From NCBI RefSeq assembly GCF_900156345.1, contig NZ_FTPP01000001.1, forward strand, positions 1,922,001-1,986,000: a DNA stretch of 64,000 nucleotides. The letters run 5' to 3'. Within the stretch, counting starts at the first letter, position 1. Each line of letters starts with the position of its first letter. This document shows positions 1-64,000 of the stretch, piece after piece. The notes under the pieces were generated by a model. It saw only the letters and a list, made by a program, of their open reading frames with translations. It made no database searches and was not told where the DNA came from. This stretch comes from Pontibacter indicus. Its GTDB lineage: Bacteria > Bacteroidota > Bacteroidia > Cytophagales > Hymenobacteraceae. The translations under genes were made by a program, and so were the position numbers.

Positions 1-1138
1 GGGCTACTGGCATCAGCACAAACAGGTTCTCGCAGCCTTCCGGCGCCACGCTAGCATCTGTTACCGACGGAGCTGACACATAAAACAGCGGCTTAGCCGG
101 CCATTTCGGGTCGGTATAGATTTCGTGGGCATGCGGACCAAAATCTTCGTCAAAGAACAGGTTGTGGTGACGCAGGTTGCTAAGTTTCTTGCCTATACCT
201 AAATAGAAGATCAGACAGGAAGGCGCCATCACCCGCTTGTCCCAATAATCCTCGGTATAGCTTCTAAGTTCCGGTGCCAGCAATTGGCGTTCGACGTGGT
301 GGTAATCGGCACTGGCCACAACCACGTCGGCCTCGAACATACCGGTGGCAGTCCGCACCCGGCGGGCTATTCCTTGCTCCACCTCTATCTCCTTCACATC
401 CTGGTTGTAGAGGAACGATACACCCTTCTCTTCGGCCAACTGTACCATCCCTTCAATGATCTTGTACATACCGCCCAACGGGTACCAAGTACCCAGGCTG
501 ATGTCAGCATAGTTCATCAGGCTATACAAAGCCGGTGTGTTCTGTGGTAGTGCCCCCAGAAAGAGCACCGGAAACTCCATCAACTTAATGATCTTTTCGT
601 GTGAAAAAAAGCGGCGGATGTGCGTGTGGATGGACTGAAACACATCCATGCGGAGCACATCCAGCAACAGGCGCAGGCTCATAAACTCTGTCACAGAGCG
701 GCCGGGCTTATACACGAGTTGGTTTATACCTACTTCGTATTTGTAGGCGGCCTGTTCCAGAAACTGGTCGAGACGGGCGGCACTTCCCGGCTCCCATTGC
801 TCAAACAGGGCTTTCAGTTCGTCCAGCGAAGCAGGCAGGTCGACAAAATCGTTTTCGCCAAACACCACGGTATAGGAAGGGTCAAGGCGGACGAGGTCAT
901 AGTAATCGGAAACGCTTTTGCCAAACTTGTTGAAGTACGACTCAAACACGTCGGGCATCCAGTACCAGCTCGGTCCCATGTCGAAGGTATAGCCGTCGGC
1001 CTCGAAGCTGCGGGCGCGACCGCCGGGTGTGGCGTTCTTTTCGAGCACCGTCACCTCATACCCCTGGTCAGCCAGGCTGGTGGCAGCCGAAAGACCCGAG
1101 AAGCCGGCACCGATCACGATCACTTTTTTTGACATCAT
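1..1138 (-). CDS. crtI: Phytoene desaturase CrtI, C-terminus cut by the window edge
   Basis: Desaturates phytoene towards lycopene in carotenoid synthesis, probably membrane-associated with FAD. The first 379 codons are visible. The protein opens with a dinucleotide-binding Rossmann motif (VIVIGAGFSGL, residues about 6-16), followed by LEKNATPGGRA and FDMGPSWYWMPDVF, all typical of Bacteroidota CrtI. Two ATG codons stand in tandem at 1138 and 1135, and either could be the start. It follows the sigma-factor gene by 36 bases on the same strand, so the two are probably cotranscribed. No stop occurs before base 1; phytoene synthase is often the next gene in related clusters but lies outside the window. 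Confidence 0.92.
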   Translation of the reverse strand, partial: MMSKKVIVIGAGFSGLSAATSLADQGYEVTVLEKNATPGGRARSFEADGYTFDMGPSWYWMPDVFESYFNKFGKSVSDYYDLVRLDPSYTVVFGENDFVDLPASLDELKALFEQWEPGSAARLDQFLEQAAYKYEVGINQLVYKPGRSVTEFMSLRLLLDVLRMDVFQSIHTHIRRFFSHEKIIKLMEFPVLFLGALPQNTPALYSLMNYADISLGTWYPLGGMYKIIEGMVQLAEEKGVSFLYNQDVKEIEVEQGIARRVRTATGMFEADVVVASADYHHVERQLLAPELRSYTEDYWDKRVMAPSCLIFYLGIGKKLSNLRHHNLFFDEDFGPHAHEIYTDPKWPAKPLFYVSAPSVTDASVAPEGCENLFVLMPVA

Positions 1139-1174
1139 CTAGAAATTTACTACAAAATCAGGTATAAGTTGTAA

Positions 1175-1696
1175 TTAGTCGCCATAAACCTGCAGCATCT
1201 GCTTCAGTTCTTTGCGCGCTATGTGGATGCGATTCTTTACCGTTCCGATCGGAATGTTCAGTTTTTCAGCGATTTCTAAGTATTTATACCCAATGTAGTA
1301 CATCATAAAAGGCGTGCGGTGCTCCTCATTTAATTTCGCAATGGCTGCCTTTATATCACTCATCACAAATGCCGCCGTCCCTTTATTCACCGTCACGAAG
1401 GTGTCGTCTGTGTTCATGTACTGCAGGTATTCTGTGCTATCGACGTTGCTGCTGCGCTTTGTTATTTTGTTGTAGTTGTTGATAAACGTGTTCCGCATGA
1501 TGGTATAAAGCCAGGCCTTGAGGTTGGTGCCGGTGTTAAACTTCTCGCGGTTTGACAGCGCCTTGAGCAGTGTCTCCTGCACCAGGTCTTTGGCATCGTC
1601 CGCATTGCGAGTAAGGTTCATGGCTACCGGCTTCAACGAACCAGCTGCCAAGAGGATATGATTGGAAAATTCTACTGCCGTCATACTGTTTAACAT
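1175..1696 (-). CDS. ECF-type RNA polymerase sigma factor (sigma-70 family)
   Basis: A small alternative sigma factor of 173 residues. Region 2 is visible as DAKDLVQETLLKAL and LKAWLYTIMRNTFIN (about residues 33-75), and region 4 as YLEIAEKLNIPIGTVKNRIHIARKEL near the C-terminus, giving the two-domain ECF layout with no extra domain. No anti-sigma gene is adjacent. It lies directly upstream of crtI and downstream of the crtZ-merR unit, so a role in switching carotenoid synthesis is likely but inferred. An alternative start four codons in (1684) is possible. It has its own promoter-like sequence (1715-1746). Confidence 0.9.
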   Translation of the reverse strand: MLNSMTAVEFSNHILLAAGSLKPVAMNLTRNADDAKDLVQETLLKALSNREKFNTGTNLKAWLYTIMRNTFINNYNKITKRSSNVDSTEYLQYMNTDDTFVTVNKGTAAFVMSDIKAAIAKLNEEHRTPFMMYYIGYKYLEIAEKLNIPIGTVKNRIHIARKELKQMLQVYGD

Positions 1697-1714
1697 TTAT
1701 TGGTAATCACTAAA

Positions 1715-1746
1715 CAATTATACGGGCTTAATTAATTTTTGTCAAA
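1715..1746 (-). promoter_or_regulatory. Bacteroidota-type promoter of the sigma-factor/crtI unit
   Basis: Read on the minus strand, TTTG (1746-1743) is followed after exactly 20 bases by TATAATTG (1722-1715). This matches the Bacteroidota consensus TTTG-N19/20-TAnnTTTG except for one A in place of T. The -7 box ends 18 bases before the ATG at 1696. It implies separate transcription of sigma factor and crtI from the crtZ-merR unit. Confidence 0.6.
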
Positions 1747-1823
1747 TTTTGTTTAACATTTATTTGTAAAACATACACAAATTAGAAGATATAGAAGACC
1801 ATAAATTATAACTTTAGGCAACT

Positions 1824-1858
1824 AAAAAGGCCAAACCGAAATTGGCTTGGCCTTTTTT
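1824..1858 (-). terminator. Intrinsic terminator after the crtZ-merR unit
   Basis: An 11-bp perfect stem, AAAAAGGCCAA pairing with TTGGCCTTTTT, with a 12-base loop and T-runs on both sides. It lies 36 bases beyond the stop of the MerR gene and upstream of the sigma-factor promoter, so it separates two transcription units on the minus strand. Confidence 0.8.
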
Positions 1859-1894
1859 GTTGAACTATACCTGCGTTAGCAGACTGTTTAACTT

Positions 1895-2782
1895 CTAAAT
1901 ATTTTTTTTCAACACGGCTTCAAAATCAGCAATGCAGCTCAGGCGCTGTGTGTTTTTAGGAAACTCCAGGAAGCTGTGTTGTGCCTGGTAGCCGTAAAAA
2001 TAGATTTGCGCCTCCGGAAAAGTAGACGCCACCCGCTCGATGTATTCCTGTACAAACTCGCGCTCCGGCACGATCGTCAGTACCGTGCAAATAATGGAAG
2101 GCTTCAGTTGCTCGTAGGTGCGCTTCAGGTCCTCGAAAGGCAGGTTCTGCCCCAGGTAGATCACTTGCTGGTGGTGCGCCCGGATCAGGTAATTTATGAA
2201 GAGCAAGGCGATCTCATGCAGTTCTCCTTCCGGTAGGTATAACAAATAGGTAAGGGCGTCGGCGCTGCGTTTCACCACCTGCCCGTCAATGGCCACAATC
2301 AGCTTTTGCCGCACCAGGTTGCTCACAAAATGCTCGTGCGCCGGGCTGATGTTGTTCGTCTGCCACAGGATGCCAATTTTATGCAGGAAAGGGTATAGCA
2401 CCTTCAGCATGGCGTCCTGAAAGCCCAGCTGCAGCGTCACGGTAGAGAAGGTCTTATCGAAACGCTCCTCATCCATGTCGATCATGGCGGTGACCATGTT
2501 GTTGATGTGGTGTGAGAGGGTCGTGTTCTCCTGTTCGGCCAGTTGCTGCACCGTCTGCTTCAGCTGCTCGGGCGTCATCTTGGCGATCTTGGAAATTTTG
2601 TAGCCTTGCTCGTTGAGGAGTGAGATATTGAGCAGCGTCTTCAGATCGGCATCGCTGTAATACCGGATGTTGGTATCGGTGCGCTGCGGACACAGCACGT
2701 TATAGCGCTGTTCCCAGATGCGGATCGTGTGAGCTTTGATACCTGATAGGTGTTCTAGCTCTTTGATGGTGTACTGCGCCAC
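1895..2782 (-). CDS. MerR-family regulator with cobalamin-binding-like C-terminal half
   Basis: A predicted DNA-binding regulator of the carotenoid genes. The N-terminal MerR helix-turn-helix begins YTIKELEHLSGIKAHTIRIW and continues through RYYSDADL. The C-terminal half resembles CarH/LitR B12-binding regulators: W140 is followed after nine residues by E150-H151, the W-x9-EH signature, and an ELHEIA segment (His about 189) stands where the cobalamin-ligand motif E/DxHxxG is expected, with Ala replacing Gly. The GTG at 2782 is chosen as start because it puts the HTH at the usual distance and has AAGGGGA upstream; the ATG at 2851 would add 23 atypical residues. The gene overlaps the end of crtZ by 28 bases, indicating cotranscription. 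Confidence 0.85.
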   Translation of the reverse strand: MAQYTIKELEHLSGIKAHTIRIWEQRYNVLCPQRTDTNIRYYSDADLKTLLNISLLNEQGYKISKIAKMTPEQLKQTVQQLAEQENTTLSHHINNMVTAMIDMDEERFDKTFSTVTLQLGFQDAMLKVLYPFLHKIGILWQTNNISPAHEHFVSNLVRQKLIVAIDGQVVKRSADALTYLLYLPEGELHEIALLFINYLIRAHHQQVIYLGQNLPFEDLKRTYEQLKPSIICTVLTIVPEREFVQEYIERVASTFPEAQIYFYGYQAQHSFLEFPKNTQRLSCIADFEAVLKKNI

Positions 2783-3264
2783 GTCTGTTCCCCTTGTTGT
2801 CTTTTTTGTATAATTGAGTATGCCGCCCTGAAGTACCTCGGTGCCACCCACAGCATGCCATAAGATTCGGAGCCGTCGCGACCCGTATGCTTGTGGTGCA
2901 CTTTATGCGCCATGTTTAAGGCTTTGAGGTAAACATTAGACGTACCACCAAAAAGCCTGATGCGCCTGTGTATGAAGACATCGTGTATCAGGAAATAAGC
3001 CACACCGTAGAGCGTAATGCCTGCCCCTATCCAGAACCTATAGTCGATGGGCTCGCTGCCGAACACGAAGAACAGCATGGCGAGCGTACCGTAATAGGCA
3101 AAAAACAGGTCATTCCACTCAAAAGCGTGCTTGTGATGCGTGTGATGGGACTTGTGCAGGAACCACAGAAAACCGTGCAGCACATACTTGTGCATGGCCC
3201 AGGCCACGCCCTCCATGGCTATAAACGTCATCAGCATGATTCCAAGACCCATCAGCATACTCAT
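2755..3264 (-). CDS. crtZ: Beta-carotene hydroxylase (fatty acid hydroxylase superfamily)
   Basis: Hydroxylates carotenoid rings in the membrane using a non-haem di-iron centre. The protein has about 169 residues with hydrophobic segments at the N-terminus and mid-protein, and the family's histidine clusters are all visible: HKYVLHG, HKSHHTHH, FLIHDVFIHRR and HKVHHKH. A TTG lies one codon upstream of the chosen ATG. The downstream MerR gene begins inside its last 28 bases. With crtI nearby this supports synthesis of a hydroxylated carotenoid such as zeaxanthin, although the cyclase is not in view. Confidence 0.93.
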   Translation of the reverse strand: MSMLMGLGIMLMTFIAMEGVAWAMHKYVLHGFLWFLHKSHHTHHKHAFEWNDLFFAYYGTLAMLFFVFGSEPIDYRFWIGAGITLYGVAYFLIHDVFIHRRIRLFGGTSNVYLKALNMAHKVHHKHTGRDGSESYGMLWVAPRYFRAAYSIIQKRQQGEQTWRSTPSKS

Positions 3265-3308
3265 CAAACAACAAGTTTAACAAATGGTTTTGAAAGTTTA
3301 ACAGAAAT

Positions 3309-4118
3309 CTACCAAGTCAGCGCCTGTTTATTTAAGAAAGCGTCGATACCGCGCTGGCAGTCCTCACTGCCACGGGCCACGGCGTTCATTTCAGCGGCAT
3401 ACTGCAGGCCCTCTTCCAAGGACATTTCCTGTACGCGCGCGATCATCTCTTTCGTGACCTCCATGCTCTGGCGGGAGTTTTCTCTACAGAGCTTTTGGGC
3501 GAAGGCGAACACTCTTTCTTCGAGCGTTTCGGCAGGCACCACGTAATTCACCAAGCCGTAGGTTTGGGCCTCTTCGGCAGAGATCAGATCGCCGGTTAGC
3601 AGGAGTTGCTTGGCGCGAGCCTCCCCTATTTTGCGCAGCAGAAACACCTTCACGATGGCCGGTATAAAGCCGATCTTTACTTCGGTATAGCCAAACTTGG
3701 CCTCTGGCACGGCAAAAGTGAAGTCGCAGATGGCAGCCAGTCCGCAGCCGCCCGCTATGGCGTGGCCGTGTACCTGGGCGATCACTACTTTCTTCAAGGT
3801 ATAGATTTGCCGGAAAAGCTCCATCAGGTGGGTGGAGTCGGCGAGGTTGTCATGGTAGTCGTACTGCTGCAGACGCTGCAGGTACTCCAGGTCGGCGCCG
3901 GCGCAGAACACCTTGCCTTCGGCGCGCAGCACGATCACTTTACAAGTTTCGTCGTCTTCGGCAGCGGCAAAGGCGCGCTTTAGTTCGGTCACCATCTCGG
4001 CATTCAGAGCATTGCGCTTCTCCGATCTGGTCAGGGTGATATACCCCACACGCTCCTTGACTTCGTAGTGCACGAAATCCATGGTTTGCGTTGCAGGCGA
4101 TTGTGTCGTGTCAGTCAT
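3309..4118 (-). CDS. Enoyl-CoA hydratase/isomerase family protein (crotonase)
   Basis: A soluble crotonase of 269 residues acting on acyl-CoA esters. The oxyanion-hole segments CAGADLEYL and HAIAGGCGLAA are present, as is FGYTEVKIGFIPA, which supplies the conserved glutamate of hydratases. The ATG at 4118 is preferred to an in-frame ATG ten codons earlier. It is divergent from the tetR-paaABCD unit, with the operator-containing intergenic region between them, so it may act in phenylacetyl-CoA breakdown (PaaF/PaaG-like). Methylglutaconyl-CoA hydratase is the main alternative. The exact substrate cannot be settled from sequence. Confidence 0.85.
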   Translation of the reverse strand: MTDTTQSPATQTMDFVHYEVKERVGYITLTRSEKRNALNAEMVTELKRAFAAAEDDETCKVIVLRAEGKVFCAGADLEYLQRLQQYDYHDNLADSTHLMELFRQIYTLKKVVIAQVHGHAIAGGCGLAAICDFTFAVPEAKFGYTEVKIGFIPAIVKVFLLRKIGEARAKQLLLTGDLISAEEAQTYGLVNYVVPAETLEERVFAFAQKLCRENSRQSMEVTKEMIARVQEMSLEEGLQYAAEMNAVARGSEDCQRGIDAFLNKQALTW

Positions 4119-4364
4119 GGTGTGTAGTCTCTTAAATTTTGGTTGCATGTGCCGGCAAGCCGGTATCAGGTATACGCGAGCAAACTACTAAGGCTCGAAA
4201 AAGATAAACAAATTAGGTGAAAGTCGCAGTAAATTAAGCACAAATTCTCGGCCACGTTTTCTTCTTTCCTCATTAAAGGCTGCGCTATACCTGCGTTTTT
4301 CAACACAGAACAAATCGAATCTTACTCCGGATGAAAACAATAGGCATTATACACCGTAAATTAA
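4119..4364. other. Divergent intergenic region between crotonase and tetR
   Basis: About 250 bases without an open reading frame that looks coding. It holds one copy of the octamer CTATACCT (4285-4292) and must contain the crotonase promoter, which I could not place with confidence. The paa regulator promoter and operator follow immediately. Confidence 0.5.
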
Positions 4365-4396
4365 TTTGCTAACGAACGTTAGGTTGTTTACATTTG
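4365..4396 (+). promoter_or_regulatory. tetR/paa promoter with a 14-bp operator palindrome in its spacer
   Basis: TTTG (4365-4368) and TACATTTG (4389-4396) are separated by exactly 20 bases, a full match to the Bacteroidota promoter TTTG-N20-TAnnTTTG. Between them lies CTAACGAACGTTAG (4369-4382), with perfect 6-base arms CTAACG/CGTTAG around AA. This is a typical TetR operator and matches the form CNAACGNNCGTTNG that I recall for PaaR regulators of phenylacetate genes. A bound repressor would block polymerase directly. The TTG start of the TetR gene follows 28 bases later, so autoregulation is likely. Confidence 0.8.
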
Positions 4397-4424
4397 TTTT
4401 AGCTAAATACCACACAATTATACC

Positions 4425-4997
4425 TTGAGCAGAAAAGAACAGATAGAGCAGACAGCGACAGCCTTATTTAAGAACCGAGGCTTTTCGGCCACGTCCATGC
4501 GTGACTTGGCTAATGCACTAGGTATAGAGGCGGCCAGCATCTACTCCCACATCCGTTCCAAAGAGGAGATTCTGCAGCGGGTGTGCTTCCGGATGGCGGA
4601 GGAATTTTTCGGGGCGATTGAGGCTGTGAAAGCAGCGGATGCCACCGCAACCGAGCAACTGAAGCGAGCTATTTCGGCCCATGTGCAGGTGCTCACCCGC
4701 AACACAGAGGCCTCGGCTGTTTTCCTGCAGGAGTGGCGCCATTTGAGCGAGCCTTACCATACCGAGTTTCTGGCCTTGCGCGACCGGTATGAAGATTACT
4801 TCCGCGAGATCATTCGTCAAGGTATAGCCAAGGGCGAGTTTCAGGTGCCGGACGAGAAGTTCGCCGTGCTCACCATCCTGTCCGGGCTGAACTGGATCCA
4901 TACCTGGTACAAGCCGGAGGGCAAGATGAAACCAGCGGAGATTGCCGAGAACCTGTCAGCCATGTTGCTGAACGGATTGAAGACGAACCTTAATTAA
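4425..4997 (+). CDS. TetR-family repressor, probable PaaR-type regulator
   Basis: A 190-residue one-component regulator. The N-terminal helix-turn-helix is clear (TATALFKNRGFSATSMRDLA then GIEAASIYSHIRSKEEIL, residues 10-48), followed by an all-helical ligand domain. It starts with TTG at 4425, the only start that keeps the HTH at the usual distance. It is the first gene of the phenylacetate block and sits just behind a perfect palindrome, so it probably represses itself and paaABCD and is released by an aryl-CoA ligand such as phenylacetyl-CoA. That ligand is inferred from context. Confidence 0.88.
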   Translation: MSRKEQIEQTATALFKNRGFSATSMRDLANALGIEAASIYSHIRSKEEILQRVCFRMAEEFFGAIEAVKAADATATEQLKRAISAHVQVLTRNTEASAVFLQEWRHLSEPYHTEFLALRDRYEDYFREIIRQGIAKGEFQVPDEKFAVLTILSGLNWIHTWYKPEGKMKPAEIAENLSAMLLNGLKTNLN

Positions 4998-5078
4998 CTG
5001 ATCTATACCTAACCTTTGCCGGGCTACCCACCTTAAACAGTCCGGCACCTTTTACTGAACCTTAAAACTGAAAATAGT

Positions 5079-6065
5079 ATGTACGGAGGAGGAAACGTTT
5101 TTGAAGCCACCAAATTCGACAACCTGCAGACCGAAGATCCTGCAAAGCTGGCCGAGTTTGAAGCACGCATCGCCCGTGGCGAGAAGATCGAGCCAAACGA
5201 TTGGATGCCGGAACTGTACCGAAAGCAGCTCATTCGCATGATCGAGCAGCACGCACATTCCGAGATCATCGGTGCGCTGCCGGAAGGTACCTGGATTACG
5301 CGCGCGCCGGGCTTCCGCCGCAAAATGGCCCAGATGGCCAAGGTGCAGGACGAAGTAGGACACGCCCAGTTATTATACAGTGCTGCCGAAACCCTGGGCA
5401 AAACACGTGAGCAGATGCTGACCGACCTGATCAACGGCAAGAGCAAGTACTCCAACGTGTTCAACTACCCGGCTTTCACCTGGGCAGATTCCAATATTAT
5501 TTCCTGGCTGATTGACGCGGGCGCGATCGTGAACCAGATGGCCAACGCCAAAGGATCGTACGGTCCTTACTCCAGAGCTTTGGAGCGTATTTGCGCCGAG
5601 GAGGCCTTTCACCTGAAGTACGGCCACGACGCCGTGGTGCACATGGCGACCGGCACACCGAAGCAGCGCGAAATGATTCAGGCTGCTCTGAACCGTTGGT
5701 GGCCGCCGATCATGACCTTCTTCGGTCCGTCTGACAAAATGAGTACGCACACCGAAACGCTTATGCGCTGGAAAGTAAAGATGGCCTCTAACGACGAGTG
5801 CCGTCAGCAGTTCCTCGACATGTACGTGCCGAAGATCTGGGAGCTTGGCCTGACCGTTCCGGATCCGAAGCTGAAGAAGAACATGGAAACCGGTCAGTGG
5901 GAATACACCGAGCCGGATTGGGATGAGTTCAAGCGCGTGATCAACGGCGACGGACCGTGCAACGCCGAGCGACTGGCCGTGCGCCGTACCGCTGAAGAGC
6001 GCGGCGCCTGGGTGCGCAGAGCCCTCCTCAACCCGAAAGCAAAATATGTGAAACCATTAGCATAA
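5079..6065 (+). CDS. paaA: Phenylacetyl-CoA epoxidase catalytic subunit PaaA
   Basis: Catalytic di-iron subunit of the multicomponent monooxygenase that converts phenylacetyl-CoA to the ring 1,2-epoxide in the cytoplasm. The 328-residue length is normal. Carboxylate/histidine pairs expected of the di-iron site are seen in [22 protein letters not shown] and [14 protein letters not shown]. It opens the paaABCD run; the 81 bases before it hold no clear separate promoter, so transcription from the tetR promoter is plausible. Confidence 0.96.
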
Positions 6066-6086
6066 AGGCGTAACGGTTTCAGTTAA

Positions 6087-6129
6087 AAGTTGAGAGTTGA
6101 AAGTGATTTATCTGCAGCAACTCTTAACT
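6087..6129. repeat. Imperfect inverted repeat in the paaA-paaB spacer
   Basis: AGTTGAGAGTT (6087-6097) is nearly complementary to AACTCTTAACT (6119-6129), with one G.U position. The surrounding 90 bases are built from repeated AACTCTTAACT-like words. It may be a processing or stability hairpin within the paa transcript. Similar theme-and-inverse spacers with other sequences occur elsewhere in the window. Confidence 0.5.
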
Positions 6130-6156
6130 CAATTGAAGCTCTTAACTAACATAACC

Positions 6157-6786
6157 ATGTTGAAGTCACTTGACCCAAGAGTTACCCGACTGAACCTGCC
6201 GGAAGGTGAAATGCCTCCTGCCGAGCCGAAGCAGGAACTAGATCAGTTTGAAACATATGAGGCCTTTCATCAAAAGAAAGAAGGTACTGCCCATACCTAC
6301 GTTGGTCCGGTACATGCCCCGAACGAAGATGTGGCCTTCCTGTTCGCCAAAGAGCAGTACAGCCGCCGCTTCCCTTGCGTAGGTTTGTGGATTGTGCGCA
6401 CTGAAAACATCATGGTGACACCCTATGCCGGCGACCAGGAAAACGTATACGACCTGATGCGCCTAGAAGAACCTGCAGAGCGCAGCGAGCAGCCGGAGCC
6501 GTACGAGATCTTCCACCTGAAGAAGCGTGGCAAAGCCCATACCCATACGGGTCGTGTCATGGCGACTTCTTACCAGGAGGCACTGCACGAAGCCCGTACC
6601 CAATTTGGCGAGAAAGGCCCGATTGTGAACGTATGGGTGGTGAAATCGAAGCATGTGCTGCAGTCAGCGGAAGAGGACAAAGACATGTGGACGACTATAC
6701 CTGAAAAGAAGTACCGCGAAGCCATCGCCTATAAAGTGATGGACAAAATCACCAAGTATAAAGAAGAAAACAAAACGACTGCTTAA
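6157..6786 (+). CDS. paaB: Phenylacetyl-CoA epoxidase subunit PaaB with two tandem PaaB domains
   Basis: A structural subunit of the epoxidase complex. Proteobacterial PaaB has about 95 residues; this protein has 209 and contains the domain twice: residues about 31-85 (FETYEAFHQKKEGTAHTYVG through VGLWIVRTENI) and about 115-167 (YEIFHLKKRGKAHTHTGRV through VNVWVVKSKHV). A linker and a charged tail follow. The ATG at 6157 is chosen over one 20 codons upstream that lies in the repetitive spacer. It ends 2 bases before paaC. Confidence 0.93.
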   Translation: MLKSLDPRVTRLNLPEGEMPPAEPKQELDQFETYEAFHQKKEGTAHTYVGPVHAPNEDVAFLFAKEQYSRRFPCVGLWIVRTENIMVTPYAGDQENVYDLMRLEEPAERSEQPEPYEIFHLKKRGKAHTHTGRVMATSYQEALHEARTQFGEKGPIVNVWVVKSKHVLQSAEEDKDMWTTIPEKKYREAIAYKVMDKITKYKEENKTTA

Positions 6787-6788
6787 GC

Positions 6789-7544
6789 ATGAACGAGCTC
6801 GCAATAAAAGACCTGTTGTACAAACTGGCCGATGACCAACTGATACTGGGGCACCGCAACTCCGAGTGGACCGGCTTCGGCCCGATACTGGAAGAGGACA
6901 TTGCTTTCTCGTCGATGGCGCAGGACAAGATCGGCCACAGCCTGGCTTTCTATACCTTGCTGCAGGAGCTTGGCGAAGCCGACCCGGACACGGTGGCCTT
7001 CACCCGCAACGCCAATCAGTTCCACAACAGCCAGCTGGTAGAGCTGCCAAATGGTGAGTACGATTTCAGCCTGATCCGCCACTTCCTCTACGACAACGCC
7101 GAAATCATCCGCTTCGAAATGCTGAGCCAATCGAGCTACGAGCCGATTGCCAAGGTGGCCACCAAGCTGAAAGGCGAAGTGAAGTATCACGTGCTGCACG
7201 CCAACACCTGGATCAAAAACCTGGGCACATCAACGGAAGAAGCCATCCTGCGTCTGCAGGCGTCGCTGAATGAAGCTATACCTTACGCTCTGGGTATGTT
7301 TGAGCCATCGCAGTACGAGCAGGAGTTAATTGAAGCGGGCGTATACGCTGGTGAGGAAGCGGTTAAAGTTGAGTGGCTGAAGCGCATACAGGCGGTAATC
7401 GAAAAGACAGACCTGAAACTGCCAGACCTGAACACGATCGAGCCCAAGTTTGGAGGCCGTCACGGCGAGCACACGGAGCACCTGCAACCGCTGTTGGATG
7501 AAATGGCCGAGGTATTCAAGATCGATCCGACGGCTGAATGGTAG
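6789..7544 (+). CDS. paaC: Phenylacetyl-CoA epoxidase structural subunit PaaC
   Basis: Ferritin-fold partner of PaaA in the epoxidase core. The protein has 251 residues, normal for the family, with the conserved N-terminal DDQLILGHRNSEWTGFGP and EDIAFSSMAQDKIGHSLAFY segments and a C-terminal GGRHGEHTEHLQPLLDEM. Its start lies 2 bases after the paaB stop, indicating tight cotranscription. A 106-base spacer with repeated TTGATAC words separates it from paaD. Confidence 0.95.
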   Translation: MNELAIKDLLYKLADDQLILGHRNSEWTGFGPILEEDIAFSSMAQDKIGHSLAFYTLLQELGEADPDTVAFTRNANQFHNSQLVELPNGEYDFSLIRHFLYDNAEIIRFEMLSQSSYEPIAKVATKLKGEVKYHVLHANTWIKNLGTSTEEAILRLQASLNEAIPYALGMFEPSQYEQELIEAGVYAGEEAVKVEWLKRIQAVIEKTDLKLPDLNTIEPKFGGRHGEHTEHLQPLLDEMAEVFKIDPTAEW

Positions 7545-7650
7545 TTATCTCGTATCATGACACACATTTCAAGTAGCACACATACTCAGCGAGTAAATCA
7601 TGAAAAAGTCTTGATACCTGCTACGTGGTACTTGATACGCATCAAACAAA

Positions 7651-8136
7651 ATGGAGCTGACCAAGGAAAACATATTGACCCTGTTGGAAGAGGTGAAAGA
7701 CCCTGAGATACCGGTGTTGTCGCTGGTGGACCTGGGTGTGATCACGGGTGTGGACATCTCGGAGGAAGGACATGTAACCGTGAACATGACACCGACTTTT
7801 GCCGGCTGCCCTGCCATGGACTACATGAAAAAAGACGTGGAGCGCATCTTGGAAAAGCACGGCATTACGAACCACACCGTTACTATGACCTTCGATAAGC
7901 CTTGGGACAGCAACAAGCTTACAGAGAAAGGTCGTCAGCACTTAAAAGAGTTCGGTTTGGCCCCACCGCCCAAGTACGACCTGATCCTTGACCTGGATAT
8001 TTTGGAGCATGTGAAGTGCCCCTATTGCGACAGTGAAAACACCGACCTGCGCACGCCTTTCGGCCCCACCCTCTGCCGCTCCATGCACTACTGCAACGAT
8101 TGCCGGCAGATGTTCGAGCAATTCAAACCGCTGTAA
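7651..8136 (+). CDS. paaD: PaaD, metal-cluster assembly factor for the phenylacetyl-CoA epoxidase
   Basis: A 161-residue protein of the MIP18/DUF59 family fused to a C-terminal zinc ribbon. The N-terminal part shows VKDPEIPVLSLVDLGVI and TPTFAGCPAMDYM; the C-terminal part has two CxxC pairs (CPYC and CNDC) about 25 residues apart. PaaD is thought to assist Fe-S or di-iron maturation of the epoxidase. It is the last gene of this run; the reductase paaE is not next to it but 4 kb away on the other strand. A strong hairpin follows at once. Confidence 0.94.
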   Translation: MELTKENILTLLEEVKDPEIPVLSLVDLGVITGVDISEEGHVTVNMTPTFAGCPAMDYMKKDVERILEKHGITNHTVTMTFDKPWDSNKLTEKGRQHLKEFGLAPPPKYDLILDLDILEHVKCPYCDSENTDLRTPFGPTLCRSMHYCNDCRQMFEQFKPL

Positions 8137-8155
8137 AGAGTTGGATTATGAAATG

Positions 8156-8185
8156 AAATCGCCTGTTGGAAACGACAGGCGATTT
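8156..8185 (+). terminator. Hairpin ending the paaABCD unit
   Basis: AAATCGCCTGT (8156-8166) and ACAGGCGATTT (8175-8185) form a perfect 11-bp stem with an 8-base loop, 19 bases after the paaD stop. A weak T-run (ATGTTTTAT) follows. Confidence 0.75.
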
Positions 8186-8960
8186 ATGTTTTATAGTGGG
8201 GTTTGGAGAATTTAAAGATGAGCAGCTACTCCTAGAAATGTGGTATCGAAAGCGCTGAACTTGTAGTTTTTTTAGACTTGCGAGGGTCTTATTAGTTACG
8301 CAGGTATAGTTTGTCTGAATCAAGATTTTCAGGATTAAAGAATTAACAGGATTCCGGTGCACGATTAACATCTCCCTGTCCCCTCCAAAGGGACTGTTTT
8401 TACTATTACTAATTTCTATAGGTATAAGCTCTGTATTTTCTGTTTTACTATGCCGGGTCCAACCACCCCTAACCCCTCCTTTTCTAAGGCGGGGAACTTG
8501 GAGTCGCCAGTTTAAAGGTATAGGTGCTGTAGTAAAGGCATCTTAGTACACGATTACACCCCTCTGTGAGCTTCGCTCCCAAGTTTCGACTCGCGTCTCA
8601 CTTGTCCTCAAGGGGAGAGTTTGGCCACTGCCTTCTCACAGGTATAGCCCTGTAGCAAATAAACACTGATAGGTATAGCAAGACTAACTTGCACTTGACC
8701 AATGAAACAGAAAGCGGTGCCCAGTGCACCAATTGACACTCCACTGTTTGAGCGGTCAGCGAGTTTGGAGGGTCTTGACTTTTTTGCTTACTTTTTGTGT
8801 CAAGACAAAAAGTGAGTGCCCGCCGCACAGGCGAAGCTATAAAACAAGACACGCCAAGTATAGCAATACAGAACCCACGGTAGGTATACCTAACCCAGGC
8901 CAAAGGCCTCACGATAGTAGACACGAGTGTGAATGCTCATGCCTTGGATAATGGCTATAC
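8186..8960. other. Long non-coding stretch between paaD and a lipoprotein gene
   Basis: About 775 bases with no convincing gene on either strand. It contains several copies of the octamer AGGTATAG/CTATACCT (8302, 8516, 8640, 8671 and 8954) and the palindrome AGGTATACCT near 8883. Composition is uneven, with C-rich patches. It looks like accumulated intergenic debris; no terminator for the lipoprotein gene was found here. Confidence 0.5.
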
Positions 8961-10085
8961 CTACTCACCTCTCTTAAACATCATCACCCCCTTGCCATCC
9001 AATATCAGCTCCAGCCACTCTTCTCTTACCTTATACCTTAAGTCCGCATTATTCAAAACCCCCAAAAATTGAGTTTCCACCTCCATATTCAGGCAAGCCA
9101 TTCTAGTGGCTGTAAGAGGCCCGAAATTGATTCGATCACCGATCGGCTCGAGCGTGCCTGTAATTCTGTTGCAACCTGCACTGCCTGACACACTACCCTT
9201 TGCCAGGTCGATCGACAAAGTCGGCGGGTTTCTCTCAAAGTCTTTCGAATTGATTGCTTTGCCCTGCAGTTCCACCAGGTTCCAGGAGCCTTCTAGGCGG
9301 GAGTCGCGGAGGTACATGCCGCAGCCTTTGTACTCCACACTGTCTTTCAGGACTGTAACCGTATAGGGGAATTCGCGGCTTGTCATGGTGTTGATGCAGG
9401 TCTCTTTCATCAGTCGAATCTCAAGGCTGCCCGACACGGTCTGAACGTGGTAGATTGTACCCTCACCTGACTCAGGTTTTTCCGCAACAGGTATAGGCGT
9501 CAGCACACTGCCATCTTCTTCATCCAGCAATCTGAACTCGAGCATTTTTTCCAGGTCAATTTCCAGTGACCAGAACGGCTCGTTCCCAATAGCGGCAAAG
9601 TCTACTCCTCTCTCGTACTTTTCACGCCACAAACTGGGGTTGTCCTCGGGTTCATCCGGGTTCTTGCGGCGCAATCGGTATGCATCGGCAAGTGCTGACT
9701 CAATGCGATTTCCGTCGCCATCCAGCATCACCAGCGCATCGCCGTCCAGGGCAAACTGACTGTTACCCGGGCCTTGCTTTTTCAACTGTACCCTACCCTT
9801 ACCCACACCCCACGTGCCTGACTGCACAAAGGGAGTCGCACTCCGACCTTGGTAGACCATGCGCTCCCGGTAGGTGCTGTCCGGATTCAGGTCCAGGGTA
9901 TAGGCGATGCCCGGGCAATCCGCGCAGGGGATGGTGCCCACCCACGAACCCACAGCTGCCCGCGCCACCTCGGCATTCGACATGGGCGCATCCGATTGTG
10001 TTACGGAAGTTGGCGCATTAGAGCAGGCTGCAACGATGCAAAACAAAAGAATCCCAACGGGAAGCAATAGTTTGAGCGGGTTCAT
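8961..10085 (-). CDS. Three-part lipoprotein: NlpE-like, COG3650-like and META/HslJ domains
   Basis: A predicted periplasmic or outer-membrane lipoprotein of 374 residues. The signal peptide ends in a lipobox (VAACSN, Cys21). Residues about 45-135 resemble NlpE, including the GTIPCADCPGI CxxC segment. A middle domain (about 160-255) begins GVDFAAIGNEPFWSLEID, as in COG3650 proteins. The C-terminal 105 residues (LEGSWNLVELQGKAI through GSAGCNRITGTL) are a META domain as in HslJ. All three are linked to envelope or oxidative stress, but the function of this fusion is not established. Confidence 0.85.
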   Translation of the reverse strand: MNPLKLLLPVGILLFCIVAACSNAPTSVTQSDAPMSNAEVARAAVGSWVGTIPCADCPGIAYTLDLNPDSTYRERMVYQGRSATPFVQSGTWGVGKGRVQLKKQGPGNSQFALDGDALVMLDGDGNRIESALADAYRLRRKNPDEPEDNPSLWREKYERGVDFAAIGNEPFWSLEIDLEKMLEFRLLDEEDGSVLTPIPVAEKPESGEGTIYHVQTVSGSLEIRLMKETCINTMTSREFPYTVTVLKDSVEYKGCGMYLRDSRLEGSWNLVELQGKAINSKDFERNPPTLSIDLAKGSVSGSAGCNRITGTLEPIGDRINFGPLTATRMACLNMEVETQFLGVLNNADLRYKVREEWLELILDGKGVMMFKRGE

Positions 10086-10209
10086 TTTTCTTTCGGACAG
10101 GTATAAAAATCTCTACGAAAAAGCTCTTTGCACAGGTAGTTGGAGTACCAAAAATAAAACTGGCGAGGATGCTATACCTACCAAACCGCTAACAGCAACC
10201 GCCTATTAA

Positions 10210-10254
10210 TGCAGAAGCCCCGTCGTCACCGCTTTCGGAACGACGGGGCTTCTG
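10210..10254 (-). terminator. Terminator after the M3 peptidase gene
   Basis: A 16-bp perfect stem whose arms begin GCAGAAGCCCCGTCG (10210) and end at 10254, with a 13-base loop. It lies between the M3 peptidase stop and the lipoprotein start. T-runs are poor, but the stem is long and GC-rich. Confidence 0.7.
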
Positions 10255-10256
10255 CC

Positions 10257-10272
10257 CAGGTATAGCTATACC
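10257..10272. repeat. Inverted pair of the abundant octamer
   Basis: AGGTATAG immediately followed by CTATACCT gives a perfect 16-bp palindrome abutting the stop codon of the M3 peptidase gene. It is one of several dimeric arrangements of this octamer near gene ends in the window. Confidence 0.85.
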
Positions 10273-12003
10273 TTAAATATTGGCCATCTCTCCTTTCACA
10301 AAATCTACCAGGCTGTTGATGTACTCAGTACTGAAATCGAACTTGATGCCAGCGGCTTCATACACCTCGCCGATCGTGACGGTATAGCCCAGACTCAGGG
10401 CGCGCTTGTAGGCGGCCAGCCCTTCGGCAGGATTCTCTTTGTAGTTCTTCCAAACCGCGATCGCACCTAGTTGTGCCATGGCATACTCCACGTAATAGAA
10501 CGGCACCTCGTAAATGTGCAGCTGTTTCTGCCAGATAAAGGGCTTGTACTTCTCAAGTCCGCTCCAGTTCACCTCCTGGTGGTTGAAGCGGCCGAAAATA
10601 TTGAGCCACTCCTGATGGCGCTCTTCCTGCGAATGGCTCGGATGCTCATACAGCCAGTGCTGAAATTTGTCCACGGTGGCCACCCACGGGAAGGTCTCAA
10701 GCACGCTCTCCAGATGGGTGCGTTTGGCGCGGCGCAGCTCGTCTTCATCGCTAAAGAAGGTATCCCAATAATCCATCGAAATCAGCTCCATGGACATAGA
10801 GGCCAGCTCGGCTACTTCGGATGGCGGGTGTTTGAAAGCACCCAGCGTCAGGTCGCGGGTCAGGAAGGAGTGCACGGCGTGGCCGCCTTCGTGCAGCATC
10901 GTAATCACGTCGCGCAGGCTCGAGGTGGCATTCATGAAAATGAACGGCACGCCGATCTCGTCGAGTGGATAGTTATACCCACCCGGGGCTTTCCCTTTTC
11001 TGGATTCCAGATCGAGGTGACCCATCTCGCGCATGGTGGCCAGGCAGTCGCCCAGGTAGGTGTCGAGGTTATAGAATACCTGAATGGTTTTCTCGAGCAA
11101 TTCTTCGCCCGAAGTGAACGGCTCCAGCGGGGCTTTTCCACTCGGGTCTACGTCCAGGTCCCAGGGGCGCAGGTCGGCTATACCTAGCTTTTGCTTGCGC
11201 TCGCGGTCTATGCCTGTCAGCACGGGCACAATGGTCTCTTCGATGGACTGGTGGAAATCAAAGCAATCCTGTGGGGTGTAGTCGAAGCGGCCCATGGCAG
11301 CGAACATGTAGTCGCGGAAGTTGTCGAAGTCGGCGTTTTTGGCCACCTGTGTACGGAGCTTCAGTAGTTCGTCGAACAGATCGTCGAGCTTCTGACGGTC
11401 CTGCGTGCGGCGTTCCTGTATGGCACGCCAGGCTTCCTCGCGCACTTCGCGCTCGTTGCGCTTCAGGCGGTCGGCAGCGCGTTGCAGCGTCATTTCTTCG
11501 CCATCCAGCGTCACGGTCATGGCGCCGGTTATGGCGGCATACTGCTGTTGTTTGGTGCTGATTTCGGTGTTGAGCGGAATGTTTTCTTCCCGGAAAATCT
11601 CCAGTGCACGTTCTACGCCGCGCAGGTAAATGCGGTATTTGTCTTTGTCGATCCCGTTTACGTATGGCGAGTGCATCAACTTCAGGTTGAGTTCGTGGTC
11701 GTAAGGGGCGATCTGGGGTTCAATCTCTGACACGAAATACTGGAAAGCCTTCGTGATTTCCTCGTTCTGGGTGTCGCAGGTCATGCGGATGTAGCGCCAG
11801 CCCAGGTCCTCGGAGAGCACGCTCTCGAGTTCGCTGCGGTCTTTCATCCACTTCTCCAGCTCCTCCACCGAATGGATGGCGCGGCTTTTCAGTTCTTCAA
11901 AATATGGCTGTATGGTTTCCCAATTATCTATTTTAAAGTCTTCGGACAGGTAAACCCGCTTCTTTCGTTCGGGTACTTGTATCATAGCTTCTGTTTTACT
12001 CAT
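10273..12003 (-). CDS. M3-family oligoendopeptidase (PepF-like)
   Basis: A cytoplasmic zinc metallopeptidase that degrades oligopeptides. The protein has 576 residues from the chosen ATG. The zinc motif HEGGHAVH lies at residues 371-378, with the third-ligand region EVAELASMSMELIS about 25 residues later. The ATG at 12003 is chosen because the upstream in-frame extension encodes 35 hydrophobic residues that overlap the paaE terminator. It sits between paaE and the lipoprotein gene on the same strand, apparently unrelated to the phenylacetate genes. Confidence 0.9.
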   Translation of the reverse strand: MSKTEAMIQVPERKKRVYLSEDFKIDNWETIQPYFEELKSRAIHSVEELEKWMKDRSELESVLSEDLGWRYIRMTCDTQNEEITKAFQYFVSEIEPQIAPYDHELNLKLMHSPYVNGIDKDKYRIYLRGVERALEIFREENIPLNTEISTKQQQYAAITGAMTVTLDGEEMTLQRAADRLKRNEREVREEAWRAIQERRTQDRQKLDDLFDELLKLRTQVAKNADFDNFRDYMFAAMGRFDYTPQDCFDFHQSIEETIVPVLTGIDRERKQKLGIADLRPWDLDVDPSGKAPLEPFTSGEELLEKTIQVFYNLDTYLGDCLATMREMGHLDLESRKGKAPGGYNYPLDEIGVPFIFMNATSSLRDVITMLHEGGHAVHSFLTRDLTLGAFKHPPSEVAELASMSMELISMDYWDTFFSDEDELRRAKRTHLESVLETFPWVATVDKFQHWLYEHPSHSQEERHQEWLNIFGRFNHQEVNWSGLEKYKPFIWQKQLHIYEVPFYYVEYAMAQLGAIAVWKNYKENPAEGLAAYKRALSLGYTVTIGEVYEAAGIKFDFSTEYINSLVDFVKGEMANI

Positions 12004-12051
12004 CGATAGTTCTGTAAAGAAGAGGTAATATAGACACTTCTCCTGAAAGTG

Positions 12052-12093
12052 CAAAAAAAAAGCTGCACTATATATGTAAAATATAGTGCAGCT
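12052..12093 (-). terminator. Strong intrinsic terminator after paaE
   Basis: The minus strand reads AGCTGCACTATAT, a 7-base loop, then ATATAGTGCAGCT and an uninterrupted run of eight or more T. The 13-bp stem is perfect. It ends the paaE transcript 25 bases after its stop codon. Confidence 0.92.
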
Positions 12094-12117
12094 AAAATGA
12101 AGTTCCAACAGTTAATT

Positions 12118-13203
12118 CTATCCTATTTCGATGACCACATCGGAAGTCAGTGGATGGCCCACACAGTTGAGCACGTAACCTTCGTCGAGCTCGGCATCAG
12201 AAAGTCCCTCGCGCTCGTCCAGGTGCACTTTTCCGCTCAGGCACTTGCCACGGCAGGCAGTACACAGTCCGGCCTGGCAAGAGTAAGGCAGGTCCACGTC
12301 CTGGTCCAGCGCCGCTTCCAGTATGGTCTGGTTCGGCTCCACCACCACGCTGTACTCGGCGCCTTCGTAAATGATGGTCACGGTTTGGGTCGTAATCTCG
12401 CCGTCGTCGTCAGACGAAGACACGGCTCCGTGGTGCTCCTGCTCCTGTTGCTCCACCAGCTTGTTGCTCACAAAGCTCTCCCGGAAAATGCGATCGGCTG
12501 GCACGTGCAGCACATTCAGTGCCCTACGCACCTCCTCCATCATCCCCTCCGGTCCGCACATGTAGTAGAGCGCATCCGTTGGTTTGGCCAGCTGCAGGCG
12601 CTCAAGAATCTTGAGTATGACACTCTGGTTCATGCGTCCGCGGTAGTCGCAGGCCTGCTTGGGCTGGCTGTAGATGTACTCCACGTGCAGGCGATCCGGG
12701 TTGGCAGCCTGCAGTTCCTGCAGCTGTTGCTTGAAAATAACCGAGTCCTCGTCGCGGTTGCCGTATAGCAGAGCCACCTTCGTGTTGGGCTCCTCGCGCA
12801 GTGCTGCCCGGAGCATCGACATAAGTGGTGTAATGCCGCTTCCGGCCCCGAAAAGGATGATCTGGCGGCTTTTGCCAGCCTCCGGCACAAGGTTAAAATT
12901 GCCGAGTGGCTCCATAACCTCAATTTCCTGGCCAACCTGCAGATTATCAAGCAAATAATTGGAAACAAGACCGCCTGCCACACGTTTAACAGTTACTGAC
13001 AGTCGACTCCCCTCGTTCGGGGCGCAACACAGTGAGTAAGAACGGCGGACTTTCTTTCCGTCTATCGGAAGGATAAGTGTCAGGAACTGCCCTGCCTTGA
13101 ATGGAATCGGTTTTTTATCGGGATCTTCTAAGTGTATCGTAATCGCATCTGAGGTTTCGCGGGTTATCTCCACCACCTTCAGCATGAAATAAGGGTTACT
13201 CAT
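12118..13203 (-). CDS. paaE: PaaE-type ferredoxin reductase of the phenylacetyl-CoA epoxidase
   Basis: Transfers electrons from NAD(P)H through FAD and a plant-type [2Fe-2S] cluster to the PaaABC core. The 361 residues comprise an FAD domain with RRSYSLCCAP (about 54-63), an NAD domain with LFGAGSGITPLMSML, and a C-terminal ferredoxin with CQAGLCTAC plus a distal Cys in the LNCVGHPL segment. An acidic linker (SSSDDDGE) joins reductase and ferredoxin. It is transcribed alone, opposite to and 4 kb from paaABCD, with its own terminator. KshB-like reductases are the alternative, but proximity favours PaaE. Confidence 0.88.
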   Translation of the reverse strand: MSNPYFMLKVVEITRETSDAITIHLEDPDKKPIPFKAGQFLTLILPIDGKKVRRSYSLCCAPNEGSRLSVTVKRVAGGLVSNYLLDNLQVGQEIEVMEPLGNFNLVPEAGKSRQIILFGAGSGITPLMSMLRAALREEPNTKVALLYGNRDEDSVIFKQQLQELQAANPDRLHVEYIYSQPKQACDYRGRMNQSVILKILERLQLAKPTDALYYMCGPEGMMEEVRRALNVLHVPADRIFRESFVSNKLVEQQEQEHHGAVSSSDDDGEITTQTVTIIYEGAEYSVVVEPNQTILEAALDQDVDLPYSCQAGLCTACRGKCLSGKVHLDEREGLSDAELDEGYVLNCVGHPLTSDVVIEIG

Positions 13204-13460
13204 ATCGTTTTATTACTAGTCTTTTAGGGGGAAACATGGTTTCAAACTGAAAGTTACGACAATCTGGCCTGTTGAGTGAAAATTTCGGGGAATTTTTAAA
13301 ACCGATTTCACGAATCACGTATTATAACCAAATCATTAACAGAAGGAATGCTGAATGAAAAAAAAACTGCACATTTGTAACATAGTACATACAAGTGCTG
13401 TAGTGGGGTAATAACCAACCTCACGTTCCGTTCTTTACCATACAATTACTGAAAACACCA
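13204..13460. other. Divergent promoter region between paaE and the HNH-AP2 gene
   Basis: About 257 AT-rich bases with no open reading frame of note. It must hold promoters for both flanking genes, but no full TTTG-N20-TAnnTTTG match was found, nor a second copy of the CTAACGAACGTTAG operator. Confidence 0.4.
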
Positions 13461-14015
13461 ATGCTCTACAAACTAACTCTCAAAAACTGTGAAAAAACCG
13501 TAATGGTGGACGACCGCACCTACGAGTATATTCAAAACAATGCTTACCTGCAGCAAATTGACTTTCTGAAGCACCTGCGCATCCACTCCAACGGGTATGC
13601 TTTCTTCCAGAAGAACTGGCCGCTGAAAAACGGCAAGTACCGCAACGAAACCATTTACCTGCACAAGATGATTGGCGAGCAGCTGATTGAGAAGCCAGAA
13701 AGCAACATTAAGCTTTACGTGCATTTCAAGAACGGCAACAAACTCGACTGCCGCCTCGAAAACCTGGAGTGGGCTCCGCTCTGCAAGATTGTGCGCAACA
13801 CCTCCAAAACAGAGAACAAACTGGGCGTGCGCGGCGTGCACAAAGAGGCGCAAAAGTACCGTGCCATCATCCACCACAACAAGCAGCGCATCAACCTCGG
13901 CACCTTCGACACGTTGCAGGAAGCGGCGCAGGCTTACAGCAAAAAGTCTGAAGAGCTTTTTGGCAAGACCAAAAGCCTGAAGACACTCTCCAAGTATGTA
14001 GAAGAACTCGCATAA
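13461..14015 (+). CDS. HNH-nuclease-like protein with C-terminal AP2-type DNA-binding domain
   Basis: A 184-residue basic protein. The central part has the HNH_3 layout of homing-endonuclease relatives: LHKMIGEQLI (His68), YVHFKNGNKLDCR (His88) and ENLEW (Asn101). Residues about 120-172 (LGVRGVHKEAQKYRAIIHHN then LGTFDTLQEAAQAY) match the AP2 fold found in such nucleases and in plant ERF factors. No intron, intein, phage or IS feature surrounds it, so it looks like a resident single-copy gene. The N-terminal 60 residues match no domain I know. Whether it cleaves DNA or only binds it is unknown. Confidence 0.75.
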   Translation: MLYKLTLKNCEKTVMVDDRTYEYIQNNAYLQQIDFLKHLRIHSNGYAFFQKNWPLKNGKYRNETIYLHKMIGEQLIEKPESNIKLYVHFKNGNKLDCRLENLEWAPLCKIVRNTSKTENKLGVRGVHKEAQKYRAIIHHNKQRINLGTFDTLQEAAQAYSKKSEELFGKTKSLKTLSKYVEELA

Positions 14016-14061
14016 TTCTTCTTATACTTGCGTGGCGGCACATTCCCCGCCTTACCTATAC

Positions 14062-14763
14062 ATGCTGAATACCGAAAAGAAACTTAGCGACATTCTAAGA
14101 CGGCACACTGTTGCCTTCGGGCCCGTACTCGATGCGGACCTGAACGGCGAACATGTGTGCCGTCTTGATTTTACGGCAGCCAACCAGCTGCTGCAACAAA
14201 CCGACCTGCGCAACACTGCCACCTTCAACGAAGCCGTGGACCAGATGCTGCGGGAACAGAATGCCACCATCGGGGTGGGCGGCTACATGGAGAATCGCTT
14301 CATCTACCGCCGCAGTCAGCACTTCGACGTGGCCGAGGAGAGCCGCGACCTGCATCTGGGTATAGATGTGTGGCTGCCTGCGGGCACAGCCGTGTTCGCC
14401 CCGCTCGACGGCCGGGTGCACAGCTTTGCCGACAACGCCAACTTCGGCGACTATGGCCCTACCATCATCCTGGAGCACGAACTCGAGGGCGTGACGTTCT
14501 TTACCTTGTACGGGCACCTTAATGAGGAATGCCTTCAGGGTTTATCGGTTGGAAAAGAGATCCACAAAGGCGACAAGATCGCCGAGGTAGGACCATACCC
14601 CGAAAACGGCGACTGGCCGCCACACCTGCACTTTCAGGTGATGTGCTCGATGGACGGAAAAGAAGGCGACTACCCGGGCGTGGCACGGCTGTCTGAACAG
14701 GCTATGTACGAGGCGATTTGCCCGGACCCCAACCTGATTCTGAACTGCCGCCACCTGGCTTAG
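14062..14763 (+). CDS. M23-family metallopeptidase-like protein
   Basis: A predicted LytM/M23 zinc peptidase of 233 residues without an obvious signal peptide. HLGIDVWLPAGTAVFAPLDG carries the H-x3-D zinc ligands, and PPHLHFQV carries the HxH motif. The sequence is closest in style to the M23 module found inside some multidomain aminotransferases, so a cytoplasmic or non-wall role cannot be excluded. The ATG at 14062 is preferred to a GTG ten codons earlier. It starts 47 bases after the HNH-AP2 stop and is followed by a strong hairpin. Confidence 0.75.
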   Translation: MLNTEKKLSDILRRHTVAFGPVLDADLNGEHVCRLDFTAANQLLQQTDLRNTATFNEAVDQMLREQNATIGVGGYMENRFIYRRSQHFDVAEESRDLHLGIDVWLPAGTAVFAPLDGRVHSFADNANFGDYGPTIILEHELEGVTFFTLYGHLNEECLQGLSVGKEIHKGDKIAEVGPYPENGDWPPHLHFQVMCSMDGKEGDYPGVARLSEQAMYEAICPDPNLILNCRHLA

Positions 14764-14797
14764 TTTTGCCTTTGCTATAGAAATTGACCAAATTTGG

Positions 14798-14836
14798 ACT
14801 CTGGTACCCCTGCAGGGGTACCAGAGTTTTTATTTT
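14798..14836 (+). terminator. Perfect palindromic terminator after the M23 gene
   Basis: A 30-bp perfect palindrome (14798-14827, centre CCCTGCAGGG, arms ACTCTGGTACC/GGTACCAGAGT) runs into a T-rich tract (TTTTTATTTT). It lies between the M23 stop and the MscS start. Confidence 0.85.
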
Positions 14837-14853
14837 CACCCACAACGAGAAAT

Positions 14854-15708
14854 ATGCAAAACCTCTTTGATTTCGATACCTACAGCGCCAACATCACCAA
14901 TTTTGTGATGGTCTATGGCATGCGTTTGGTAGCTGCCATTATTACACTTTTGGTCGGTCTTTGGGTTATCAACTGGCTCAACCGCGTTATTTTTAACCTG
15001 ATGGTGAAAAAGGATGTGGACATTTCACTGCGCCCTTTCCTGAAAAGCGTATTTGCTGTGGCGCTGCGCATCCTCCTGATTATCATCGTTATTGCGCAGC
15101 TGGGCGTTGAGATGACCTCGTTCATTGCCATACTGGGTTCGGCGGGTCTGGCCATTGGTCTGGCTTTGCAGGGTAGCCTTTCCAACTTTGCGGGCGGGGT
15201 GCTCATCCTGACCATAAAGCCTTTCCGTGTGGGCGACTTCATCGAAGCGCAGGGGCAGTCAGGCACCGTGGACATGATCAATATCTTCAACACGGTGCTC
15301 AAAACGCCGGATAACAAAACGATCTTTATACCGAACGGCCCTTTGGCCAACAGCGTGGTGGTAAACTTTACGATCGAGAAAACCCGCCGCGTGGAGCTGA
15401 AATTTGCCGTATCTGTCAACAACGACATTGGCAAAGTGCGCCAGATTTTGCAGGACCTGATACAAGCCGACGAGCGTGTGCTACCCGATCCGGCGCCTGC
15501 CATTGTGGTAACAGACTTTGCCGAGCATTCCCTGACCCTGAGCGTGCGGGTATGGGTGAACAAAGAGAACTACTGGGCCTTTTTCTGGGACATGAACGAA
15601 CACGCTAAATCAGCCTTCGAGGAGCAAGGTATACAAATGCCAGTGCCACGCAGAGAAATGGTGGGCAGTGCCAGTGGGCCGGCTCCGAAAGCGGCGGCTC
15701 AGGTATAG
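14854..15708 (+). CDS. Small-conductance mechanosensitive channel (MscS family)
   Basis: An inner-membrane tension-gated channel protecting against hypo-osmotic shock. The protein has 284 residues, matching compact MscS. Two hydrophobic helices (about 18-45 and 62-85) precede the pore helix with alternating Gly/Ala (LGSAGLAIGLALQGSLSNFA), then the beta domain (FRVGDFIEAQGQSGTV, IFIPNGPLANS) and the cytoplasmic vestibule domain. The ATG at 14854 lies just after the upstream terminator; an earlier in-frame ATG is inside the palindrome. Confidence 0.92.
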   Translation: MQNLFDFDTYSANITNFVMVYGMRLVAAIITLLVGLWVINWLNRVIFNLMVKKDVDISLRPFLKSVFAVALRILLIIIVIAQLGVEMTSFIAILGSAGLAIGLALQGSLSNFAGGVLILTIKPFRVGDFIEAQGQSGTVDMINIFNTVLKTPDNKTIFIPNGPLANSVVVNFTIEKTRRVELKFAVSVNNDIGKVRQILQDLIQADERVLPDPAPAIVVTDFAEHSLTLSVRVWVNKENYWAFFWDMNEHAKSAFEEQGIQMPVPRREMVGSASGPAPKAAAQV

Positions 15709-15739
15709 GTTGGAGGTTATTGATGGAAATGGAAATGGA

Positions 15740-15778
15740 AACGGCAGCTCAGGTAAGGGCTGCCGTTTTTGTTTTTTT
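15740..15778 (+). terminator. Terminator between mscS and the LolC/E-like gene
   Basis: AACGGCAGC (15740-15748) and GCTGCCGTT (15759-15767) form a 9-bp stem followed by TTTGTTTTTTT. It ends the mscS transcript; the convergent permease gene stops 18 bases further on. Confidence 0.85.
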
Positions 15779-15795
15779 ATAAGCTACTGCTTCTC

Positions 15796-17010
15796 TTAAT
15801 CAAACTTAATCGCCCTTACCGGCTTAATGCGCGCGACCATGGCAGCAGGTATAAGGATGGCGAGCATGGTCATCAGGAGGGTAATCACATTGAGGGCGAT
15901 GATGATACCGAAGTTCCAGCTGATGGGCACGGTGTCCATGTAGTAGTTTTCGGGGTCGAGCGGGATGAGCTGGAAGTAGTACTGGATGGCACAGAAGCCC
16001 AGGCCGATGATGTTACCCCAGAGCATACCTTTGAGCGTAAGGCTGAGGCCGCGGAAGTAGAAGATTTTCCGGATCTGGGCGTCGGTGGCACCGATGGCTT
16101 TGAGTACGCCGATCATGCTGATGCGTTCGATGATCATGATGAACACCGTGGACACCATGTTGAAGGTCGCCACAAAAATAATCAGCACCAGAAAGATAAC
16201 CACGTTTTTGCGCAGGAGCTGCAACCAGTCGAATAGCTGGGCGTGGCGGTCAGTTATTTTCTCGAGCTGCAGGTCGTAATTCATCTGATCGAACACCTGG
16301 TCGGCTACCTGGTCAATCTGGTTGAAGTCCCTGAGCAAAATCTCTACGCCGCCCACCAGGGTATCGGGCCAGTTGTTGAGCTCCCGAACCAGTTGCAAAT
16401 CGCCGATCACGAACACCTCGTCAAACTCCTCCAGTCCTGTGTTAAAAACACCCACTACCTTCAGCTTTCGGGCACGCGGCGGGTTCTGGATAAAGTAGAA
16501 AATTGCCTCGTCCCCCACCTTCAGCCGCAGCTTGTTGGCGATTTTTCGACTGAGCATCACGTCTTTGGAAGAAGCCGTGTCCGAAAAAGTCACCACGCCA
16601 CCCTCGTCCAGGTTCTGTTGCATGGCGCTCAGGTCGTATTCTTTGTCCACGCCTTTCATCACCACACCCAGCACCTCGTCGTCGGTTTTGATGATCGCCG
16701 TTTTGCGGGCAAAGGACTGGATGTGCTGTATACCTGCTATTTCTTCGGTGCTGTTTATACCTGTGGCCGTGCTGATGGGAGCGCCTTCGAAGGAATTGTT
16801 GGTGTCGTACTTGCTGATTTGCAGGTGTGCCCCGAAGCTGAAAATCTTGTTTCGTATCTCGTCACGGAAGCCTTCCAGAATCGCAAACGACACAATCATG
16901 ATGGCAATGCCTGCAGCTATGCTTATAATTGCTATTTTTGTCACAGACGTGGTGAAGGAACCTGCCTGTACTTCGGAAATCTTATCAGATATGAATTTGG
17001 ATACGTTCAC
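15796..17010 (-). CDS. ABC transporter permease of the LolC/LolE (FtsX-like) family
   Basis: An inner-membrane subunit of a lipoprotein-releasing type ABC transporter. The protein has 404 residues with the typical plan: one N-terminal membrane helix (IAIISIAAGIAIMIVSFAIL, about 27-46), a large periplasmic domain (about 50-270), and three C-terminal helices, with the FtsX segment RISMIGVLKAIGATDAQIRK after the second. No ATPase gene is adjacent, so LolD must be elsewhere. The start appears to be GTG at 17010. The gene is convergent with mscS. Confidence 0.88.
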   Translation of the reverse strand: MNVSKFISDKISEVQAGSFTTSVTKIAIISIAAGIAIMIVSFAILEGFRDEIRNKIFSFGAHLQISKYDTNNSFEGAPISTATGINSTEEIAGIQHIQSFARKTAIIKTDDEVLGVVMKGVDKEYDLSAMQQNLDEGGVVTFSDTASSKDVMLSRKIANKLRLKVGDEAIFYFIQNPPRARKLKVVGVFNTGLEEFDEVFVIGDLQLVRELNNWPDTLVGGVEILLRDFNQIDQVADQVFDQMNYDLQLEKITDRHAQLFDWLQLLRKNVVIFLVLIIFVATFNMVSTVFIMIIERISMIGVLKAIGATDAQIRKIFYFRGLSLTLKGMLWGNIIGLGFCAIQYYFQLIPLDPENYYMDTVPISWNFGIIIALNVITLLMTMLAILIPAAMVARIKPVRAIKFD

Positions 17011-17114
17011 TCGCTTGCGTCTAAACTGCCTTAAATATAGGTATGAATTTTGACTTCGTACCGCTTAAATTCGTTTTTGCCACCTAAACACACACATACA
17101 CTTACCCAACACGC

Positions 17115-18347
17115 ATGATACAACCCATCTTAATCCTCGGTGCCTTAGTACTTGGCCTCAACAGCTGTTCGCCGAAGCAAAGCCCTGCTGCTACCGCAGA
17201 ACAGAACACACCCGTAACCGAAACCACCACTGCCCCGGAAGCGCCTGCGGCCAAGCCCCTGGTATTGGGCGCTGAGCAAATGGACCGTTACCTGAAGCAA
17301 CTGGAAGGCAAGCGGGTAGGCATGGTCGTGAACCAGACCTCTGTGATTGGCAAGACGCATTTGGTAGACACCCTGATCAGCCGTGGCGTGCAAGTGACCA
17401 CCATTTTTGCCCCTGAGCACGGTTTCCGTGGCGAAGCCGACGCTGGTGCGCACATCAAGGACGCGAAAGACACCAAAACGGGATTGCCAATCATCTCGCT
17501 CTATGGCAGCAACAAGAAGCCATCGAAAGACCAGATGAAGAACCTCGACGTGCTAGTGTTCGACATTCAGGACGTGGGCACGCGTTTCTACACCTACATC
17601 AGTACGATGCACTACGCCATGGAGGCCTGCGCCGAGAATGGTAAAAAGATGCTCGTGCTGGACCGTCCGAACCCGAATGGTCACTATGTAGACGGCCCTG
17701 TGCTGGATATGGCACACAAGTCCTTCGTAGGCATGCACCCGATTCCGATTGTGCACGGCCTCACCGTAGGCGAACTGGCTGAGATGATCAACGGCGAGAA
17801 ATGGCTGGAAGGCGAGAGAAGCTGCGACCTGACCGTGATTAAAATGGACAACTACGACCACACGATGGCTTACGAACTGCCTGTGCGTCCTTCCCCGAAC
17901 CTGCCGAACACGCAGTCTATCGCGCTATATCCTTCGATCTGCTTCTTTGAGGGCACGAACGTGAGCGTAGGCCGCGGCACACCTACTCCGTTTCAGGTAA
18001 TCGGCTCGCCGTTCTACCAGAAGGAGGATTACTCGTTTACTCCTGTGAGCATGCCGGGCGCCACTGACCCACCCCACAAAGGCGTAACCTGCTATGGCAT
18101 GGATCTGACTGACGTATCGCATGCACAGCCTTTCACGCTCAAGTACCTGCTGGAGATGTACAACAACTCGTCGAATAAAGAGAAATTCTTCAACAACTTC
18201 TTCGAGAAGCTGGCGGGCACCTCGGAGTTGCGCAAGCAAGTGATTGCCGGCAAAACAGAAGCTGAGATAAAAGCCAGCTGGGAGCCGGAGCTTTCGGATT
18301 ACAAAGTGCTCCGCAAAAACTACTTGCTATACCCTGATTTTGAATAG
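17115..18347 (+). CDS. NamZ/DUF1343 exo-beta-N-acetylmuramidase, lipoprotein
   Basis: Predicted to release terminal N-acetylmuramic acid from peptidoglycan fragments in the periplasm. The protein has 410 residues with a lipobox (GLNSCS, Cys18), a Thr/Ala/Pro-rich linker to about residue 48, then the DUF1343 core: VVNQTSVIGKTHLVDTL, APEHGFRGEADAG, DIQDVGTRFYTYI, LDRPNPNG and FFEGTNVSVGRGT. These are the family's conserved blocks. Fmt starts 4 bases after its stop, so the two genes are cotranscribed although functionally unrelated. Confidence 0.9.
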   Translation: MIQPILILGALVLGLNSCSPKQSPAATAEQNTPVTETTTAPEAPAAKPLVLGAEQMDRYLKQLEGKRVGMVVNQTSVIGKTHLVDTLISRGVQVTTIFAPEHGFRGEADAGAHIKDAKDTKTGLPIISLYGSNKKPSKDQMKNLDVLVFDIQDVGTRFYTYISTMHYAMEACAENGKKMLVLDRPNPNGHYVDGPVLDMAHKSFVGMHPIPIVHGLTVGELAEMINGEKWLEGERSCDLTVIKMDNYDHTMAYELPVRPSPNLPNTQSIALYPSICFFEGTNVSVGRGTPTPFQVIGSPFYQKEDYSFTPVSMPGATDPPHKGVTCYGMDLTDVSHAQPFTLKYLLEMYNNSSNKEKFFNNFFEKLAGTSELRKQVIAGKTEAEIKASWEPELSDYKVLRKNYLLYPDFE

Positions 18348-18351
18348 AACC

Positions 18352-19278
18352 ATGCCCGAATTGCGCATCGTGTTTATGGGTACGCCCGACTTTGCCGTGC
18401 CTACCCTGCAAGCACTCGTTGAGAATAAGTATAACGTAGTAGCCGTCATCACTGCTCCTGACAAACCAGCGGGTCGTGGTCAGAAGATTCAGCAGTCACC
18501 GGTGAAGGAATACGCCGTGTCGCAAGGTATACCCGTGCTGCAACCTACCAATCTGAAGTCGGAAGCTTTTTTGGATGAGCTGCGCAGCTACCAGGCCAAC
18601 CTGCAGATCATTGTGGCGTTCCGTATGCTGCCTGAAGTGGTGTGGGCGATGCCGGAACTGGGCTCTTTCAACATACATGGCTCCTTGCTGCCGCAATACC
18701 GCGGTGCCGCCCCTATCAACTGGGCCATCATCAATGGCGAAAAGGAAACAGGAGTTACCTCCTTCTTCCTGAAACACGAAATCGACACCGGCGACCTGAT
18801 TTTCCAGGACCGCGTGCCGATTTTGGAGGAAGATGATTTCGGCAGTATGTATGAGAAGTTGAAGCACAAAGGGGCCGAGCTTGCCGTGCGTACCGTGCAG
18901 GCCATCGAACGAGGCGAAATACAGCCCCAACCACAGCAAACCACTGTTGAGACGAAGCATGCGCCTAAGATTTTCAAAGAAACCTGCGAGATAGACTGGA
19001 ATCAGCCTGCCCGTCAGGTAAGAGATTTCATCCGTGGCCTTTCCCCTTACCCCGCTGCTTGGACGCGATTTGATGGCAAGACATTTAAAATCTTCAAGAC
19101 GGAAGTGCTGGAAAACGCTGGCTATACCTTAACACCTGGCCAAATCAAAACCGATAACAAAACCTACCTGCACGTACAGACTGCCGAGGGAGCTCTTTCA
19201 ATCCTGGACCTCCAGATGGAAGGCAAAAAGCGCATGCCGGTGCAGGATCTGCTCAGGGGATATAAGTTTGAGGTATAG
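18352..19278 (+). CDS. fmt: Methionyl-tRNA formyltransferase
   Basis: Formylates the initiator methionyl-tRNA for translation start. The protein has 308 residues from the ATG at 18352; an in-frame ATG four codons earlier overlaps the namZ end. Formyltransferase motifs are clear: RIVFMGTPDFAVPTL, APDKPAGRGQ, NIHGSLLPQYRGAAPINWAI (catalytic Asn/His) and ETGVTSFFLKHEIDTGDLI, with the C-terminal tRNA-binding domain after about residue 205. Confidence 0.96.
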   Translation: MPELRIVFMGTPDFAVPTLQALVENKYNVVAVITAPDKPAGRGQKIQQSPVKEYAVSQGIPVLQPTNLKSEAFLDELRSYQANLQIIVAFRMLPEVVWAMPELGSFNIHGSLLPQYRGAAPINWAIINGEKETGVTSFFLKHEIDTGDLIFQDRVPILEEDDFGSMYEKLKHKGAELAVRTVQAIERGEIQPQPQQTTVETKHAPKIFKETCEIDWNQPARQVRDFIRGLSPYPAAWTRFDGKTFKIFKTEVLENAGYTLTPGQIKTDNKTYLHVQTAEGALSILDLQMEGKKRMPVQDLLRGYKFEV

Positions 19279-19402
19279 CAAAAGTCAGTTTAGGTATAAC
19301 GTGCAAGGTGAAGGTATAGCAAGGCCTCCTTCAACATATATATTACCCTTGCACGGTATCCAATTCGCACATTAGCACATTAATAAATTAGCACATTACA
19401 CT
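19279..19402. other. fmt-folA spacer with octamers and inverted words
   Basis: A 124-base spacer. It contains AGGTATAG twice, a GTGCAAGG ... CCTTGCAC inverted pair about 50 bases apart, and a duplicated word (AGCACATTA) just before folA. Confidence 0.5.
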
Positions 19403-19894
19403 ATGATCGCTATCGTCGTCGCCATTGCCGAAAACAACGTCATCGGGAAGGACAACCAGTTAATCTGGTATCTGCCCGCCGACTTGCGCCATTTCAAGCA
19501 AAAGACCATGGGGCATCCCATGATTATGGGTCGCAAAACGTTCGAGTCTATCGGCAAGCCCCTCCCCGGCCGCACCACCATCATCGTAACGCGGCAGGAA
19601 GATTACAAGGCCGAAGGCTGTATTGTAGTGAACTCCGTGGAAAAAGCGATCGAAAAAGGCAAGGAACTGGACAGCGAACAGATAAGCATTGTGGGAGGCG
19701 CTGAGATTTACAGGCAAGCCTTACCGTTTGTAGACACGCTATACCTGACACAAGTGCATCATGCATTTGAGGGCGATACTTTCTTTCCGGAGTTGAAGGA
19801 GGAGGATTGGCAGGAAGTATATGCGGAAAGCCATGATCCGGACGAGAAAAACAAGTATGCCTATACCTTCAAAGAGCTTCGCCGCAAGGTATAG
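19403..19894 (+). CDS. folA: Dihydrofolate reductase
   Basis: Reduces dihydrofolate to tetrahydrofolate with NADPH. The protein has 163 residues, normal length. Motifs include IAIVVAIAENNVIGKDNQL, LPADLRHFKQKTMGHPMIMG, KTFESIGKPLPGRTTIIVT and SIVGGAEIYRQAL. The last codons (CGC AAG GTA TAG) form the first unit of a 13-bp tandem array that runs 136 bases past the stop, so the array probably arose by duplication of this gene end. Confidence 0.96.
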   Translation: MIAIVVAIAENNVIGKDNQLIWYLPADLRHFKQKTMGHPMIMGRKTFESIGKPLPGRTTIIVTRQEDYKAEGCIVVNSVEKAIEKGKELDSEQISIVGGAEIYRQALPFVDTLYLTQVHHAFEGDTFFPELKEEDWQEVYAESHDPDEKNKYAYTFKELRRKV

Positions 19895-20030
19895 CCGCAA
19901 GGTATAGCCGCAAGGTATAGCCGCAAGGTATAGCCGCAAGGTATAGCCGCAAGGTATAGCCGCAAGGTATAGCCGCAAGGTATAGCCGCAAGGTATAGCC
20001 GCAAGGTATAGCCGCAAGGTATAGCCGCAA
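19881..20030. repeat. Tandem array of 11 identical 13-bp units plus a partial unit
   Basis: The unit GCCGCAAGGTATA is repeated without a single difference 11 times (19881-20023), followed by GCCGCAA (20024-20030). Unit one includes the final codons and stop of folA. Each unit holds one copy of the genome-abundant octamer AGGTATAG across the junction. It is a minisatellite likely to vary in copy number; it separates folA from its terminator. Confidence 0.97.
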
Positions 20031-20066
20031 TAGAAAAGGAGCACCTAACGGTGCTCCTTTTCTATT
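20029..20066. terminator. Bidirectional terminator between folA and the C25 peptidase gene
   Basis: AATAGAAAAGGAGCACC (20029-20045) and GGTGCTCCTTTTCTATT (20050-20066) form a perfect 17-bp stem with a TAAC loop. A/T-rich outer arms give T-runs on either strand, suiting the convergent genes. Confidence 0.85.
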
Positions 20067-20090
20067 TGAATGTGAATTTAGGTACTCGGC

Positions 20091-23000
20091 TTACCGCAGG
20101 ATGTAAACCTTGCCATACCCGTTCACAAAGCCCTTGTCACCCTTCTTCCAGATATGCTTCATCTCCTCTGTATCTTTCGGCATTACTACACGGTAGAGGT
20201 ACACCCCGTTAGCTAGCTTGTCGCCATACATATCGGTACCATCCCAAGCATACTCCGTTTTATTATTGCCAATACGGATCGGACCGATCTCCTCCCGCAT
20301 AATCTCCTTTACAATCTTGCCCGTCACGGTCATGATCTGGATTTTAAAATCATTTGGAATTACGCCACCGGTTAGCGTAAAAATGAACTGCGTCTTGGTA
20401 GAGAAAGGATTTGGGTACGGGTAAAAGTTCGTGATCTTAGACTCGTTCTCTACTTCAAAGTTGATTTTGTATGAAGAATTACCAGAGGCTTTTCCTGTCG
20501 CATCTTTGCCCTTTACTTCCAAGGTATAGATGCCATTCTCCAGACGTTCTGGCTTGTACTCGAAACGGAAATCATTTTTTTCGTCTGCCGGGAAAACACG
20601 AAGCTCACTCGGCTTTGCAGATTCTCTAACATCAACTGAGACATTGGTTGCATTATTAGTTAAGTAGACTTCCATTGCATCAGCATTTTCTAAATAGACA
20701 TGTTTGTTTTCGTCTTTCATGGTAATGCTGATGAGAGGACTTGGCGCCACTAGTTCTCCATCCATAATATGTACGCCGTCAAAAGCCACATCCATAATCG
20801 GGTGTAACTTCGATTTTACCCCAAAGTTCACTTCATAGATGTTGTTCTGGTACTGCTGTTCCGGCTGCAACTGCGGGTTCACGTACATGCTCAGCTTATA
20901 ATTCCCATCTAGGTCGAGCGTTGGCATCGTATAATTGAACGTGGCTGTTTTATTTCCTTCTAGTGCCTCGATTTTAAATTGAGACACACGGGGCTCTATA
21001 CCTTCACCGGTAAGTGTTACCTCCACTGTTATCGAATCACGGAATGCATAAGGTGTCACATTTTGGAATGCCATCGGCATTTCTATCCTGCCGCGGTTTG
21101 CTTGCTGTCCCACTATTTCATCACTTACTTCTACCAAGTCAGGCCTTATTACCCCTTCTGGGGCTGCCTGATAATATACCAGCCATTGTTTCAGTTGCGG
21201 TACTGTTTGGTTTTCTGTATCCGATAATTCTGCCTGCAACTGCAGATGCGGGTACCTTGCGGCATCTATCTGGCTTAAGTCAAAGGATTTGGTCGTTACC
21301 GCATCATTCAGTAACTCACGATTTCCGTCAATTCCAATTCCAAACAGCTTCAGTAGATAGCTGTCATTGCCTGCCTTATAACGCTCAATGTTGTGGTGCA
21401 GGGTGCCCCACTTCAATGCAGGACCGATTAAGGTGGAGGTGATGGAACCTTGGATGCTGAAAGTATTAATGGTAGCTCGTAAAGCAATTTCTTGAGAAGT
21501 AGGTAAAATTTCATCCGAAAGATTAGGGCCTAATTCTTGTATGCTACCAGGTTCAGCACCTTTATGACCGACAAAGGCAAACGGGTAACCTGTCTTTAAT
21601 TCATCAATTAAGCTTGAACCGACACTTCTAAACGCCGCTTTCAGTTCGGGTGTAAATAATTCAAACGGCACTTGATTAACACTAACTCCCGCCACATAAT
21701 AGCCTGCAGGAATGTTTGTCAGAAATCGCTGTAAGTTTGCCCGTATAGTTGGGTTATTTAAGTCTCCAAATTGATATATGTTTGGTATAATAGAGCACGG
21801 ATTGAATCCCGGCACCCTTGACTTGTTTAAGTTCTTATCATCAAAAACGATGAAGAACATGCGTGGAACAGCTGAAGTGCGATAGTTACCGCAAGCTGGG
21901 TCCAACTCTGCGATTCCATTATTGACAATAGTGTGAATCGGATAGGTAAATCTTTTATCTCCTCCAATAGTCCTTATCTCAATATTTTTATAAAGTTCGC
22001 TGAAGTTCCAGGTTTGTTCTTTATCCTTGATTTCAACTCCACTTTTCTTAGCTGACTTAAACTGCCCCGCATGGCTTTGCGACCATCCCCCTTGGCTATC
22101 TTTTACATACCTGAATGAACTATTGACCCAGACTGTATCTTCGGACTCAGCAAAGGAGGCAAAGCGTGCTCTCCAGTAAAATACTGTACTATCCGTATTA
22201 GTGTTTTGAATTGGAAGTGAAACCTCCCATGCGGGCAGAGTGCCTGCCTGAACTTGCTTAAACTGTTTTAACCCAGAGTTAAATTTATGTGTCGTGTCAA
22301 TTTCAAAGTAAACTCCTTTAGGTTCGGCCCTGAGCTGAGTAGACTGAACAACCAGATTCACCTTGGGCGAATTTATAATTGCAAACTCCATCGGAGCGAG
22401 CAAGGAAATACCTGAACTGGGAAAAAAATGATTTAATATCAAGGTATTGTTGCCTTCATTTATTTCATCAATATTCGACGGACTATCTAAAATTACTTCA
22501 ATCCTGTTCATGCCCGCTGCAACAAATGTGAACTCTTTATTGGACAGAGGAAGCGTTAATTGCTCTCTGTACAATATTGGCTTCACTTTTATAATGACAG
22601 GAGCTAACTGCGTGTTATCAGGTAATGTTCGCTTTACAGTTACAGACACAGAATCTGTTATAGCTTTACCAAGATTTATTGCATTGACAGTCAGTACAAG
22701 ATTTTCTGTTGCTGCAATAGCCACATTCCCGTCAGCATCTCTTAAACTATAGTTATTGTTCTCGAAAGCATAATCTGGCTTGGCAGGGGAGTAGAATTTA
22801 AATGCAGGGTCTCCTTGCAATACCATCTGGGTCATTGTAGCGACATGCTCCCCTCGGTGATAAGCTGAACTTGTAGAATAATAGCGCTTAATTACTTCTT
22901 GCTGAATCTCTCCGATCGTGCGTCCCCAAAAAGCATTATCAGCAAAAGCCACTTGATAAACCCTACTGGAGAACTCATTTAGAGGTCCATCAGCTGCAAT

Positions 23001-25148
23001 GTAGGTCTGAGCCATATAAGAGAGGGCTCCCTTTTCAGGTGTTAATATCCAGTCCTCGCCAAATGACCTGAAATTATAAATGAAAGCATCACCATTGTAA
23101 CAGCCATTCATTAATACAGCTGGATACTTACCCTTATTTTTATATCCGTGAATGCTTTCGGATACATACCCAATATCAATTTCAGATGTATTCACACCTG
23201 AGTGCCCAAAAAATGTCATTAAAGAAAGTCCAGCATTTACCTCTTCAGAAACATTAAGTCTGGTAATTGCTTCACTTACTTCTTGACGGAACATTTCAAG
23301 TACGTTTGCTCCAAAGAAAGGCCCCTTAGCTATATTCTTATAGTTTGTTAACCAATTTTTAAATAGGCTGATTTGAGCACTGGTTGCCCCTCCTCCCAGA
23401 TGCATCATATTCTTACGCCAGGCCAAGCCTTCCGGAAGTGCTTCATTTTCCTTCATTTTATTCAAATAGGAAATGATGTCTTCAGGCGTCGTGGCAGGCA
23501 GTCGGCCAGTGGGCACACGGGGTTCATACCGATTGTTCCTAAAATCGGCGGTAAAGAAAACATCAGATGATGGTATCATCCCCGTCGGCACCAGGTCATA
23601 TTCATACACTTTGGGGTGACGGTCTCCAATATGGTAAAAACTCCACTTATTATTATGCACCGCTCTGTAATCATCCCAGGCATATTTCATCCCCTTCCCG
23701 ATTATAAACAAATGTTTCTCGCGGCTGGCAGTGAGCATGTATGACATGAACTTGCGCACCGCATTCGACGAATACTCACCATAATGAAATTGGTCAACCA
23801 CTTGGTCTACATGCACTAACAACGTATCGTAACCACCACCAGCTGCCGATGCCCGATAAGCTGCATATTCTACTGGGGCAGGCCTTGATGCTCCCACAGG
23901 TTTCATAAGGCGTTTGTTGGTCAGTATAATGTAATTATGTGCATCTGCACTGATATTTCTGAAGCGCAACGTCTCTGCATTCCCAGATGCTTTAAAAGAA
24001 CGACTTGTATTGGCTAATAATATCTTGTGCGTTCTGTTTTCTGTAGGCACTGCAAAACCTTTCGCTTGTCCGCTCATGTGTCCTACTATGCGCACAGGGT
24101 TAGCGGGGTCTGTAATGTCATAAGCCACAGTAGTCTCGTTGGCACCATTAAACAAAAAGTAGGGAGTAGAAGCACGTGTAGAGTCAGTATAAAACACTAA
24201 GGCATTACTGACAAACGTGTTCTTGCGAGCAAAAGTAACAGCTACATAAGACAGTGATACATCGTTTGATGGAGTGGCATCTGGCTGTGTCTGTACTCTG
24301 AAAAGCCCGTTCGCAGACAAATCACTGTATTCTAAGCCCCCGGATATCTTCTGATAGCCATACCCTTCTATTTTGAAACGGGTTAACGTCCTGGCCGCGC
24401 CCACAGGCGGCACAGCATTTAAGTTGCCTTCGTGCATATTGGCATTCACGCCGAAAACTACCGCCTCAAATCTGGGCTTCGGCCCTGTTGGCTCAGCGTT
24501 TATTAAGCCAGACACATCATAGTTCTTAGCAACTCTTGCATGAACTGACATATATCCCTCGCCTTCGTCCATCCAGGAAAGTAAGGATTTAGGCGTTCCG
24601 TGTTGCTGACCATAGTGATACCTGTCCACAAAAAACTGAGTGGCTTTATGCAAGTGATACGGCTCCGGCGTTTTCCCCGCCGGTGAAGGATTGACCTCCT
24701 GCATACGCTTTCCTCCGGTAGGATTCACTGTCAGGAAGTAGGCGGCAGTATCTGTATATAAACTGTAAAGCTGATGTGGCTGATGGGCCGGATTCTTATA
24801 CAGATCCTGGTCCAGGCGGCCGTCGTTGCGCTCGCCGTAGAATTCGATGAAGTCCTCCCTATCCAGACGACCATCTGCTTCGCCGGCCACGTGAATGGCG
24901 ACTTCCTTGCCCCTTCTGAAGAGCTGGAAGTGCTGTGGGTTGGTTCCGGCTAGGCCTAAACTATCCAGGAAGCCGTAGCTGAGGCGGTGGAGGCCTGTGT
25001 TGACCACCTTGAGCTTGTAGTAGGTTTTGCTGTAGTCGATCCACTCGTTGCCGTAGGGCGTGGGCGATTGGGCCTGGACCGTTGCCTGCAGACCGAATGC
25101 CAGCACGCTAACGAACAAAAACTGTAGGAAGAGTCTATGTATTTTCAT
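20091..25148 (-). CDS. Giant C25 (gingipain-like) cysteine peptidase, PorU2-type T9SS protein
   Basis: A secreted or surface protein of 1685 residues. A signal peptide (ending near VQAQS, residue 28) is followed by a propeptide-like beta region, then a peptidase C25 domain (about 430-810) with the catalytic histidine segment MTFFGHSGVNTSEID and cysteine segment LMNGCYNGDAF. Several CARDB/Ig-like beta domains follow, and a type IX secretion C-terminal domain of the FlgD-like kind (FYPYPNPFSTKTQFIF ... AWDGTDMYGDKLANGVYLYRVV). It is much longer than PorU itself (about 1,100 residues), matching the PorU2 group. It shares a unit with a PorV-like barrel gene 22 bases upstream. Its middle part is visibly AT-richer than its ends. 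Confidence 0.88.
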   Translation of the reverse strand: MKIHRLFLQFLFVSVLAFGLQATVQAQSPTPYGNEWIDYSKTYYKLKVVNTGLHRLSYGFLDSLGLAGTNPQHFQLFRRGKEVAIHVAGEADGRLDREDFIEFYGERNDGRLDQDLYKNPAHQPHQLYSLYTDTAAYFLTVNPTGGKRMQEVNPSPAGKTPEPYHLHKATQFFVDRYHYGQQHGTPKSLLSWMDEGEGYMSVHARVAKNYDVSGLINAEPTGPKPRFEAVVFGVNANMHEGNLNAVPPVGAARTLTRFKIEGYGYQKISGGLEYSDLSANGLFRVQTQPDATPSNDVSLSYVAVTFARKNTFVSNALVFYTDSTRASTPYFLFNGANETTVAYDITDPANPVRIVGHMSGQAKGFAVPTENRTHKILLANTSRSFKASGNAETLRFRNISADAHNYIILTNKRLMKPVGASRPAPVEYAAYRASAAGGGYDTLLVHVDQVVDQFHYGEYSSNAVRKFMSYMLTASREKHLFIIGKGMKYAWDDYRAVHNNKWSFYHIGDRHPKVYEYDLVPTGMIPSSDVFFTADFRNNRYEPRVPTGRLPATTPEDIISYLNKMKENEALPEGLAWRKNMMHLGGGATSAQISLFKNWLTNYKNIAKGPFFGANVLEMFRQEVSEAITRLNVSEEVNAGLSLMTFFGHSGVNTSEIDIGYVSESIHGYKNKGKYPAVLMNGCYNGDAFIYNFRSFGEDWILTPEKGALSYMAQTYIAADGPLNEFSSRVYQVAFADNAFWGRTIGEIQQEVIKRYYSTSSAYHRGEHVATMTQMVLQGDPAFKFYSPAKPDYAFENNNYSLRDADGNVAIAATENLVLTVNAINLGKAITDSVSVTVKRTLPDNTQLAPVIIKVKPILYREQLTLPLSNKEFTFVAAGMNRIEVILDSPSNIDEINEGNNTLILNHFFPSSGISLLAPMEFAIINSPKVNLVVQSTQLRAEPKGVYFEIDTTHKFNSGLKQFKQVQAGTLPAWEVSLPIQNTNTDSTVFYWRARFASFAESEDTVWVNSSFRYVKDSQGGWSQSHAGQFKSAKKSGVEIKDKEQTWNFSELYKNIEIRTIGGDKRFTYPIHTIVNNGIAELDPACGNYRTSAVPRMFFIVFDDKNLNKSRVPGFNPCSIIPNIYQFGDLNNPTIRANLQRFLTNIPAGYYVAGVSVNQVPFELFTPELKAAFRSVGSSLIDELKTGYPFAFVGHKGAEPGSIQELGPNLSDEILPTSQEIALRATINTFSIQGSITSTLIGPALKWGTLHHNIERYKAGNDSYLLKLFGIGIDGNRELLNDAVTTKSFDLSQIDAARYPHLQLQAELSDTENQTVPQLKQWLVYYQAAPEGVIRPDLVEVSDEIVGQQANRGRIEMPMAFQNVTPYAFRDSITVEVTLTGEGIEPRVSQFKIEALEGNKTATFNYTMPTLDLDGNYKLSMYVNPQLQPEQQYQNNIYEVNFGVKSKLHPIMDVAFDGVHIMDGELVAPSPLISITMKDENKHVYLENADAMEVYLTNNATNVSVDVRESAKPSELRVFPADEKNDFRFEYKPERLENGIYTLEVKGKDATGKASGNSSYKINFEVENESKITNFYPYPNPFSTKTQFIFTLTGGVIPNDFKIQIMTVTGKIVKEIMREEIGPIRIGNNKTEYAWDGTDMYGDKLANGVYLYRVVMPKDTEEMKHIWKKGDKGFVNGYGKVYILR

Positions 25149-25176
25149 CGGCTGTAAAACTTAAAACCGTATGTTG

Positions 25177-26271
25177 CTAATTGAAAGAATACCCTAAGGA
25201 AATGATAATGGAGTAAAGCCCTGCCGCGTTGGCCGTGTTCCCATCGCGTCCGTTGATGCGCGACATGGCCAGGTCGATGTTCAATCCATTATTCTGAAAG
25301 CCAACACCGAAGTTTGGCTGCACTTTGGAGGACATCCCTCCGTCAAAATTCCGGAATTGCTGGTAATTGTTCAGGCCGCCGCGCACAAACACGGTCTGGG
25401 CATAGGCCAGCTCCATCCCCACATGCGGGTCTACAGAGGCAAAATCAGATTTGAGGAGCACATTGCGTCGACCGTCGAAAGTAAAGTCCACGTCGGTGGC
25501 CAGAATGCCTGTTATTTTATCGGAAAAGGTGAAGTTCTTGGCGGCTCCCAGCACCAGACGCGGCAGGGTGAGCTCTGCTGTGCTTTCGGGCAGGTCGTTG
25601 CCGGTTTGCTGGTAAGTCTCCTCCAGCGCCTCCACATTATGCGTCCAGGCAGTGAAGGTGGTGGTCACGTCTTTGGCCATTACGCCGAACTGCCAGGTGC
25701 CGCGGCGCAGTTGGGCGCCTGCATCGAAACCGAATCCCCAGGCATTGGCAAACTCGCCTACGTTACGGTAAATGATCTTCGCATTCACCCCTAGTGTAAG
25801 GCCTTCAATTAGATTGCTCTTGCGGGCATAGGAAAGCAGCATCGCGTAATCGGCCACGGAGAAGAAGCGGATGCTGTCGTACTGGATGTAGCCGTACTCG
25901 TTCTGCAGGCGGCGGGTATCCACGATGTCGTCTACGCCGAGGCGGATGACTGAAACGGCCAGCGCGCTGCTCGAGTCGATGGGCATGGCAAAGCTACCGA
26001 AGTCATTTTTGGCGATGCCCGCAAATAGTTCGGAGTGCATCAAGGCGATGTTATACCTGTTGCGAAGCTGCACCAAACCGGCCGGGTTCCAGAAGCCAGC
26101 CGTGGCATCGTCGGCTATGGCTACCTGCACGTTGCCCATGCCGAGCGCCCGGGCTCCCACGCCAATGTTCAAGAACTCGTTGCTGTACTTCGGCGTGGAC
26201 ACCTGCGCCACGGCAGCCCCACTCACAATACACAGCACGGCAATAAGTAGAGAAAGGGTAAATCTGTTCAT
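25177..26271 (-). CDS. PorV/PorQ-family outer-membrane beta-barrel protein (PorV2-like)
   Basis: A 364-residue outer-membrane protein with a signal peptide (ending AAVAQ) and the family signature at the mature N-terminus: YSNEFLNIGVGARALGMGNVQVAIADDATAGFWNPAGL. The rest alternates amphipathic strands as in FadL-like barrels and ends in aromatic F-N (LGYSFN). The ATG at 26271 is chosen over a GTG two codons earlier. It is immediately upstream of the C25 peptidase gene, and PorV proteins shuttle T9SS cargo or anchor PorU, so the two probably act together. Confidence 0.87.
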   Translation of the reverse strand: MNRFTLSLLIAVLCIVSGAAVAQVSTPKYSNEFLNIGVGARALGMGNVQVAIADDATAGFWNPAGLVQLRNRYNIALMHSELFAGIAKNDFGSFAMPIDSSSALAVSVIRLGVDDIVDTRRLQNEYGYIQYDSIRFFSVADYAMLLSYARKSNLIEGLTLGVNAKIIYRNVGEFANAWGFGFDAGAQLRRGTWQFGVMAKDVTTTFTAWTHNVEALEETYQQTGNDLPESTAELTLPRLVLGAAKNFTFSDKITGILATDVDFTFDGRRNVLLKSDFASVDPHVGMELAYAQTVFVRGGLNNYQQFRNFDGGMSSKVQPNFGVGFQNNGLNIDLAMSRINGRDGNTANAAGLYSIIISLGYSFN

Positions 26272-26500
26272 AGGCACAGGTATACTGTCACTTCAGGGGT
26301 CTTAAAAAGAAATATGTCCGCTCGGTTAAAAAAATATTTACCGCTCTCCTGGCAGGGCAATTTGCCTCCTAACACTTCAGAAACTGAATTAGTTGACTTT
26401 CTGCGACATTTTTTCGCATCCAAAAATAATCATTTTTATCCACAATAAGGTGCTGCATAAACCCTTTCAAAAAAGTTTCGTAATTATTTTTACACAGTAC

Positions 26501-26532
26501 CTTGCGTCACATAGTACCTTTTATTAACTTTG
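26501..26532 (+). promoter_or_regulatory. Promoter of the padR-pspC unit
   Basis: CTTG (26501-26504), 20 bases, then TAACTTTG (26525-26532), a full -7 match and near-full -33 match to the Bacteroidota consensus. The PadR ATG follows 23 bases later. Confidence 0.75.
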
Positions 26533-26555
26533 CTTCAACATTAAACGGAATCATC

Positions 26556-26900
26556 ATGAAAGTAGAAAACACACAAGTGCAGATGCGGAAGGGAATTCTG
26601 GAATTCTGCATCCTGGAGATTATCGCTCGTGGTGAGGTATATGCGTCCGATATGTTGGAGGAGCTGACAGCTGCCAAGATGATAGTAGTGGAGGGAACCC
26701 TTTATCCTCTCCTTACTCGCCTCAAGAATGCGGGGCTTCTCGACTACAGTTGGGTCGAATCTACCTCCGGGCCTCCCCGCAAGTATTACAAACTGACCGA
26801 AACCGGAAGCACCTTTCTGGAACAGCTCCGGGAAACATGGGGCGAACTGGTAGCTTCCACTGAATTCATCATGCAAAACAAGAAAGCGCAGCAATCATGA
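26556..26900 (+). CDS. PadR-family transcriptional regulator
   Basis: A 114-residue winged-helix regulator: LEFCILEIIARGEVYASDMLEEL, then VEGTLYPLLTRLKNAGLLDY and GPPRKYYKLTETG, the PadR wing signature. The ATG at 26556 is chosen because an upstream in-frame start lies within the promoter. Its last 4 bases overlap the start of the PspC gene (ATGA), the usual arrangement in Bacteroidota, where PadR controls a PspC-domain membrane protein. Confidence 0.92.
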   Translation: MKVENTQVQMRKGILEFCILEIIARGEVYASDMLEELTAAKMIVVEGTLYPLLTRLKNAGLLDYSWVESTSGPPRKYYKLTETGSTFLEQLRETWGELVASTEFIMQNKKAQQS

Positions 26901-29422
26901 AAAAGAACATAAACATCAACCTGCAAGGCATCATCTTCCACATCGAGGAGGATGGGTATGAGCAACTGGGCCGCTATCTTTCCTCTATCCGCAACTACTT
27001 CTCGAGCTATGAAGGGCACGAGGAGATCGTAGCTGACATTGAGGCGCGTATAGCGGAGATTTTTTCAATGCGCCTCTCTCCGGGCAAACAGGTAATCACA
27101 CTGGAAGATGTGCAGGACCTGGTAGCGCAGATGGGTGAAGTAACTGATTTCGAGATCCTCGAGCCGATGGAGGTGGAAATGCCGCACGCCAGACAGGCCT
27201 ACAGCACCGGCGCTCCTGAGCCTGGGTTCGCCGAGGCCGGTAGTGGTGCCGCAGCCGCAGCCGCTGCAACGGCAGCCCGACCAAGACGCCTGTACCGCGA
27301 CGTGAGCCGCAAAGTGGTAAGCGGTGTGTCGGCAGGTATAGCCAACTACCTGAACGTGGACCCGGTGTGGATTCGCCTGATCTTCGTGTTCCTGGTGATC
27401 GGTACGCCGATAACAGAGGGCATCTCAGGTTCTTTCGGCCTGGTCCTCTACATCATCCTTTGGATTGCGCTGCCAGTAAACTATACCTTGCCTGAAATCA
27501 CGGTGAAAAAGCTATTCCGTGACCCGGACGACAAGAAACTGGCGGGTGTGGCAAGTGGCATCGCCAAGTATTTCGGGGTAGATGTGGCCGTTGTGCGCAT
27601 TCTGTTCCTGGCCCTGATCTTCGCGGGTGGTTTCGGTATACTGGCCTATATCATCCTCTGGGTAGCGGTCCCGGAGGCGGCCAGCCTGACAGAACGTATG
27701 CAAATGCAGGGCAACCCGGTTACGCTGGCCAGTATTGAGCACACGCTCAAGGAAAACCTGAACATGAAAGACCAGAACGGCGAGGAAAGCACTGCCGCTA
27801 AGGTACTGCTGCTGCCTTTTCGCATCATCTCGCAGATAATTAACTGGCTGGGTCGTGCCCTGGGTCCTATCCTGGGCGTGCTGGTGACACTGATACGAGT
27901 AGCTGCCGGCGTTACCCTGCTGGTCATTTCGCTCGGTCTTTCTGTAGCGCTTTTCACCTCCTTGTTTGTGTCCCTGGGCATTGTAGATGGCGATATGATA
28001 AGCATGGGTGATTTTCCGGCCTCCGTCCTTCTGGAGGGCTTTCCCCGGCTCGGACTGGTGGCTGGTTTTTTTGTAGGCCTTATCCCGATCCTGTTCCTGA
28101 TCCTGCTTTCTATCGGGCTGTTGGCGAAGCGCTTCTTTATGCGTCCGCTGGTAGGCTGGTCTCTGTTCGGCATCTGGCTGATCAGCTTGTTCACCATGAT
28201 CGCCTTTATCGCGGCGCACGCTGATAACTTCCGTCGCTCCGGCGAAGTGATGAACACCCAGTCATTCCCGGTGGGGCCATACCCTACCATTACGCTGGAT
28301 GGGTATAACACGAACTCGTCTTTTGAAAACCGCATCTATTTTGATGTACAAGGTCACACTGGTTCCGATGTGCAAGTGCAGCAACGCCTGCAGGCCAAAG
28401 GCAAAACCGAAGCCGAGGCGCAGCAAAACGCCCGCATGGTGACTTACCGCGTGGTTCAGACCGACTCTGTGCTCCGTTTCGACGACAGCTTTGAGTTTGC
28501 CTCGGGTGCGGCTTATCGCAGCCAGCGCATGGACGTGACGTTGATGATTCCGCAGGACAAACAACTGCGCCTCACCAGCAACTTCCTGCGCATGGTGCCT
28601 AGCAGTGCCTTTGAAGAAGAGTACAGCCGCGAAAAAACCCTGCGTAACCTCTGGCAGGTAAAGGGCAACCTGTTAAGCTGCATCACCTGCGCTTCTGATA
28701 CGCTCGACGTAGCTGAAAGCGACTTTGCCTACGCTGCCGCTGCCACAATGGGCGCTGGCGGAAGCGTGCTGATGGATGAATCAGAGTATAGCTCTAACAA
28801 GAAGACCTATGAGTTCAGCAATTTCGATGCGATCACAGTCAACGGTGCTTACCATGTGCAAGTTACCCAAGGCAATGCCTACAGCCTAACCGCCAGTGGC
28901 GACGCAGACGACCTGGAGAAACTCAATATCAGCCAGAACCATGGTGAACTGGTAGTAGAGCACAAAGACAGAACCTTCAAGTTTTTCGACAAACAGGATC
29001 CGGTGCTGATTCAGATCACGGTTCCTGAGCTGCGCAGCCTCGATTTGAGTGGTGCTGTGAAAGCCGATATCGGGCATATCAAGACAGACAACCTCACCCT
29101 TGCCCTGACAGGAGCGACGAAGGCTTTCGTGGATGTGAACGTAAACAGGCTGAAGGCCGATATAACGGGCGCCTCGAAAAGCACATTCACCGGCCGTGCA
29201 GACTACCTTGACATGGATATTGCGGGTGCCAGCAAACTGGACGCCACCCGACTGGTAGCAAATACAGTTGAAGTGGAAGCTGCCGGTGCCTGTAACGTAG
29301 ATGTGCACGCCACCAACACCCTGCGTGCCGATGCCGCTGGTGCCAGCAAGGTGCGCTATAGAGGCAACCCGGACAACGTGGTTACCGATGTGGCCGGCGC
29401 AAGCAAAGTGTCGCGCATGTAA
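26897..29422 (+). CDS. Membrane protein with two PspC domains and a GIN (DUF2807) beta-helix domain
   Basis: An 841-residue inner-membrane protein probably sensing or buffering envelope stress. The N-terminal cytoplasmic region (1-110) is followed by an Ala-rich linker, two PspC domains (about 134-200 and 210-262: RKVVSGVSAGIANYLNVD and KKLAGVASGIAKYFGVD), further membrane helices (about 300-440) and a large soluble part. The last 210 residues form a DUF2807 right-handed helix with a GASK motif recurring about every 22 residues. Translationally coupled to padR. Confidence 0.88.
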   Translation: MKKNININLQGIIFHIEEDGYEQLGRYLSSIRNYFSSYEGHEEIVADIEARIAEIFSMRLSPGKQVITLEDVQDLVAQMGEVTDFEILEPMEVEMPHARQAYSTGAPEPGFAEAGSGAAAAAAATAARPRRLYRDVSRKVVSGVSAGIANYLNVDPVWIRLIFVFLVIGTPITEGISGSFGLVLYIILWIALPVNYTLPEITVKKLFRDPDDKKLAGVASGIAKYFGVDVAVVRILFLALIFAGGFGILAYIILWVAVPEAASLTERMQMQGNPVTLASIEHTLKENLNMKDQNGEESTAAKVLLLPFRIISQIINWLGRALGPILGVLVTLIRVAAGVTLLVISLGLSVALFTSLFVSLGIVDGDMISMGDFPASVLLEGFPRLGLVAGFFVGLIPILFLILLSIGLLAKRFFMRPLVGWSLFGIWLISLFTMIAFIAAHADNFRRSGEVMNTQSFPVGPYPTITLDGYNTNSSFENRIYFDVQGHTGSDVQVQQRLQAKGKTEAEAQQNARMVTYRVVQTDSVLRFDDSFEFASGAAYRSQRMDVTLMIPQDKQLRLTSNFLRMVPSSAFEEEYSREKTLRNLWQVKGNLLSCITCASDTLDVAESDFAYAAAATMGAGGSVLMDESEYSSNKKTYEFSNFDAITVNGAYHVQVTQGNAYSLTASGDADDLEKLNISQNHGELVVEHKDRTFKFFDKQDPVLIQITVPELRSLDLSGAVKADIGHIKTDNLTLALTGATKAFVDVNVNRLKADITGASKSTFTGRADYLDMDIAGASKLDATRLVANTVEVEAAGACNVDVHATNTLRADAAGASKVRYRGNPDNVVTDVAGASKVSRM

Positions 29423-29435
29423 GAAGTCTACAAAA

Positions 29436-29463
29436 AAGGGATAAGCCGCCTGGCTTATCCCTT
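29436..29463. terminator. Bidirectional terminator between the pspC-type gene and pcnB
   Basis: AAGGGATAAGCC and GGCTTATCCCTT form a 12-bp perfect stem with a 4-base loop. The A-run before it (CAAAAAA) gives a T-run on the minus strand for the convergent gene. Confidence 0.8.
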
Positions 29464-29543
29464 CTCTATACCTTACTATACCTGCTCTTAGTACAAAATA
29501 AAACTATATACCCACTTACAGGTTTAATACCTGCTCAATTTGT

Positions 29544-30971
29544 TTAGTTGTTTGGTGAGTTTACCTGGCGAAGTCCCATCTCTTCTCCCTTGCTGAGGAG
29601 GAAAGCGAAGGCTTCGCCAAACTCGTTTTTAACAGTCCCCTCCAGTATCGCCTCCGTCAGCGCTTCCTTCAGCTCTCCTACCGTTTTGCTTGGCTTCAGG
29701 TCAAAAGTCTCCATGATGACCTCTCCTGTGATCACCGGCTGGAAGTTGCGCAGTTTGTCGCTTTCTTCTACCTCTACCAGGCGTTTCTCTACCTTGTCAA
29801 AGTTTTGCAGGTAGCGCTTCACCTTGTTGTCGTTTTTGGAGGTGATGTCGGCGCGGCAAAGCTTCATCAGCGCGTCAATGTCGTCACCGGCCTCGAACAG
29901 GAGCCTGCGGATAGCAGAATCGGTTACTGTATCCTTTACAAGGGCAATCGGGCGCAAGTGTAGGCGCACCAGTTTCTGCACGAACTTCATGTGCTCGTTC
30001 AACGGCAACTTCAGGTCCTTGAACAGCTTGGGCACCATGCGGGCACCGCGCTCCTCGTGGCCGTGGAAGGTCCAGCCCGCCTTTTCGTGATAGCGTTTGG
30101 TGTCGGGTTTGGCAATGTCATGCAAAATGGCTGACCAGCGCAGCCATAGGTCATCCGACACTTCCGCCACGTTGTCGAGAACCTGCAGGGTATGGTAGAA
30201 GTTGTCTTTATGCGAATTGCCCTTGATGGTCTCTACTCCTTGAAGTTCGGCCATCTTTGGGAAGATTAGCTGCAGCAGTCCCGAGGCGAATAGTAATTTG
30301 AAACCATAAGAGGGCTTCGGCGAGAGCACGATCTTGTTCAGCTCGTCGGTAATCCGCTCCTGCGACACGATCTTGATCCGATCTTTATTGTCGATAATGG
30401 CGTCAAAGGTTTCGGGGGCAATGTCGAAGTTGAGTTGGGAGGCGAAGCGGATGGCGCGCATCATGCGCAGCGGGTCATCGGAGAAAGTGATGCCCGGCTC
30501 CAGCGGCGTGCGGATGATCTTGCGCTTCATGTCCTTCAGTCCATCAAAGCGGTCGATCAGCTGGCCGTAGCTGTCCTTGTTCAGGCTTATACCTAAGGCG
30601 TTGATGGTGAAGTCGCGGCGTTTGAGGTCATCTTCGAGTGTTCCGGTTTCTACCTCGGGTTTGCGGGAATGCTCGCGGTAGGACTCCTTTCGGGCTCCTA
30701 CAAACTCCACTTCCCAATCACCGGAGCGCAGCATGGCGGTGCCAAAGTTCTTGAAAACAGACACCTTCGGCTTGTGCGGCAACCTCTTCGACACGCGCTC
30801 AGCCAGTTCGATGCCATCGCCCACACACACTACGTCAATATCTTTAGATGACCGCTTCAGGGCCAGATCGCGCACAAAGCCCCCAATCACATAGGCATCT
30901 ACACCCACCTCTTCGGCAGCGGCGGCCACAGTGTCAAAAATGGGGTGCTCCGGTAATTTTATTGTATCCAT
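29544..30971 (-). CDS. CCA-adding enzyme/poly(A) polymerase family nucleotidyltransferase with HD domain
   Basis: Adds or repairs the tRNA 3' CCA end. The protein has 475 residues. The class II nucleotidyltransferase head is clear (AYVIGGFVRDLALKRSSKDID with the DxD metal motif, then RRDFTINALG), followed by the neck (DDPLRMMRAIRFASQL) and an HD phosphohydrolase domain (RWSAILHDIAKPDTK). The HD domain is typical of bacterial Cca. Poly(A) polymerase activity cannot be excluded. A terminator hairpin from the upstream gene ends only 16 bases before its start codon. Confidence 0.9.
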   Translation of the reverse strand: MDTIKLPEHPIFDTVAAAAEEVGVDAYVIGGFVRDLALKRSSKDIDVVCVGDGIELAERVSKRLPHKPKVSVFKNFGTAMLRSGDWEVEFVGARKESYREHSRKPEVETGTLEDDLKRRDFTINALGISLNKDSYGQLIDRFDGLKDMKRKIIRTPLEPGITFSDDPLRMMRAIRFASQLNFDIAPETFDAIIDNKDRIKIVSQERITDELNKIVLSPKPSYGFKLLFASGLLQLIFPKMAELQGVETIKGNSHKDNFYHTLQVLDNVAEVSDDLWLRWSAILHDIAKPDTKRYHEKAGWTFHGHEERGARMVPKLFKDLKLPLNEHMKFVQKLVRLHLRPIALVKDTVTDSAIRRLLFEAGDDIDALMKLCRADITSKNDNKVKRYLQNFDKVEKRLVEVEESDKLRNFQPVITGEVIMETFDLKPSKTVGELKEALTEAILEGTVKNEFGEAFAFLLSKGEEMGLRQVNSPNN

Positions 30972-30986
30972 TCAAAAAAATCAAAA

Positions 30987-31013
30987 CCTCAGGCGGTATA
31001 GGAACGCCTGAGG
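30987..31013 (-). terminator. Terminator after sua5, immediately before the CCA-transferase start
   Basis: CCTCAGGCG (30987-30995) and CGCCTGAGG (31005-31013) form a perfect 9-bp stem; on the minus strand it is followed by TTTTGATTTTTTT. It lies 16 bases upstream of the next start codon, so it could also attenuate readthrough into that gene. Confidence 0.75.
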
Positions 31014-31126
31014 CACAAAAATAAAGAGATAAAATTTAAGCACGCGCCCAAAATTTTGCCTCAGCTCTAAAATACAGGTATAGCAGGTCTGCACCTATAT
31101 CTATACCTATACCTATACCTTATGCC

Positions 31127-31699
31127 CTAATCCCGAATAACCGTCTGCCTGCCGCTTTCATCAAGCTTTATAATCCGCGATGGTCTTGACTCCACTTCTT
31201 CGTCCTGTCGCCACAGCGCCACGTAGTCTACCCGCTCCTTTATCGTTTCAGAGATTTCAGAGAAAGCTTTTGGGGAAGGCTCGCCGCTTACGTTGGCTGA
31301 GGTGGATACCAGCGGGCGGCCAATCTGTTGTATCAGCCGGTGACAGAACTCGTCTTTGGCAATGCGCATGCCGATGCTGCCGTCCTCTGCGATCAGCTCT
31401 TTGGGCAGGTTTTTGGCACCCGACAGCACAAAGGTCGTCGGCCGTTCCTGCGACTCGGCTAGCTTTTCAAAGCCTTCGGGTACGTTCTCAATGTAGCGGC
31501 GCAGCATCTCCACATCACTCACCAACACGATCATCGACTTGGACTCTTCCCGCTCTTTGATCTTGAAAATCTTCTTCACGGCCTCTGCATTCTCAGCATC
31601 GCAGCCGATCCCCCATACCGTGTCAGTCGGGTATAGGATTACGTTGCCTACCAGCAATTCTTCCTCCGCCGCCTGTACCTCTTTCACCAGGTTTTTCAT
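31127..31699 (-). CDS. L-threonylcarbamoyladenylate synthase (Sua5/YrdC family)
   Basis: Makes threonylcarbamoyl-AMP for the t6A modification of ANN-decoding tRNAs. The protein has 190 residues, a YrdC domain only. Motifs: VILYPTDTVWGIGCDAEN at the substrate site, IFKIKEREESKSMIVLV, and GRPLVSTSANVSGEPSP. The downstream run of four CTATACCT-type octamers near 31095-31120 is non-coding. Confidence 0.93.
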   Translation of the reverse strand: MKNLVKEVQAAEEELLVGNVILYPTDTVWGIGCDAENAEAVKKIFKIKEREESKSMIVLVSDVEMLRRYIENVPEGFEKLAESQERPTTFVLSGAKNLPKELIAEDGSIGMRIAKDEFCHRLIQQIGRPLVSTSANVSGEPSPKAFSEISETIKERVDYVALWRQDEEVESRPSRIIKLDESGRQTVIRD

Positions 31700-31702
31700 G
31701 AT

Positions 31703-31799
31703 TATAATTGTTAATTGTTGGTTGTTAATTGTTGATTCTCCTCTTGTGATTGATCCAAAATAATGGGGAAATCAATCAGCAATTAACAATCAACAATTA
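31703..31799. repeat. Theme-and-inverse spacer between sua5 and the epimerase gene
   Basis: Words TTAATTGTTGATT (left) and AATCAACAATTA (right) recur and face each other across about 60 bases. Both flanking genes lie on the minus strand. It resembles the spacers at 6087 and 33542 in design but not in sequence. Confidence 0.6.
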
Positions 31800-32198
31800 T
31801 CGAATCTCCTGCGTCAGTTCTACCAGCACGCCGTTGGCGCTTTTTGGGTGCACGAAGCACACCAGCTTGTTGTCGGCACCTTTCTTGGGCGTTTCGTTCA
31901 GCAGCGTAAAGCCCTCTCCTTTCAGTCGCTCCATCTCAGCCAGAATATCCTCTACCTCAAAGGCGATGTGGTGTATACCTTCGCCGCGCTTTTCGATGAA
32001 CTTGCTGATGGCGCTATCGGGCGTGGTGCCTTCCAGCAGCTCGATCTTGGTGCCGCCCACCTTGAAGAAGGAGGTGTTCACCGCCTCCGATTCCACGAAC
32101 TCTGTCTTATAGGGCTCTACGCCCAGCAGCTTAAAATAGAGGGCGTTTGCCTCACTAAAATTCTTAACTGCTATACCTATATGTTCTACGTTTACCAT
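31797..32198 (-). CDS. mce: Methylmalonyl-CoA epimerase
   Basis: Interconverts (2R)- and (2S)-methylmalonyl-CoA in the propionate pathway. The protein has 133 residues of the glyoxalase/VOC fold with metal-ligand segments VEHIGIAVKN (His), TKIELLEG (Glu), GIHHIAFEV (His) and VLVELTQ (Glu). The ATG at 32198 is preferred to a TTG two codons earlier. It is divergent from iscS. Confidence 0.93.
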   Translation of the reverse strand: MVNVEHIGIAVKNFSEANALYFKLLGVEPYKTEFVESEAVNTSFFKVGGTKIELLEGTTPDSAISKFIEKRGEGIHHIAFEVEDILAEMERLKGEGFTLLNETPKKGADNKLVCFVHPKSANGVLVELTQEIR

Positions 32199-32211
32199 TT
32201 TCAATTTGTAA

Positions 32212-32243
32212 TTAGTCTAAGTAAGCTTTTTTTGCTAAATTTG
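32212..32243 (+). promoter_or_regulatory. Probable promoter of the isc genes
   Basis: TTAG (32212-32215), 20 bases, TAAATTTG (32236-32243): perfect -7 and a one-base variant -33 of the Bacteroidota consensus. It leaves a leader of about 65 bases before the iscS ATG, with a short CTGTTT/ACAG hairpin potential. Confidence 0.6.
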
Positions 32244-32314
32244 CAGGGATTCAAAACTAATAATTTCTTCCATCTGTTTATAAAACAGTACAACGAGAGA
32301 TAAAAAATAGTGAT

Positions 32315-33529
32315 ATGCTAACATTTCCGATATACTTAGACAACAACGCCACTACGCCGCTCGATCCGCGCGTGCTGGAGGCTATGATGCCATACTTCAC
32401 AGGTAAGTTTGGTAACGCTGCTTCCCGCAACCACGCTTTTGGCTGGCACGCTGAGGAGGCTGTTGACTATGCACGTGAGCAGATTGCCTCACTTATCAAC
32501 TGCTCTCCAAAAGAGATCATCTTTACTTCCGGCGCAACTGAATCAGACAACCTGGCCATCAAAGGTGTGTTTGAGATGTATGCCTCAAAAGGAAACCATA
32601 TTATTACGGCCACTACCGAGCACAAAGCAGTGCTTGATACGTGTAAGCACATCGAGAAGATCGGTGGCAAAGTAACGTACCTGCCGGTTAATGCGGAAGG
32701 TTTGATCGACCTGAAGCAACTGGAAGAAGCCATCACTGACAAGACCATCCTGATCTCCATCATGTATGGTAACAACGAAGTGGGCGTGATCCAGCCGATC
32801 CGCGAGATCTCCGCCATTGCCAAGAAGCGCGGCATCCTGTTCTTCACAGATGCTACCCAGGCGGTGGGCAAGATTCCGGTAGACGTAGAAGCTGACGGCA
32901 TCGACCTGATGGCCTTCTCTGGCCACAAAATGTACGGCCCCAAAGGTGTTGGTGCATTGTATGTGCGTCGCAAAAACCCACGCGTGAAAGTAACTGCCCA
33001 GATGGACGGTGGCGGACACGAGCGCGGCATGCGTTCCGGCACGCTGAACGTTCCAGGTATTGTAGGCCTTGGTAAGGCTTGCGAGATTGCCAAGCAGGAC
33101 ATGGAAAAAGACACAGCCCGCCTTTCAGCAATGCGCGACAGACTCGAGAAAGAGCTTTTGACAATCGAGGAGTCTTATGTGAATGGTTCGCGTGAGCACC
33201 GTCTGCCGCATGTAACCAACATTTCCTTTAAGTATGTAGAAGGTGAAGGCCTGATGATGGGTGTGAAGGACATTGCCGTTTCTTCCGGCTCTGCCTGTAC
33301 CTCCGCTTCATTGGAACCTTCTTATGTGCTAAAAGCATTAGGCTTGAGCGATGACCTGGCGCACTCTTCGCTGCGTTTCGGCCTGAGCCGCTTCACAACA
33401 GACGAAGAAGTAGATTACGCCATCTCACACGTGAAAGAAGCAGTTGCCAAGCTTCGTGAAATGTCTCCGCTTTGGGAGATGTTCAAAGAAGGCATCGACC
33501 TGAACTCCATTGAGTGGGCAGAACATTAA
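32315..33529 (+). CDS. iscS: Cysteine desulfurase IscS
   Basis: Pyridoxal-phosphate enzyme that takes sulfur from cysteine for Fe-S cluster building. The protein has 404 residues. [12 protein letters not shown] opens the protein, the PLP lysine is in [13 protein letters not shown], and the mobile catalytic cysteine loop is [14 protein letters not shown], as in group I IscS/NifS. It is first in iscS-iscU-unknown-iscA. IscR, HscA/HscB and ferredoxin are absent from the cluster. Confidence 0.95.
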
Positions 33530-33541
33530 GATTTTAATTAG

Positions 33542-33595
33542 TAATGTATAATGAGTAATGAATAATTAAACTTCTGTATTACTCATTATACATTA
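33542..33595. repeat. 18-bp perfect inverted repeat in the iscS-iscU spacer
   Basis: TAATGTATAATGAGTAAT (33542-33559) is perfectly repeated in reverse complement at 33578-33595 with an 18-base loop. The rest of the 103-base spacer is made of related words. In RNA it could form a hairpin affecting the IscS/IscU ratio. Confidence 0.85.
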
Positions 33596-33632
33596 ATCAT
33601 TAGTCATTATTAACTAGTAATTATAAACAGCT

Positions 33633-34046
33633 ATGGCTTATTCAGATAAAGTAATCGACCATTATAATAACCCACGCAACGTTGGTACGCTTGACAAGGC
33701 AAAGAACAACGTGGGTACTGGCCTGGTAGGTGCGCCTGAGTGCGGTGACGTAATGCGCCTTCAGATTGAAGTAGACGAGAACCAGGTGATCACGGACGCG
33801 AAGTTCAAGACCTTCGGTTGTGGTTCTGCTATCGCTTCTTCTTCTCTGGCTACCGAGTGGTTGAAGGGTAAGACAGTTGACGAGGCCCTGGCCATCGACA
33901 ACATGGACATCGTGGAAGAGCTGGCATTGCCGCCTGTGAAGATCCACTGCTCCGTACTGGCTGAGGACGCGATTAAGTCTGCCATCAACGACTACAGAGT
34001 AAAGAACGGCCTTCCTGCGCTGGAGATGGCTAAGTCTCACCACTAA
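33633..34046 (+). CDS. iscU: Fe-S cluster scaffold IscU
   Basis: Scaffold on which IscS-derived sulfur and iron form [2Fe-2S] clusters. The protein has 137 residues with the three cluster cysteines in GAPECGDVM, KTFGCGSAIASSS and PVKIHCSVLAEDA; the last two are preceded or followed by the usual LPPVK Hsc70-recognition-like motif, although hscA is not nearby. Confidence 0.96.
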   Translation: MAYSDKVIDHYNNPRNVGTLDKAKNNVGTGLVGAPECGDVMRLQIEVDENQVITDAKFKTFGCGSAIASSSLATEWLKGKTVDEALAIDNMDIVEELALPPVKIHCSVLAEDAIKSAINDYRVKNGLPALEMAKSHH

Positions 34047-34061
34047 GAACCAGACTCGCGA

Positions 34062-34469
34062 ATGGAGTCAACGACCGAGGTGCATGTAGAAAGTGCACGC
34101 ATTCAAAAGCAGATTGAGAACCACTTGGGACTGAGCGGTGACAGTCTGCTTTTCGAATTCAGAAAGCTGGACAACAAAGTGCGTCTGGACCTGATTACGG
34201 TAAACCCGCGCCACCATCAGTCTTTCCTGTTTCATACCGAAATAGGATATGACAGAGTGGACACGCTCCGTAAAATGTGGGACTACGTGCAGAGTTATAA
34301 GGAAAAGGAAAGCCCTTATACCGTGCAGTGGATGGCCCGCGGAGACAAGGAACTAAACACTTCCTACTTCAGGGCCCGCAATATGTATGAGGCGTTGGAC
34401 AAGCTCTACTTCGGCCGTGACATGAACACAATCACGGTGTTCAGTGTTGTATTGAATCCGGTATCTTAA
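34062..34469 (+). CDS. Uncharacterised protein between iscU and iscA
   Basis: A soluble 135-residue protein of unknown function. It has no cysteine, so it cannot hold an Fe-S cluster by thiolates. Sequence: an N-terminal helix ([12 protein letters not shown]), probable beta strands ([20 protein letters not shown]), an HH pair (RHHQSFLF), an aromatic helix ([10 protein letters not shown]) and a C-terminal strand ([10 protein letters not shown]). It starts 15 bases after iscU and ends 13 bases before iscA, so it is made with them. I do not recognise a family. A role as adaptor or regulator in cluster assembly is inferred from position only. Confidence 0.85.
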
Positions 34470-34482
34470 AGAAAGAATTGTT

Positions 34483-34809
34483 ATGATAACAGTATCAGAT
34501 AAGGCAAAAGACAAAGTATTGAAACTGAAGCAGGACGCTCAGCTTGACGATACGTTTCGCCTACGTGCATCTGTAGCTGGAGGCGGTTGTTCTGGTCTCT
34601 CCTACAACCTCGACTTCGACGATGAAGTGAAGCCGATGGATCAGGAGTTTGAAGACAAAGGCATTAAGGTGGTGGTGGATATGAAGAGCTTCCTATACCT
34701 GGCCGGCACCGAACTTGACTTCTCGGACGGTTTGAACGGTAAGGGTTTCTTTTTCAACAACCCGAATGCCTCCCGTACCTGCGGTTGCGGCGACAGCTTC
34801 TCCGTTTAA
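34483..34809 (+). CDS. iscA: A-type Fe-S carrier IscA/HesB
   Basis: Carries Fe-S clusters from IscU to target enzymes. The protein has 108 residues. The three conserved cysteines are in [11 protein letters not shown] and [10 protein letters not shown]. Last gene of the isc cluster, followed by a strong hairpin. Confidence 0.95.
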
Positions 34810-34830
34810 AGATAACAGCAGCTTATACAG

Positions 34831-34870
34831 AGCAGAAGAGCCCGTTACATATGTAGCGGGCTCTTCTGCT
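34831..34870 (+). terminator. Terminator after iscA
   Basis: A 40-base near-perfect palindrome: 19-base arms (AGCAGAAGAGCCCG.../...CGGGCTCTTCTGCT) with one G.U position and a 2-base centre. The convergent gene's stop lies 46 bases beyond, so it may serve both strands. Two octamers (AGGTATAG) follow at about 34892 and 34909. Confidence 0.85.
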
Positions 34871-34916
34871 ATTATACCTTTTACCTTTGGCAGGTATAGC
34901 TATGCCTCAGGTATAG

Positions 34917-36224
34917 CTATTTCTTCAGGAATCGTAAGGTCTGCTTCTCTCCTACTTCATTCGAGAGTACTAAGGTATAGTTGCCATGTCCGAGGCGGCT
35001 TACATCCAGCGCATGCGTATAGCCTTTTAAGTTTTGACGCAACACCACCCGTCCCATTTTGTCATACACAGCTGCGTTGTAAGCCATGTGAGCGAATGGT
35101 AACTCTACTTTCAACTCTTGCTGAGCGAGCGTCGGATATACAGACGCTAACTTGGCATGTTGATTCGTAACTGCCACAACCTGGTAGTAGGTATACGTAA
35201 GGTCCTCGTCAACTTGCTTTAGTCGGTAATAGGAAGTTCCTAGTAGGGGTTCGTTGTCGTGGAAGGTATAGTTTGTAGTTAGGCTAGTGGTACCTTTGGC
35301 GTTCACAATACCTATGGTGGTAAAGTTTTTGGCATCTGCACTACGCTCAATCTCAAAATGCTTGCTGTCTAATTCTGAGGCTGTCGTCCAGTTCAGTTCG
35401 ATTGCTTTGCCAGTTGTTCGGGCATTAAACTTGGTCAGCTCAACTGGAAGTGCCACGTAATCAGGTTCGAAATTCCATGTTACTTTGACATCGTCGATCG
35501 CTAATCCATGGTCTTGTTCAAGTTCGTCTGGATCATACCAACGCAGCATCACATAGTATCCATCAGGTATAGCTTCGGGCAAGGTATAGGTGAATTCTTT
35601 TCGGTGTTGAGGCGCGTTACCGTCGTAGTGTCCGGCCGTAGTTTTGTTAACAGGGCTATTAAATTGAAGGGATGGGACTATAGTCCAGCCTGGTGTATTG
35701 AGTTTTACTGTCCGATTGAAGGAGGACGGGTACTCAGCAATAGCGTATGTAAACAACAGACGCTGCACATCTGTATTTCTACTCCCGACTCGCCACTGTT
35801 CGGCAGCGAAGGCAATGTCAAGCGCTGTGATTGTTCTGCCAGAGGTATTGTGCAGCAATAAGTTATAGGTAAACTCACCGGGTACATCTGCAGTTATACC
35901 ACCTAATGCTCTATCTATCGAATTTGTATGTCCATAACTGTAAAGACCACCCGTATTAGATGAGCCGTTATTAATGTTGATAGTAGTCCCAGGCTTTGAC
36001 CGATGTACTGTCCAACCATCTGGTATAAATGCTTCTACACCAAGCTGAACCGTGACTACAGAAGAACTGGTAGTAGTGGGTAATGTATTAAAATCCTGCG
36101 TGTAAGTTGTCACAAACCGCCCCATTTCAATTGCCTGCCCGTTCGCAGGTATAACTAAGATTGTTGCGCACCATAGCAACCCCAATGCCGCTACTTGTGC
36201 GGCATGAGTAAAAATCCCCCTCAT
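34917..36224 (-). CDS. Secreted protein with type IX secretion C-terminal sorting domain
   Basis: A 435-residue exported protein. A signal peptide ends near ANGQA (residue 30). Residues 31-260 form a beta-rich domain of unknown function that begins TTYTQDFNTLPTT, a start seen in many Bacteroidota surface proteins. From LPVELTKFNARTTGKAIEL a fibronectin-like module follows (SKHFEIERSADAKNFTTIG, GTSYYRLKQVDED), and the last 80 residues are a T9SS type A sorting domain (VYPTLAQQELKVELPF ... GKYTLVL-like GNYTLVLSNEVGEKQTLRFLKK end). Cargo role is confident; activity unknown. Confidence 0.85.
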   Translation of the reverse strand: MRGIFTHAAQVAALGLLWCATILVIPANGQAIEMGRFVTTYTQDFNTLPTTTSSSVVTVQLGVEAFIPDGWTVHRSKPGTTININNGSSNTGGLYSYGHTNSIDRALGGITADVPGEFTYNLLLHNTSGRTITALDIAFAAEQWRVGSRNTDVQRLLFTYAIAEYPSSFNRTVKLNTPGWTIVPSLQFNSPVNKTTAGHYDGNAPQHRKEFTYTLPEAIPDGYYVMLRWYDPDELEQDHGLAIDDVKVTWNFEPDYVALPVELTKFNARTTGKAIELNWTTASELDSKHFEIERSADAKNFTTIGIVNAKGTTSLTTNYTFHDNEPLLGTSYYRLKQVDEDLTYTYYQVVAVTNQHAKLASVYPTLAQQELKVELPFAHMAYNAAVYDKMGRVVLRQNLKGYTHALDVSRLGHGNYTLVLSNEVGEKQTLRFLKK

Positions 36225-36510
36225 GTTAATGGCTAAAAGTAAAGTTGTAAATTCCTATAGTAAGACTACTTTATTATAAAATATTTACACTAACTCTTAA
36301 CCGTATACCGAAAGTTCAAAAAGGATTTAAAAATATTTGGAAAGTACAAACAATGTTTAAACAACAGAAATAGATAGGCATCATACTGACTAATCAGCTG
36401 ATAAATCACTAATGGCAGAGTTTGGAGTTAGATTGGAAGAGGAGAAGATATAGTGTTCTGAGCACTGAAGACTGCTAGGACGGCATGCGACAACAAGATG
36501 GGAAATGCTT
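36225..36510. other. AT-rich intergenic region after nuoK
   Basis: 286 bases without a gene. No remnant of nuoL was seen. It contains the promoter of the T9SS cargo gene on the minus strand, which I could not place exactly. Confidence 0.4.
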
Positions 36511-36825
36511 TTACCCCTCCTTACTTACTATCTGATTCAGATTAGCCGTTTTGAAATGCTGGTACACCCTGAGTACAATGGCCAGTGCCACAGCAGCCTC
36601 AGCAGCGGCAACAAGTATGACGAAAAGCGAAAATAGCTGCCCTTGTATCAGTTGCGGATCGTGGCGACTGAAGGCGACCAGGTTAAGATTGGCGGCGTTG
36701 AAGATCAACTCTATACCCATCAGCACGACCACGGCATGGCGCTTGGTAATGACTGCCAGTATGCCGATCGTGAACAGGGCGGCGCTCAATAGCAGGATAT
36801 GTTCTAAGGAAACCTGAGTCAGCAT
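36511..36825 (-). CDS. nuoK: NADH-quinone oxidoreductase subunit K
   Basis: A 104-residue membrane subunit of respiratory complex I with three helices. Two conserved glutamates lie in membrane segments, in LMGIELIFNAANLNLVAFSR and VAAAEAAVALAIVL. The ATG overlaps the nuoJ stop by one base (TAATG), giving coupled translation. NuoL, M and N, which usually follow, are missing here. Confidence 0.95.
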   Translation of the reverse strand: MLTQVSLEHILLLSAALFTIGILAVITKRHAVVVLMGIELIFNAANLNLVAFSRHDPQLIQGQLFSLFVILVAAAEAAVALAIVLRVYQHFKTANLNQIVSKEG

Positions 36826-37337
36826 TATACCTTCTGTTTATCGGTGGCGATGTAGGCGGCTCCCATAAGCGCAATTAGTAGCAGCAAAGAGGCTATTTCG
36901 AAAGGCAGCACAAAGTCAGTCATCAGTTTGACACCTATCAGCTGCACGGTGCTCTTCTGACCAGCCAGCACATCGGTACCGGCCTGTTGAATCCAGGGTA
37001 GAGAACTGAAGCCTGCTTGCCAGATCGTATAGCTTAAGCCAATGAGGGTGAGCAGCGAAATGGTGATGCCCCAGCCTACATTCGTATTTTCTGACATCAC
37101 AGACTTATCGTGCACCCGGCTGCTCAGCATGATCCCGAACAGAATCAGCACCAGCACACCGCCTATGTATACCATCAACTGTGTGACGGCCACAAAATCA
37201 GCGAAGAGCAGTACGTATATGGCAGCTACACTTAGCAAAGTGAGGAGCAGCGAGAAACCGGCGTAAAGCAGATTTCGCGTCAGCACCATGTAGGCTCCCG
37301 AGAGTACGGCAATAGCAGCGAAGATGTAAAAAAGCAT
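36825..37337 (-). CDS. nuoJ: NADH-quinone oxidoreductase subunit J
   Basis: A 170-residue membrane subunit of complex I with five predicted helices: an N-terminal pair (IFAAIAVLSGAYMVLTRNLLYAGFSLLL), YVLLFADFVAVTQLMVYIGGVLVLILFGIML with the conserved pi-bulge region, and a C-terminal helix (PFEIASLLLLIALMGAAYIA). Separated from nuoI by 108 bases. Confidence 0.95.
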   Translation of the reverse strand: MLFYIFAAIAVLSGAYMVLTRNLLYAGFSLLLTLLSVAAIYVLLFADFVAVTQLMVYIGGVLVLILFGIMLSSRVHDKSVMSENTNVGWGITISLLTLIGLSYTIWQAGFSSLPWIQQAGTDVLAGQKSTVQLIGVKLMTDFVLPFEIASLLLLIALMGAAYIATDKQKV

Positions 37338-37445
37338 TTCCTGAATTCTCGCTTATAGTTAAAACTACGTCGGTTGAAAGTGAACTGTCAATTAATGACC
37401 AATCAAGTAGCTACTGTTTATTTAACAATGTAGCAATTCAACAAT

Positions 37446-38051
37446 CTATTGTTGCTTCCTTGCCGCCAGGGCTGCTGCTTTGGCAGCGGCCATTTCCTCC
37501 TGTTGTTTGGCCAGCAGCTGTTTCTTCTCATCGGCCTGCTCCGGCGTCAGGTCTGTGAAGTGGTAGATCATGTTTTTGATATCCACTTCAGCAAAATCGT
37601 ACACGGGCGTCATGGTCAGGCAGTCGGTTGGGCAGACGGTGGTGCAGAGGCCGCAGTAGCAGCACTTGGCCATGTCGATGTCGAATACAGGCGCGTAAAG
37701 GCGCTTTTTGGTGCCGTCGGAAGTCATGCCAATGTCTTCGGTCGCCTTCACTGACTCGATGGTGATGCAGTTCACCGGGCAGATTTTGGCGCAGAGGTCA
37801 CACACAATGCAATCGTCGATTTCGTTGTGCAGCCGGTAGCGGCCGTTTTCCGGAACAGGTATAGCCTCATACGGATACGTTAGCGTTACCAGACCCTCAG
37901 GCTGCTTGAAGTAGTCACCGTCCATCACCGGCACTGGGGCACGTCTTTTATCTGCATTCCGGAAATGCCGCCAGGTCAGCCACAAGCCACTCAGCAGCGA
38001 CTTGGTCACTTCCCAAAAACCAGTTTTATGTGTTACGGACGATCTTTCCAT
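37446..38051 (-). CDS. nuoI: NADH-quinone oxidoreductase subunit I (two [4Fe-4S] clusters)
   Basis: A peripheral-arm subunit of complex I passing electrons to the quinone site. The protein has 201 residues with two ferredoxin motifs, CIVCDLCAKICPVNC and CCYCGLCTTVCPTDC. The C-terminal 25 residues are a charged Ala/Lys/Gln tail beyond the core. The gap to nuoH is 184 bases, large for a nuo operon, and contains no open frame of interest. Confidence 0.95.
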   Translation of the reverse strand: MERSSVTHKTGFWEVTKSLLSGLWLTWRHFRNADKRRAPVPVMDGDYFKQPEGLVTLTYPYEAIPVPENGRYRLHNEIDDCIVCDLCAKICPVNCITIESVKATEDIGMTSDGTKKRLYAPVFDIDMAKCCYCGLCTTVCPTDCLTMTPVYDFAEVDIKNMIYHFTDLTPEQADEKKQLLAKQQEEMAAAKAAALAARKQQ

Positions 38052-38235
38052 ACCTTGTTAAATGGGCTCAGCTGAATTCAGGCCTCCCCAGGAAATTAAT
38101 ACGATCTATACTTGGGCTGTCGAAGCGAGATCAACATCTACTCAATAACAGCTCGATCCCTTGAACCCAAACTCTCTAAACCGAAAACTCTTAATTACTA
38201 TACGATCCTAATCCTAAACTCTCCAACTCCTACAC

Positions 38236-39339
38236 TTATACCATCAGCAGCCGCCAGATTCCTGCCAGCAGCACAAGGCCTAATGCTACAGGTGTGAGCA
38301 CTTTCCAGCAGAGGTGCATCAGTTGGTCTACGCGCAGGCGCGGATAGGTCCAGCGGATCTGCAGTTGCAGAAACAGCAGCACAAAAGTTTTGCTCAATAG
38401 CCAGAAGCTGCCCCACAGAATGCCGGACAGCTCTCCTATCGTGCCGGTTGTCCAGTTGGCAAATTTCAGCGTGGTCAGGTTTGGCAGTGGCGTGTTCCAA
38501 CTTCCCAGAAACAGGATTACAGCCACCAGGCTCACCAGCACCATCATGCTGTACTCTGCCAGAAACAAGATAGCGAACCGGAAACCCGAGTACTCCACAT
38601 GAAAACCCGCTACCAGTTCCGACTCGGCTTCCGGTATATCAAACGGCGCCCGGTTGCTCTCGGCCAGCGATGCGATGAAATAGATCACAAAAGCGACCAG
38701 CAGAAGTGGTGCGCGGAAGATATTCCAGGTCGTAATTCCGCCGATGTTCGTGGTGTTTATACCCAGGGCCTCGATGCCGAAAAGCCAGTTCGTTTCAAAC
38801 TCAAGCCCGGGGAAGCGATTCAGCAGAACACCTTGCTGGTAGCTGATCTCCTGAAAGTCAAGCGACTGGCAGATCATCACAACAGAAAGGATGGCCAGGC
38901 CGGCCGGTATTTCATAGGAAACAATCTGGGCCACAGAGCGCATGGCGCCCAGCATCGCGTACTTGTTGTTAGAGCCCCAGCCCGCCATCAACAAGCCCAC
39001 CACATCCAGCGAGATGATGGCAAGCAGGTAAAACACGCCAATGCCGATGCCGGCAGGTATAAGATCCGGGGTAAAAGGTATAACAGCAAAGCCCGCGAAA
39101 ACGGCGGCAAAGATGAGAATAGGTGCCAGCTTGAACAGCTTCTTATCAGCGGCGGCCGGCACAATGTCTTCTTTCTGCAACAGCTTGAGCACGTCCAGCA
39201 CTGATTGCAACGAGCCGTACGGACCGGCCTCGGTTGGCCCCATGCGGTCCTGCATAAAGGCTGCCACTTTGCGCTCTGCATACGCCAGCACGATGACGAT
39301 CCCCAGCAAAAGCATAAGTGTCAGCAGAAAGGCGAGCAT
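38236..39339 (-). CDS. nuoH: NADH-quinone oxidoreductase subunit H
   Basis: A 367-residue membrane subunit of complex I that forms the quinone chamber with NuoB/D. Conserved blocks AYAERKVAAFMQDRMGPTEA, GSNNKYAMLGAMRSVAQIVSYE, ESNRAPFDIPEAESELVAGF and HVEYSGFRFAILFLAEY are all present. It is the first nuo gene in this block; the next gene upstream is map, so nuoA-G must be elsewhere. Confidence 0.96.
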   Translation of the reverse strand: MLAFLLTLMLLLGIVIVLAYAERKVAAFMQDRMGPTEAGPYGSLQSVLDVLKLLQKEDIVPAAADKKLFKLAPILIFAAVFAGFAVIPFTPDLIPAGIGIGVFYLLAIISLDVVGLLMAGWGSNNKYAMLGAMRSVAQIVSYEIPAGLAILSVVMICQSLDFQEISYQQGVLLNRFPGLEFETNWLFGIEALGINTTNIGGITTWNIFRAPLLLVAFVIYFIASLAESNRAPFDIPEAESELVAGFHVEYSGFRFAILFLAEYSMMVLVSLVAVILFLGSWNTPLPNLTTLKFANWTTGTIGELSGILWGSFWLLSKTFVLLFLQLQIRWTYPRLRVDQLMHLCWKVLTPVALGLVLLAGIWRLLMV

Positions 39340-39417
39340 AAGAGGTCAGGGTTTAAAAGACGGGCAAAGGTAGTTCTTAATGCGCTAATCTGCTAATAGG
39401 TATAGCACATGGCTTTT

Positions 39418-40176
39418 TCAAATACCATTGGCGGCTGTCAGGATGATCGGTTCTCCGTCCGTGATCAGGATAGTGTGTTCGTGCTGTGCCACGAAAGCCC
39501 CCGGATCGGCCAGGAGTGTCCAGCCGTCTTCCTGCTCCTGCACATAGTTTCCTTTCGTGGAGATGAAGGTTTCTACTGCCACCACGGTGTTTTTGCGGAA
39601 CCTCCGGGTCTCGTGTTTGTCATAGAAACACGGGATTTCGTGGGGCTCTTCGTGCAGGCTGCGTCCCACCCCATGGCCGACAAGATTTTTGATCACTTTG
39701 AAGCCATTTTTCTTTGCTTCCGTCTCGATGATGCGCCCGATTTCAGCAATCTTCTTTCCGCCTTTTATTTCCCTCAGGGCTTTGTGCAGTGCCATAACAG
39801 ATGTTTCAACCAGCTTATTCAGGCCTTGGATATCCTCACCCAATATAAAAGAGCCGCCGTTGTCCGCATAATAGCCGTTGAGTTCGGCCGACACATCAAT
39901 ATTCACCAGATCGCCTTCCTTCAGCACAGTCTTGTCAGAAGGTATACCGTGGGCCGCTTCGTTGTTGACGCTGATGCAGGTATAGCCGGGAAAATCATAG
40001 GTGATCTTCGGTGCCGATTGCGCGTTGTAGGACTGCAAAATGCTGTAGCCAAATTCGTCCAGTTCCTTTGTGGTCATACCTGGCCGGGCGTGCTCGCGCA
40101 TTTGTTTGAGGGTGAACGCCACGGCTTCACTCACTTTTTTCATCCCCTCCAGATCCTCTGCTGAGTCTATTGACAT
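39418..40176 (-). CDS. map: Methionine aminopeptidase, type I
   Basis: Removes the initiator methionine from new proteins. The protein has 252 residues with the five metal ligands in context: NIDVSAELNGYYADNGGSF (Asp, Asp), GHGVGRSLHEEP (His), TVVAVETFIS (Glu) and AQHEHTILIT (Glu). Its usual partners secY/infA are not adjacent. It starts 21 bases after the stop of the YgiC-like gene and may share its transcript. Confidence 0.95.
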   Translation of the reverse strand: MSIDSAEDLEGMKKVSEAVAFTLKQMREHARPGMTTKELDEFGYSILQSYNAQSAPKITYDFPGYTCISVNNEAAHGIPSDKTVLKEGDLVNIDVSAELNGYYADNGGSFILGEDIQGLNKLVETSVMALHKALREIKGGKKIAEIGRIIETEAKKNGFKVIKNLVGHGVGRSLHEEPHEIPCFYDKHETRRFRKNTVVAVETFISTKGNYVQEQEDGWTLLADPGAFVAQHEHTILITDGEPIILTAANGI

Positions 40177-40196
40177 AGCTATACCTTTTATAAATT

Positions 40197-41384
40197 TTAC
40201 CCTTCCACCAAGTGCGGCACAAACTGCGACAAGTTGGTGATAATGCCTTTTTCGCGGCGAAAACCGATGGCTGCCCCCTCGCCTGACCAGAATACGCCGG
40301 CTTGGTACTGGTAGCCTTTGCTATCCTCGGGCAGTTCGCACCAGCGCTGGTACACCTGCTGCTGCTGATCGTATTCGCCGCGCACTTTTGTCACGTGCCC
40401 ACGGTCCACCACTTCTACACTCTGCCCCTCGCGACCGAAGTAGGGCTTCTTGATGTATTTCCCCGTCAGCGGCTCGATATCGGCCTCCAGCAAAAGCGGG
40501 TGGTACGGGAACGCTTTCCAAAGCCAGGCCAGCATCCCTTTGCTTTGAAACAACAAGGTATAGGCAGGGTTGGCAATCGTGACGGTGCGGGAGCGGGCAA
40601 GCAAGGTCAGGGTTTTCAGAAGCTCGGGCTCTTCCCAGGCAATCTGCTCCCAGGGCAGGAGTTTGAAGAAGAACGGGAACTGGCGCCACTGGCCCGCCTC
40701 TACCTGCGCCCACACGCCTTTCTCCTCGCCTTCCGATGTAAAGGTCACGTCCTCGATCGGGCACAGATGCGCCTCGAAACCGGCCTCGTTAGCAGCCTGG
40801 GTGATCACAGAGCAGTTGGCTTCGTCCTCGGCACTTGCTCCGAGGTAAGTGACCAGCAAAGCGGGCGCCAGGTCCGCGTTGCGCTCGCGCCATACCCTGA
40901 GTTGCTCTACCAGGGCTTCGTACAGACCGGAGTACTGTAGCGCGTCATTCTTCCCGGCAGCAGCCAGGCTGGCCCATTGCACCACCGCCGTTTCAGGTAT
41001 AGACGTAGCCGTATCGGCATTAAACTCCAGCAATTTGGGTCCGTCCGGCGTCATGGCCAGGTCAAAACGTCCGTACAGGTGCACCTGCCGCTCGTCGTTC
41101 CAGGACAGGCGCACCAGTTGCCACAGGTTTTCAGGTATACCCAACACGTTGAGGAAAGCGTCCGGAAGATCTTTCGGGATGGCTTGCTCCATCATGGTGT
41201 AGAGCGAACTGGCGGCATCAAGCAACTCTTCGGCCTCGTCTTCGGTGATCACTACTGCCTCGCCGGGCACGTAATTGGCGCAACCGTCTTCCACGCACCA
41301 CTCCCAGCCCAGTCCGCGCACGGCCTTCTCTACATCGCCTGTGTGGGGTTTTATCTGTATGCTCGTCTTCTGGTTTTCTAACAT
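40197..41384 (-). CDS. Glutathionylspermidine synthase family ATP-grasp protein (YgiC/YjfC-like)
   Basis: A 395-residue protein with an ATP-grasp fold of the preATP-grasp type. Recognisable blocks: WEWCVEDGCANYV, LYGRFDLAMTPDGPKLLEFNADTATSIPETAVVQW, ANPAYTLLFQSKGMLAWLW, KYIKKPYFGREGQSVEVV and YQAGVFWSGEGAAIGFRRE. Only the synthetase half of GspSA is present, with no amidase. The ATG at 41384 is chosen over a frame extension 27 codons longer. It follows a YgiB-like lipoprotein gene, the same pair order as ygiB-ygiC in E. coli. The substrate is unknown. Confidence 0.88.
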   Translation of the reverse strand: MLENQKTSIQIKPHTGDVEKAVRGLGWEWCVEDGCANYVPGEAVVITEDEAEELLDAASSLYTMMEQAIPKDLPDAFLNVLGIPENLWQLVRLSWNDERQVHLYGRFDLAMTPDGPKLLEFNADTATSIPETAVVQWASLAAAGKNDALQYSGLYEALVEQLRVWRERNADLAPALLVTYLGASAEDEANCSVITQAANEAGFEAHLCPIEDVTFTSEGEEKGVWAQVEAGQWRQFPFFFKLLPWEQIAWEEPELLKTLTLLARSRTVTIANPAYTLLFQSKGMLAWLWKAFPYHPLLLEADIEPLTGKYIKKPYFGREGQSVEVVDRGHVTKVRGEYDQQQQVYQRWCELPEDSKGYQYQAGVFWSGEGAAIGFRREKGIITNLSQFVPHLVEG

Positions 41385-41545
41385 GAAATGCTTTGATCTA
41401 AAAGAATGAATCGCAAAGGTAGACATCAGCAAAAGCACAGCGGCTCCTGCTGACGCCTTCGACAAGGTATAACCCTGTCAGTGGTACAAAGCTATACCTG
41501 AGCTATACCTGTAAGGAAAGTAAATCCCTGCCTGTTTTGGATTGA

Positions 41546-42097
41546 CTAGGCTCCCGCTCCGCTGCTGCGTCCGCGGAAGTAGCCGCTCTGGCCCGTGCGT
41601 GGTGCCGTAGCCTGCTGACGATACGTCTGCACGTTCTGGCGCCAGGCCGCCGTATTGTTCATCACGCCGGGGTTGGCGTAGTAAGCAGGCCTCGGTGACA
41701 TCATGCGACCGGCCATGTAGCCCATGGCACTCCACCACAGTACATTACTCAAACCGAAACCGCCCTGATTGAGCTGCTGCTGGTTGCTGGCCAGGTCGCG
41801 CATCTGGTTTTCGAGCGCCAGGCCCTGCAGCGTGTCGACACGGCCGTCGTTGTACTTCAGGATGGCCATGCTGTGGCCGGGCGCCGTGGTGCGCTCGTCG
41901 GTGATCTTCCACTCGTCCGGCGCTTCTTCGGTCAGTTCTGTTATCACACCGTCTGGTGCCGGAACTTCTGTGCCTGCGGTTCTCTCGTCAGTTTGCTGCG
42001 TGTTCGGATCGCAGCTGGTCAAGCCCATGGTAGCAGCAGCCGCCACGATAAAGGCGTTGCGCTTAAAATCCCCGATGGTCAAATATCGCTTTTTCAT
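41546..42097 (-). CDS. Lipoprotein resembling YgiB (DUF1190)
   Basis: A 183-residue lipoprotein with lipobox GLTSCD after an unusual charged start (KKRYLTIGDFKRN). The middle is Thr/Glu-rich; a short hydrophobic stretch (LSNVLWWSAMGYMAGRMMSPR) and a Gly/Ser/Arg-rich end (GYFRGRSSGAGA) recall E. coli YgiB, which has MAGYMMGRLMGG and an RGGFG end as I remember it. The 161-base gap to the YgiC-like gene holds two direct octamers (CTATACCT, 41492 and 41503). Function unknown; pairing with the ATP-grasp partner is likely. Confidence 0.65.
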   Translation of the reverse strand: MKKRYLTIGDFKRNAFIVAAAATMGLTSCDPNTQQTDERTAGTEVPAPDGVITELTEEAPDEWKITDERTTAPGHSMAILKYNDGRVDTLQGLALENQMRDLASNQQQLNQGGFGLSNVLWWSAMGYMAGRMMSPRPAYYANPGVMNNTAAWRQNVQTYRQQATAPRTGQSGYFRGRSSGAGA

Positions 42098-42434
42098 AAG
42101 TCTTTTCGGTTGCAGTTTAAAGGTACGCTTTTTTACGGGATTTTGGCAGGTATGGGGCTTCAGATTGCCGGCCGAATGGCTGAAAGGTTAAATTGTTGGA
42201 TGGTTAAATTTTTTCATGATAGGTGTACGGTCGGCCTGCCCCTCCGAGGAGCGTTTTTCCTGCACGGGTCGAATAGGTGTACAGTTTACACGATTACCGG
42301 TGCACGTTTGGACAGGTCGCGACCTGCGCCTACCAAGGGAAAGGCCATGCTGCGTAGCACCACGACGTTATACTACAACGTCGTCACCAACTTTCTAACT
42401 TTATACCTTTCTAACTTCCAAACCCTCAAAATTC
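42098..42434. other. Intergenic region between murI and the YgiB-like gene, with a hairpin
   Basis: 337 bases with no gene. ACGACGTT (42362-42369) and AACGTCGT (42377-42384) form an 8-bp hairpin that may end the murI transcript. Duplicated ATAGGTGTACxGT words occur near 42220 and 42272, and a GGTCGCGACC palindrome near 42316. Confidence 0.5.
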
Positions 42435-43250
42435 CTACTCCCATAGCGGATAATGCTCCAAGTGTACTTTTCGCTTGAAGAAGATGCGGGTGCTTTCTTC
42501 GAACGAGCGGGTGAAATCCGACACATAAAAGGCATGGTCGCCCTGCAGCTCAGCAGACAGCAGGTTGTTGGCTTCCAGGAACGTGCGCACGTGCTTTGCC
42601 ACGATCTGGCTGGCGTCCAGCACATCCACTCTGCCCTGGTAGTAGTTCTCGATCTGTTTCTTGATAAGCGGATAGTGCGTGCAGCCCAGGATCAGAGCCT
42701 CTATACCTTGCAGCTCCGGCGCCGACAGGTAGGCGTGGATCACATTCTCAGAGATGGAGTCATTGAAAAAGCCCTCCTCGATCATGGCGGCGAGCAGTGG
42801 CGTGGCATGCGACCTCAAGGTGATATCGAGATCCAGCTCGTCCACTTTTTTAAGGTATACGTTCGAGTTGACAGTCTGCTTGGTACCGATAAGTCCGATG
42901 GTCTTGCCCGCGTAGGTTTTGCCGATGTGCTCCACCACAGGGTCTATCACATTGAGCACGCGCGCCTTGCTGCCCACGTACTCCTTCACAAGTTCGTAGG
43001 CCGCTGCCGAGGCCGAGTTACAGGCAATCAGAATCACTTTGCAGTGCTGGCGAAGCAACAGATCACAGATTTTAACAGCATAGGCCTGTATGGCGGCAGT
43101 TGACTTGTCGCCGTAGGGTAAATGGGCTGTGTCGCCAAAGTATACCAGCCGTTCCTGCGGCAGCTCCTTTACAATTGCCTGGGCAACGGTGAGTCCACCA
43201 ATACCACTATCAAAAACCCCGATCGGGGATGTATTTTTCTTGTCTCCCAT
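42435..43250 (-). CDS. murI: Glutamate racemase
   Basis: Makes D-glutamate for peptidoglycan. The protein has 271 residues. The two catalytic cysteines are in IACNSASAAAY and LILGCTHYPLIKK; the N-terminal GVFDSGIGGLTVAQAI and the FGDTAHLPYGDKS segments are standard. Confidence 0.96.
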   Translation of the reverse strand: MGDKKNTSPIGVFDSGIGGLTVAQAIVKELPQERLVYFGDTAHLPYGDKSTAAIQAYAVKICDLLLRQHCKVILIACNSASAAAYELVKEYVGSKARVLNVIDPVVEHIGKTYAGKTIGLIGTKQTVNSNVYLKKVDELDLDITLRSHATPLLAAMIEEGFFNDSISENVIHAYLSAPELQGIEALILGCTHYPLIKKQIENYYQGRVDVLDASQIVAKHVRTFLEANNLLSAELQGDHAFYVSDFTRSFEESTRIFFKRKVHLEHYPLWE

Positions 43251-43558
43251 ACGGCGCTAAGTTAGGCGAAAGCAGGCAAAATAAGATGTTCACCATCATT
43301 TTAAGATCATTCACTTATTATCTGTTTCCAGATGGATTTTTCAGGCTTATAATTGAGTTAGGATTCAGATTAAGAACTCAAAAAAATATTAAATATTATT
43401 TTTACAATATATTTTGTAATTAAATTTTACCTTCTTATATTTAACTACTTCATTTGAAGAATATTGCTGATTTTCAGGCAGCAGCTGTATTTGACACTAC
43501 GTTGGCTTTATCAACAGAGCGGGTAAAGCAGATTCATCCACCTCCTAGCACGGCCCTT
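43251..43558. other. AT-rich divergent region between murI and the RDD gene
   Basis: About 300 bases, very AT-rich at 43380-43440. An in-frame TTG at 43454 could extend the RDD protein by 35 residues, but these lack family similarity. No promoter with correct spacing was identified. Confidence 0.4.
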
Positions 43559-44086
43559 ATGTCTACAGCTATCACAAACTCCGCATTCATCATGTCGCCC
43601 GCTTCACCGGTGGTGAAACGCGCTCCCCTGTATGGTGGTTTTATCAGCCGCTTCGTGGCGTTCCTCATCGATACGACCATCCTCGTGTTCTGGTATTCGA
43701 TCATACTATACTCCATGGCCGAGTATTCGCTGCAATTCAACACCTGGAAGCAGGTCGTGTACGACGGCGGCATCAGCATGCTGGAGTTTGAAGCGGTTAT
43801 GCAGCTGTTCTTCTATAGCCTTTACTTTCCGGTGCTGCACTGGCTGTACTATACCTTGCTGGAAGCCTCGCCCAAGCAGGCCACCATCGGCAAGTTTACC
43901 CTGGGTCTGAAGGTGACGGATCTGCGTGGCAAGCGCATTTCTTTTCTGCAGTCGAATGTGCGCTACTTCTCCCGCATCCTTTCAGCGCTGCCGTTGCTGC
44001 TGGGCTTTGTGCTCATCATATTCCAGCGCCGCCGGCAGGCCCTGCACGATTACGTGGCCCGCACTGTGGTGATGACGGACCAGTAA
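43559..44086 (+). CDS. RDD-family integral membrane protein
   Basis: A 175-residue membrane protein. APLYGGFISRFVAFLIDTTILVFWYSIILYS contains the R-x5-D RDD pattern in the first helix; two further hydrophobic stretches follow, then KFTLGLKVTDLRGKRISF and RRRQALHDYVARTVVM at the end, both family hallmarks. Function of RDD proteins is mostly unknown; some are linked to ion exchange. ATG at 43559 chosen on similarity. Confidence 0.85.
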   Translation: MSTAITNSAFIMSPASPVVKRAPLYGGFISRFVAFLIDTTILVFWYSIILYSMAEYSLQFNTWKQVVYDGGISMLEFEAVMQLFFYSLYFPVLHWLYYTLLEASPKQATIGKFTLGLKVTDLRGKRISFLQSNVRYFSRILSALPLLLGFVLIIFQRRRQALHDYVARTVVMTDQ

Positions 44087-44173
44087 ATTGCACTATTTTC
44101 CTGCTATATATCAAACACCCTCTATCCCAAAGCGTATACTATACCTTGTAAACCAAATAGAAAGGAGGTAATG

Positions 44174-44563
44174 ATGCGTTTTATCCCAACCCGTTTTCAC
44201 GGCATATTGGACTATGTATATGGTATTTTATTGATCGCAGCGCCCTGGCTCTTCGACTTTGCAGCCGGAGGTGCCGAGACGTGGGTACCTGTTGTGATCG
44301 GTGCGATGGTGCTTCTGCAGACAATCTTTACAGACTTTGAAGTGGGCCTGATAAGAAAAATCCCGATGCAGACCCACCTGATGCTCGACTTTGGTATAGG
44401 TGTCATTCTGGCGCTCTCGCCCTGGTTGTTTGGTTTTGCAGACCGCGTGTATTCGCCACACCTGATCTTCGGTATCTTTTCGATGCTGGCCGCTTTGACC
44501 ACGCACCGTACACCAAGCAGAGCTTATAAAACCAACATGGTGCACGAAGAGCCTTTGAGATAA
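44174..44563 (+). CDS. SPW-repeat membrane protein
   Basis: A 129-residue integral membrane protein with two related halves, each ending in a WLF motif after a helix: RFHGILDYVYGILLIAAPWLFDF and THLMLDFGIGVILALSPWLFGF, the SPW repeat. Two ATGs stand in tandem (44171, 44174); AAAGGAGGT at 44161-44169 favours the second by spacing. Such a perfect Shine-Dalgarno is rare in this window. Function unknown. A terminator follows. Confidence 0.85.
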   Translation: MRFIPTRFHGILDYVYGILLIAAPWLFDFAAGGAETWVPVVIGAMVLLQTIFTDFEVGLIRKIPMQTHLMLDFGIGVILALSPWLFGFADRVYSPHLIFGIFSMLAALTTHRTPSRAYKTNMVHEEPLR

Positions 44564-44586
44564 TCCACATAAATCATGTGCCAAGG

Positions 44587-44620
44587 AACAGGCTGACCTC
44601 AACAGGTCGGCCTGTTTTAT
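44587..44620 (+). terminator. Terminator after the SPW gene
   Basis: AACAGGCTGACCT (44587-44599) pairs with AGGTCGGCCTGTT (44604-44616), one G.U position, loop CAAC, then TTATTTTG. Confidence 0.85.
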
Positions 44621-44660
44621 TTTGCCTCTTTCATAGCGCAGAAATGCCTAAATTTGCATT

Positions 44661-46532
<1,872 letters not shown>

Positions 46533-46588
46533 GCCACGCAGCCGCTATACCTTGCAATCGCCGGAGCAAGCCTTTTGTTCCGGCCATT

Positions 46589-47728
46589 TCATTTTAACCC
46601 CCGCACCGTCACGTAGCCTTTCTCGTTGCGGGCTCCCACCTTTACGATCTCCCGCTCAAACTTGCGCGGGTTGTTAATGATGTCATAAAAACTGTCCAGG
46701 TAGCTGAGCGACTGCCGCAGCCCAGTCTTGCTCAATGGCTCGCATTGCCGGTAGACCGCATAGATCGGCGTGCGGTATGAGTTAAAGGTATTGACCGTTT
46801 CGCGGTGCACGTTTTCCGGAAAACTGTACGCTCGGTACAGGCGCTGCTTCACCGATTTTATACCTAGCTCAGGCGGCGGCACAGCGTAAGGCGCGCCTAC
46901 TATACCTGCGTAGTCGAAGTCGAAGGGCACCGGAATGGACGGCGAAAGAGAGTCAGGGGCCAGCAGGTCAATGTTGTGACGGTAGGGCACCGACCAGTCG
47001 GTGTTGCCGATCATGTACTGGAAGAGCGCCAACCGGGCCATCGCGCGCTGCTCGGTCTGGTCCATCGTGATGTTCCTCTTTTCAGGTATGCGCTTCATGT
47101 TGGCGCGTTTGGTCAGTGTCTTGTCATCCTCAATCAGAAAGGCATAGCGCACTTTTTCTCTCCGGTCGCCGGTGCTGTCCTGGTACGTCACCTGGCACAG
47201 CCGTACCCGGTAGCTCTCTTCCGCCAGAATGTTGTATACCTTATACACCAGGTATTCCCGGAGCACATAGTCCTCCCCGATGCAGTGGGTTACCAGCTTT
47301 AATTTGTTCTGCCCCTCAAAGAGCGTACCTTTGGGCATTTCTTTCCGGATGAGGTTCAGCATAAGCGGCGGGAAACGGCAAACGTTGGCATCGCGACGGC
47401 GGTTTCCCCGCACCATCACCTTCAGCGGCACGTTCACCATAGCCCCTGTTTGGTCAGCATACGAGAGGGTGGCCGAGTGGTATTTCCTTTCATCGCCACG
47501 GTCTTTCAGCAGCCGCTGGTAATTGGCCACGAGGGTGAACTTCAGCAGTGAGTCTTCCGAAAAAAGGTCTTTCTGTTTTGCCTCCTGCCCTTCCTGGCGC
47601 GTTCCTAAACTGTAGAGATTGGCTGTGTATACCTGCGCTATACCTTGTGGCGGCAGGTATAGCAGTGCGACCCAAACAACCAGGTATAGCCGACACCAAA
47701 AGCCATCAATAAATCGGGAAGCTGCCAT
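46589..47728 (-). CDS. Exported protein, possible divergent CotH-like kinase fold
   Basis: A 379-residue protein with an N-terminal signal or anchor (LYLVVWVALLYLPPQGIA). The order of motifs recalls CotH-family atypical kinases: an RG segment (VMVRGNRRRDANVCRFP), a lysine strand (NKLKLVTHC), an arginine helix (DYVLREYLVYKVYNIL), RYAFLIEDDKTL, a helix ending in GNTDWSV with a following HNIDLL, and an acidic PFDFDYAGIVG. This mapping is my inference. It lies 83 bases after a phosphodiesterase gene on the same strand; no direct link is known. Confidence 0.6.
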   Translation of the reverse strand: MAASRFIDGFWCRLYLVVWVALLYLPPQGIAQVYTANLYSLGTRQEGQEAKQKDLFSEDSLLKFTLVANYQRLLKDRGDERKYHSATLSYADQTGAMVNVPLKVMVRGNRRRDANVCRFPPLMLNLIRKEMPKGTLFEGQNKLKLVTHCIGEDYVLREYLVYKVYNILAEESYRVRLCQVTYQDSTGDRREKVRYAFLIEDDKTLTKRANMKRIPEKRNITMDQTEQRAMARLALFQYMIGNTDWSVPYRHNIDLLAPDSLSPSIPVPFDFDYAGIVGAPYAVPPPELGIKSVKQRLYRAYSFPENVHRETVNTFNSYRTPIYAVYRQCEPLSKTGLRQSLSYLDSFYDIINNPRKFEREIVKVGARNEKGYVTVRGLK

Positions 47729-47811
47729 AGGACAGGATAATAAACGATGCAGCCCGTATCAACACAAATCAGATGTAAGCTATACCTCGAAAGCTCAACT
47801 CAGGTATGGCA

Positions 47812-48837
47812 TCAGGGCACTGGCGCGGTGCCCGCCGGCAGCCTGCGCAGGCTGCGACGCGTAAACAGTTCTTTCATCACCGTGCCCTGCGACTGCGGAA
47901 AAGCAATCCCCAGCATGGGCGCTACGGTTGCGGAGATATCCACCAGCGTATACCTGGTTTCCACAAAGCCGCCCTTCCGGAAGTCTGGCCCCAGCGCAAG
48001 CAGGCTGATGCGCCGACAGCCCTCGCAATCATCGCCGTGGTCAATCCAGCCGTTTTGCACAGAGTCCAGGTGCCGGCCATGGTCTGTGGTAATCAGCAGG
48101 GTTGTTTTTTTGCGGTAATGGCTGTCTTTCTGCAGGAAGTCCCAGAGTTGCTTTGCATAGCGGTCGCTGCGGGAGATGCCGCGCAGGTAGTACTCCCAGT
48201 TGCCCGCATGGGCATAGCCATCGGGCTCCATGAAGTTGATCAGCATCAGATTCGGCCGCTCAGTCTTCAGCACTTTCAGCACCTCAACCAGAGTGAGCGA
48301 GTCAGCCCGGTAGCCGCTGCCCGGTCCGCTGACGCCACAGTTGAGGGAGGGCAGCGCCTGGTCGTGCCAGTCGGGGTGCAGGGTGTTGCCCAGGATGTCT
48401 AGTTTATCTTTGCTCGACACGATCCAGGCGGCTGTGGCGGGCTTGCCCGTCTGCTTGCGCCATACCTGAAAGAAAGAAGGATTGGCGGGAAGTTCGGCGC
48501 CGTAGTTGTCGATGGCCTGGTTTATGCCTGTCGTGATGGCGGTATGGCCGGAGTTGGTGTAGGTATAGCCTTCGTTCCGGAAATTGTTGCAAAAGGTACC
48601 CTGCGGCACCATTTTCTGCGACATGTTCGGGATAACGCCCGGCACGGCTCCCCAGGTTTCAGAATAGCGCACACCGTCAATCACCAGGATGATCACATTC
48701 TCGGAGCGCAGGCCGCCGGCCCCTCCTCCTGCACCGGATGCAGCGCAGGAACTGAGCAGCCCCGTAACGGACAGGATCAGCATCGTTTGTTGCCAACCTA
48801 CCTGCCACCGCTTCAAAAAACCCAGGGGTGCGTCCAT
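47812..48837 (-). CDS. Alkaline-phosphatase-superfamily hydrolase, lipoprotein
   Basis: A 341-residue lipoprotein (lipobox LLSSCA) followed by a Gly/Ala linker and a sulfatase/phosphodiesterase core. Metal and nucleophile segments: ILVIDGVRYSETWG (Asp), YTNSGHTAITTG (Thr/Ser nucleophile), MEPDGYAH (Asp, His), LLITTDHGRH (Asp-His) and DHGDDCEGC. The substrate is unknown; phosphodiesters or phosphonates are possible. ATG at 48837 is chosen over a GTG three codons earlier. Confidence 0.83.
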   Translation of the reverse strand: MDAPLGFLKRWQVGWQQTMLILSVTGLLSSCAASGAGGGAGGLRSENVIILVIDGVRYSETWGAVPGVIPNMSQKMVPQGTFCNNFRNEGYTYTNSGHTAITTGINQAIDNYGAELPANPSFFQVWRKQTGKPATAAWIVSSKDKLDILGNTLHPDWHDQALPSLNCGVSGPGSGYRADSLTLVEVLKVLKTERPNLMLINFMEPDGYAHAGNWEYYLRGISRSDRYAKQLWDFLQKDSHYRKKTTLLITTDHGRHLDSVQNGWIDHGDDCEGCRRISLLALGPDFRKGGFVETRYTLVDISATVAPMLGIAFPQSQGTVMKELFTRRSLRRLPAGTAPVP

Positions 48838-48998
48838 ACCTGACACAAGTAAAAGAACAGATAATCCTATACCTTAGGTATACGAATCCCACAAAAGTTC
48901 AGGCAAGCCGCCGGGGTAATCGGATAGTTTCAAAAAACCCGGCTGAATAATTTGCGTTTACGCTCAAGAATACGCTACTTGCCAACATCAAAAGACAA
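48838..48998. other. Upstream part of the phenylalanine-hydroxylase leader region
   Basis: About 160 bases between divergent genes. It has CTATACCT (48869) and an AGGTATAC variant. TTTG (48951-48954) followed by TACTTG (48976) and an alternative TAATTTG (48948) are incomplete promoter candidates; none fits the consensus exactly. Confidence 0.4.
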
Positions 48999-49172
48999 AT
49001 GCATACACCAGCAGCCATAGCGACCCTCTCATTGCCTTTGCCACTCGGCACTGTGCTGCTGCATGCTGTTTCCGCTGATTGCTATCGCGCCGCTTATTAT
49101 TGCTACGGTTATTATTACCGCTGCTCTACTGCGCTCTCTCAGGCAATCAGGCGACTCATAAACCGCACCTAA
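48999..49172 (+). CDS. Tyrosine-rich leader peptide upstream of phenylalanine hydroxylase
   Basis: A 57-codon open frame from ATG 48999 to TAA 49170-49172. Codons 29-40 read YRAAYYCYGYYY: seven tyrosine codons in twelve positions (TAT at 49083, 49095, 49098, 49110, 49113; TAC at 49104 and 49116). A terminator-like hairpin follows 44 bases after the stop, and phhA, whose product makes tyrosine, starts 39 bases after that. The layout is that of an amino-acid attenuator in which ribosome stalling at Tyr codons would favour readthrough. The first 28 codons look nondescript, so initiation could also occur internally. Expression is unproven. Confidence 0.6.
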   Translation: MHTPAAIATLSLPLPLGTVLLHAVSADCYRAAYYCYGYYYRCSTALSQAIRRLINRT

Positions 49173-49215
49173 ACAGGAAAAACCCACCACGGCATACCTG
49201 AACTGATACAACTGA

Positions 49216-49240
49216 AGCAGAGCGAAAGCTCTGCTTTTTT
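49216..49240 (+). promoter_or_regulatory. Putative attenuator terminator before phhA
   Basis: AGCAGAGC (49216-49223), GAAA tetraloop, GCTCTGCT (49228-49235), then six or more T. No plus-strand gene ends upstream except the Tyr-rich frame, so a terminator here makes sense only as a regulatory one. CGCTCT plus CAG at 49132-49142 can pair with the left arm region CTGAAGCAGAGCG (with an internal loop), a weak antiterminator candidate. Confidence 0.65.
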
Positions 49241-49278
49241 CATTTATACCTATCCCGAAAATTTTAAAAACAATTGAT

Positions 49279-50037
49279 ATGACAGCCATGAACCTGACAC
49301 AGAACTACAGCAGCTACACATCCGAGAACCACCAGGTATGGGCCATCCTCTACGACCGCCAGGTGCGCAACCTACCCGGCAAGGCTATACCTGAGTTTAT
49401 GAAAGGACTTGAGAAAGTAGGCTTCAGCCGCGAGCGTATACCTGATTTTAATGAAATCAACCAAAAATTAAAGCCCCTGACAGGTTTTGAGGTGGTAGCA
49501 GCGCCAGGCATTGTCGACGATGCCCTGTTCTTTCAACTAATTGCCAACAAACAGTTTCCGGCCACAGTGTGGGTGCGACGCATGGACCAGCTCGATTACC
49601 TGGAGGAGCCCGACATGTTCCACGACGTATTCGGCCACGTGCCCCTGCTCACCATCCCCGTGTACTGCGAGTTCCTGGCCAAGCTCTCCGAACTGGCCCT
49701 CACCCACCTCGACCGCCCTGACATCATCGACCGCCTCACGCGCATTTACTGGTACACTATCGAGTTCGGTCTGTTTCGCAAGCCGGGTCAGCAGGCCCAG
49801 ATTTACGGAGCCGGCATCCTTTCGTCTGTTGGTGAGAGCAACCTGTCCGTATCTGACGAGAGCGTGAAACTGGACTTTGATGTGAGCCACATTTTGGACA
49901 CGCCATACATTAAGGAGACGTTCCAAAGCCAGTACTTCTGCATCCAGAGCTTTGAGCAATTGCTCGAGAGCCTGCCAGCCTTGGAAGAAGCCCTGCAGAA
50001 ACTGCGCACCGAAGATGCGCTGGCCACTTCCCTATAG
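49279..50037 (+). CDS. phhA: Phenylalanine 4-hydroxylase
   Basis: Iron- and pterin-dependent enzyme converting phenylalanine to tyrosine. The protein has 252 residues, the bacterial single-domain size with no regulatory ACT domain. The catalytic block is clear: FHDVFGHVPLL gives the two iron histidines and YWYTIEFGL the glutamate; AGAGILSS-like GAGILSSVGE follows. It stands alone behind a Tyr-rich leader and hairpin, and is followed by a strong terminator. No pterin dehydratase gene is adjacent. Confidence 0.95.
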   Translation: MTAMNLTQNYSSYTSENHQVWAILYDRQVRNLPGKAIPEFMKGLEKVGFSRERIPDFNEINQKLKPLTGFEVVAAPGIVDDALFFQLIANKQFPATVWVRRMDQLDYLEEPDMFHDVFGHVPLLTIPVYCEFLAKLSELALTHLDRPDIIDRLTRIYWYTIEFGLFRKPGQQAQIYGAGILSSVGESNLSVSDESVKLDFDVSHILDTPYIKETFQSQYFCIQSFEQLLESLPALEEALQKLRTEDALATSL

Positions 50038-50046
50038 CCCCTAAAT

Positions 50047-50098
50047 AGAATCCGCCTGCGGCAGATGGTTTATACCTAACGCAGGCGGATTCTTTTTG
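50047..50098 (+). terminator. Terminator after phhA
   Basis: AGAATCCGCCTGCG (50047-50060) and CGCAGGCGGATTCT (50080-50093) form a perfect 14-bp stem followed by TTTTT. The facing gene ends at 50113. Confidence 0.9.
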
Positions 50099-50112
50099 CT
50101 ATACCTGTAAGA

Positions 50113-50784
50113 TTAGTGCGTGAGTTCGTGGCTGATCATGAAACCAAGTTTACGTGGTTTCGACAGCTGGGAGTTTTCGAGTTTCTGCTTGTAGGTGATG
50201 CGTTCGATGTCCGAGACATCCTGCCCCATCAGGTCGTTGTTCACGGCCGCGATCATGGCGCTTTCCACGATCAGGCGCAGCATGTCGTCGCTAATGACGT
50301 TGCGGGCGATGCGGTCGTAGTGCAGGTCCATCTGCTTCACCCCTTCTATCACAAAGTGGTTTTCAATGTTGATTAGCATGCGGCCCACCAGGTAACCCGG
50401 GTCGTCGAGGCGGTTGTACTTGATGGTGTCGGCCATGAAGTTGTAGGCCATGATGTGCCCGAAAAAGCGGCGCCGGAAGTCCTCGTCCACGTATTCGTTG
50501 CGCATGATCTCGTAATCGTCAGGAAAGGTGATAATGTTGGAGTGCATCACAAAGACAAGCAGGTCGCCTGAGAATTTGATCTGGAACTCCAAATCGCTGA
50601 TGGCCTTGTACTCGATCACCACATCGGCATTGTGCGCCGTGATCCGGTTAGTCAGATCCTCCACAATTTCCTGCGAAATTTCCTTCATGCGTGTAAAGGC
50701 CTGATACGTATTGCGGTAGATCGCCTGCTTGGTAACTGACTTTTGCTGTAAGCCTTGTATTATATCGTCGAGTCTATCTTTCAT
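50113..50784 (-). CDS. Conserved-looking protein of unknown function
   Basis: A soluble, mostly helical 223-residue protein. It opens with a helical region (MKDRLDDIIQGLQQ ... AFTRMKEISQEIVEDL), then a mixed segment (VVIEYKAISDLEFQIKFSGDLLVFVMHSNIITFP), a Tyr/Asn-rich helix (FFGHIMAYNFMADTIKYNRL) and a helix with acidic residues (MLRLIVESAMIAAVNNDLMGQ). No signal, membrane helix, cysteine or known motif was seen. I do not recognise the family. Codon use and length support a real gene. Confidence 0.8.
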   Translation of the reverse strand: MKDRLDDIIQGLQQKSVTKQAIYRNTYQAFTRMKEISQEIVEDLTNRITAHNADVVIEYKAISDLEFQIKFSGDLLVFVMHSNIITFPDDYEIMRNEYVDEDFRRRFFGHIMAYNFMADTIKYNRLDDPGYLVGRMLINIENHFVIEGVKQMDLHYDRIARNVISDDMLRLIVESAMIAAVNNDLMGQDVSDIERITYKQKLENSQLSKPRKLGFMISHELTH

Positions 50785-50857
50785 CGTTGCGTTATTTTTC
50801 GGGTGCTGTATTTTTTACTCTAATCCACCAGAAATAGTTATTTACCCAATGCCGGAA

Positions 50858-50877
50858 GCTATACCTGCAGGTATAGC
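50858..50877. repeat. Perfect 20-bp palindrome made of two inverted octamers
   Basis: GCTATACCTG joined to CAGGTATAGC, abutting the stop codon of the CoA-transferase gene. It lacks a T-run, so it is not a standard terminator. Confidence 0.9.
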
Positions 50878-52047
50878 CTAATGCTCCGAAGCAGGTCCGC
50901 TGGCGGGATCTGTGAGCATGTCCAGTATCTGAGCCTGGTGCTGCCCAAAGGTTGGTGGGGGTGTCATGGTATCAACGCCTGTGCCTTCCATCACAAACGC
51001 CACCTGCCGGATGCCGCTCGGTCCATGAGGCTGGGTGAGCAGCATACGCCTGGCTTGCGGCTGTTCAAATACTTCAGGAACACTATTGACGGCGCCGGCC
51101 GGCACATGCAGCCTGTGCAATTCCGCCAGCAGACGTTGGCGCTCATGCTGGCTGATCAGCTTCTCCAGTTGCTCATTCACCGCCTCCCGGTACCGCACCC
51201 GTGCGCTGTTGGTGGCAAACTCGGGTCTCTCGGCCAATAAGGGATCCCCCAGCGCTTGGCACAGGCGCCTGAACTGCCGGTCGTCGCCGATGGCGAGCAC
51301 CAGCGGCAGACCGTCCTTACAGGTATAGACACGCCCATAAGGCACAATGTTGGGGTGTTCAGAGCCCATGCGCTGCGGATTGTGCCCCGCCACCAGGTAG
51401 TTCGTGCCCTGGTTGGCCAGCGCCGACACGGCCGCATCAAAAAGCGAGACCTGCACATAGCTCCCCTTTCCGGAGCGTTCTCGCTGCAATAGCGCTGTCA
51501 GGATGCCTTCTTTCAGTTGGTGCGCCGCCAGCACGTCTATCAGCGCCACGGGCATTTTGGTGGGTGGTCCGTCCGTAGATCCATTTAGAAACATAAACCC
51601 ACTTTCAGCTTGAATAACGGCATCGTAGCCGGCCCGCTCATCCTCCGGTCCATAGCCTGTAATGTGCCCGTAGATCAGACGTGGATTCAGTTGGGTCAAT
51701 GTGCGGTAGTCTACCTGCAACTTCTCGGCGTCGCCGGGTTTGTAGCTGGCGATGACCAGATCGGCTTTGGCCGCTAACTGGTGCACCACCTCCAGCGCCT
51801 GCGGCTGTGTAATGTCGAGCCCGATCGAGCGCTTGCCCCAGTTGGCGGCCGAAAAGTAAGCGGACACGCCTTGGTTTCCCTGTTCACCGAACAGTTTCCA
51901 GTTGCGGGTTACGTCGCCGCCGGTTACCGCATTTTCCAGCTTCACCACCGTGGCGCCCAGCTCTGCAAAAAACTGTCCCACGCTGGGTCCTGCCAGCACA
52001 CTGGCCAGCTCGAGCACCAGCATCTCTTTAAAAACAGGTTGTGCCAT
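50878..52047 (-). CDS. CoA-transferase family III (CaiB/BaiF-like)
   Basis: A 389-residue enzyme exchanging CoA between carboxylic acids. The N-terminal VLELASVLAGPSVGQFFAELGATVVKLE motif, the catalytic aspartate in GYGPEDERAGYDAVIQAESG, and MPVALIDVLAAHQLKEGILTALLQRE are all typical. No fatty-acid or carnitine genes adjoin it, so the substrate is open. Confidence 0.92.
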   Translation of the reverse strand: MAQPVFKEMLVLELASVLAGPSVGQFFAELGATVVKLENAVTGGDVTRNWKLFGEQGNQGVSAYFSAANWGKRSIGLDITQPQALEVVHQLAAKADLVIASYKPGDAEKLQVDYRTLTQLNPRLIYGHITGYGPEDERAGYDAVIQAESGFMFLNGSTDGPPTKMPVALIDVLAAHQLKEGILTALLQRERSGKGSYVQVSLFDAAVSALANQGTNYLVAGHNPQRMGSEHPNIVPYGRVYTCKDGLPLVLAIGDDRQFRRLCQALGDPLLAERPEFATNSARVRYREAVNEQLEKLISQHERQRLLAELHRLHVPAGAVNSVPEVFEQPQARRMLLTQPHGPSGIRQVAFVMEGTGVDTMTPPPTFGQHQAQILDMLTDPASGPASEH

Positions 52048-52120
52048 CGTTTTCAGGTATAAGGTATAGCTTACAGATTTGTCCTGCCTGCCGACCTGTT
52101 GGCAAAGCTATCGAAAAGGA

Positions 52121-52154
52121 CATAAAAAAAGCAGCCCTTCCTAAGAAGAGCTGC
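52121..52154 (-). terminator. Minus-strand terminator upstream of the CoA-transferase gene
   Basis: On the minus strand GCAGCTCTTC, TTAG loop, GAAGGGCTGC (one G.U), followed by TTTTTTT. Nothing annotated ends here except the short frame at 52204-52287, so it points to a small transcript. Confidence 0.75.
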
Positions 52155-52203
52155 CAGTATGTTTTCGCTATGTATAGTAAAGGATTCCGATCAGGAGGGT
52201 TTG

Positions 52204-52287
52204 CTACATCAAAATAAATATAGCATTAATAATATTAACACCCAGTAGAAGATAGAAATTCGGCGATTCTTGTATAGCTTTTTTCAT
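52204..52287 (-). CDS. Possible 27-residue small membrane peptide
   Basis: ATG at 52287, stop TAG at 52206-52204. The peptide starts MKKAIQESPNFY, followed by a 14-residue uncharged stretch rich in Leu, Ile and Val that can span most of a membrane. An A-rich AAAATAAAA precedes the ATG, as at many starts in this phylum, and a terminator lies 50 bases after the stop. No neighbour shares its strand within 150 bases downstream except the CoA-transferase. It may equally be a chance frame in AT-rich DNA or part of a small RNA. Confidence 0.4.
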   Translation of the reverse strand: MKKAIQESPNFYLLLGVNIINAIFILM

Positions 52288-52709
52288 TTTTATTTTAAAT
52301 AAATCTGTCTTTTATATGTTTTAAGATGATTGTTTATATCACTTTGGGCTTGTTTACGCCGCCTTTAAACAAATGTTTCGGCGTTAATATAAAAAAATCT
52401 ATGTAATTAAAACTAAATATTATTTAAGTACTATAAATAAAAAATGTATTCTTGATTTTCGTTCTATTTTAAAGCATTTTATCTATATAGCGATTTTTTA
52501 ATGCTTTGAACTTTTTGAATGCCATGTCAAGTTTATAGATATATAGTTATATTCTTGACTGATTGATGATGCAATATTAATATAATTTTCAATATAAATA
52601 ACATCAACTTTTAAATTTTTCTCAAATAAGGTATAAAAATCGTATCTTTACCCCTATAAATGCGGTTTAGAGGCCGCTAGGCCATAAAAATAATTTTAAA
52701 AAGATAACT
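52288..52709. other. AT-rich region upstream of the DEAD-box helicase gene
   Basis: 420 very AT-rich bases. An interrupted hairpin (ACGCCG 52356-52361 with CGGCGT 52379-52384, inner AAAC/GTTT) is the only clear structure. TATCTTTA (52643-52650) is a one-base variant of the -7 consensus and would give a helicase leader of about 50-60 bases. No octamer occurs between about 52075 and 53375. Confidence 0.5.
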
Positions 52710-54203
52710 TTGGATTTTCGTTCATTCAACCTTCACGAAGACGTGATCACCGGAATCGAGTCGATGGGCTACAACACCCCGACCCCGGTACAGCAACAGG
52801 CTATTCCGCTCATACTGGAGCAAAAAGACATCATCGCCTGCGCCCAAACGGGTACAGGCAAAACAGCCGCCTACCTGCTGCCGCTGATTGATCGTATCTC
52901 ACATGCCAATTTCGGTTTCACCAGCACGCTTATTCTGGTTCCGACCCGCGAACTGGCCAAGCAGATAGATGAGCAGGTGGAAGGCCTGGGCTATTTCGCG
53001 CCGGTGAGCTCCATTGCCATTTACGGCGGCAGCAAAGGCGACGAGTGGGAGCAGCAGAAGCGTGCCCTCACCAGCGGCGCCGACATCATCATCGCCACGC
53101 CCGGCCGCCTGATGTCGCACATGGCACTGGGCTATGTAAAGCTCGACCAACTGAAGTACCTGGTGCTCGACGAGGCCGACAAGATGCTGGACATGGGCTT
53201 CATGGATGACATCCTGAAGATTGTGCGTGCCCTACCTGCAGAGCGCCAGACGCTCCTCTTCTCGGCCACCATGCCGAAGAAAATACGCGACCTGGCGCAG
53301 CAGATCCTGCAGCAGCCTGCCGAAATCAACCTGGCCATCTCCAAGCCTGCCGAGGGGATAGACCAGCGCCTATACCTGACCTACGACAACCAGAAGCTTC
53401 CTTTGCTGGAGCATCTGATCCGGGAACTGGAAGTGCAGAACATGATCATCTTCACGTCCCGCAAGTCGAATGTGAACCAGATCGTGCGCTCGCTGCGCAA
53501 AATGGGTTTTGAGGCCGAGGGCATTATGTCGGACCTGACGCAGGAGGAGCGCGAGAAGGCACTGCAGGGCTTTAAGAACAGAAAATACAAAATACTGGTA
53601 GCCACTGACATTCTCTCCCGAGGGATTGACATTGACAGCCTGAGCCATGTGCTGAACTTCGACATGCCGCAGGATGCCGAGGATTATGTACACCGCGTGG
53701 GCCGTACGGCTCGTGCCGCCTCTACAGGTATGGCGATCACCTTCGTGAACGAGAACGATATGTACCGCGTGCACAAAGTGGAGCGCCTGATTGAGCGCGA
53801 ACTGCCAAAGCTTCCACTTCCGGAGGGCTTTGGTCCGGCACCGGTCTTCGACCCGACCCGCCGTGATTTCGGTCGGGGCGGCAAGGGCGGTGGAAGAACC
53901 GGCGGAGCGAGACAAGGCGGCAGACAGCGTGCAGGCGCAGGTGGCGGCCGAGATCGCAACCGACGCAGAGGGCCAAAGCCGGAAGGCACTGCTCCACACC
54001 CTGACGGAAACAGCCGACCTGTAAAGGCAGCCAACCCGCAACACAGGGCAGAGCAAGGTGCTCCAAGAGTAGAGGGGCAGGAAGGCAGCCAGAAACCGAA
54101 CCGCAACCGCAACAAGAACCGAAACCGGAATCGCAGTAAGAACAAGCCGGGCAATGCAAACCCGCAAAACAGCAACCCGCCGGTTCCACAAGACAATAAT
54201 TAA
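52710..54203 (+). CDS. DEAD-box RNA helicase (RhlE-like) with long basic tail
   Basis: A 497-residue ATP-dependent RNA helicase. All core motifs are visible: Q motif (TPTPVQQQ-like TPVQQQAIP), AQTGTGKT, PTRELA, TPGRL, VLDEADKML, FSATM, and HRVGRTARA. Residues about 390-497 form a low-complexity Gly/Arg/Asn tail (GRGGKGGGRTGG, NRNRNKNRNRNR) that probably binds RNA. The start is TTG at 52710, just after AAAAAGATAAC. The AT-rich leader suggests cold or translational control, which is inferred. Confidence 0.94.
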   Translation: MDFRSFNLHEDVITGIESMGYNTPTPVQQQAIPLILEQKDIIACAQTGTGKTAAYLLPLIDRISHANFGFTSTLILVPTRELAKQIDEQVEGLGYFAPVSSIAIYGGSKGDEWEQQKRALTSGADIIIATPGRLMSHMALGYVKLDQLKYLVLDEADKMLDMGFMDDILKIVRALPAERQTLLFSATMPKKIRDLAQQILQQPAEINLAISKPAEGIDQRLYLTYDNQKLPLLEHLIRELEVQNMIIFTSRKSNVNQIVRSLRKMGFEAEGIMSDLTQEEREKALQGFKNRKYKILVATDILSRGIDIDSLSHVLNFDMPQDAEDYVHRVGRTARAASTGMAITFVNENDMYRVHKVERLIERELPKLPLPEGFGPAPVFDPTRRDFGRGGKGGGRTGGARQGGRQRAGAGGGRDRNRRRGPKPEGTAPHPDGNSRPVKAANPQHRAEQGAPRVEGQEGSQKPNRNRNKNRNRNRSKNKPGNANPQNSNPPVPQDNN

Positions 54204-54206
54204 ACG

Positions 54207-54239
54207 AAAAAAGCCACTCCTACCAGAGTGGCTTTTTTT
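54207..54239 (+). terminator. Terminator after the helicase gene
   Basis: AAAAAAGCCACTC, loop CTACCA, GAGTGGCTTTTTTT: a stem of at least 9 bp with perfect T-run, 4 bases after the stop. Confidence 0.92.
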
Positions 54240-54473
54240 ATTGCCAGGTATAGCCATTACGCAGTTCTGCCTAGCTCAACTCTACCTTTCGTCTAGAAAA
54301 AAAGGAGTTTCATATAATATTTATTCCGTTATATATAATATTTACTATCTTTCTCTTCGTTATTGATTCAACCCCCTGCTCCAATGGTCGGTTCCGGCTA
54401 ATGCAATGGTAGAGGCAAGGCTTTCCAGCCTGTTGGTAACTGATCGTGTCATTCTAAACATCTTTACTACAAC

Positions 54474-56918
54474 ATGAAACAAACTTTACTGCTGGCACTG
54501 CTCTGGTGCCTGACATGCGGCGCTTTTGCCCAGTCACCAATCCCGACAGGCACCATCAAGGGCATCGTAACCGACTCGGCCACACAGGCAAATCTGGGCT
54601 ATGTAACTGTAGTAGTGCAGGAGGCTGGGAAGAACCAAGCCATCAAAAGTACTTTTACCAAAGACAATGGCGCCTTTGAACTGACGGGCCTAGAACTGAA
54701 GCAGTACCAGTTGGTACTCTCCTATGTGGGTTACAAACCCAGGGTGCTGCCACTGCCAGCCTTCAGCGGAAACACTATCGATCTGGGCAAGTTAACGCTT
54801 GTGTCGTCGGCCAAGCAACTGAAGGAAGTCCAGATCGTGACGGAGAAGTTGCTGGTGGAACAGGACATCGACAAAATTACCTATAACGTGGATGCGGACC
54901 CCGAAAGCCAGACCATGACGGCGCTGGACATGCTGCGCAAGGTGCCGCTGCTGAGCATGGATGCCGAGGACAACATCAAACTGAACGGCAACAGTAACTA
55001 CCGCGTGCTCGTGAATGGCAAAACCTCATCGCTGTTTGTGCGCAGCCCTAAAGATGTGTTCAGAAGCATGCCGGCCAATACCATCAAAAGCATCGAAGTG
55101 ATCACCAATCCGCCGTCGAAGTACGAGGCTGAGGGCGTTGGCGGCATCATCAACATTATCACGCACAAGAAGAACATTGGCGGGTATAACGGCTCGGTGA
55201 ATGCGCAGGTATCCAGCCCGAAAGGAACCAACCTGGGTGGTTACGTGACCGCCAAAGCAGGCAAAGCGGGTTTTTCCGGTTATTTCGGAACAGGCTCCTA
55301 TTACAGTCCTACCAATAGCAACAACCTGTTCAGGGAAGACAAAGTACGCCAGACCTTGCTGGAGCAAGTCGGTGAAAGCCGCAACGACAACACGTACCAG
55401 TATGCCAATGCCGAGTTCAGCTACGAAATGGACACGCTCAACCTGTTCACGGCTAACTTCAGCATGAACACAAACAATGGCAACAGCTTCCTGACGCAGC
55501 GTGCCGATCTGTTTGATGCTGCCGGAGCGCTGACACAGGCCTATACCCGCCTGAACTACGGTGACTTTACCTGGAAAGGCTACGACCTGGGAGCGGACTA
55601 CCAGCGTTCGTTCAAGAAAAGCAAAGACCAACTGTTCACACTTTCTTATCGCCTGAATAACGGCAGCACCGGCAGTGGCTCTGATTTTATACTGGACCCG
55701 GTGCTCAACTTCAACGGCCAGGTAAGCCAGACCGACAACGAGGGCACGTCTGTGGAGCACACCATGCAGGCCGACTATGTGCAGCCGATCAAAAAGCACA
55801 CGCTCGAACTAGGGGTGAAAACGATCTTCCGCCTCAACAGCAGCGATTATTTCTACAGCAACCAAAACCCTGAAACTGGCGATTTTGTGATCGACGAGCG
55901 CCTGAGCAATAACTTCGACTACCGCCAGGATATTTACGCTGCCTATACCTCGCTGAGTCTCAAGAAAGGCGATTGGGGACTGAAAACGGGTGCCCGACTG
56001 GAACAGACCATACTTGATGCCAACTTTAAGTCGTCCGGCACGGTGGCCACCCCGGACTATTTCAACCTGATTCCGAACATCACCCTGTCGCGCAAACTGA
56101 AGGGGGCCAGCACCATGCGCCTATCCTATACCCAGCGCATCGAGCGGCCAAGCCTCTACTACCTTAACCCTTACATCAACCAGATCGACCCGCGAAATAT
56201 CAGCTTTGGCAACCCGAAACTAGACCCGGCAACGAACAATGTGTTCAACCTGGCCTATAATACCTTTGTGAAGGGAACATCCATTAATGCGAGCATCTTC
56301 CACAATTTCACCAACAATTCCATCCAGAGCTTTACCACGCTTGGTGCAGACACCGTAGCGCGCACGACCTACGGCAACATTGGCCGCAACCAGACTTATG
56401 GCTTCTCTTTGAGCGGCAACACCACGTTGTTCAAGAAACTGAGCATCAACCTGAACACGACAACCAACTATGTGAAGCTGACCAGTGTGATAGACGGTGT
56501 GCCTCAGAACAACGAGGGCTTTACCTACAATGTATTCGGCTACACCAGCTACCGTTTCGAGAAAGGCTGGCGCGCGAGCGGCAACATTGGCTACTACTCT
56601 TCCCGCATTCTGTTGCAGGGTCGCTCGGCCGGTTATACCTGGAATAGCCTCTCGCTTAGCAAGCAGTTCCTGAAAGACAACAAAGCGACGCTGAGTTTCT
56701 CTGTGAACAGTCCGTTCCAGAAAAACCGCCGTTTCCTGAACGAGATCAACGACCCGCGCTTTACACAAACACAGGAGAACTTTAATGTGATGCGTCGCTA
56801 CAGTGTTGGCTTCAACTACCGCTTCGGTAAGTTGAAAGGAGACATCGCCCGTAAGAAACGCGGCATCAAAAACGACGACATGAAGGCCGGCGAGAGCCAG
56901 GGCAGCGGTGTGAATTAA
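54474..56918 (+). CDS. TonB-dependent-receptor-like outer-membrane protein
   Basis: An 814-residue outer-membrane protein. The signal peptide ends in GAFAQ. Residues about 26-105 are a carboxypeptidase-regulatory-like domain (TIKGIVTDSATQANLGYVTVVV), about 120-230 a TonB plug (ALDMLRKVPLLSMDAEDNIKLNGNSN ... IINIITHKKN), and the rest a barrel of the OMP_b-brl_3 kind ending in FNYRFGKLKGD plus a 25-residue charged tail. This group often lacks a SusD partner and its substrate is unknown. It stands alone. Confidence 0.88.
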   Translation: MKQTLLLALLWCLTCGAFAQSPIPTGTIKGIVTDSATQANLGYVTVVVQEAGKNQAIKSTFTKDNGAFELTGLELKQYQLVLSYVGYKPRVLPLPAFSGNTIDLGKLTLVSSAKQLKEVQIVTEKLLVEQDIDKITYNVDADPESQTMTALDMLRKVPLLSMDAEDNIKLNGNSNYRVLVNGKTSSLFVRSPKDVFRSMPANTIKSIEVITNPPSKYEAEGVGGIINIITHKKNIGGYNGSVNAQVSSPKGTNLGGYVTAKAGKAGFSGYFGTGSYYSPTNSNNLFREDKVRQTLLEQVGESRNDNTYQYANAEFSYEMDTLNLFTANFSMNTNNGNSFLTQRADLFDAAGALTQAYTRLNYGDFTWKGYDLGADYQRSFKKSKDQLFTLSYRLNNGSTGSGSDFILDPVLNFNGQVSQTDNEGTSVEHTMQADYVQPIKKHTLELGVKTIFRLNSSDYFYSNQNPETGDFVIDERLSNNFDYRQDIYAAYTSLSLKKGDWGLKTGARLEQTILDANFKSSGTVATPDYFNLIPNITLSRKLKGASTMRLSYTQRIERPSLYYLNPYINQIDPRNISFGNPKLDPATNNVFNLAYNTFVKGTSINASIFHNFTNNSIQSFTTLGADTVARTTYGNIGRNQTYGFSLSGNTTLFKKLSINLNTTTNYVKLTSVIDGVPQNNEGFTYNVFGYTSYRFEKGWRASGNIGYYSSRILLQGRSAGYTWNSLSLSKQFLKDNKATLSFSVNSPFQKNRRFLNEINDPRFTQTQENFNVMRRYSVGFNYRFGKLKGDIARKKRGIKNDDMKAGESQGSGVN

Positions 56919-56949
56919 GCTCTTCCTGAATCACAGCTATTGAACACGT

Positions 56950-57006
56950 GAAGCGTCCCCGCCTGTACCTCTTAAATTGGTACAGGCGGGGACGCTTCTT
57001 TTTTCT
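56950..57006 (+). terminator. Very strong terminator after the receptor gene
   Basis: Perfect 20-bp stem (arms start GAAGCGTCCCCG at 56950 and end GGGGACGCTTC at 56998), 9-base loop, then TTTTTTCT. Confidence 0.95.
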
Positions 57007-57067
57007 AAACCGCTCCCGCACCTTCGCCCGTTTAAGTACAGAGTCAGTCACTAAAGCCAGCCATACC

Positions 57068-57781
57068 ATGCGCATCCTCTACATCTTCCCCCATCCGGAC
57101 GACGAATCGTTTGGCCCCGCCCCTGTTATGTGGCAGCAGCTGCAGCAAGGGCACCAGGTATACCTGCTCACGCTCACCCGCGGTGGCGCGACCAAAGTGC
57201 GGCACGAGCTGGGACTAAGCGTGGCTGAGATGGGCGAGGTCAGGTATAAGGAGATGCTGGCTGTGGAGCGTGTGCTGGGCCTGACCGGCATGACGGTACT
57301 CGACCTGCCCGACAGCGGCATGGCTGAGATGGACCCGCGAGAAATTGAGAAAGTAGTGCAGGCGCACATCCGGCAGCTAGAGCCGCAGGTTGTCGTCTCG
57401 TACCCGGTGCATGGGGTGAGCGGCTTTCACGATCACCTGGTGATGCATGCTGTAGTCAAACGCGTATACCTGGAGTTGAAAGACAGCGGAGCCAACTACC
57501 TGAAACGGCTTGCCTTCCTCACGCTCCCAAACAAAACGGAACAACCACTGCAGTCCGGCAAGTTTGTAATGAAGCACAGCAGGCCTGACCTGATCGACTG
57601 CGAAGTCAAACTACGCCCTGAGGATTTCGAGGTCATGAAAAAGGCACTCAGCTGCTACGATACCTACCAGGACGTGATCAAACAGGCCAACGTAGTAGAG
57701 TCGATCGGCGATACCGTATACTTTGAAATCTACCAGGAGGATCACAAGCCGCCGCTGGCCAACCTAACGGATGGGCTGTAG
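57068..57781 (+). CDS. PIG-L family deacetylase
   Basis: A predicted zinc-dependent N-acetylglucosamine-type deacetylase of 237 residues. The zinc motif IFPHPDDESFG opens the protein, with the later ligand in PVHGVSGFHDHLVMH. LTRGGATKVR is also typical. BshB-like enzymes of bacillithiol synthesis belong to this family, but bshA and bshC are not in the window. ATG at 57068 chosen because the frame upstream runs through the terminator hairpin. Confidence 0.85.
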   Translation: MRILYIFPHPDDESFGPAPVMWQQLQQGHQVYLLTLTRGGATKVRHELGLSVAEMGEVRYKEMLAVERVLGLTGMTVLDLPDSGMAEMDPREIEKVVQAHIRQLEPQVVVSYPVHGVSGFHDHLVMHAVVKRVYLELKDSGANYLKRLAFLTLPNKTEQPLQSGKFVMKHSRPDLIDCEVKLRPEDFEVMKKALSCYDTYQDVIKQANVVESIGDTVYFEIYQEDHKPPLANLTDGL

Positions 57782-58060
57782 TTTTTTGACAAAGGAGTGT
57801 TTGACAAAGGACAAAAGAATTGGGAGAAACCTACTATGTCATGCTGTTAAGCATCCTGGTAAAAGGGAAGAAAAAGTCGATAGCTATGGGTCCACAAGCT
57901 CCTTTTTGGATGACAAAAAAGGAGACGGGACGGTCTGAGAAATGGACTTGAAGCATACTTGTGAATGAATAAGCCCATAGCAAAGCATGAAATCCGTTTC
58001 TGCTTTGCAAGTCACTCGTCCTTTGTCTAACTTTCCTTTGTCATTAAATAAACCCGAACC
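57782..58060. repeat. Intergenic spacer with facing TTTGACAAAGGA-type words
   Basis: 279 bases with no gene. TTTGACAAAGGA occurs twice near 57785-57811, and its complement TCCTTTGTC occurs twice near 58019-58043, so the two ends face each other. It is another theme-and-inverse spacer. Confidence 0.6.
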
Positions 58061-58675
58061 ATGAAAGCGCTACTGCTTATCGACATACAAAACGATTTCC
58101 TGCCTGGCGGCGCATTGGCTGTGGCGGAAGGCGACCAGATCATCCCAATCGTAAACCAACTACATGACCACCTGGACCTGGTGGTGGCGACGCAGGACTG
58201 GCACCCGGCTGACCACAAGAGCTTTGCCTCCAACCATGAAGGCAAAAACCCATTCGAGACGACCGAGCTACTCGGGCTGCCGCAAGTACTCTGGCCAGAC
58301 CACTGTCTGCAGGGCACATCCGGCGCCGACTTCTCTTCAGAACTTGAATCCCGGAGGATTGAGGCGATTTTCAGAAAAGGCACTAACCCGGAAATAGACA
58401 GCTACAGCGGCTTTTATGACAACGGTCGCCTCAAGTCCACCGGGCTGGCTGACTACCTGCGTGGCAAAGGCGTGACGCAGATCTACCTGGCAGGACTGGC
58501 CGCCGACTATTGCGTGTATTATTCCGCCAAAGACGCGCTGGACGAAGGCTTTGAAACCTTTGTGCTGGAAGACGCCGTCCGCGCCATCAGCCCCGAAGGC
58601 TACGAAACCGCCCGAAAGGACATATTAGAAAGAGGCGGCAAGATCATCCAGAGCAGTGACTTATTTCTACGTTAA
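58061..58675 (+). CDS. pncA: Nicotinamidase (isochorismatase family)
   Basis: Hydrolyses nicotinamide to nicotinate in NAD recycling. The protein has 204 residues with the catalytic Asp in LLIDIQNDFLPGGAL, Lys in IFRKGTN and Cys in GLAADYCVYYSAKDAL; metal ligands are in DWHPADHKSF. A normal-length PncA. Confidence 0.94.
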   Translation: MKALLLIDIQNDFLPGGALAVAEGDQIIPIVNQLHDHLDLVVATQDWHPADHKSFASNHEGKNPFETTELLGLPQVLWPDHCLQGTSGADFSSELESRRIEAIFRKGTNPEIDSYSGFYDNGRLKSTGLADYLRGKGVTQIYLAGLAADYCVYYSAKDALDEGFETFVLEDAVRAISPEGYETARKDILERGGKIIQSSDLFLR

Positions 58676-58707
58676 TCCAATTGTTCATCAACAGTCTATT
58701 CTTAAGA

Positions 58708-58744
58708 GCTATACCTGTTTGTCTATAAACAATGCAGGTATAGC
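58708..58744. repeat. Hairpin formed by an inverted octamer pair
   Basis: GCTATACCTG (58708-58717) and CAGGTATAGC (58735-58744) with a 17-base loop, between pncA and its terminator. Confidence 0.85.
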
Positions 58745-58806
58745 TGATTTGAGAAAGTAGCAGTATTTGTTATTCCGGCAACCGGGAGACCTTCCAGCAA
58801 CACCAT

Positions 58807-58847
58807 AAAACAGTAAGAGCCACATTAAAAGTGGCTCTTACTGTTTT
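58807..58847. terminator. Bidirectional terminator between pncA and the aldo/keto reductase gene
   Basis: AAAACAGTAAGAGCCAC (58807-58823) and GTGGCTCTTACTGTTTT (58831-58847) form a perfect 17-bp stem with terminal A/T runs, fitting the convergent genes. Confidence 0.92.
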
Positions 58848-58869
58848 ATGCTTATACCTGTGTTTTGCT

Positions 58870-59817
58870 TTAATAAGCACTCGCTTCGTCCAGCTTCTTA
58901 ATGGCAGCTTGATCCAGCCTGAGCCCGGCAGCTTTTACCAGATCCTCCAGTTGCTCTAGCTTCGTGGCACTGGCGATAGGAGCCGTTATGCTGGGCCGTG
59001 CCATCAGCCAGGCAAGCGAAACACTGGCCGGCGTGGTGTTATACTGCTCGGCCACCTCGTCCAGCGCTTTTAAGATGCGAATGCCTCGCTCGTTCAGGTA
59101 ATTCTTCATGCCGCCGCCGCGTGGGCTCTTTCTAAAGTCTGCCTCCGAGCGATACTTGCCCGTTAGGAAACCACTGGCCAGTGCGTAGTAGTTGATCACG
59201 CCCAGTCCATACCTTGTGCAGATGGGTTCTATTTCCTTTTCGTAGGCTTCGCGGTCGTAGAGGTTGTACTCCGGCTGGAAACTCTCGTAACGTGCCAGGT
59301 TATTTTGTTCACTTGCTTTCAAAGCCTGCTCCAGGCGTTCGCCGCTGAAGTTCGATGCCCCGATTGCCCGCACTTTCCCTTCCTGTATGAGTTTGGTGTA
59401 AGCTTCTAAGGTTTCTTCGAGGGGTGTCTCCGGATCGTCGTAGTGTGACTGGTACAGGTCAATATAATCGGTCTGGAGTCGTTTGAGGGAGGCTTCTACC
59501 TGTTGCCGGATGTAGTCTTTGCCCAGGCCACCCTTGCCTTCCAATTTGGCCCCTACTTTGGTGGCAATGATAATCTGCTCTCGTCCTCCACGCTGCTTCA
59601 GCCAGTTGCCGATGATGGTTTCAGACTCGCCGCCTTTGTTTCCCGGCACCCAGGAAGAATACGAGTTAGCCGTATCGATGCAGTTAAAACCGGCCTCCAC
59701 AAAGGCATCCAGCAATTTGAAAGAGGTTTGCTCGTCGGCAGTCCAGCCAAACACATTGCCGCCAAATACCAAAGGCGCTATTTCAAGGCCGGAATTACCA
59801 AGCTTGCGTTTTTCCAT
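58870..59817 (-). CDS. Aldo/keto reductase
   Basis: A soluble NADPH-dependent oxidoreductase of 315 residues. The catalytic tetrad is in place: Asp and Tyr in CIDTANSYSSW, Lys in IIATKVGAK and His in YQSHYDDPETP. GASNFSGERL and the C-terminal PIASATKLEQLEDL, a cofactor-binding segment, also fit. The substrate is unknown. Confidence 0.92.
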   Translation of the reverse strand: MEKRKLGNSGLEIAPLVFGGNVFGWTADEQTSFKLLDAFVEAGFNCIDTANSYSSWVPGNKGGESETIIGNWLKQRGGREQIIIATKVGAKLEGKGGLGKDYIRQQVEASLKRLQTDYIDLYQSHYDDPETPLEETLEAYTKLIQEGKVRAIGASNFSGERLEQALKASEQNNLARYESFQPEYNLYDREAYEKEIEPICTRYGLGVINYYALASGFLTGKYRSEADFRKSPRGGGMKNYLNERGIRILKALDEVAEQYNTTPASVSLAWLMARPSITAPIASATKLEQLEDLVKAAGLRLDQAAIKKLDEASAY

Positions 59818-59886
59818 GTTATCAGAGTTAAAAGGTAAATTCCTTCTTACGGGAGCAATGCCTGAAGGTATAGCAGGTATAGGTTG

Positions 59887-60831
59887 CTAGAGCACCTGCC
59901 CGATGCCAAAGAGCAGCACAAACAGCATGGTCGTAATGGCCATCTGTTTCAGGTATGGATCGAGCTCAGCGGAGGTTTGCTTGCGCCACACGTTCACACC
60001 GTTTGAGATCAGCAGCGGCAATGTCAGCACAAACAGAAACTGCCAGGTGCTGTAGAAGTGGAGCAGCACATAGGTAAAGGCACTCGTCACCCCACCAATC
60101 AACAATATGATGTGGTAAATGCGCGCACGCTTTGGTCCCAACCGCACAGGTATAGACCGCTTGCCGGCCAGCACATCAGACTTAATGTCGCGGATGTTGT
60201 TCACGTTGAGCACCGCAGTCGCGAAGAAGCCACAGACCATGGCCGGCAGGATAACTAAAGCAGGTAGCGACTGCGACTGCAAGAAGAAGGTACCCAGTAC
60301 CCCTACTAGTCCGAAGAACAGGAACACGAAGATATCGCCCAATCCGGCGTAGCCGTAGGGTTTGGAACCGGCGGTATAGTTGATGGCCGCCCAAATGGAG
60401 GCCAGGCCCAGTCCCAGGAAGACAAGGAACAGGTAGATTCCCTCCGTGCCAAATGCCACCCACAGCAGCAGCAAACCCGACACCAGCGAGAGCAGGCTGA
60501 ACACGGCCATCCCCTTCTTCATATGCTCGGCCTTAATTATGCCTGCCTGTACCGCCCGCTTCGGCCCCTCCCGGTGCTCACTGTCGGCCCCGTGTATGGA
60601 GTCGCCGTAGTCGTTGGCCAGGTTGGAAAGGATTTGCAAAAAGAGCGTAGTGAGTACGCACAGGCCCACCACCAGGGCATCAAAAGCTCCGTATGCAGCG
60701 GCCATGAAGCCGCCCATGCCGATGCAGGAAAAAGCCAGCGGCAGTGTGCGCGGCCTAAAAGCGGAAATCCAGGCCTTGACCAGACCTGGATTCTGCGGAA
60801 TGTGTTGTGTTGTGTCCAATGTATTTCTCAA
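59887..60831 (-). CDS. menA: 1,4-dihydroxy-2-naphthoate polyprenyltransferase MenA
   Basis: Integral membrane enzyme attaching the isoprenoid tail in menaquinone synthesis. The protein has about 314 residues and eight or nine hydrophobic helices. The two Asp-rich prenyl-diphosphate sites are LANDYGDSIHGADSEHREG and NNIRDIKSDVLAGKRSIPV. The start appears to be TTG at 60831 (or a second TTG four codons on); no ATG lies nearby. It supports menaquinone-based respiration. No other men gene is adjacent. Confidence 0.93.
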   Translation of the reverse strand: MRNTLDTTQHIPQNPGLVKAWISAFRPRTLPLAFSCIGMGGFMAAAYGAFDALVVGLCVLTTLFLQILSNLANDYGDSIHGADSEHREGPKRAVQAGIIKAEHMKKGMAVFSLLSLVSGLLLLWVAFGTEGIYLFLVFLGLGLASIWAAINYTAGSKPYGYAGLGDIFVFLFFGLVGVLGTFFLQSQSLPALVILPAMVCGFFATAVLNVNNIRDIKSDVLAGKRSIPVRLGPKRARIYHIILLIGGVTSAFTYVLLHFYSTWQFLFVLTLPLLISNGVNVWRKQTSAELDPYLKQMAITTMLFVLLFGIGQVL

Positions 60832-60867
60832 AAAAGCAGGTATAGCAAAGGTCTATACCTGACAAAA

Positions 60868-61461
60868 TTACTTCTGAATTGCCGCCAGGATCTCCTCGCC
60901 CATCGGCTTTACTTTGGATGGGTAGAAGGCGACCACTTTGCCGTTCTCGTCGATCAGATACTTGCTGAAGTTCCAGCTTGGCTCCTCTTGGTTCGGGCTG
61001 TTTTTGGCCAGCCACTGGTAGAGCGGGTGCTGGTCATCGCCTTTCACCGATACTTTCTCCATCATTTGGAAAGTCACGCCATAGTTCTTTTGGCAGAACT
61101 CAGCAATCTGCTCTTTCGAACCCGGCTCCTGTCCGCCAAAATTGTTGGCCGGGAAGCCCAGGATCACTACCTTGTCGCCGTGCGTCTCGTGGAGCTTTTG
61201 CAGGTCGGCGTACTGTGGGGTATAGCCGCACTCCGAGGCGGTGTTCACCACCAACACTTTTTTGCCTTTGAACTTCGAGAAATCGATCTCTTTCCCGTCC
61301 AGGCTCTCTATTTTGAAGGAGTAAAAGCCGTTGGCCTGTGCCGTTTGATTCGTCTCTGTTGCCATATCATTGGTTTGGTTTGCGTTAGATGATCCGCCTG
61401 TGCAGGCTGTCGATACACCTAGTACCATGGCTACTGTCAAAAGTTGTGCGATGCGCTTCAT
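60868..61461 (-). CDS. Glutathione peroxidase family lipoprotein
   Basis: A thiol peroxidase of 197 residues. The lipobox STACTG (Cys20) predicts export, and a polar linker precedes the core. The catalytic cysteine is in VNTASECGYTPQ, the conserved Gln in PANNFGGQEPG and Trp-Asn in SWNFSKYL. As in most bacterial homologues Cys replaces selenocysteine, and thioredoxin-like donors are likely. It may protect the envelope from peroxides. Confidence 0.92.
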   Translation of the reverse strand: MKRIAQLLTVAMVLGVSTACTGGSSNANQTNDMATETNQTAQANGFYSFKIESLDGKEIDFSKFKGKKVLVVNTASECGYTPQYADLQKLHETHGDKVVILGFPANNFGGQEPGSKEQIAEFCQKNYGVTFQMMEKVSVKGDDQHPLYQWLAKNSPNQEEPSWNFSKYLIDENGKVVAFYPSKVKPMGEEILAAIQK

Positions 61462-61534
61462 GTTAGCTTTGCTTAAGGTATAGATTCCGGCTGATAAACC
61501 TGAATTTATTAGGTTTGTTTTAACTTCTTAAAAC

Positions 61535-61662
61535 TATGGCGCGAGCGTCCTCGCTCGTGTCTACTATGGCGGGGCCTCTGGCCCCTATAGATTAATTAAG
61601 CCTAACTCAACTGGGCCAGAGGCCCCACTATAATGGGCACGAGCGAGGACGCTCGCGCCATA
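61535..61662. repeat. 128-bp nested inverted repeat (REP/MITE-like) between argS and the peroxidase gene
   Basis: Outer arms of 25 bp are perfect reverse complements (left starts TATGGCGCGAGCG at 61535, right ends GCTCGCGCCATA at 61662). Inside, GGGGCCTCTGGCCC (61571-61584) pairs with GGGCCAGAGGCCCC (61613-61626). Each outer arm is itself partly palindromic (GAGCG...CGCTC). High GC in an AT-rich spacer suggests a mobile or repeated element; no transposase is inside. Confidence 0.9.
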
Positions 61663-61684
61663 CCTGTATACCTATACCTCAACC

Positions 61685-63475
61685 CTACATTCGCTCCGGC
61701 ACTTCAATCCCCAGCAGGCTCATGCTTTCGCGCACGAAGCGGGCTACCATGGCAGAGAGGGCGATACGGAAGTTGCGGGCCTGTTCGTCGGTTTCGTTGA
61801 AGATCGAGATCTCCTGATAGAAACGGTTGTAGGCTTTGGCCAGCTCGTAGGCGTAGTTGGCGATCACGGACGGAGCATACAGCTTGCCCGCTTCCTTCAC
61901 CACCTCCGGGTAGTTCACCAATTGTACAATCACCTCCTGCTCTGCTTCGTGCAGGTTGCTGAAGTCACCAAATGAGGCGGCGTCCACGGCTATCCCCATC
62001 TCTGCCGCCTTACGCAAAATGGCGGAGATACGGGCGTGCGTGTACTGCACAAACGGGCCGGTGTTGCCACGGAAGTCGATCGACTCCTGCGGGTTGAAGA
62101 GCATGCGTTTCTTCGGGTCCACTTTCAGCAGGAAGTACTTCAGGGCACCCATCGCCAGGGTATGGTACAGCTGCTGCGCCTCTTCGGGCGTGAAGCCTTC
62201 GATCTTGCCCAACTCCTCTGTCTGCTGACGGGCCGTGTCGATCATCTCAGCTACCAGTTCGTCCGCGTCCACTACCGTACCTTCCCGCGATTTCATTTTG
62301 CCCGATGGCAGGTCTACCATGCCGTAAGACAGATGGTAGATACCTTCCGCGTAAGGCTTGCCCAGCTTCTTCAGAACAGCCTTCAGCACCTGGAAGTGGT
62401 AATTCTGCTCATCGGCCACCACGTATACCGATTGGTCGTAGGGGAAGTCGTTGTATTTGAGCTCAGCCGTACCGAGGTCCTGGGTGATGTAGACTGAAGT
62501 GCCGTCGGAACGCAGCAACAGCTTCTCGTCCAGCCCTTCGTCGGTCAGGTCCACCCATACCGAGCCGTCCGGCTTTTTGAAGAATACGCCTTTCTGCAGG
62601 CCTTCCTCCACACGCTCCTTGCCCAGGGTATAGGTCTCAGACTCGTAGTAATATTTGTCAAAGTCAACGCCGATGTTACGGTAAGTTTGGTCGAAGCCAG
62701 CGTACACCCAGCTGTTCATCTGCTTCCACAGCGATACTACTTCCTCATCGCCCTGCTCCCATTTCTGCAGCATGGCCTGTGCCTCCAGTATCAGTGGAGC
62801 TTTCTTCTTCGCCTCTTCCTTGTCCATACCTCCGGCTACCAACTCGTCGATCTGCTCTTTGTAAGCCTTGTCGAAGAGCACATAATATTTGCCAGCCAGG
62901 TGGTCGCCTTTGATGCCGCTGCTCTCAGGTGTTTCGCCGTTGCCCATTTTCTGGTAAGCCAGCATCGACTTACAAATATGGATGCCGCGGTCGTTCACCA
63001 GGTTCGCCTTCATCACGTTGTGCCCGTTGGCCTTCATAATCTCGGCCACCGAGTAGCCAAGGAAGTTGTTGCGCAGGTGGCCCAGGTGCAGCGGTTTGTT
63101 CGTGTTTGGCGAAGAGTATTCCACCATCACGTTCTTGCCAGACTCCGCGCCCTGTCCATGGCTTGGGTTGGTCATCAGGTCGCGGAACAGGCGTACCCAT
63201 ACCTCCTCCTCTATCTCCAGGTTCAGGAAACCTTTTACCACGTTGTAGTTCTTTACCTCGGCAGCGTGCTCCTTGAGGTAGGCGCCCAGGGCCTCCCCGA
63301 TCTGCTCCGGCCCTTTGCCGGCCTGCTTGGTATAAGGGAAAGTGACGAAGGTGAAGCTGCCGGCAAACTCCTTGCGGGTAGGTTGCAGGGCGATGGTAGA
63401 AGCGTCAACAGTAAGGCCAAACAGAGCCTCCAGTGCCTGGCTAATGCTTTGGCTGATGGCGTATTGAAGTTGCAT
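61685..63475 (-). CDS. argS: Arginyl-tRNA synthetase
   Basis: Class I synthetase of 596 residues. The HIGH motif appears as LHLGHLRNN within SSPNTNKPLHLGH, the KMSK region as PSGKMKSREGTVV, and the C-terminal anticodon domain with YTHARISAILRKA and EVPERM end. The N-terminal Add-1 domain is present. It starts 8 bases after the arginase-family stop, implying cotranscription of two arginine-using genes. Confidence 0.96.
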   Translation of the reverse strand: MQLQYAISQSISQALEALFGLTVDASTIALQPTRKEFAGSFTFVTFPYTKQAGKGPEQIGEALGAYLKEHAAEVKNYNVVKGFLNLEIEEEVWVRLFRDLMTNPSHGQGAESGKNVMVEYSSPNTNKPLHLGHLRNNFLGYSVAEIMKANGHNVMKANLVNDRGIHICKSMLAYQKMGNGETPESSGIKGDHLAGKYYVLFDKAYKEQIDELVAGGMDKEEAKKKAPLILEAQAMLQKWEQGDEEVVSLWKQMNSWVYAGFDQTYRNIGVDFDKYYYESETYTLGKERVEEGLQKGVFFKKPDGSVWVDLTDEGLDEKLLLRSDGTSVYITQDLGTAELKYNDFPYDQSVYVVADEQNYHFQVLKAVLKKLGKPYAEGIYHLSYGMVDLPSGKMKSREGTVVDADELVAEMIDTARQQTEELGKIEGFTPEEAQQLYHTLAMGALKYFLLKVDPKKRMLFNPQESIDFRGNTGPFVQYTHARISAILRKAAEMGIAVDAASFGDFSNLHEAEQEVIVQLVNYPEVVKEAGKLYAPSVIANYAYELAKAYNRFYQEISIFNETDEQARNFRIALSAMVARFVRESMSLLGIEVPERM

Positions 63476-63483
63476 TAAGTAGA

Positions 63484-63999
63484 TTAATGTATAGCTGTTT
63501 TATTGAATTCTCGGTGTAATATGGCGTCGGTGGCAGTTTCGAGAATATCGAAGGCGTTCTCGGCCATGGTATTTTCGGTATCGAGCGTCGGGTTGATCTC
63601 CGTCATCTCGTAGCAGACAATGCGCGGGTCCTGCAGCAGGTGATAGTTCAGCTCCTGCGCTTCCTCCACCCTCAGGCCCACCTCTACCGGCGTGCCCGTG
63701 CCTTTCGAAAACTTGGAGTCGAGGCTGTCCACGTCGAAGGACACGTAGATGATGTCGCAGTCGCGCAGGCGCTCCAGGGCCTCTGCCGCTACCCGTGCCG
63801 CCCCCTTCTGGGTAAACTCGGCATAGGTAAAGTTCTTGATGCCGTGCTTTTCCATCAGGTAGTCTTCCGGCTCCTCGGTGTCGCGCACCACCACATAGAC
63901 CAGGTGCTCGGGCTTCATCTTCGGACCCGGATAGGCCAGTTTCTTAAGCGAGTTCCAGAAGAAGATGGTCTCCGGCTCCGGGTCGTTGATCTGGCGCTC
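63484..63999 (-). CDS. Arginase/agmatinase-family hydrolase, N-terminus beyond the window
   Basis: The last 172 residues are visible. The manganese-ligand segment YVSFDVDSLDSKFSKGTGTPV is characteristic of ureohydrolases, followed by the Glu region (VCYEMTEINPTLD). The frame stays open to the window end (FFWNSLKKLAYPGPK), so the gene begins outside. With argS directly downstream on the same strand, arginase is the likeliest member; agmatinase or formimidoylglutamase remain possible. Confidence 0.85.
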   Translation of the reverse strand, partial: ERQINDPEPETIFFWNSLKKLAYPGPKMKPEHLVYVVVRDTEEPEDYLMEKHGIKNFTYAEFTQKGAARVAAEALERLRDCDIIYVSFDVDSLDSKFSKGTGTPVEVGLRVEEAQELNYHLLQDPRIVCYEMTEINPTLDTENTMAENAFDILETATDAILHREFNKTAIH

Positions 64000-64000
64000 G

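Follow-up and report, generated by a model that had tools for sequence, protein, structure and literature searches.

The genome of Pontibacter indicus is crowded with the octamer AGGTATAG, which is probably the local dialect of a DNA uptake sequence (DUS)-like system, putatively served by the pilus-less transformation of Bacteroidota. The window, the whole stretch of 64,000 nucleotides that was analysed (GCF_900156345.1, NZ_FTPP01000001.1, positions 1,922,001 to 1,986,000 of the forward strand), contains 94 copies, 51 on the forward and 43 on the reverse strand, which makes AGGTATAG the top octamer there. The base composition predicts 1.84 copies and an order-2 Markov model, which is the informative null, 1.8. 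A sequence-only reading of the window had estimated about 90 exact copies where about 2 are expected, and its count of 21 in the first 12 kb was exact. The maximum-order Markov expectation of 86 shows only that the 7-mers nested in AGGTATAG are equally inflated. The excess is not restricted to the window: the whole genome (G000, 4.57 Mb) holds 5,128 copies (2,562 + 2,566), compared with 65 (38 + 27) of the control word, which is AGGTATAG reversed and counted on both strands. This confirms that the overabundance is real and extends across the genome. The density is about 1.1 copies per kb. The copies in the window start at the following positions, those on the reverse strand being read as CTATACCT.

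Forward strand, before the array: 985, 3797, 4520, 4820, 8302, 8516, 8640, 8671, 9489, 10258, 15701, 19271, 19312
Forward strand, in the array: 19887, 19900, 19913, 19926, 19939, 19952, 19965, 19978, 19991, 20004, 20017
Forward strand, after the array: 20522, 27334, 31076, 34892, 34909, 34973, 35264, 35565, 35582, 37857, 39398, 39978, 40556, 40995
Forward strand, continued: 47655, 47682, 48561, 50869, 51321, 52062, 54246, 58736, 59866, 59875, 60148, 60838, 61476
Reverse strand: 193, 1865, 4285, 5003, 6695, 6950, 7276, 8955, 10172, 10266, 11178
Reverse strand, continued: 19122, 19739, 19861, 20996, 27481, 29466, 29476, 31101, 31107, 31113, 32171, 34693
Reverse strand, continued: 40179, 41492, 41503, 42701, 43849, 44139, 45341, 46545, 46900, 47638, 47780
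Reverse strand, continued: 48867, 49385, 50099, 50859, 53370, 55943, 58709, 60853, 61672

Several copies form local arrangements. The array, the inverted pairs (10258/10266, 50859/50869 and 58709/58736) and the direct runs (31101/31107/31113 and 41492/41503) had been claimed before, the array near 19881, and all are present.

10258..10273, both strands: head-to-head pair with zero gap, a perfect 16-bp palindrome
19887..20024, forward strand: tandem array of 11 units of 13 bp, each AGGTATAG followed by CCGCA
31101..31120, reverse strand: three overlapping copies in 6-bp steps
41492..41510, reverse strand: two direct copies, 11 bp apart
50859..50876, both strands: inverted pair, tail to tail, with a gap of 2 bp
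58709..58743, both strands: inverted pair, tail to tail, with a gap of 19 bp
60838..60860, reverse strand: terminator-like inverted pair, a hairpin and then TTTTTT as read on the reverse strand

The first copy of the array supplies the stop codon of a dihydrofolate reductase gene (19403-19894). Beyond the array lies an inverted repeat that has a T-run. The palindrome sits at the stop end of a reverse-strand gene (10273-12108), and the terminator-like pair lies between two reverse-strand genes (60868-61461 and 59887-60831). Head-to-head pairs with gaps of 3-14 bp occur 15 times in 864 kb, whereas the reversed word forms none. A TTTT lies within 12 nucleotides in 4 of the 30 strand readings of these pairs, compared with 1.4 expected. 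The 46 window genes, picked by hand, contain 39 sites (0.76 per kb), and the window outside them contains 55 (4.24 per kb, or 3.47 per kb without the array). Therefore, the sites occur both in and between genes, as had been noted from the sequence, yet they are crowded between them.

The motif is sharp over 8-10 bp with tolerant edges, and carries hardly any information beyond positions -1 to +9. The flank bias proposed earlier, of A or C before and C or G after the word, is borne out by 747 copies in 684 kb from genomes of the AGGTATAG dialect: the preceding base is C in 49%, A in 24%, T in 19%, and G in 8%, and the following base is C in 50%, G in 25%, A in 18%, and T in 8%. A non-palindromic word of 8-12 bp, occurring about once per kb and equally on both strands, is the genomic signature of a DUS, and AGGTATAG displays it.

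Related genomes use different words, which the window alone could not reveal. Whole-genome counts, made for AGGTATAG in 36 congeners and G000 and for AAGTATAA across 50 Pontibacter genomes, were combined with a dialect survey of 20-kb samples from 40 congeners. AGGTATAG is also high in eight of the 36 congeners (2,823-5,222 copies), and its dialect comprises 12 closely related genomes, nine assigned by genome-wide count and three by 20-kb samples. AAGTATAA reaches 2,125-7,030 copies in 23 of the 50 genomes. The AACTATAG dialect, in which the word is often extended to the palindrome AACTATAGTT, belongs to one clade with four pure genomes and the mixed members G032 and G026. In a tree of congeners built from argS, menA and gpx, the 12 AGGTATAG genomes form a single clade, the nearest sisters of which (G006 and G071) use AAGTATAA, and the dialects are consistent with the phylogeny. 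On this three-gene tree AAGTATAA is probably the ancestral dialect, and each other word looks to have had a single origin. At least eight genomes have no clear word, some being at relic level (G002, G007, G023, G024, G027, G033, G036 and G064), and the words of G025, G068 and G069 are weak or tentative. ATATATAA is a tentative word of G069, with 33 copies in 40 kb and 13 in a further 20 kb; AGGTGTAG, with 10 copies in one 20-kb stretch of G025 and one in another, was not counted as a dialect. Among 20 stretches from five other genera of the family, the only standouts are G072 (AACGCTAT, 12 copies) and G074 (ACCTAGGG, 15 copies), perhaps joined by G111 (GAGCCCGA, 8 copies); the six stretches of the largest other genus contain no comparable word. 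In 22 genomes from other families of the order, AGGTATAG occurs at 0.36-1.33 times the reversed control.

Most orthologous sites differ by one to three substitutions and few by gaps; sites arise mainly by point substitution. Replacement of one word by the other in place is seen at four of 26 distinct AGGTATAG sites, which read AAGTATAA in G071, and at one of 16 in G013; none of 24 was listed as replaced in G006. The words are retained two to three times as often as other octamers. AGGTATAG is kept in 482 of 986 pairs, compared with a fraction of 0.22 for octamers drawn at random from the same genes, AAGTATAA in 700 of 1473 (0.15), and AACTATAG in 46 of 57 (0.26), the pairs not being independent.

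Because AGGTATAG is non-palindromic, strand-symmetric, present at about one copy per kb, one of several species dialects and derived by point substitution, the uptake sequence is the best fitting of the analogies drawn from the sequence alone; the analogy to Chi found no support, and that to HIP1 fits less well. An orientation signal for RecBCD/AddAB or FtsK, of the Chi or KOPS type, would share the octamer length and the abundance. It is nevertheless extremely unlikely, as the sites crowd into non-coding DNA and leading-strand bias is absent: the G-rich strand carries 333 copies and the other 338 in 20 stretches of the complete genome G030 (p = 0.88), and the stretches of G000 give 274 and 245 (p = 0.22). 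The non-coding crowding and the few terminator-like pairs would suit selection of each site in its own right, as a binding site of an abundant chromosomal or regulatory protein or as a terminator module. However, 39 of the 94 window sites are intragenic, in either orientation relative to the gene, and with thousands of sites under weak selection a change of word within a genus would hardly be expected, which makes this explanation improbable.

A HIP1-like process, in which a methyltransferase reads the word, mismatch repair converts near-matches and a new enzyme brings a new dialect, is unlikely. HIPs too have species alternates tied to methyltransferases, at 1,000-2,000 per million bases, and are GC-rich palindromes according to PMC4390886; single mismatches are enriched at the edge positions of the Pontibacter motif, and both systems share a hyper-abundant octamer with alternates in some species. 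By contrast, AGGTATAG and AAGTATAA have a TATA core and are not self-complementary, and there is no carrier-wide methyltransferase in the two adenine-methyltransferase families that were searched, PF01555 and PF07669. PF01555 is absent from two of the 12 AGGTATAG genomes (G003 and G010) and from every one of the four pure AACTATAG carriers, and genomes strong in AAGTATAA, G013 and G062 among them, lack it too; strong matches to PF07669 (>100 bits) occur in only six of the 12 AGGTATAG and one of the four AACTATAG genomes, with weaker matches in most others. In addition, repair at one position should not be able to yield a 35- to 80-fold excess. Specificity could also arise after uptake, if a cytoplasmic recombination protein or nuclease favoured word-bearing donor DNA and no surface receptor were involved. 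The same dialects, symmetry and conservation are predicted, and loss of competence genes would equally stop the drive; however, this course has no candidate protein, and for Neisseria specificity is reported at binding and uptake (PMC3630211 and PMC3868556, the latter leaving later steps open as well), so that it is unlikely.

The genes of a competence machinery are present in the genus. comEC and dprA are above the cut-off in all 50 genomes; a ComEA-like HHH protein likewise occurs in all 50 and is open at 304-346 residues in 49 of them. Stops or frameshifts affect comEC, dprA and the HHH gene jointly in exactly two genomes, G021 and G009, the sole genomes with breaks seen. In G021, 49 sites were lost and 19 gained relative to G013 (four-locus test, p = 0.0004), which is a net loss of the motif; the word is still at ten times the control, and one stretch has 25 copies in 20 kb. 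Retention in argS alone is two of 14 sites in G021, a small sample, and alike in G019, and the four-locus test is preferred. G009 (Pontibacter sp. HSC-14F20) lost 25 and gained 34 sites relative to G028 (p = 0.30), and has 1.10 copies per kb, as in its relatives; its argS sample, with 36 copies in 20 kb, is the densest of all. Its broken genes at normal density require very recent loss or assembly errors, and its HHH gene is interrupted by just one stop, at residue 15, which a later start could bypass. G019 has a density of 0.45 per kb and conservation near background, yet no competence-gene break was seen. In G017, a full AACTATAG genome, the ComEC frame is just 561 residues long. The eight word-less and three weak-word genomes have comEC, dprA and HHH genes free of reported stops; since word-less genomes keep them, the presence of the three genes is no predictor of the word. 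Seven broken-looking open reading frames near comEC or dprA (271, 338, 345, 140, 172, 310 and 153 residues) had no Pfam match above the cut-off and were taken for antisense or chance frames. A 258-residue frame near dprA of G009 was set aside, its break lying in the first 33 residues, upstream of the 220-residue start of G000.

A convincing type IV pilus ATPase was not found: PF00437 matches in all 50 genomes (E<=0.001), yet the alignments span no more than 66 of 370 positions, and in three genomes the score barely exceeds the 24.9-bit cut-off (25.0-25.9). Judged by this ATPase family, the genus appears to lack the type IV pilus, and with it the minor-pilin receptor, of a Neisseria-type DUS; a pilus receptor of the ComP type is therefore unlikely. 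No receptor was found. DUF5689 (PF18942), a domain that one of the essential surface proteins of Riemerella carries, was examined as a candidate in the 50 genomes. It matches in 22, of which 12 are in proteins of about 410-450 residues. Three contexts were read. In G000 (C6:429548-430075) the domain adjoins a TonB-dependent receptor that contains a carboxypeptidase-regulatory domain, like the Riemerella pair; in G010 and G030 its neighbour is SusD, which points to nutrient uptake. Only five of the 12 AGGTATAG genomes have a match (G000, G005, G010, G059 and G063), and the candidate is therefore at best a lead.

Established uptake sequences are those of the Neisseriaceae and the Pasteurellaceae. 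The uptake signal sequence (USS) of the Pasteurellaceae is a different word, and its AT-rich flanks are absent around the Pontibacter word. The two are alike in recurring genome-wide, the USS being a 9-bp word repeated through the genome, terminators included (PMC13020248). The same paper links inverted pairs of the Neisseriaceae DUS to terminators. The DUS resembles the Pontibacter system in being a short non-palindromic word with thousands of copies, few copies of other dialects, and dialects that track phylogeny and share a core (as covered in PMC3630211). However, the DUS is read by the minor pilin ComP, its word and phylum are unrelated, and dialect switches are described there across the family, whereas in Pontibacter they occur inside one genus. 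Riemerella anatipestifer, also of the Bacteroidota, is described in PMC8459023 as needing ComEC, DprA, a periplasmic HHH protein and novel surface proteins, and Pontibacter similarly has ComEC, DprA and HHH without known pilus machinery. A preference for own DNA is described for R. columbina, but its candidate sequences (PMC7965970) are k-mers rich in A/T, about 2-7 times as frequent as expected, and not a defined word. Among the literature matches listed, drawn from a search with all preprints and most subscription journals outside it, there was no description of an uptake word in Pontibacter or of an overrepresented uptake sequence in Bacteroidetes, and nothing on uptake words for AGGTATAG as a string.

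We infer that the competence genes serve transformation, that uptake is sequence-biased, and that a receptor reads the word. Pontibacter would import free DNA through ComEC, DprA, the ComEA-like HHH protein and a putative outer-membrane receptor, and this receptor or another early step would prefer word-bearing DNA. Import and recombination would then favour word-bearing fragments, and the word would build up across the genome as biased recombination acts on point mutations. A shift in specificity would lead to genome-wide overwriting and could have produced the dialects AAGTATAA (probably ancestral), AGGTATAG (in the clade of the window) and AACTATAG. We lean slightly towards the fuller reading that Pontibacter has the first system of this kind in the Bacteroidota, in which the word is read by an outer-membrane receptor that belongs to a Riemerella-type machine and not to a pilus, and in which at least three dialects have replaced one another within one genus, some genomes being half-way with two. 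If so, a pilus-less case in a distant phylum would show self-tagging of DNA to evolve independently. With one ancestral dialect, two derived ones and both mixed and decaying genomes, the genus would provide a natural experiment on the origin, switching and death of a tag. The dialects would also give a handle on the DNA receptor of Bacteroidota, which should covary with dialect and whose gene may be damaged in the genomes that have comEC, dprA and the HHH gene broken.

The window (contig C8, 1922001-1986000) contains 94 copies of the octamer AGGTATAG, 51 on the plus strand and 43 on the minus strand, compared with 1.84 expected (1.8 under an order-2 Markov model). The sequence-only reading had put the number at about 90, and its tandem array, inverted pairs, direct runs, count for the first 12 kb and flanking-base bias have all been confirmed by recounting. 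The genome-wide count it had called for shows that the excess extends past the window: the P. indicus genome of 4,566,239 bases has 2,562 + 2,566 copies, compared with 38 + 27 of the reversed word, which served as an abundance control. Scanning for loci where three direct copies lie close together gave at least 110; of the 80 listed, 25 are from Pontibacter, in P. roseus, P. amylolyticus, P. ramchanderi and further species of the genus. The scan also picked up many matches in other bacteria that are due to chance or repeats.

The spread of AGGTATAG within the genus is uneven, with 2,823-5,222 copies in eight of 36 congeners and 173-833 in the other 28, because Pontibacter genomes use different words, or dialects. 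Outside the genus, in 22 genomes from 20 other families of the order, AGGTATAG occurs at 0.36-1.33 times the reversed control. In 20-kb samples of the argS region from 40 congeners, the dominant word is AGGTATAG in 11 (12 genomes with P. indicus), AAGTATAA in 15, AACTATAG in four, and both AAGTATAA and AACTATAG in two; eight are unclear, among them genome G021, later shown to be a AAGTATAA genome. Genome-wide counts for 50 genomes show AAGTATAA to be abundant in 23, at 2,125-7,030 copies compared with 80-196 for the reversed control; the 12 AGGTATAG genomes have 276-453 and the four AACTATAG genomes 788-921. The genome-wide AGGTATAG count covers nine of the 12, and AACTATAG counts come from samples only. 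Genomes G026, G032 and G065 are mixed, with both AAGTATAA and AACTATAG. One of the three firm dialects is present in 39 of 50 genomes. The remaining 11, each sampled over 20-60 kb in addition to the genome-wide AAGTATAA count, comprise G025 and G068 with a weak AGGTGTAG, G069 with a tentative ATATATAA, and G002, G007, G023, G024, G027, G033, G036 and G064 with no clear word or one at relic level. In G069 (about 55% GC), ATATATAA occurs 33 times in 40 kb and 13 times in another 20 kb (stretches L150, L255, L274), and it is possible that it is a further dialect. Other genera of the family have over-abundant words of their own, AACGCTAT (12 in 20 kb; G072, L195) and ACCTAGGG (15 in 20 kb; G074, L200), which are possibly additional dialect systems.

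The three firm dialects have TATA in common at positions 4-7; AGGTATAG and AACTATAG each differ from AAGTATAA by two substitutions. In a midpoint-rooted FastTree phylogeny of 41 genomes based on argS, menA and gpx, the 12 AGGTATAG genomes form a single clade, and the AAGTATAA genomes G006 and G071 are closest to it. The AACTATAG genomes also form a single clade, with the mixed G032 at its base and the mixed G026 within it. The AAGTATAA genomes are dispersed over the whole tree; therefore, AAGTATAA is probably the ancestral dialect.

The origin of sites has been compared in codon alignments of 14 genes. The 26 distinct AGGTATAG sites placed in G071 correspond to AAGTATAA at four, AGGTATAG at two and gaps at three, the rest being mostly one to three substitutions away; 16 of 24 sites placed in G006 differ by one to three, and AAGTATAA is listed at none. 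New sites therefore come chiefly from substitutions, which in some cases convert the word of the former dialect. Once present, words are retained between species pairs of the same dialect in 482 of 986, 700 of 1473 and 46 of 57 comparisons, compared with 0.22, 0.15 and 0.26 for random octamers of the same genes, counts that carry no p-value because the species pairs are not independent. Five arbitrary octamers served as controls: one lacked any site, and the other four were retained at 0-0.30. In DNA alignments, the ratio of retention to background is 1.47-4.41, except for the argS region of G021 (0.94) and G019 (1.09).

The limits of AGGTATAG are -1 and +8, with little information outside them, as judged by 747 copies taken from AGGTATAG genomes (684 kb in total). 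Positions 2-6 (GGTAT) are strict, and the tolerated changes are A1 to G, A7 to G, and G8 to A or C. AACTATAG frequently extends into a palindrome, AACTATAGTT; its 891 sites include 159 overlapping pairs. The density of AGGTATAG is 0.76 per kb in 46 hand-picked window genes and 3.47 per kb outside them, array excluded. Among neighbours at most 40 bp apart in 864 kb, direct pairs number 112 (24.7 expected; 45 overlap at 6-bp steps), head-to-head pairs 30 and tail-to-tail pairs 19 (12.4 expected for each). Fifteen head-to-head pairs have a gap of 3-14 bp, and TTTT lies within 12 nt after four of their 30 strand readings, with 1.4 expected; thus, use of inverted pairs as terminators is suggested rather than established. 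Two of the arrangements in the window are:

19887-20024: 11 copies of the motif in tandem, the first of which provides the stop codon (TAG) of the dihydrofolate reductase gene
60838: head-to-head pair with TTTT, one of the four such readings

Window 20091-26277 holds large adjacent genes that we take, from the appearance of their proteins, to be PorU-like and PorV-like (type IX secretion). A strand bias relative to replication, which the sequence-only reading had suggested checking, is absent: 20-kb stretches of the complete genome G030, 20 in number, have 333 copies of AACTATAG on the G-rich strand and 338 on the opposite one, and the P. indicus stretches give 274 and 245.

The competence genes comEC (PF03772) and dprA (PF02481) are above cut-off in 50 of 50 genomes, as is a ComEA-like protein of 304-346 residues with several PF12836 HHH motifs (three in P. 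indicus). No convincing match to the type IV pilus/T2SS ATPase (PF00437) was found in any genome searched. According to PMC8459023, the proteins required for transformation of Riemerella anatipestifer include ComEC and DprA, HHH (periplasmic), DUF5689 and DUF1343 proteins, and an outer-membrane protein that carries a carboxypeptidase-regulatory domain. On P. indicus contig C6 (about 429548-430075; L228 1-2217), a DUF5689 gene adjoins one for a TonB-dependent receptor that has a carboxypeptidase-regulatory domain, and this pair of domains is also that of two essential Riemerella proteins; DUF5689 is matched in only five of the 12 AGGTATAG genomes. A NamZ (DUF1343) protein, from the family with a member that Riemerella needs for transformation, is encoded at window 17115-18347. 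In G017, a genome rich in AACTATAG, the ComEC open frame (C23:51507-52310) has 561 residues compared with the usual 700 or so.

Stops within comEC and dprA matches were reported in G021 and G009 only, and comparison with close relatives shows both genes frameshifted and stopped in each; the final part of comEC has no match in G009. The HHH gene is interrupted as well, by three stops and frameshifts in G021 and by a single stop, at residue 15, in G009. With chance ORFs left out, neighbours of recognisable homology are open, except a 254-residue gene in G021 (stop at 116) and a 1318-residue gene ending seven residues early. G021 belongs to a AAGTATAA clade and has 0.46 AAGTATAA per kb, compared with 0.71-1.44 in G011, G012, G013, G020 and G070; relative to G013, its losses (49 sites) outnumber its gains (19; p=0.0004). 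G009 has no net loss relative to G028 (25 compared with 34, p=0.30). The differing decay would be explained if the loss were older in G021 and recent in G009, although the breaks in G009 may instead be an assembly error. Against a link between genes and word, the 11 genomes without a firm word keep the three genes with no stop reported in them, and G019 appears decayed, yet no gene break was seen in it.

A literature search for AGGTATAG, Pontibacter uptake sequences or a defined Bacteroidota uptake sequence gave none among the matches listed. The nearest known case is the self-preference of R. columbina, for which PMC7965970 offers only A/T-rich candidate k-mers. By its genomic signature, the Pontibacter word belongs with uptake sequences, as a candidate rather than a proven member. 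The best-supported account, which we consider moderately probable, is that DNA carrying the word is preferentially taken up and then recombined, as proposed in Neisseria (PMC3630211), with both sequence-specific uptake and its receptor putative; terminator use and the HHH break in G009, neither of them strong, slightly lower our confidence in it. The main rival is that methylation maintains the word; however, neither of the two methyltransferase families examined follows the dialects. Under biased uptake and recombination, the word would spread without benefit at each single site and would function in either orientation, an altered specificity would lead to its rewriting across the genome, and the loss of competence would lead to its decay.
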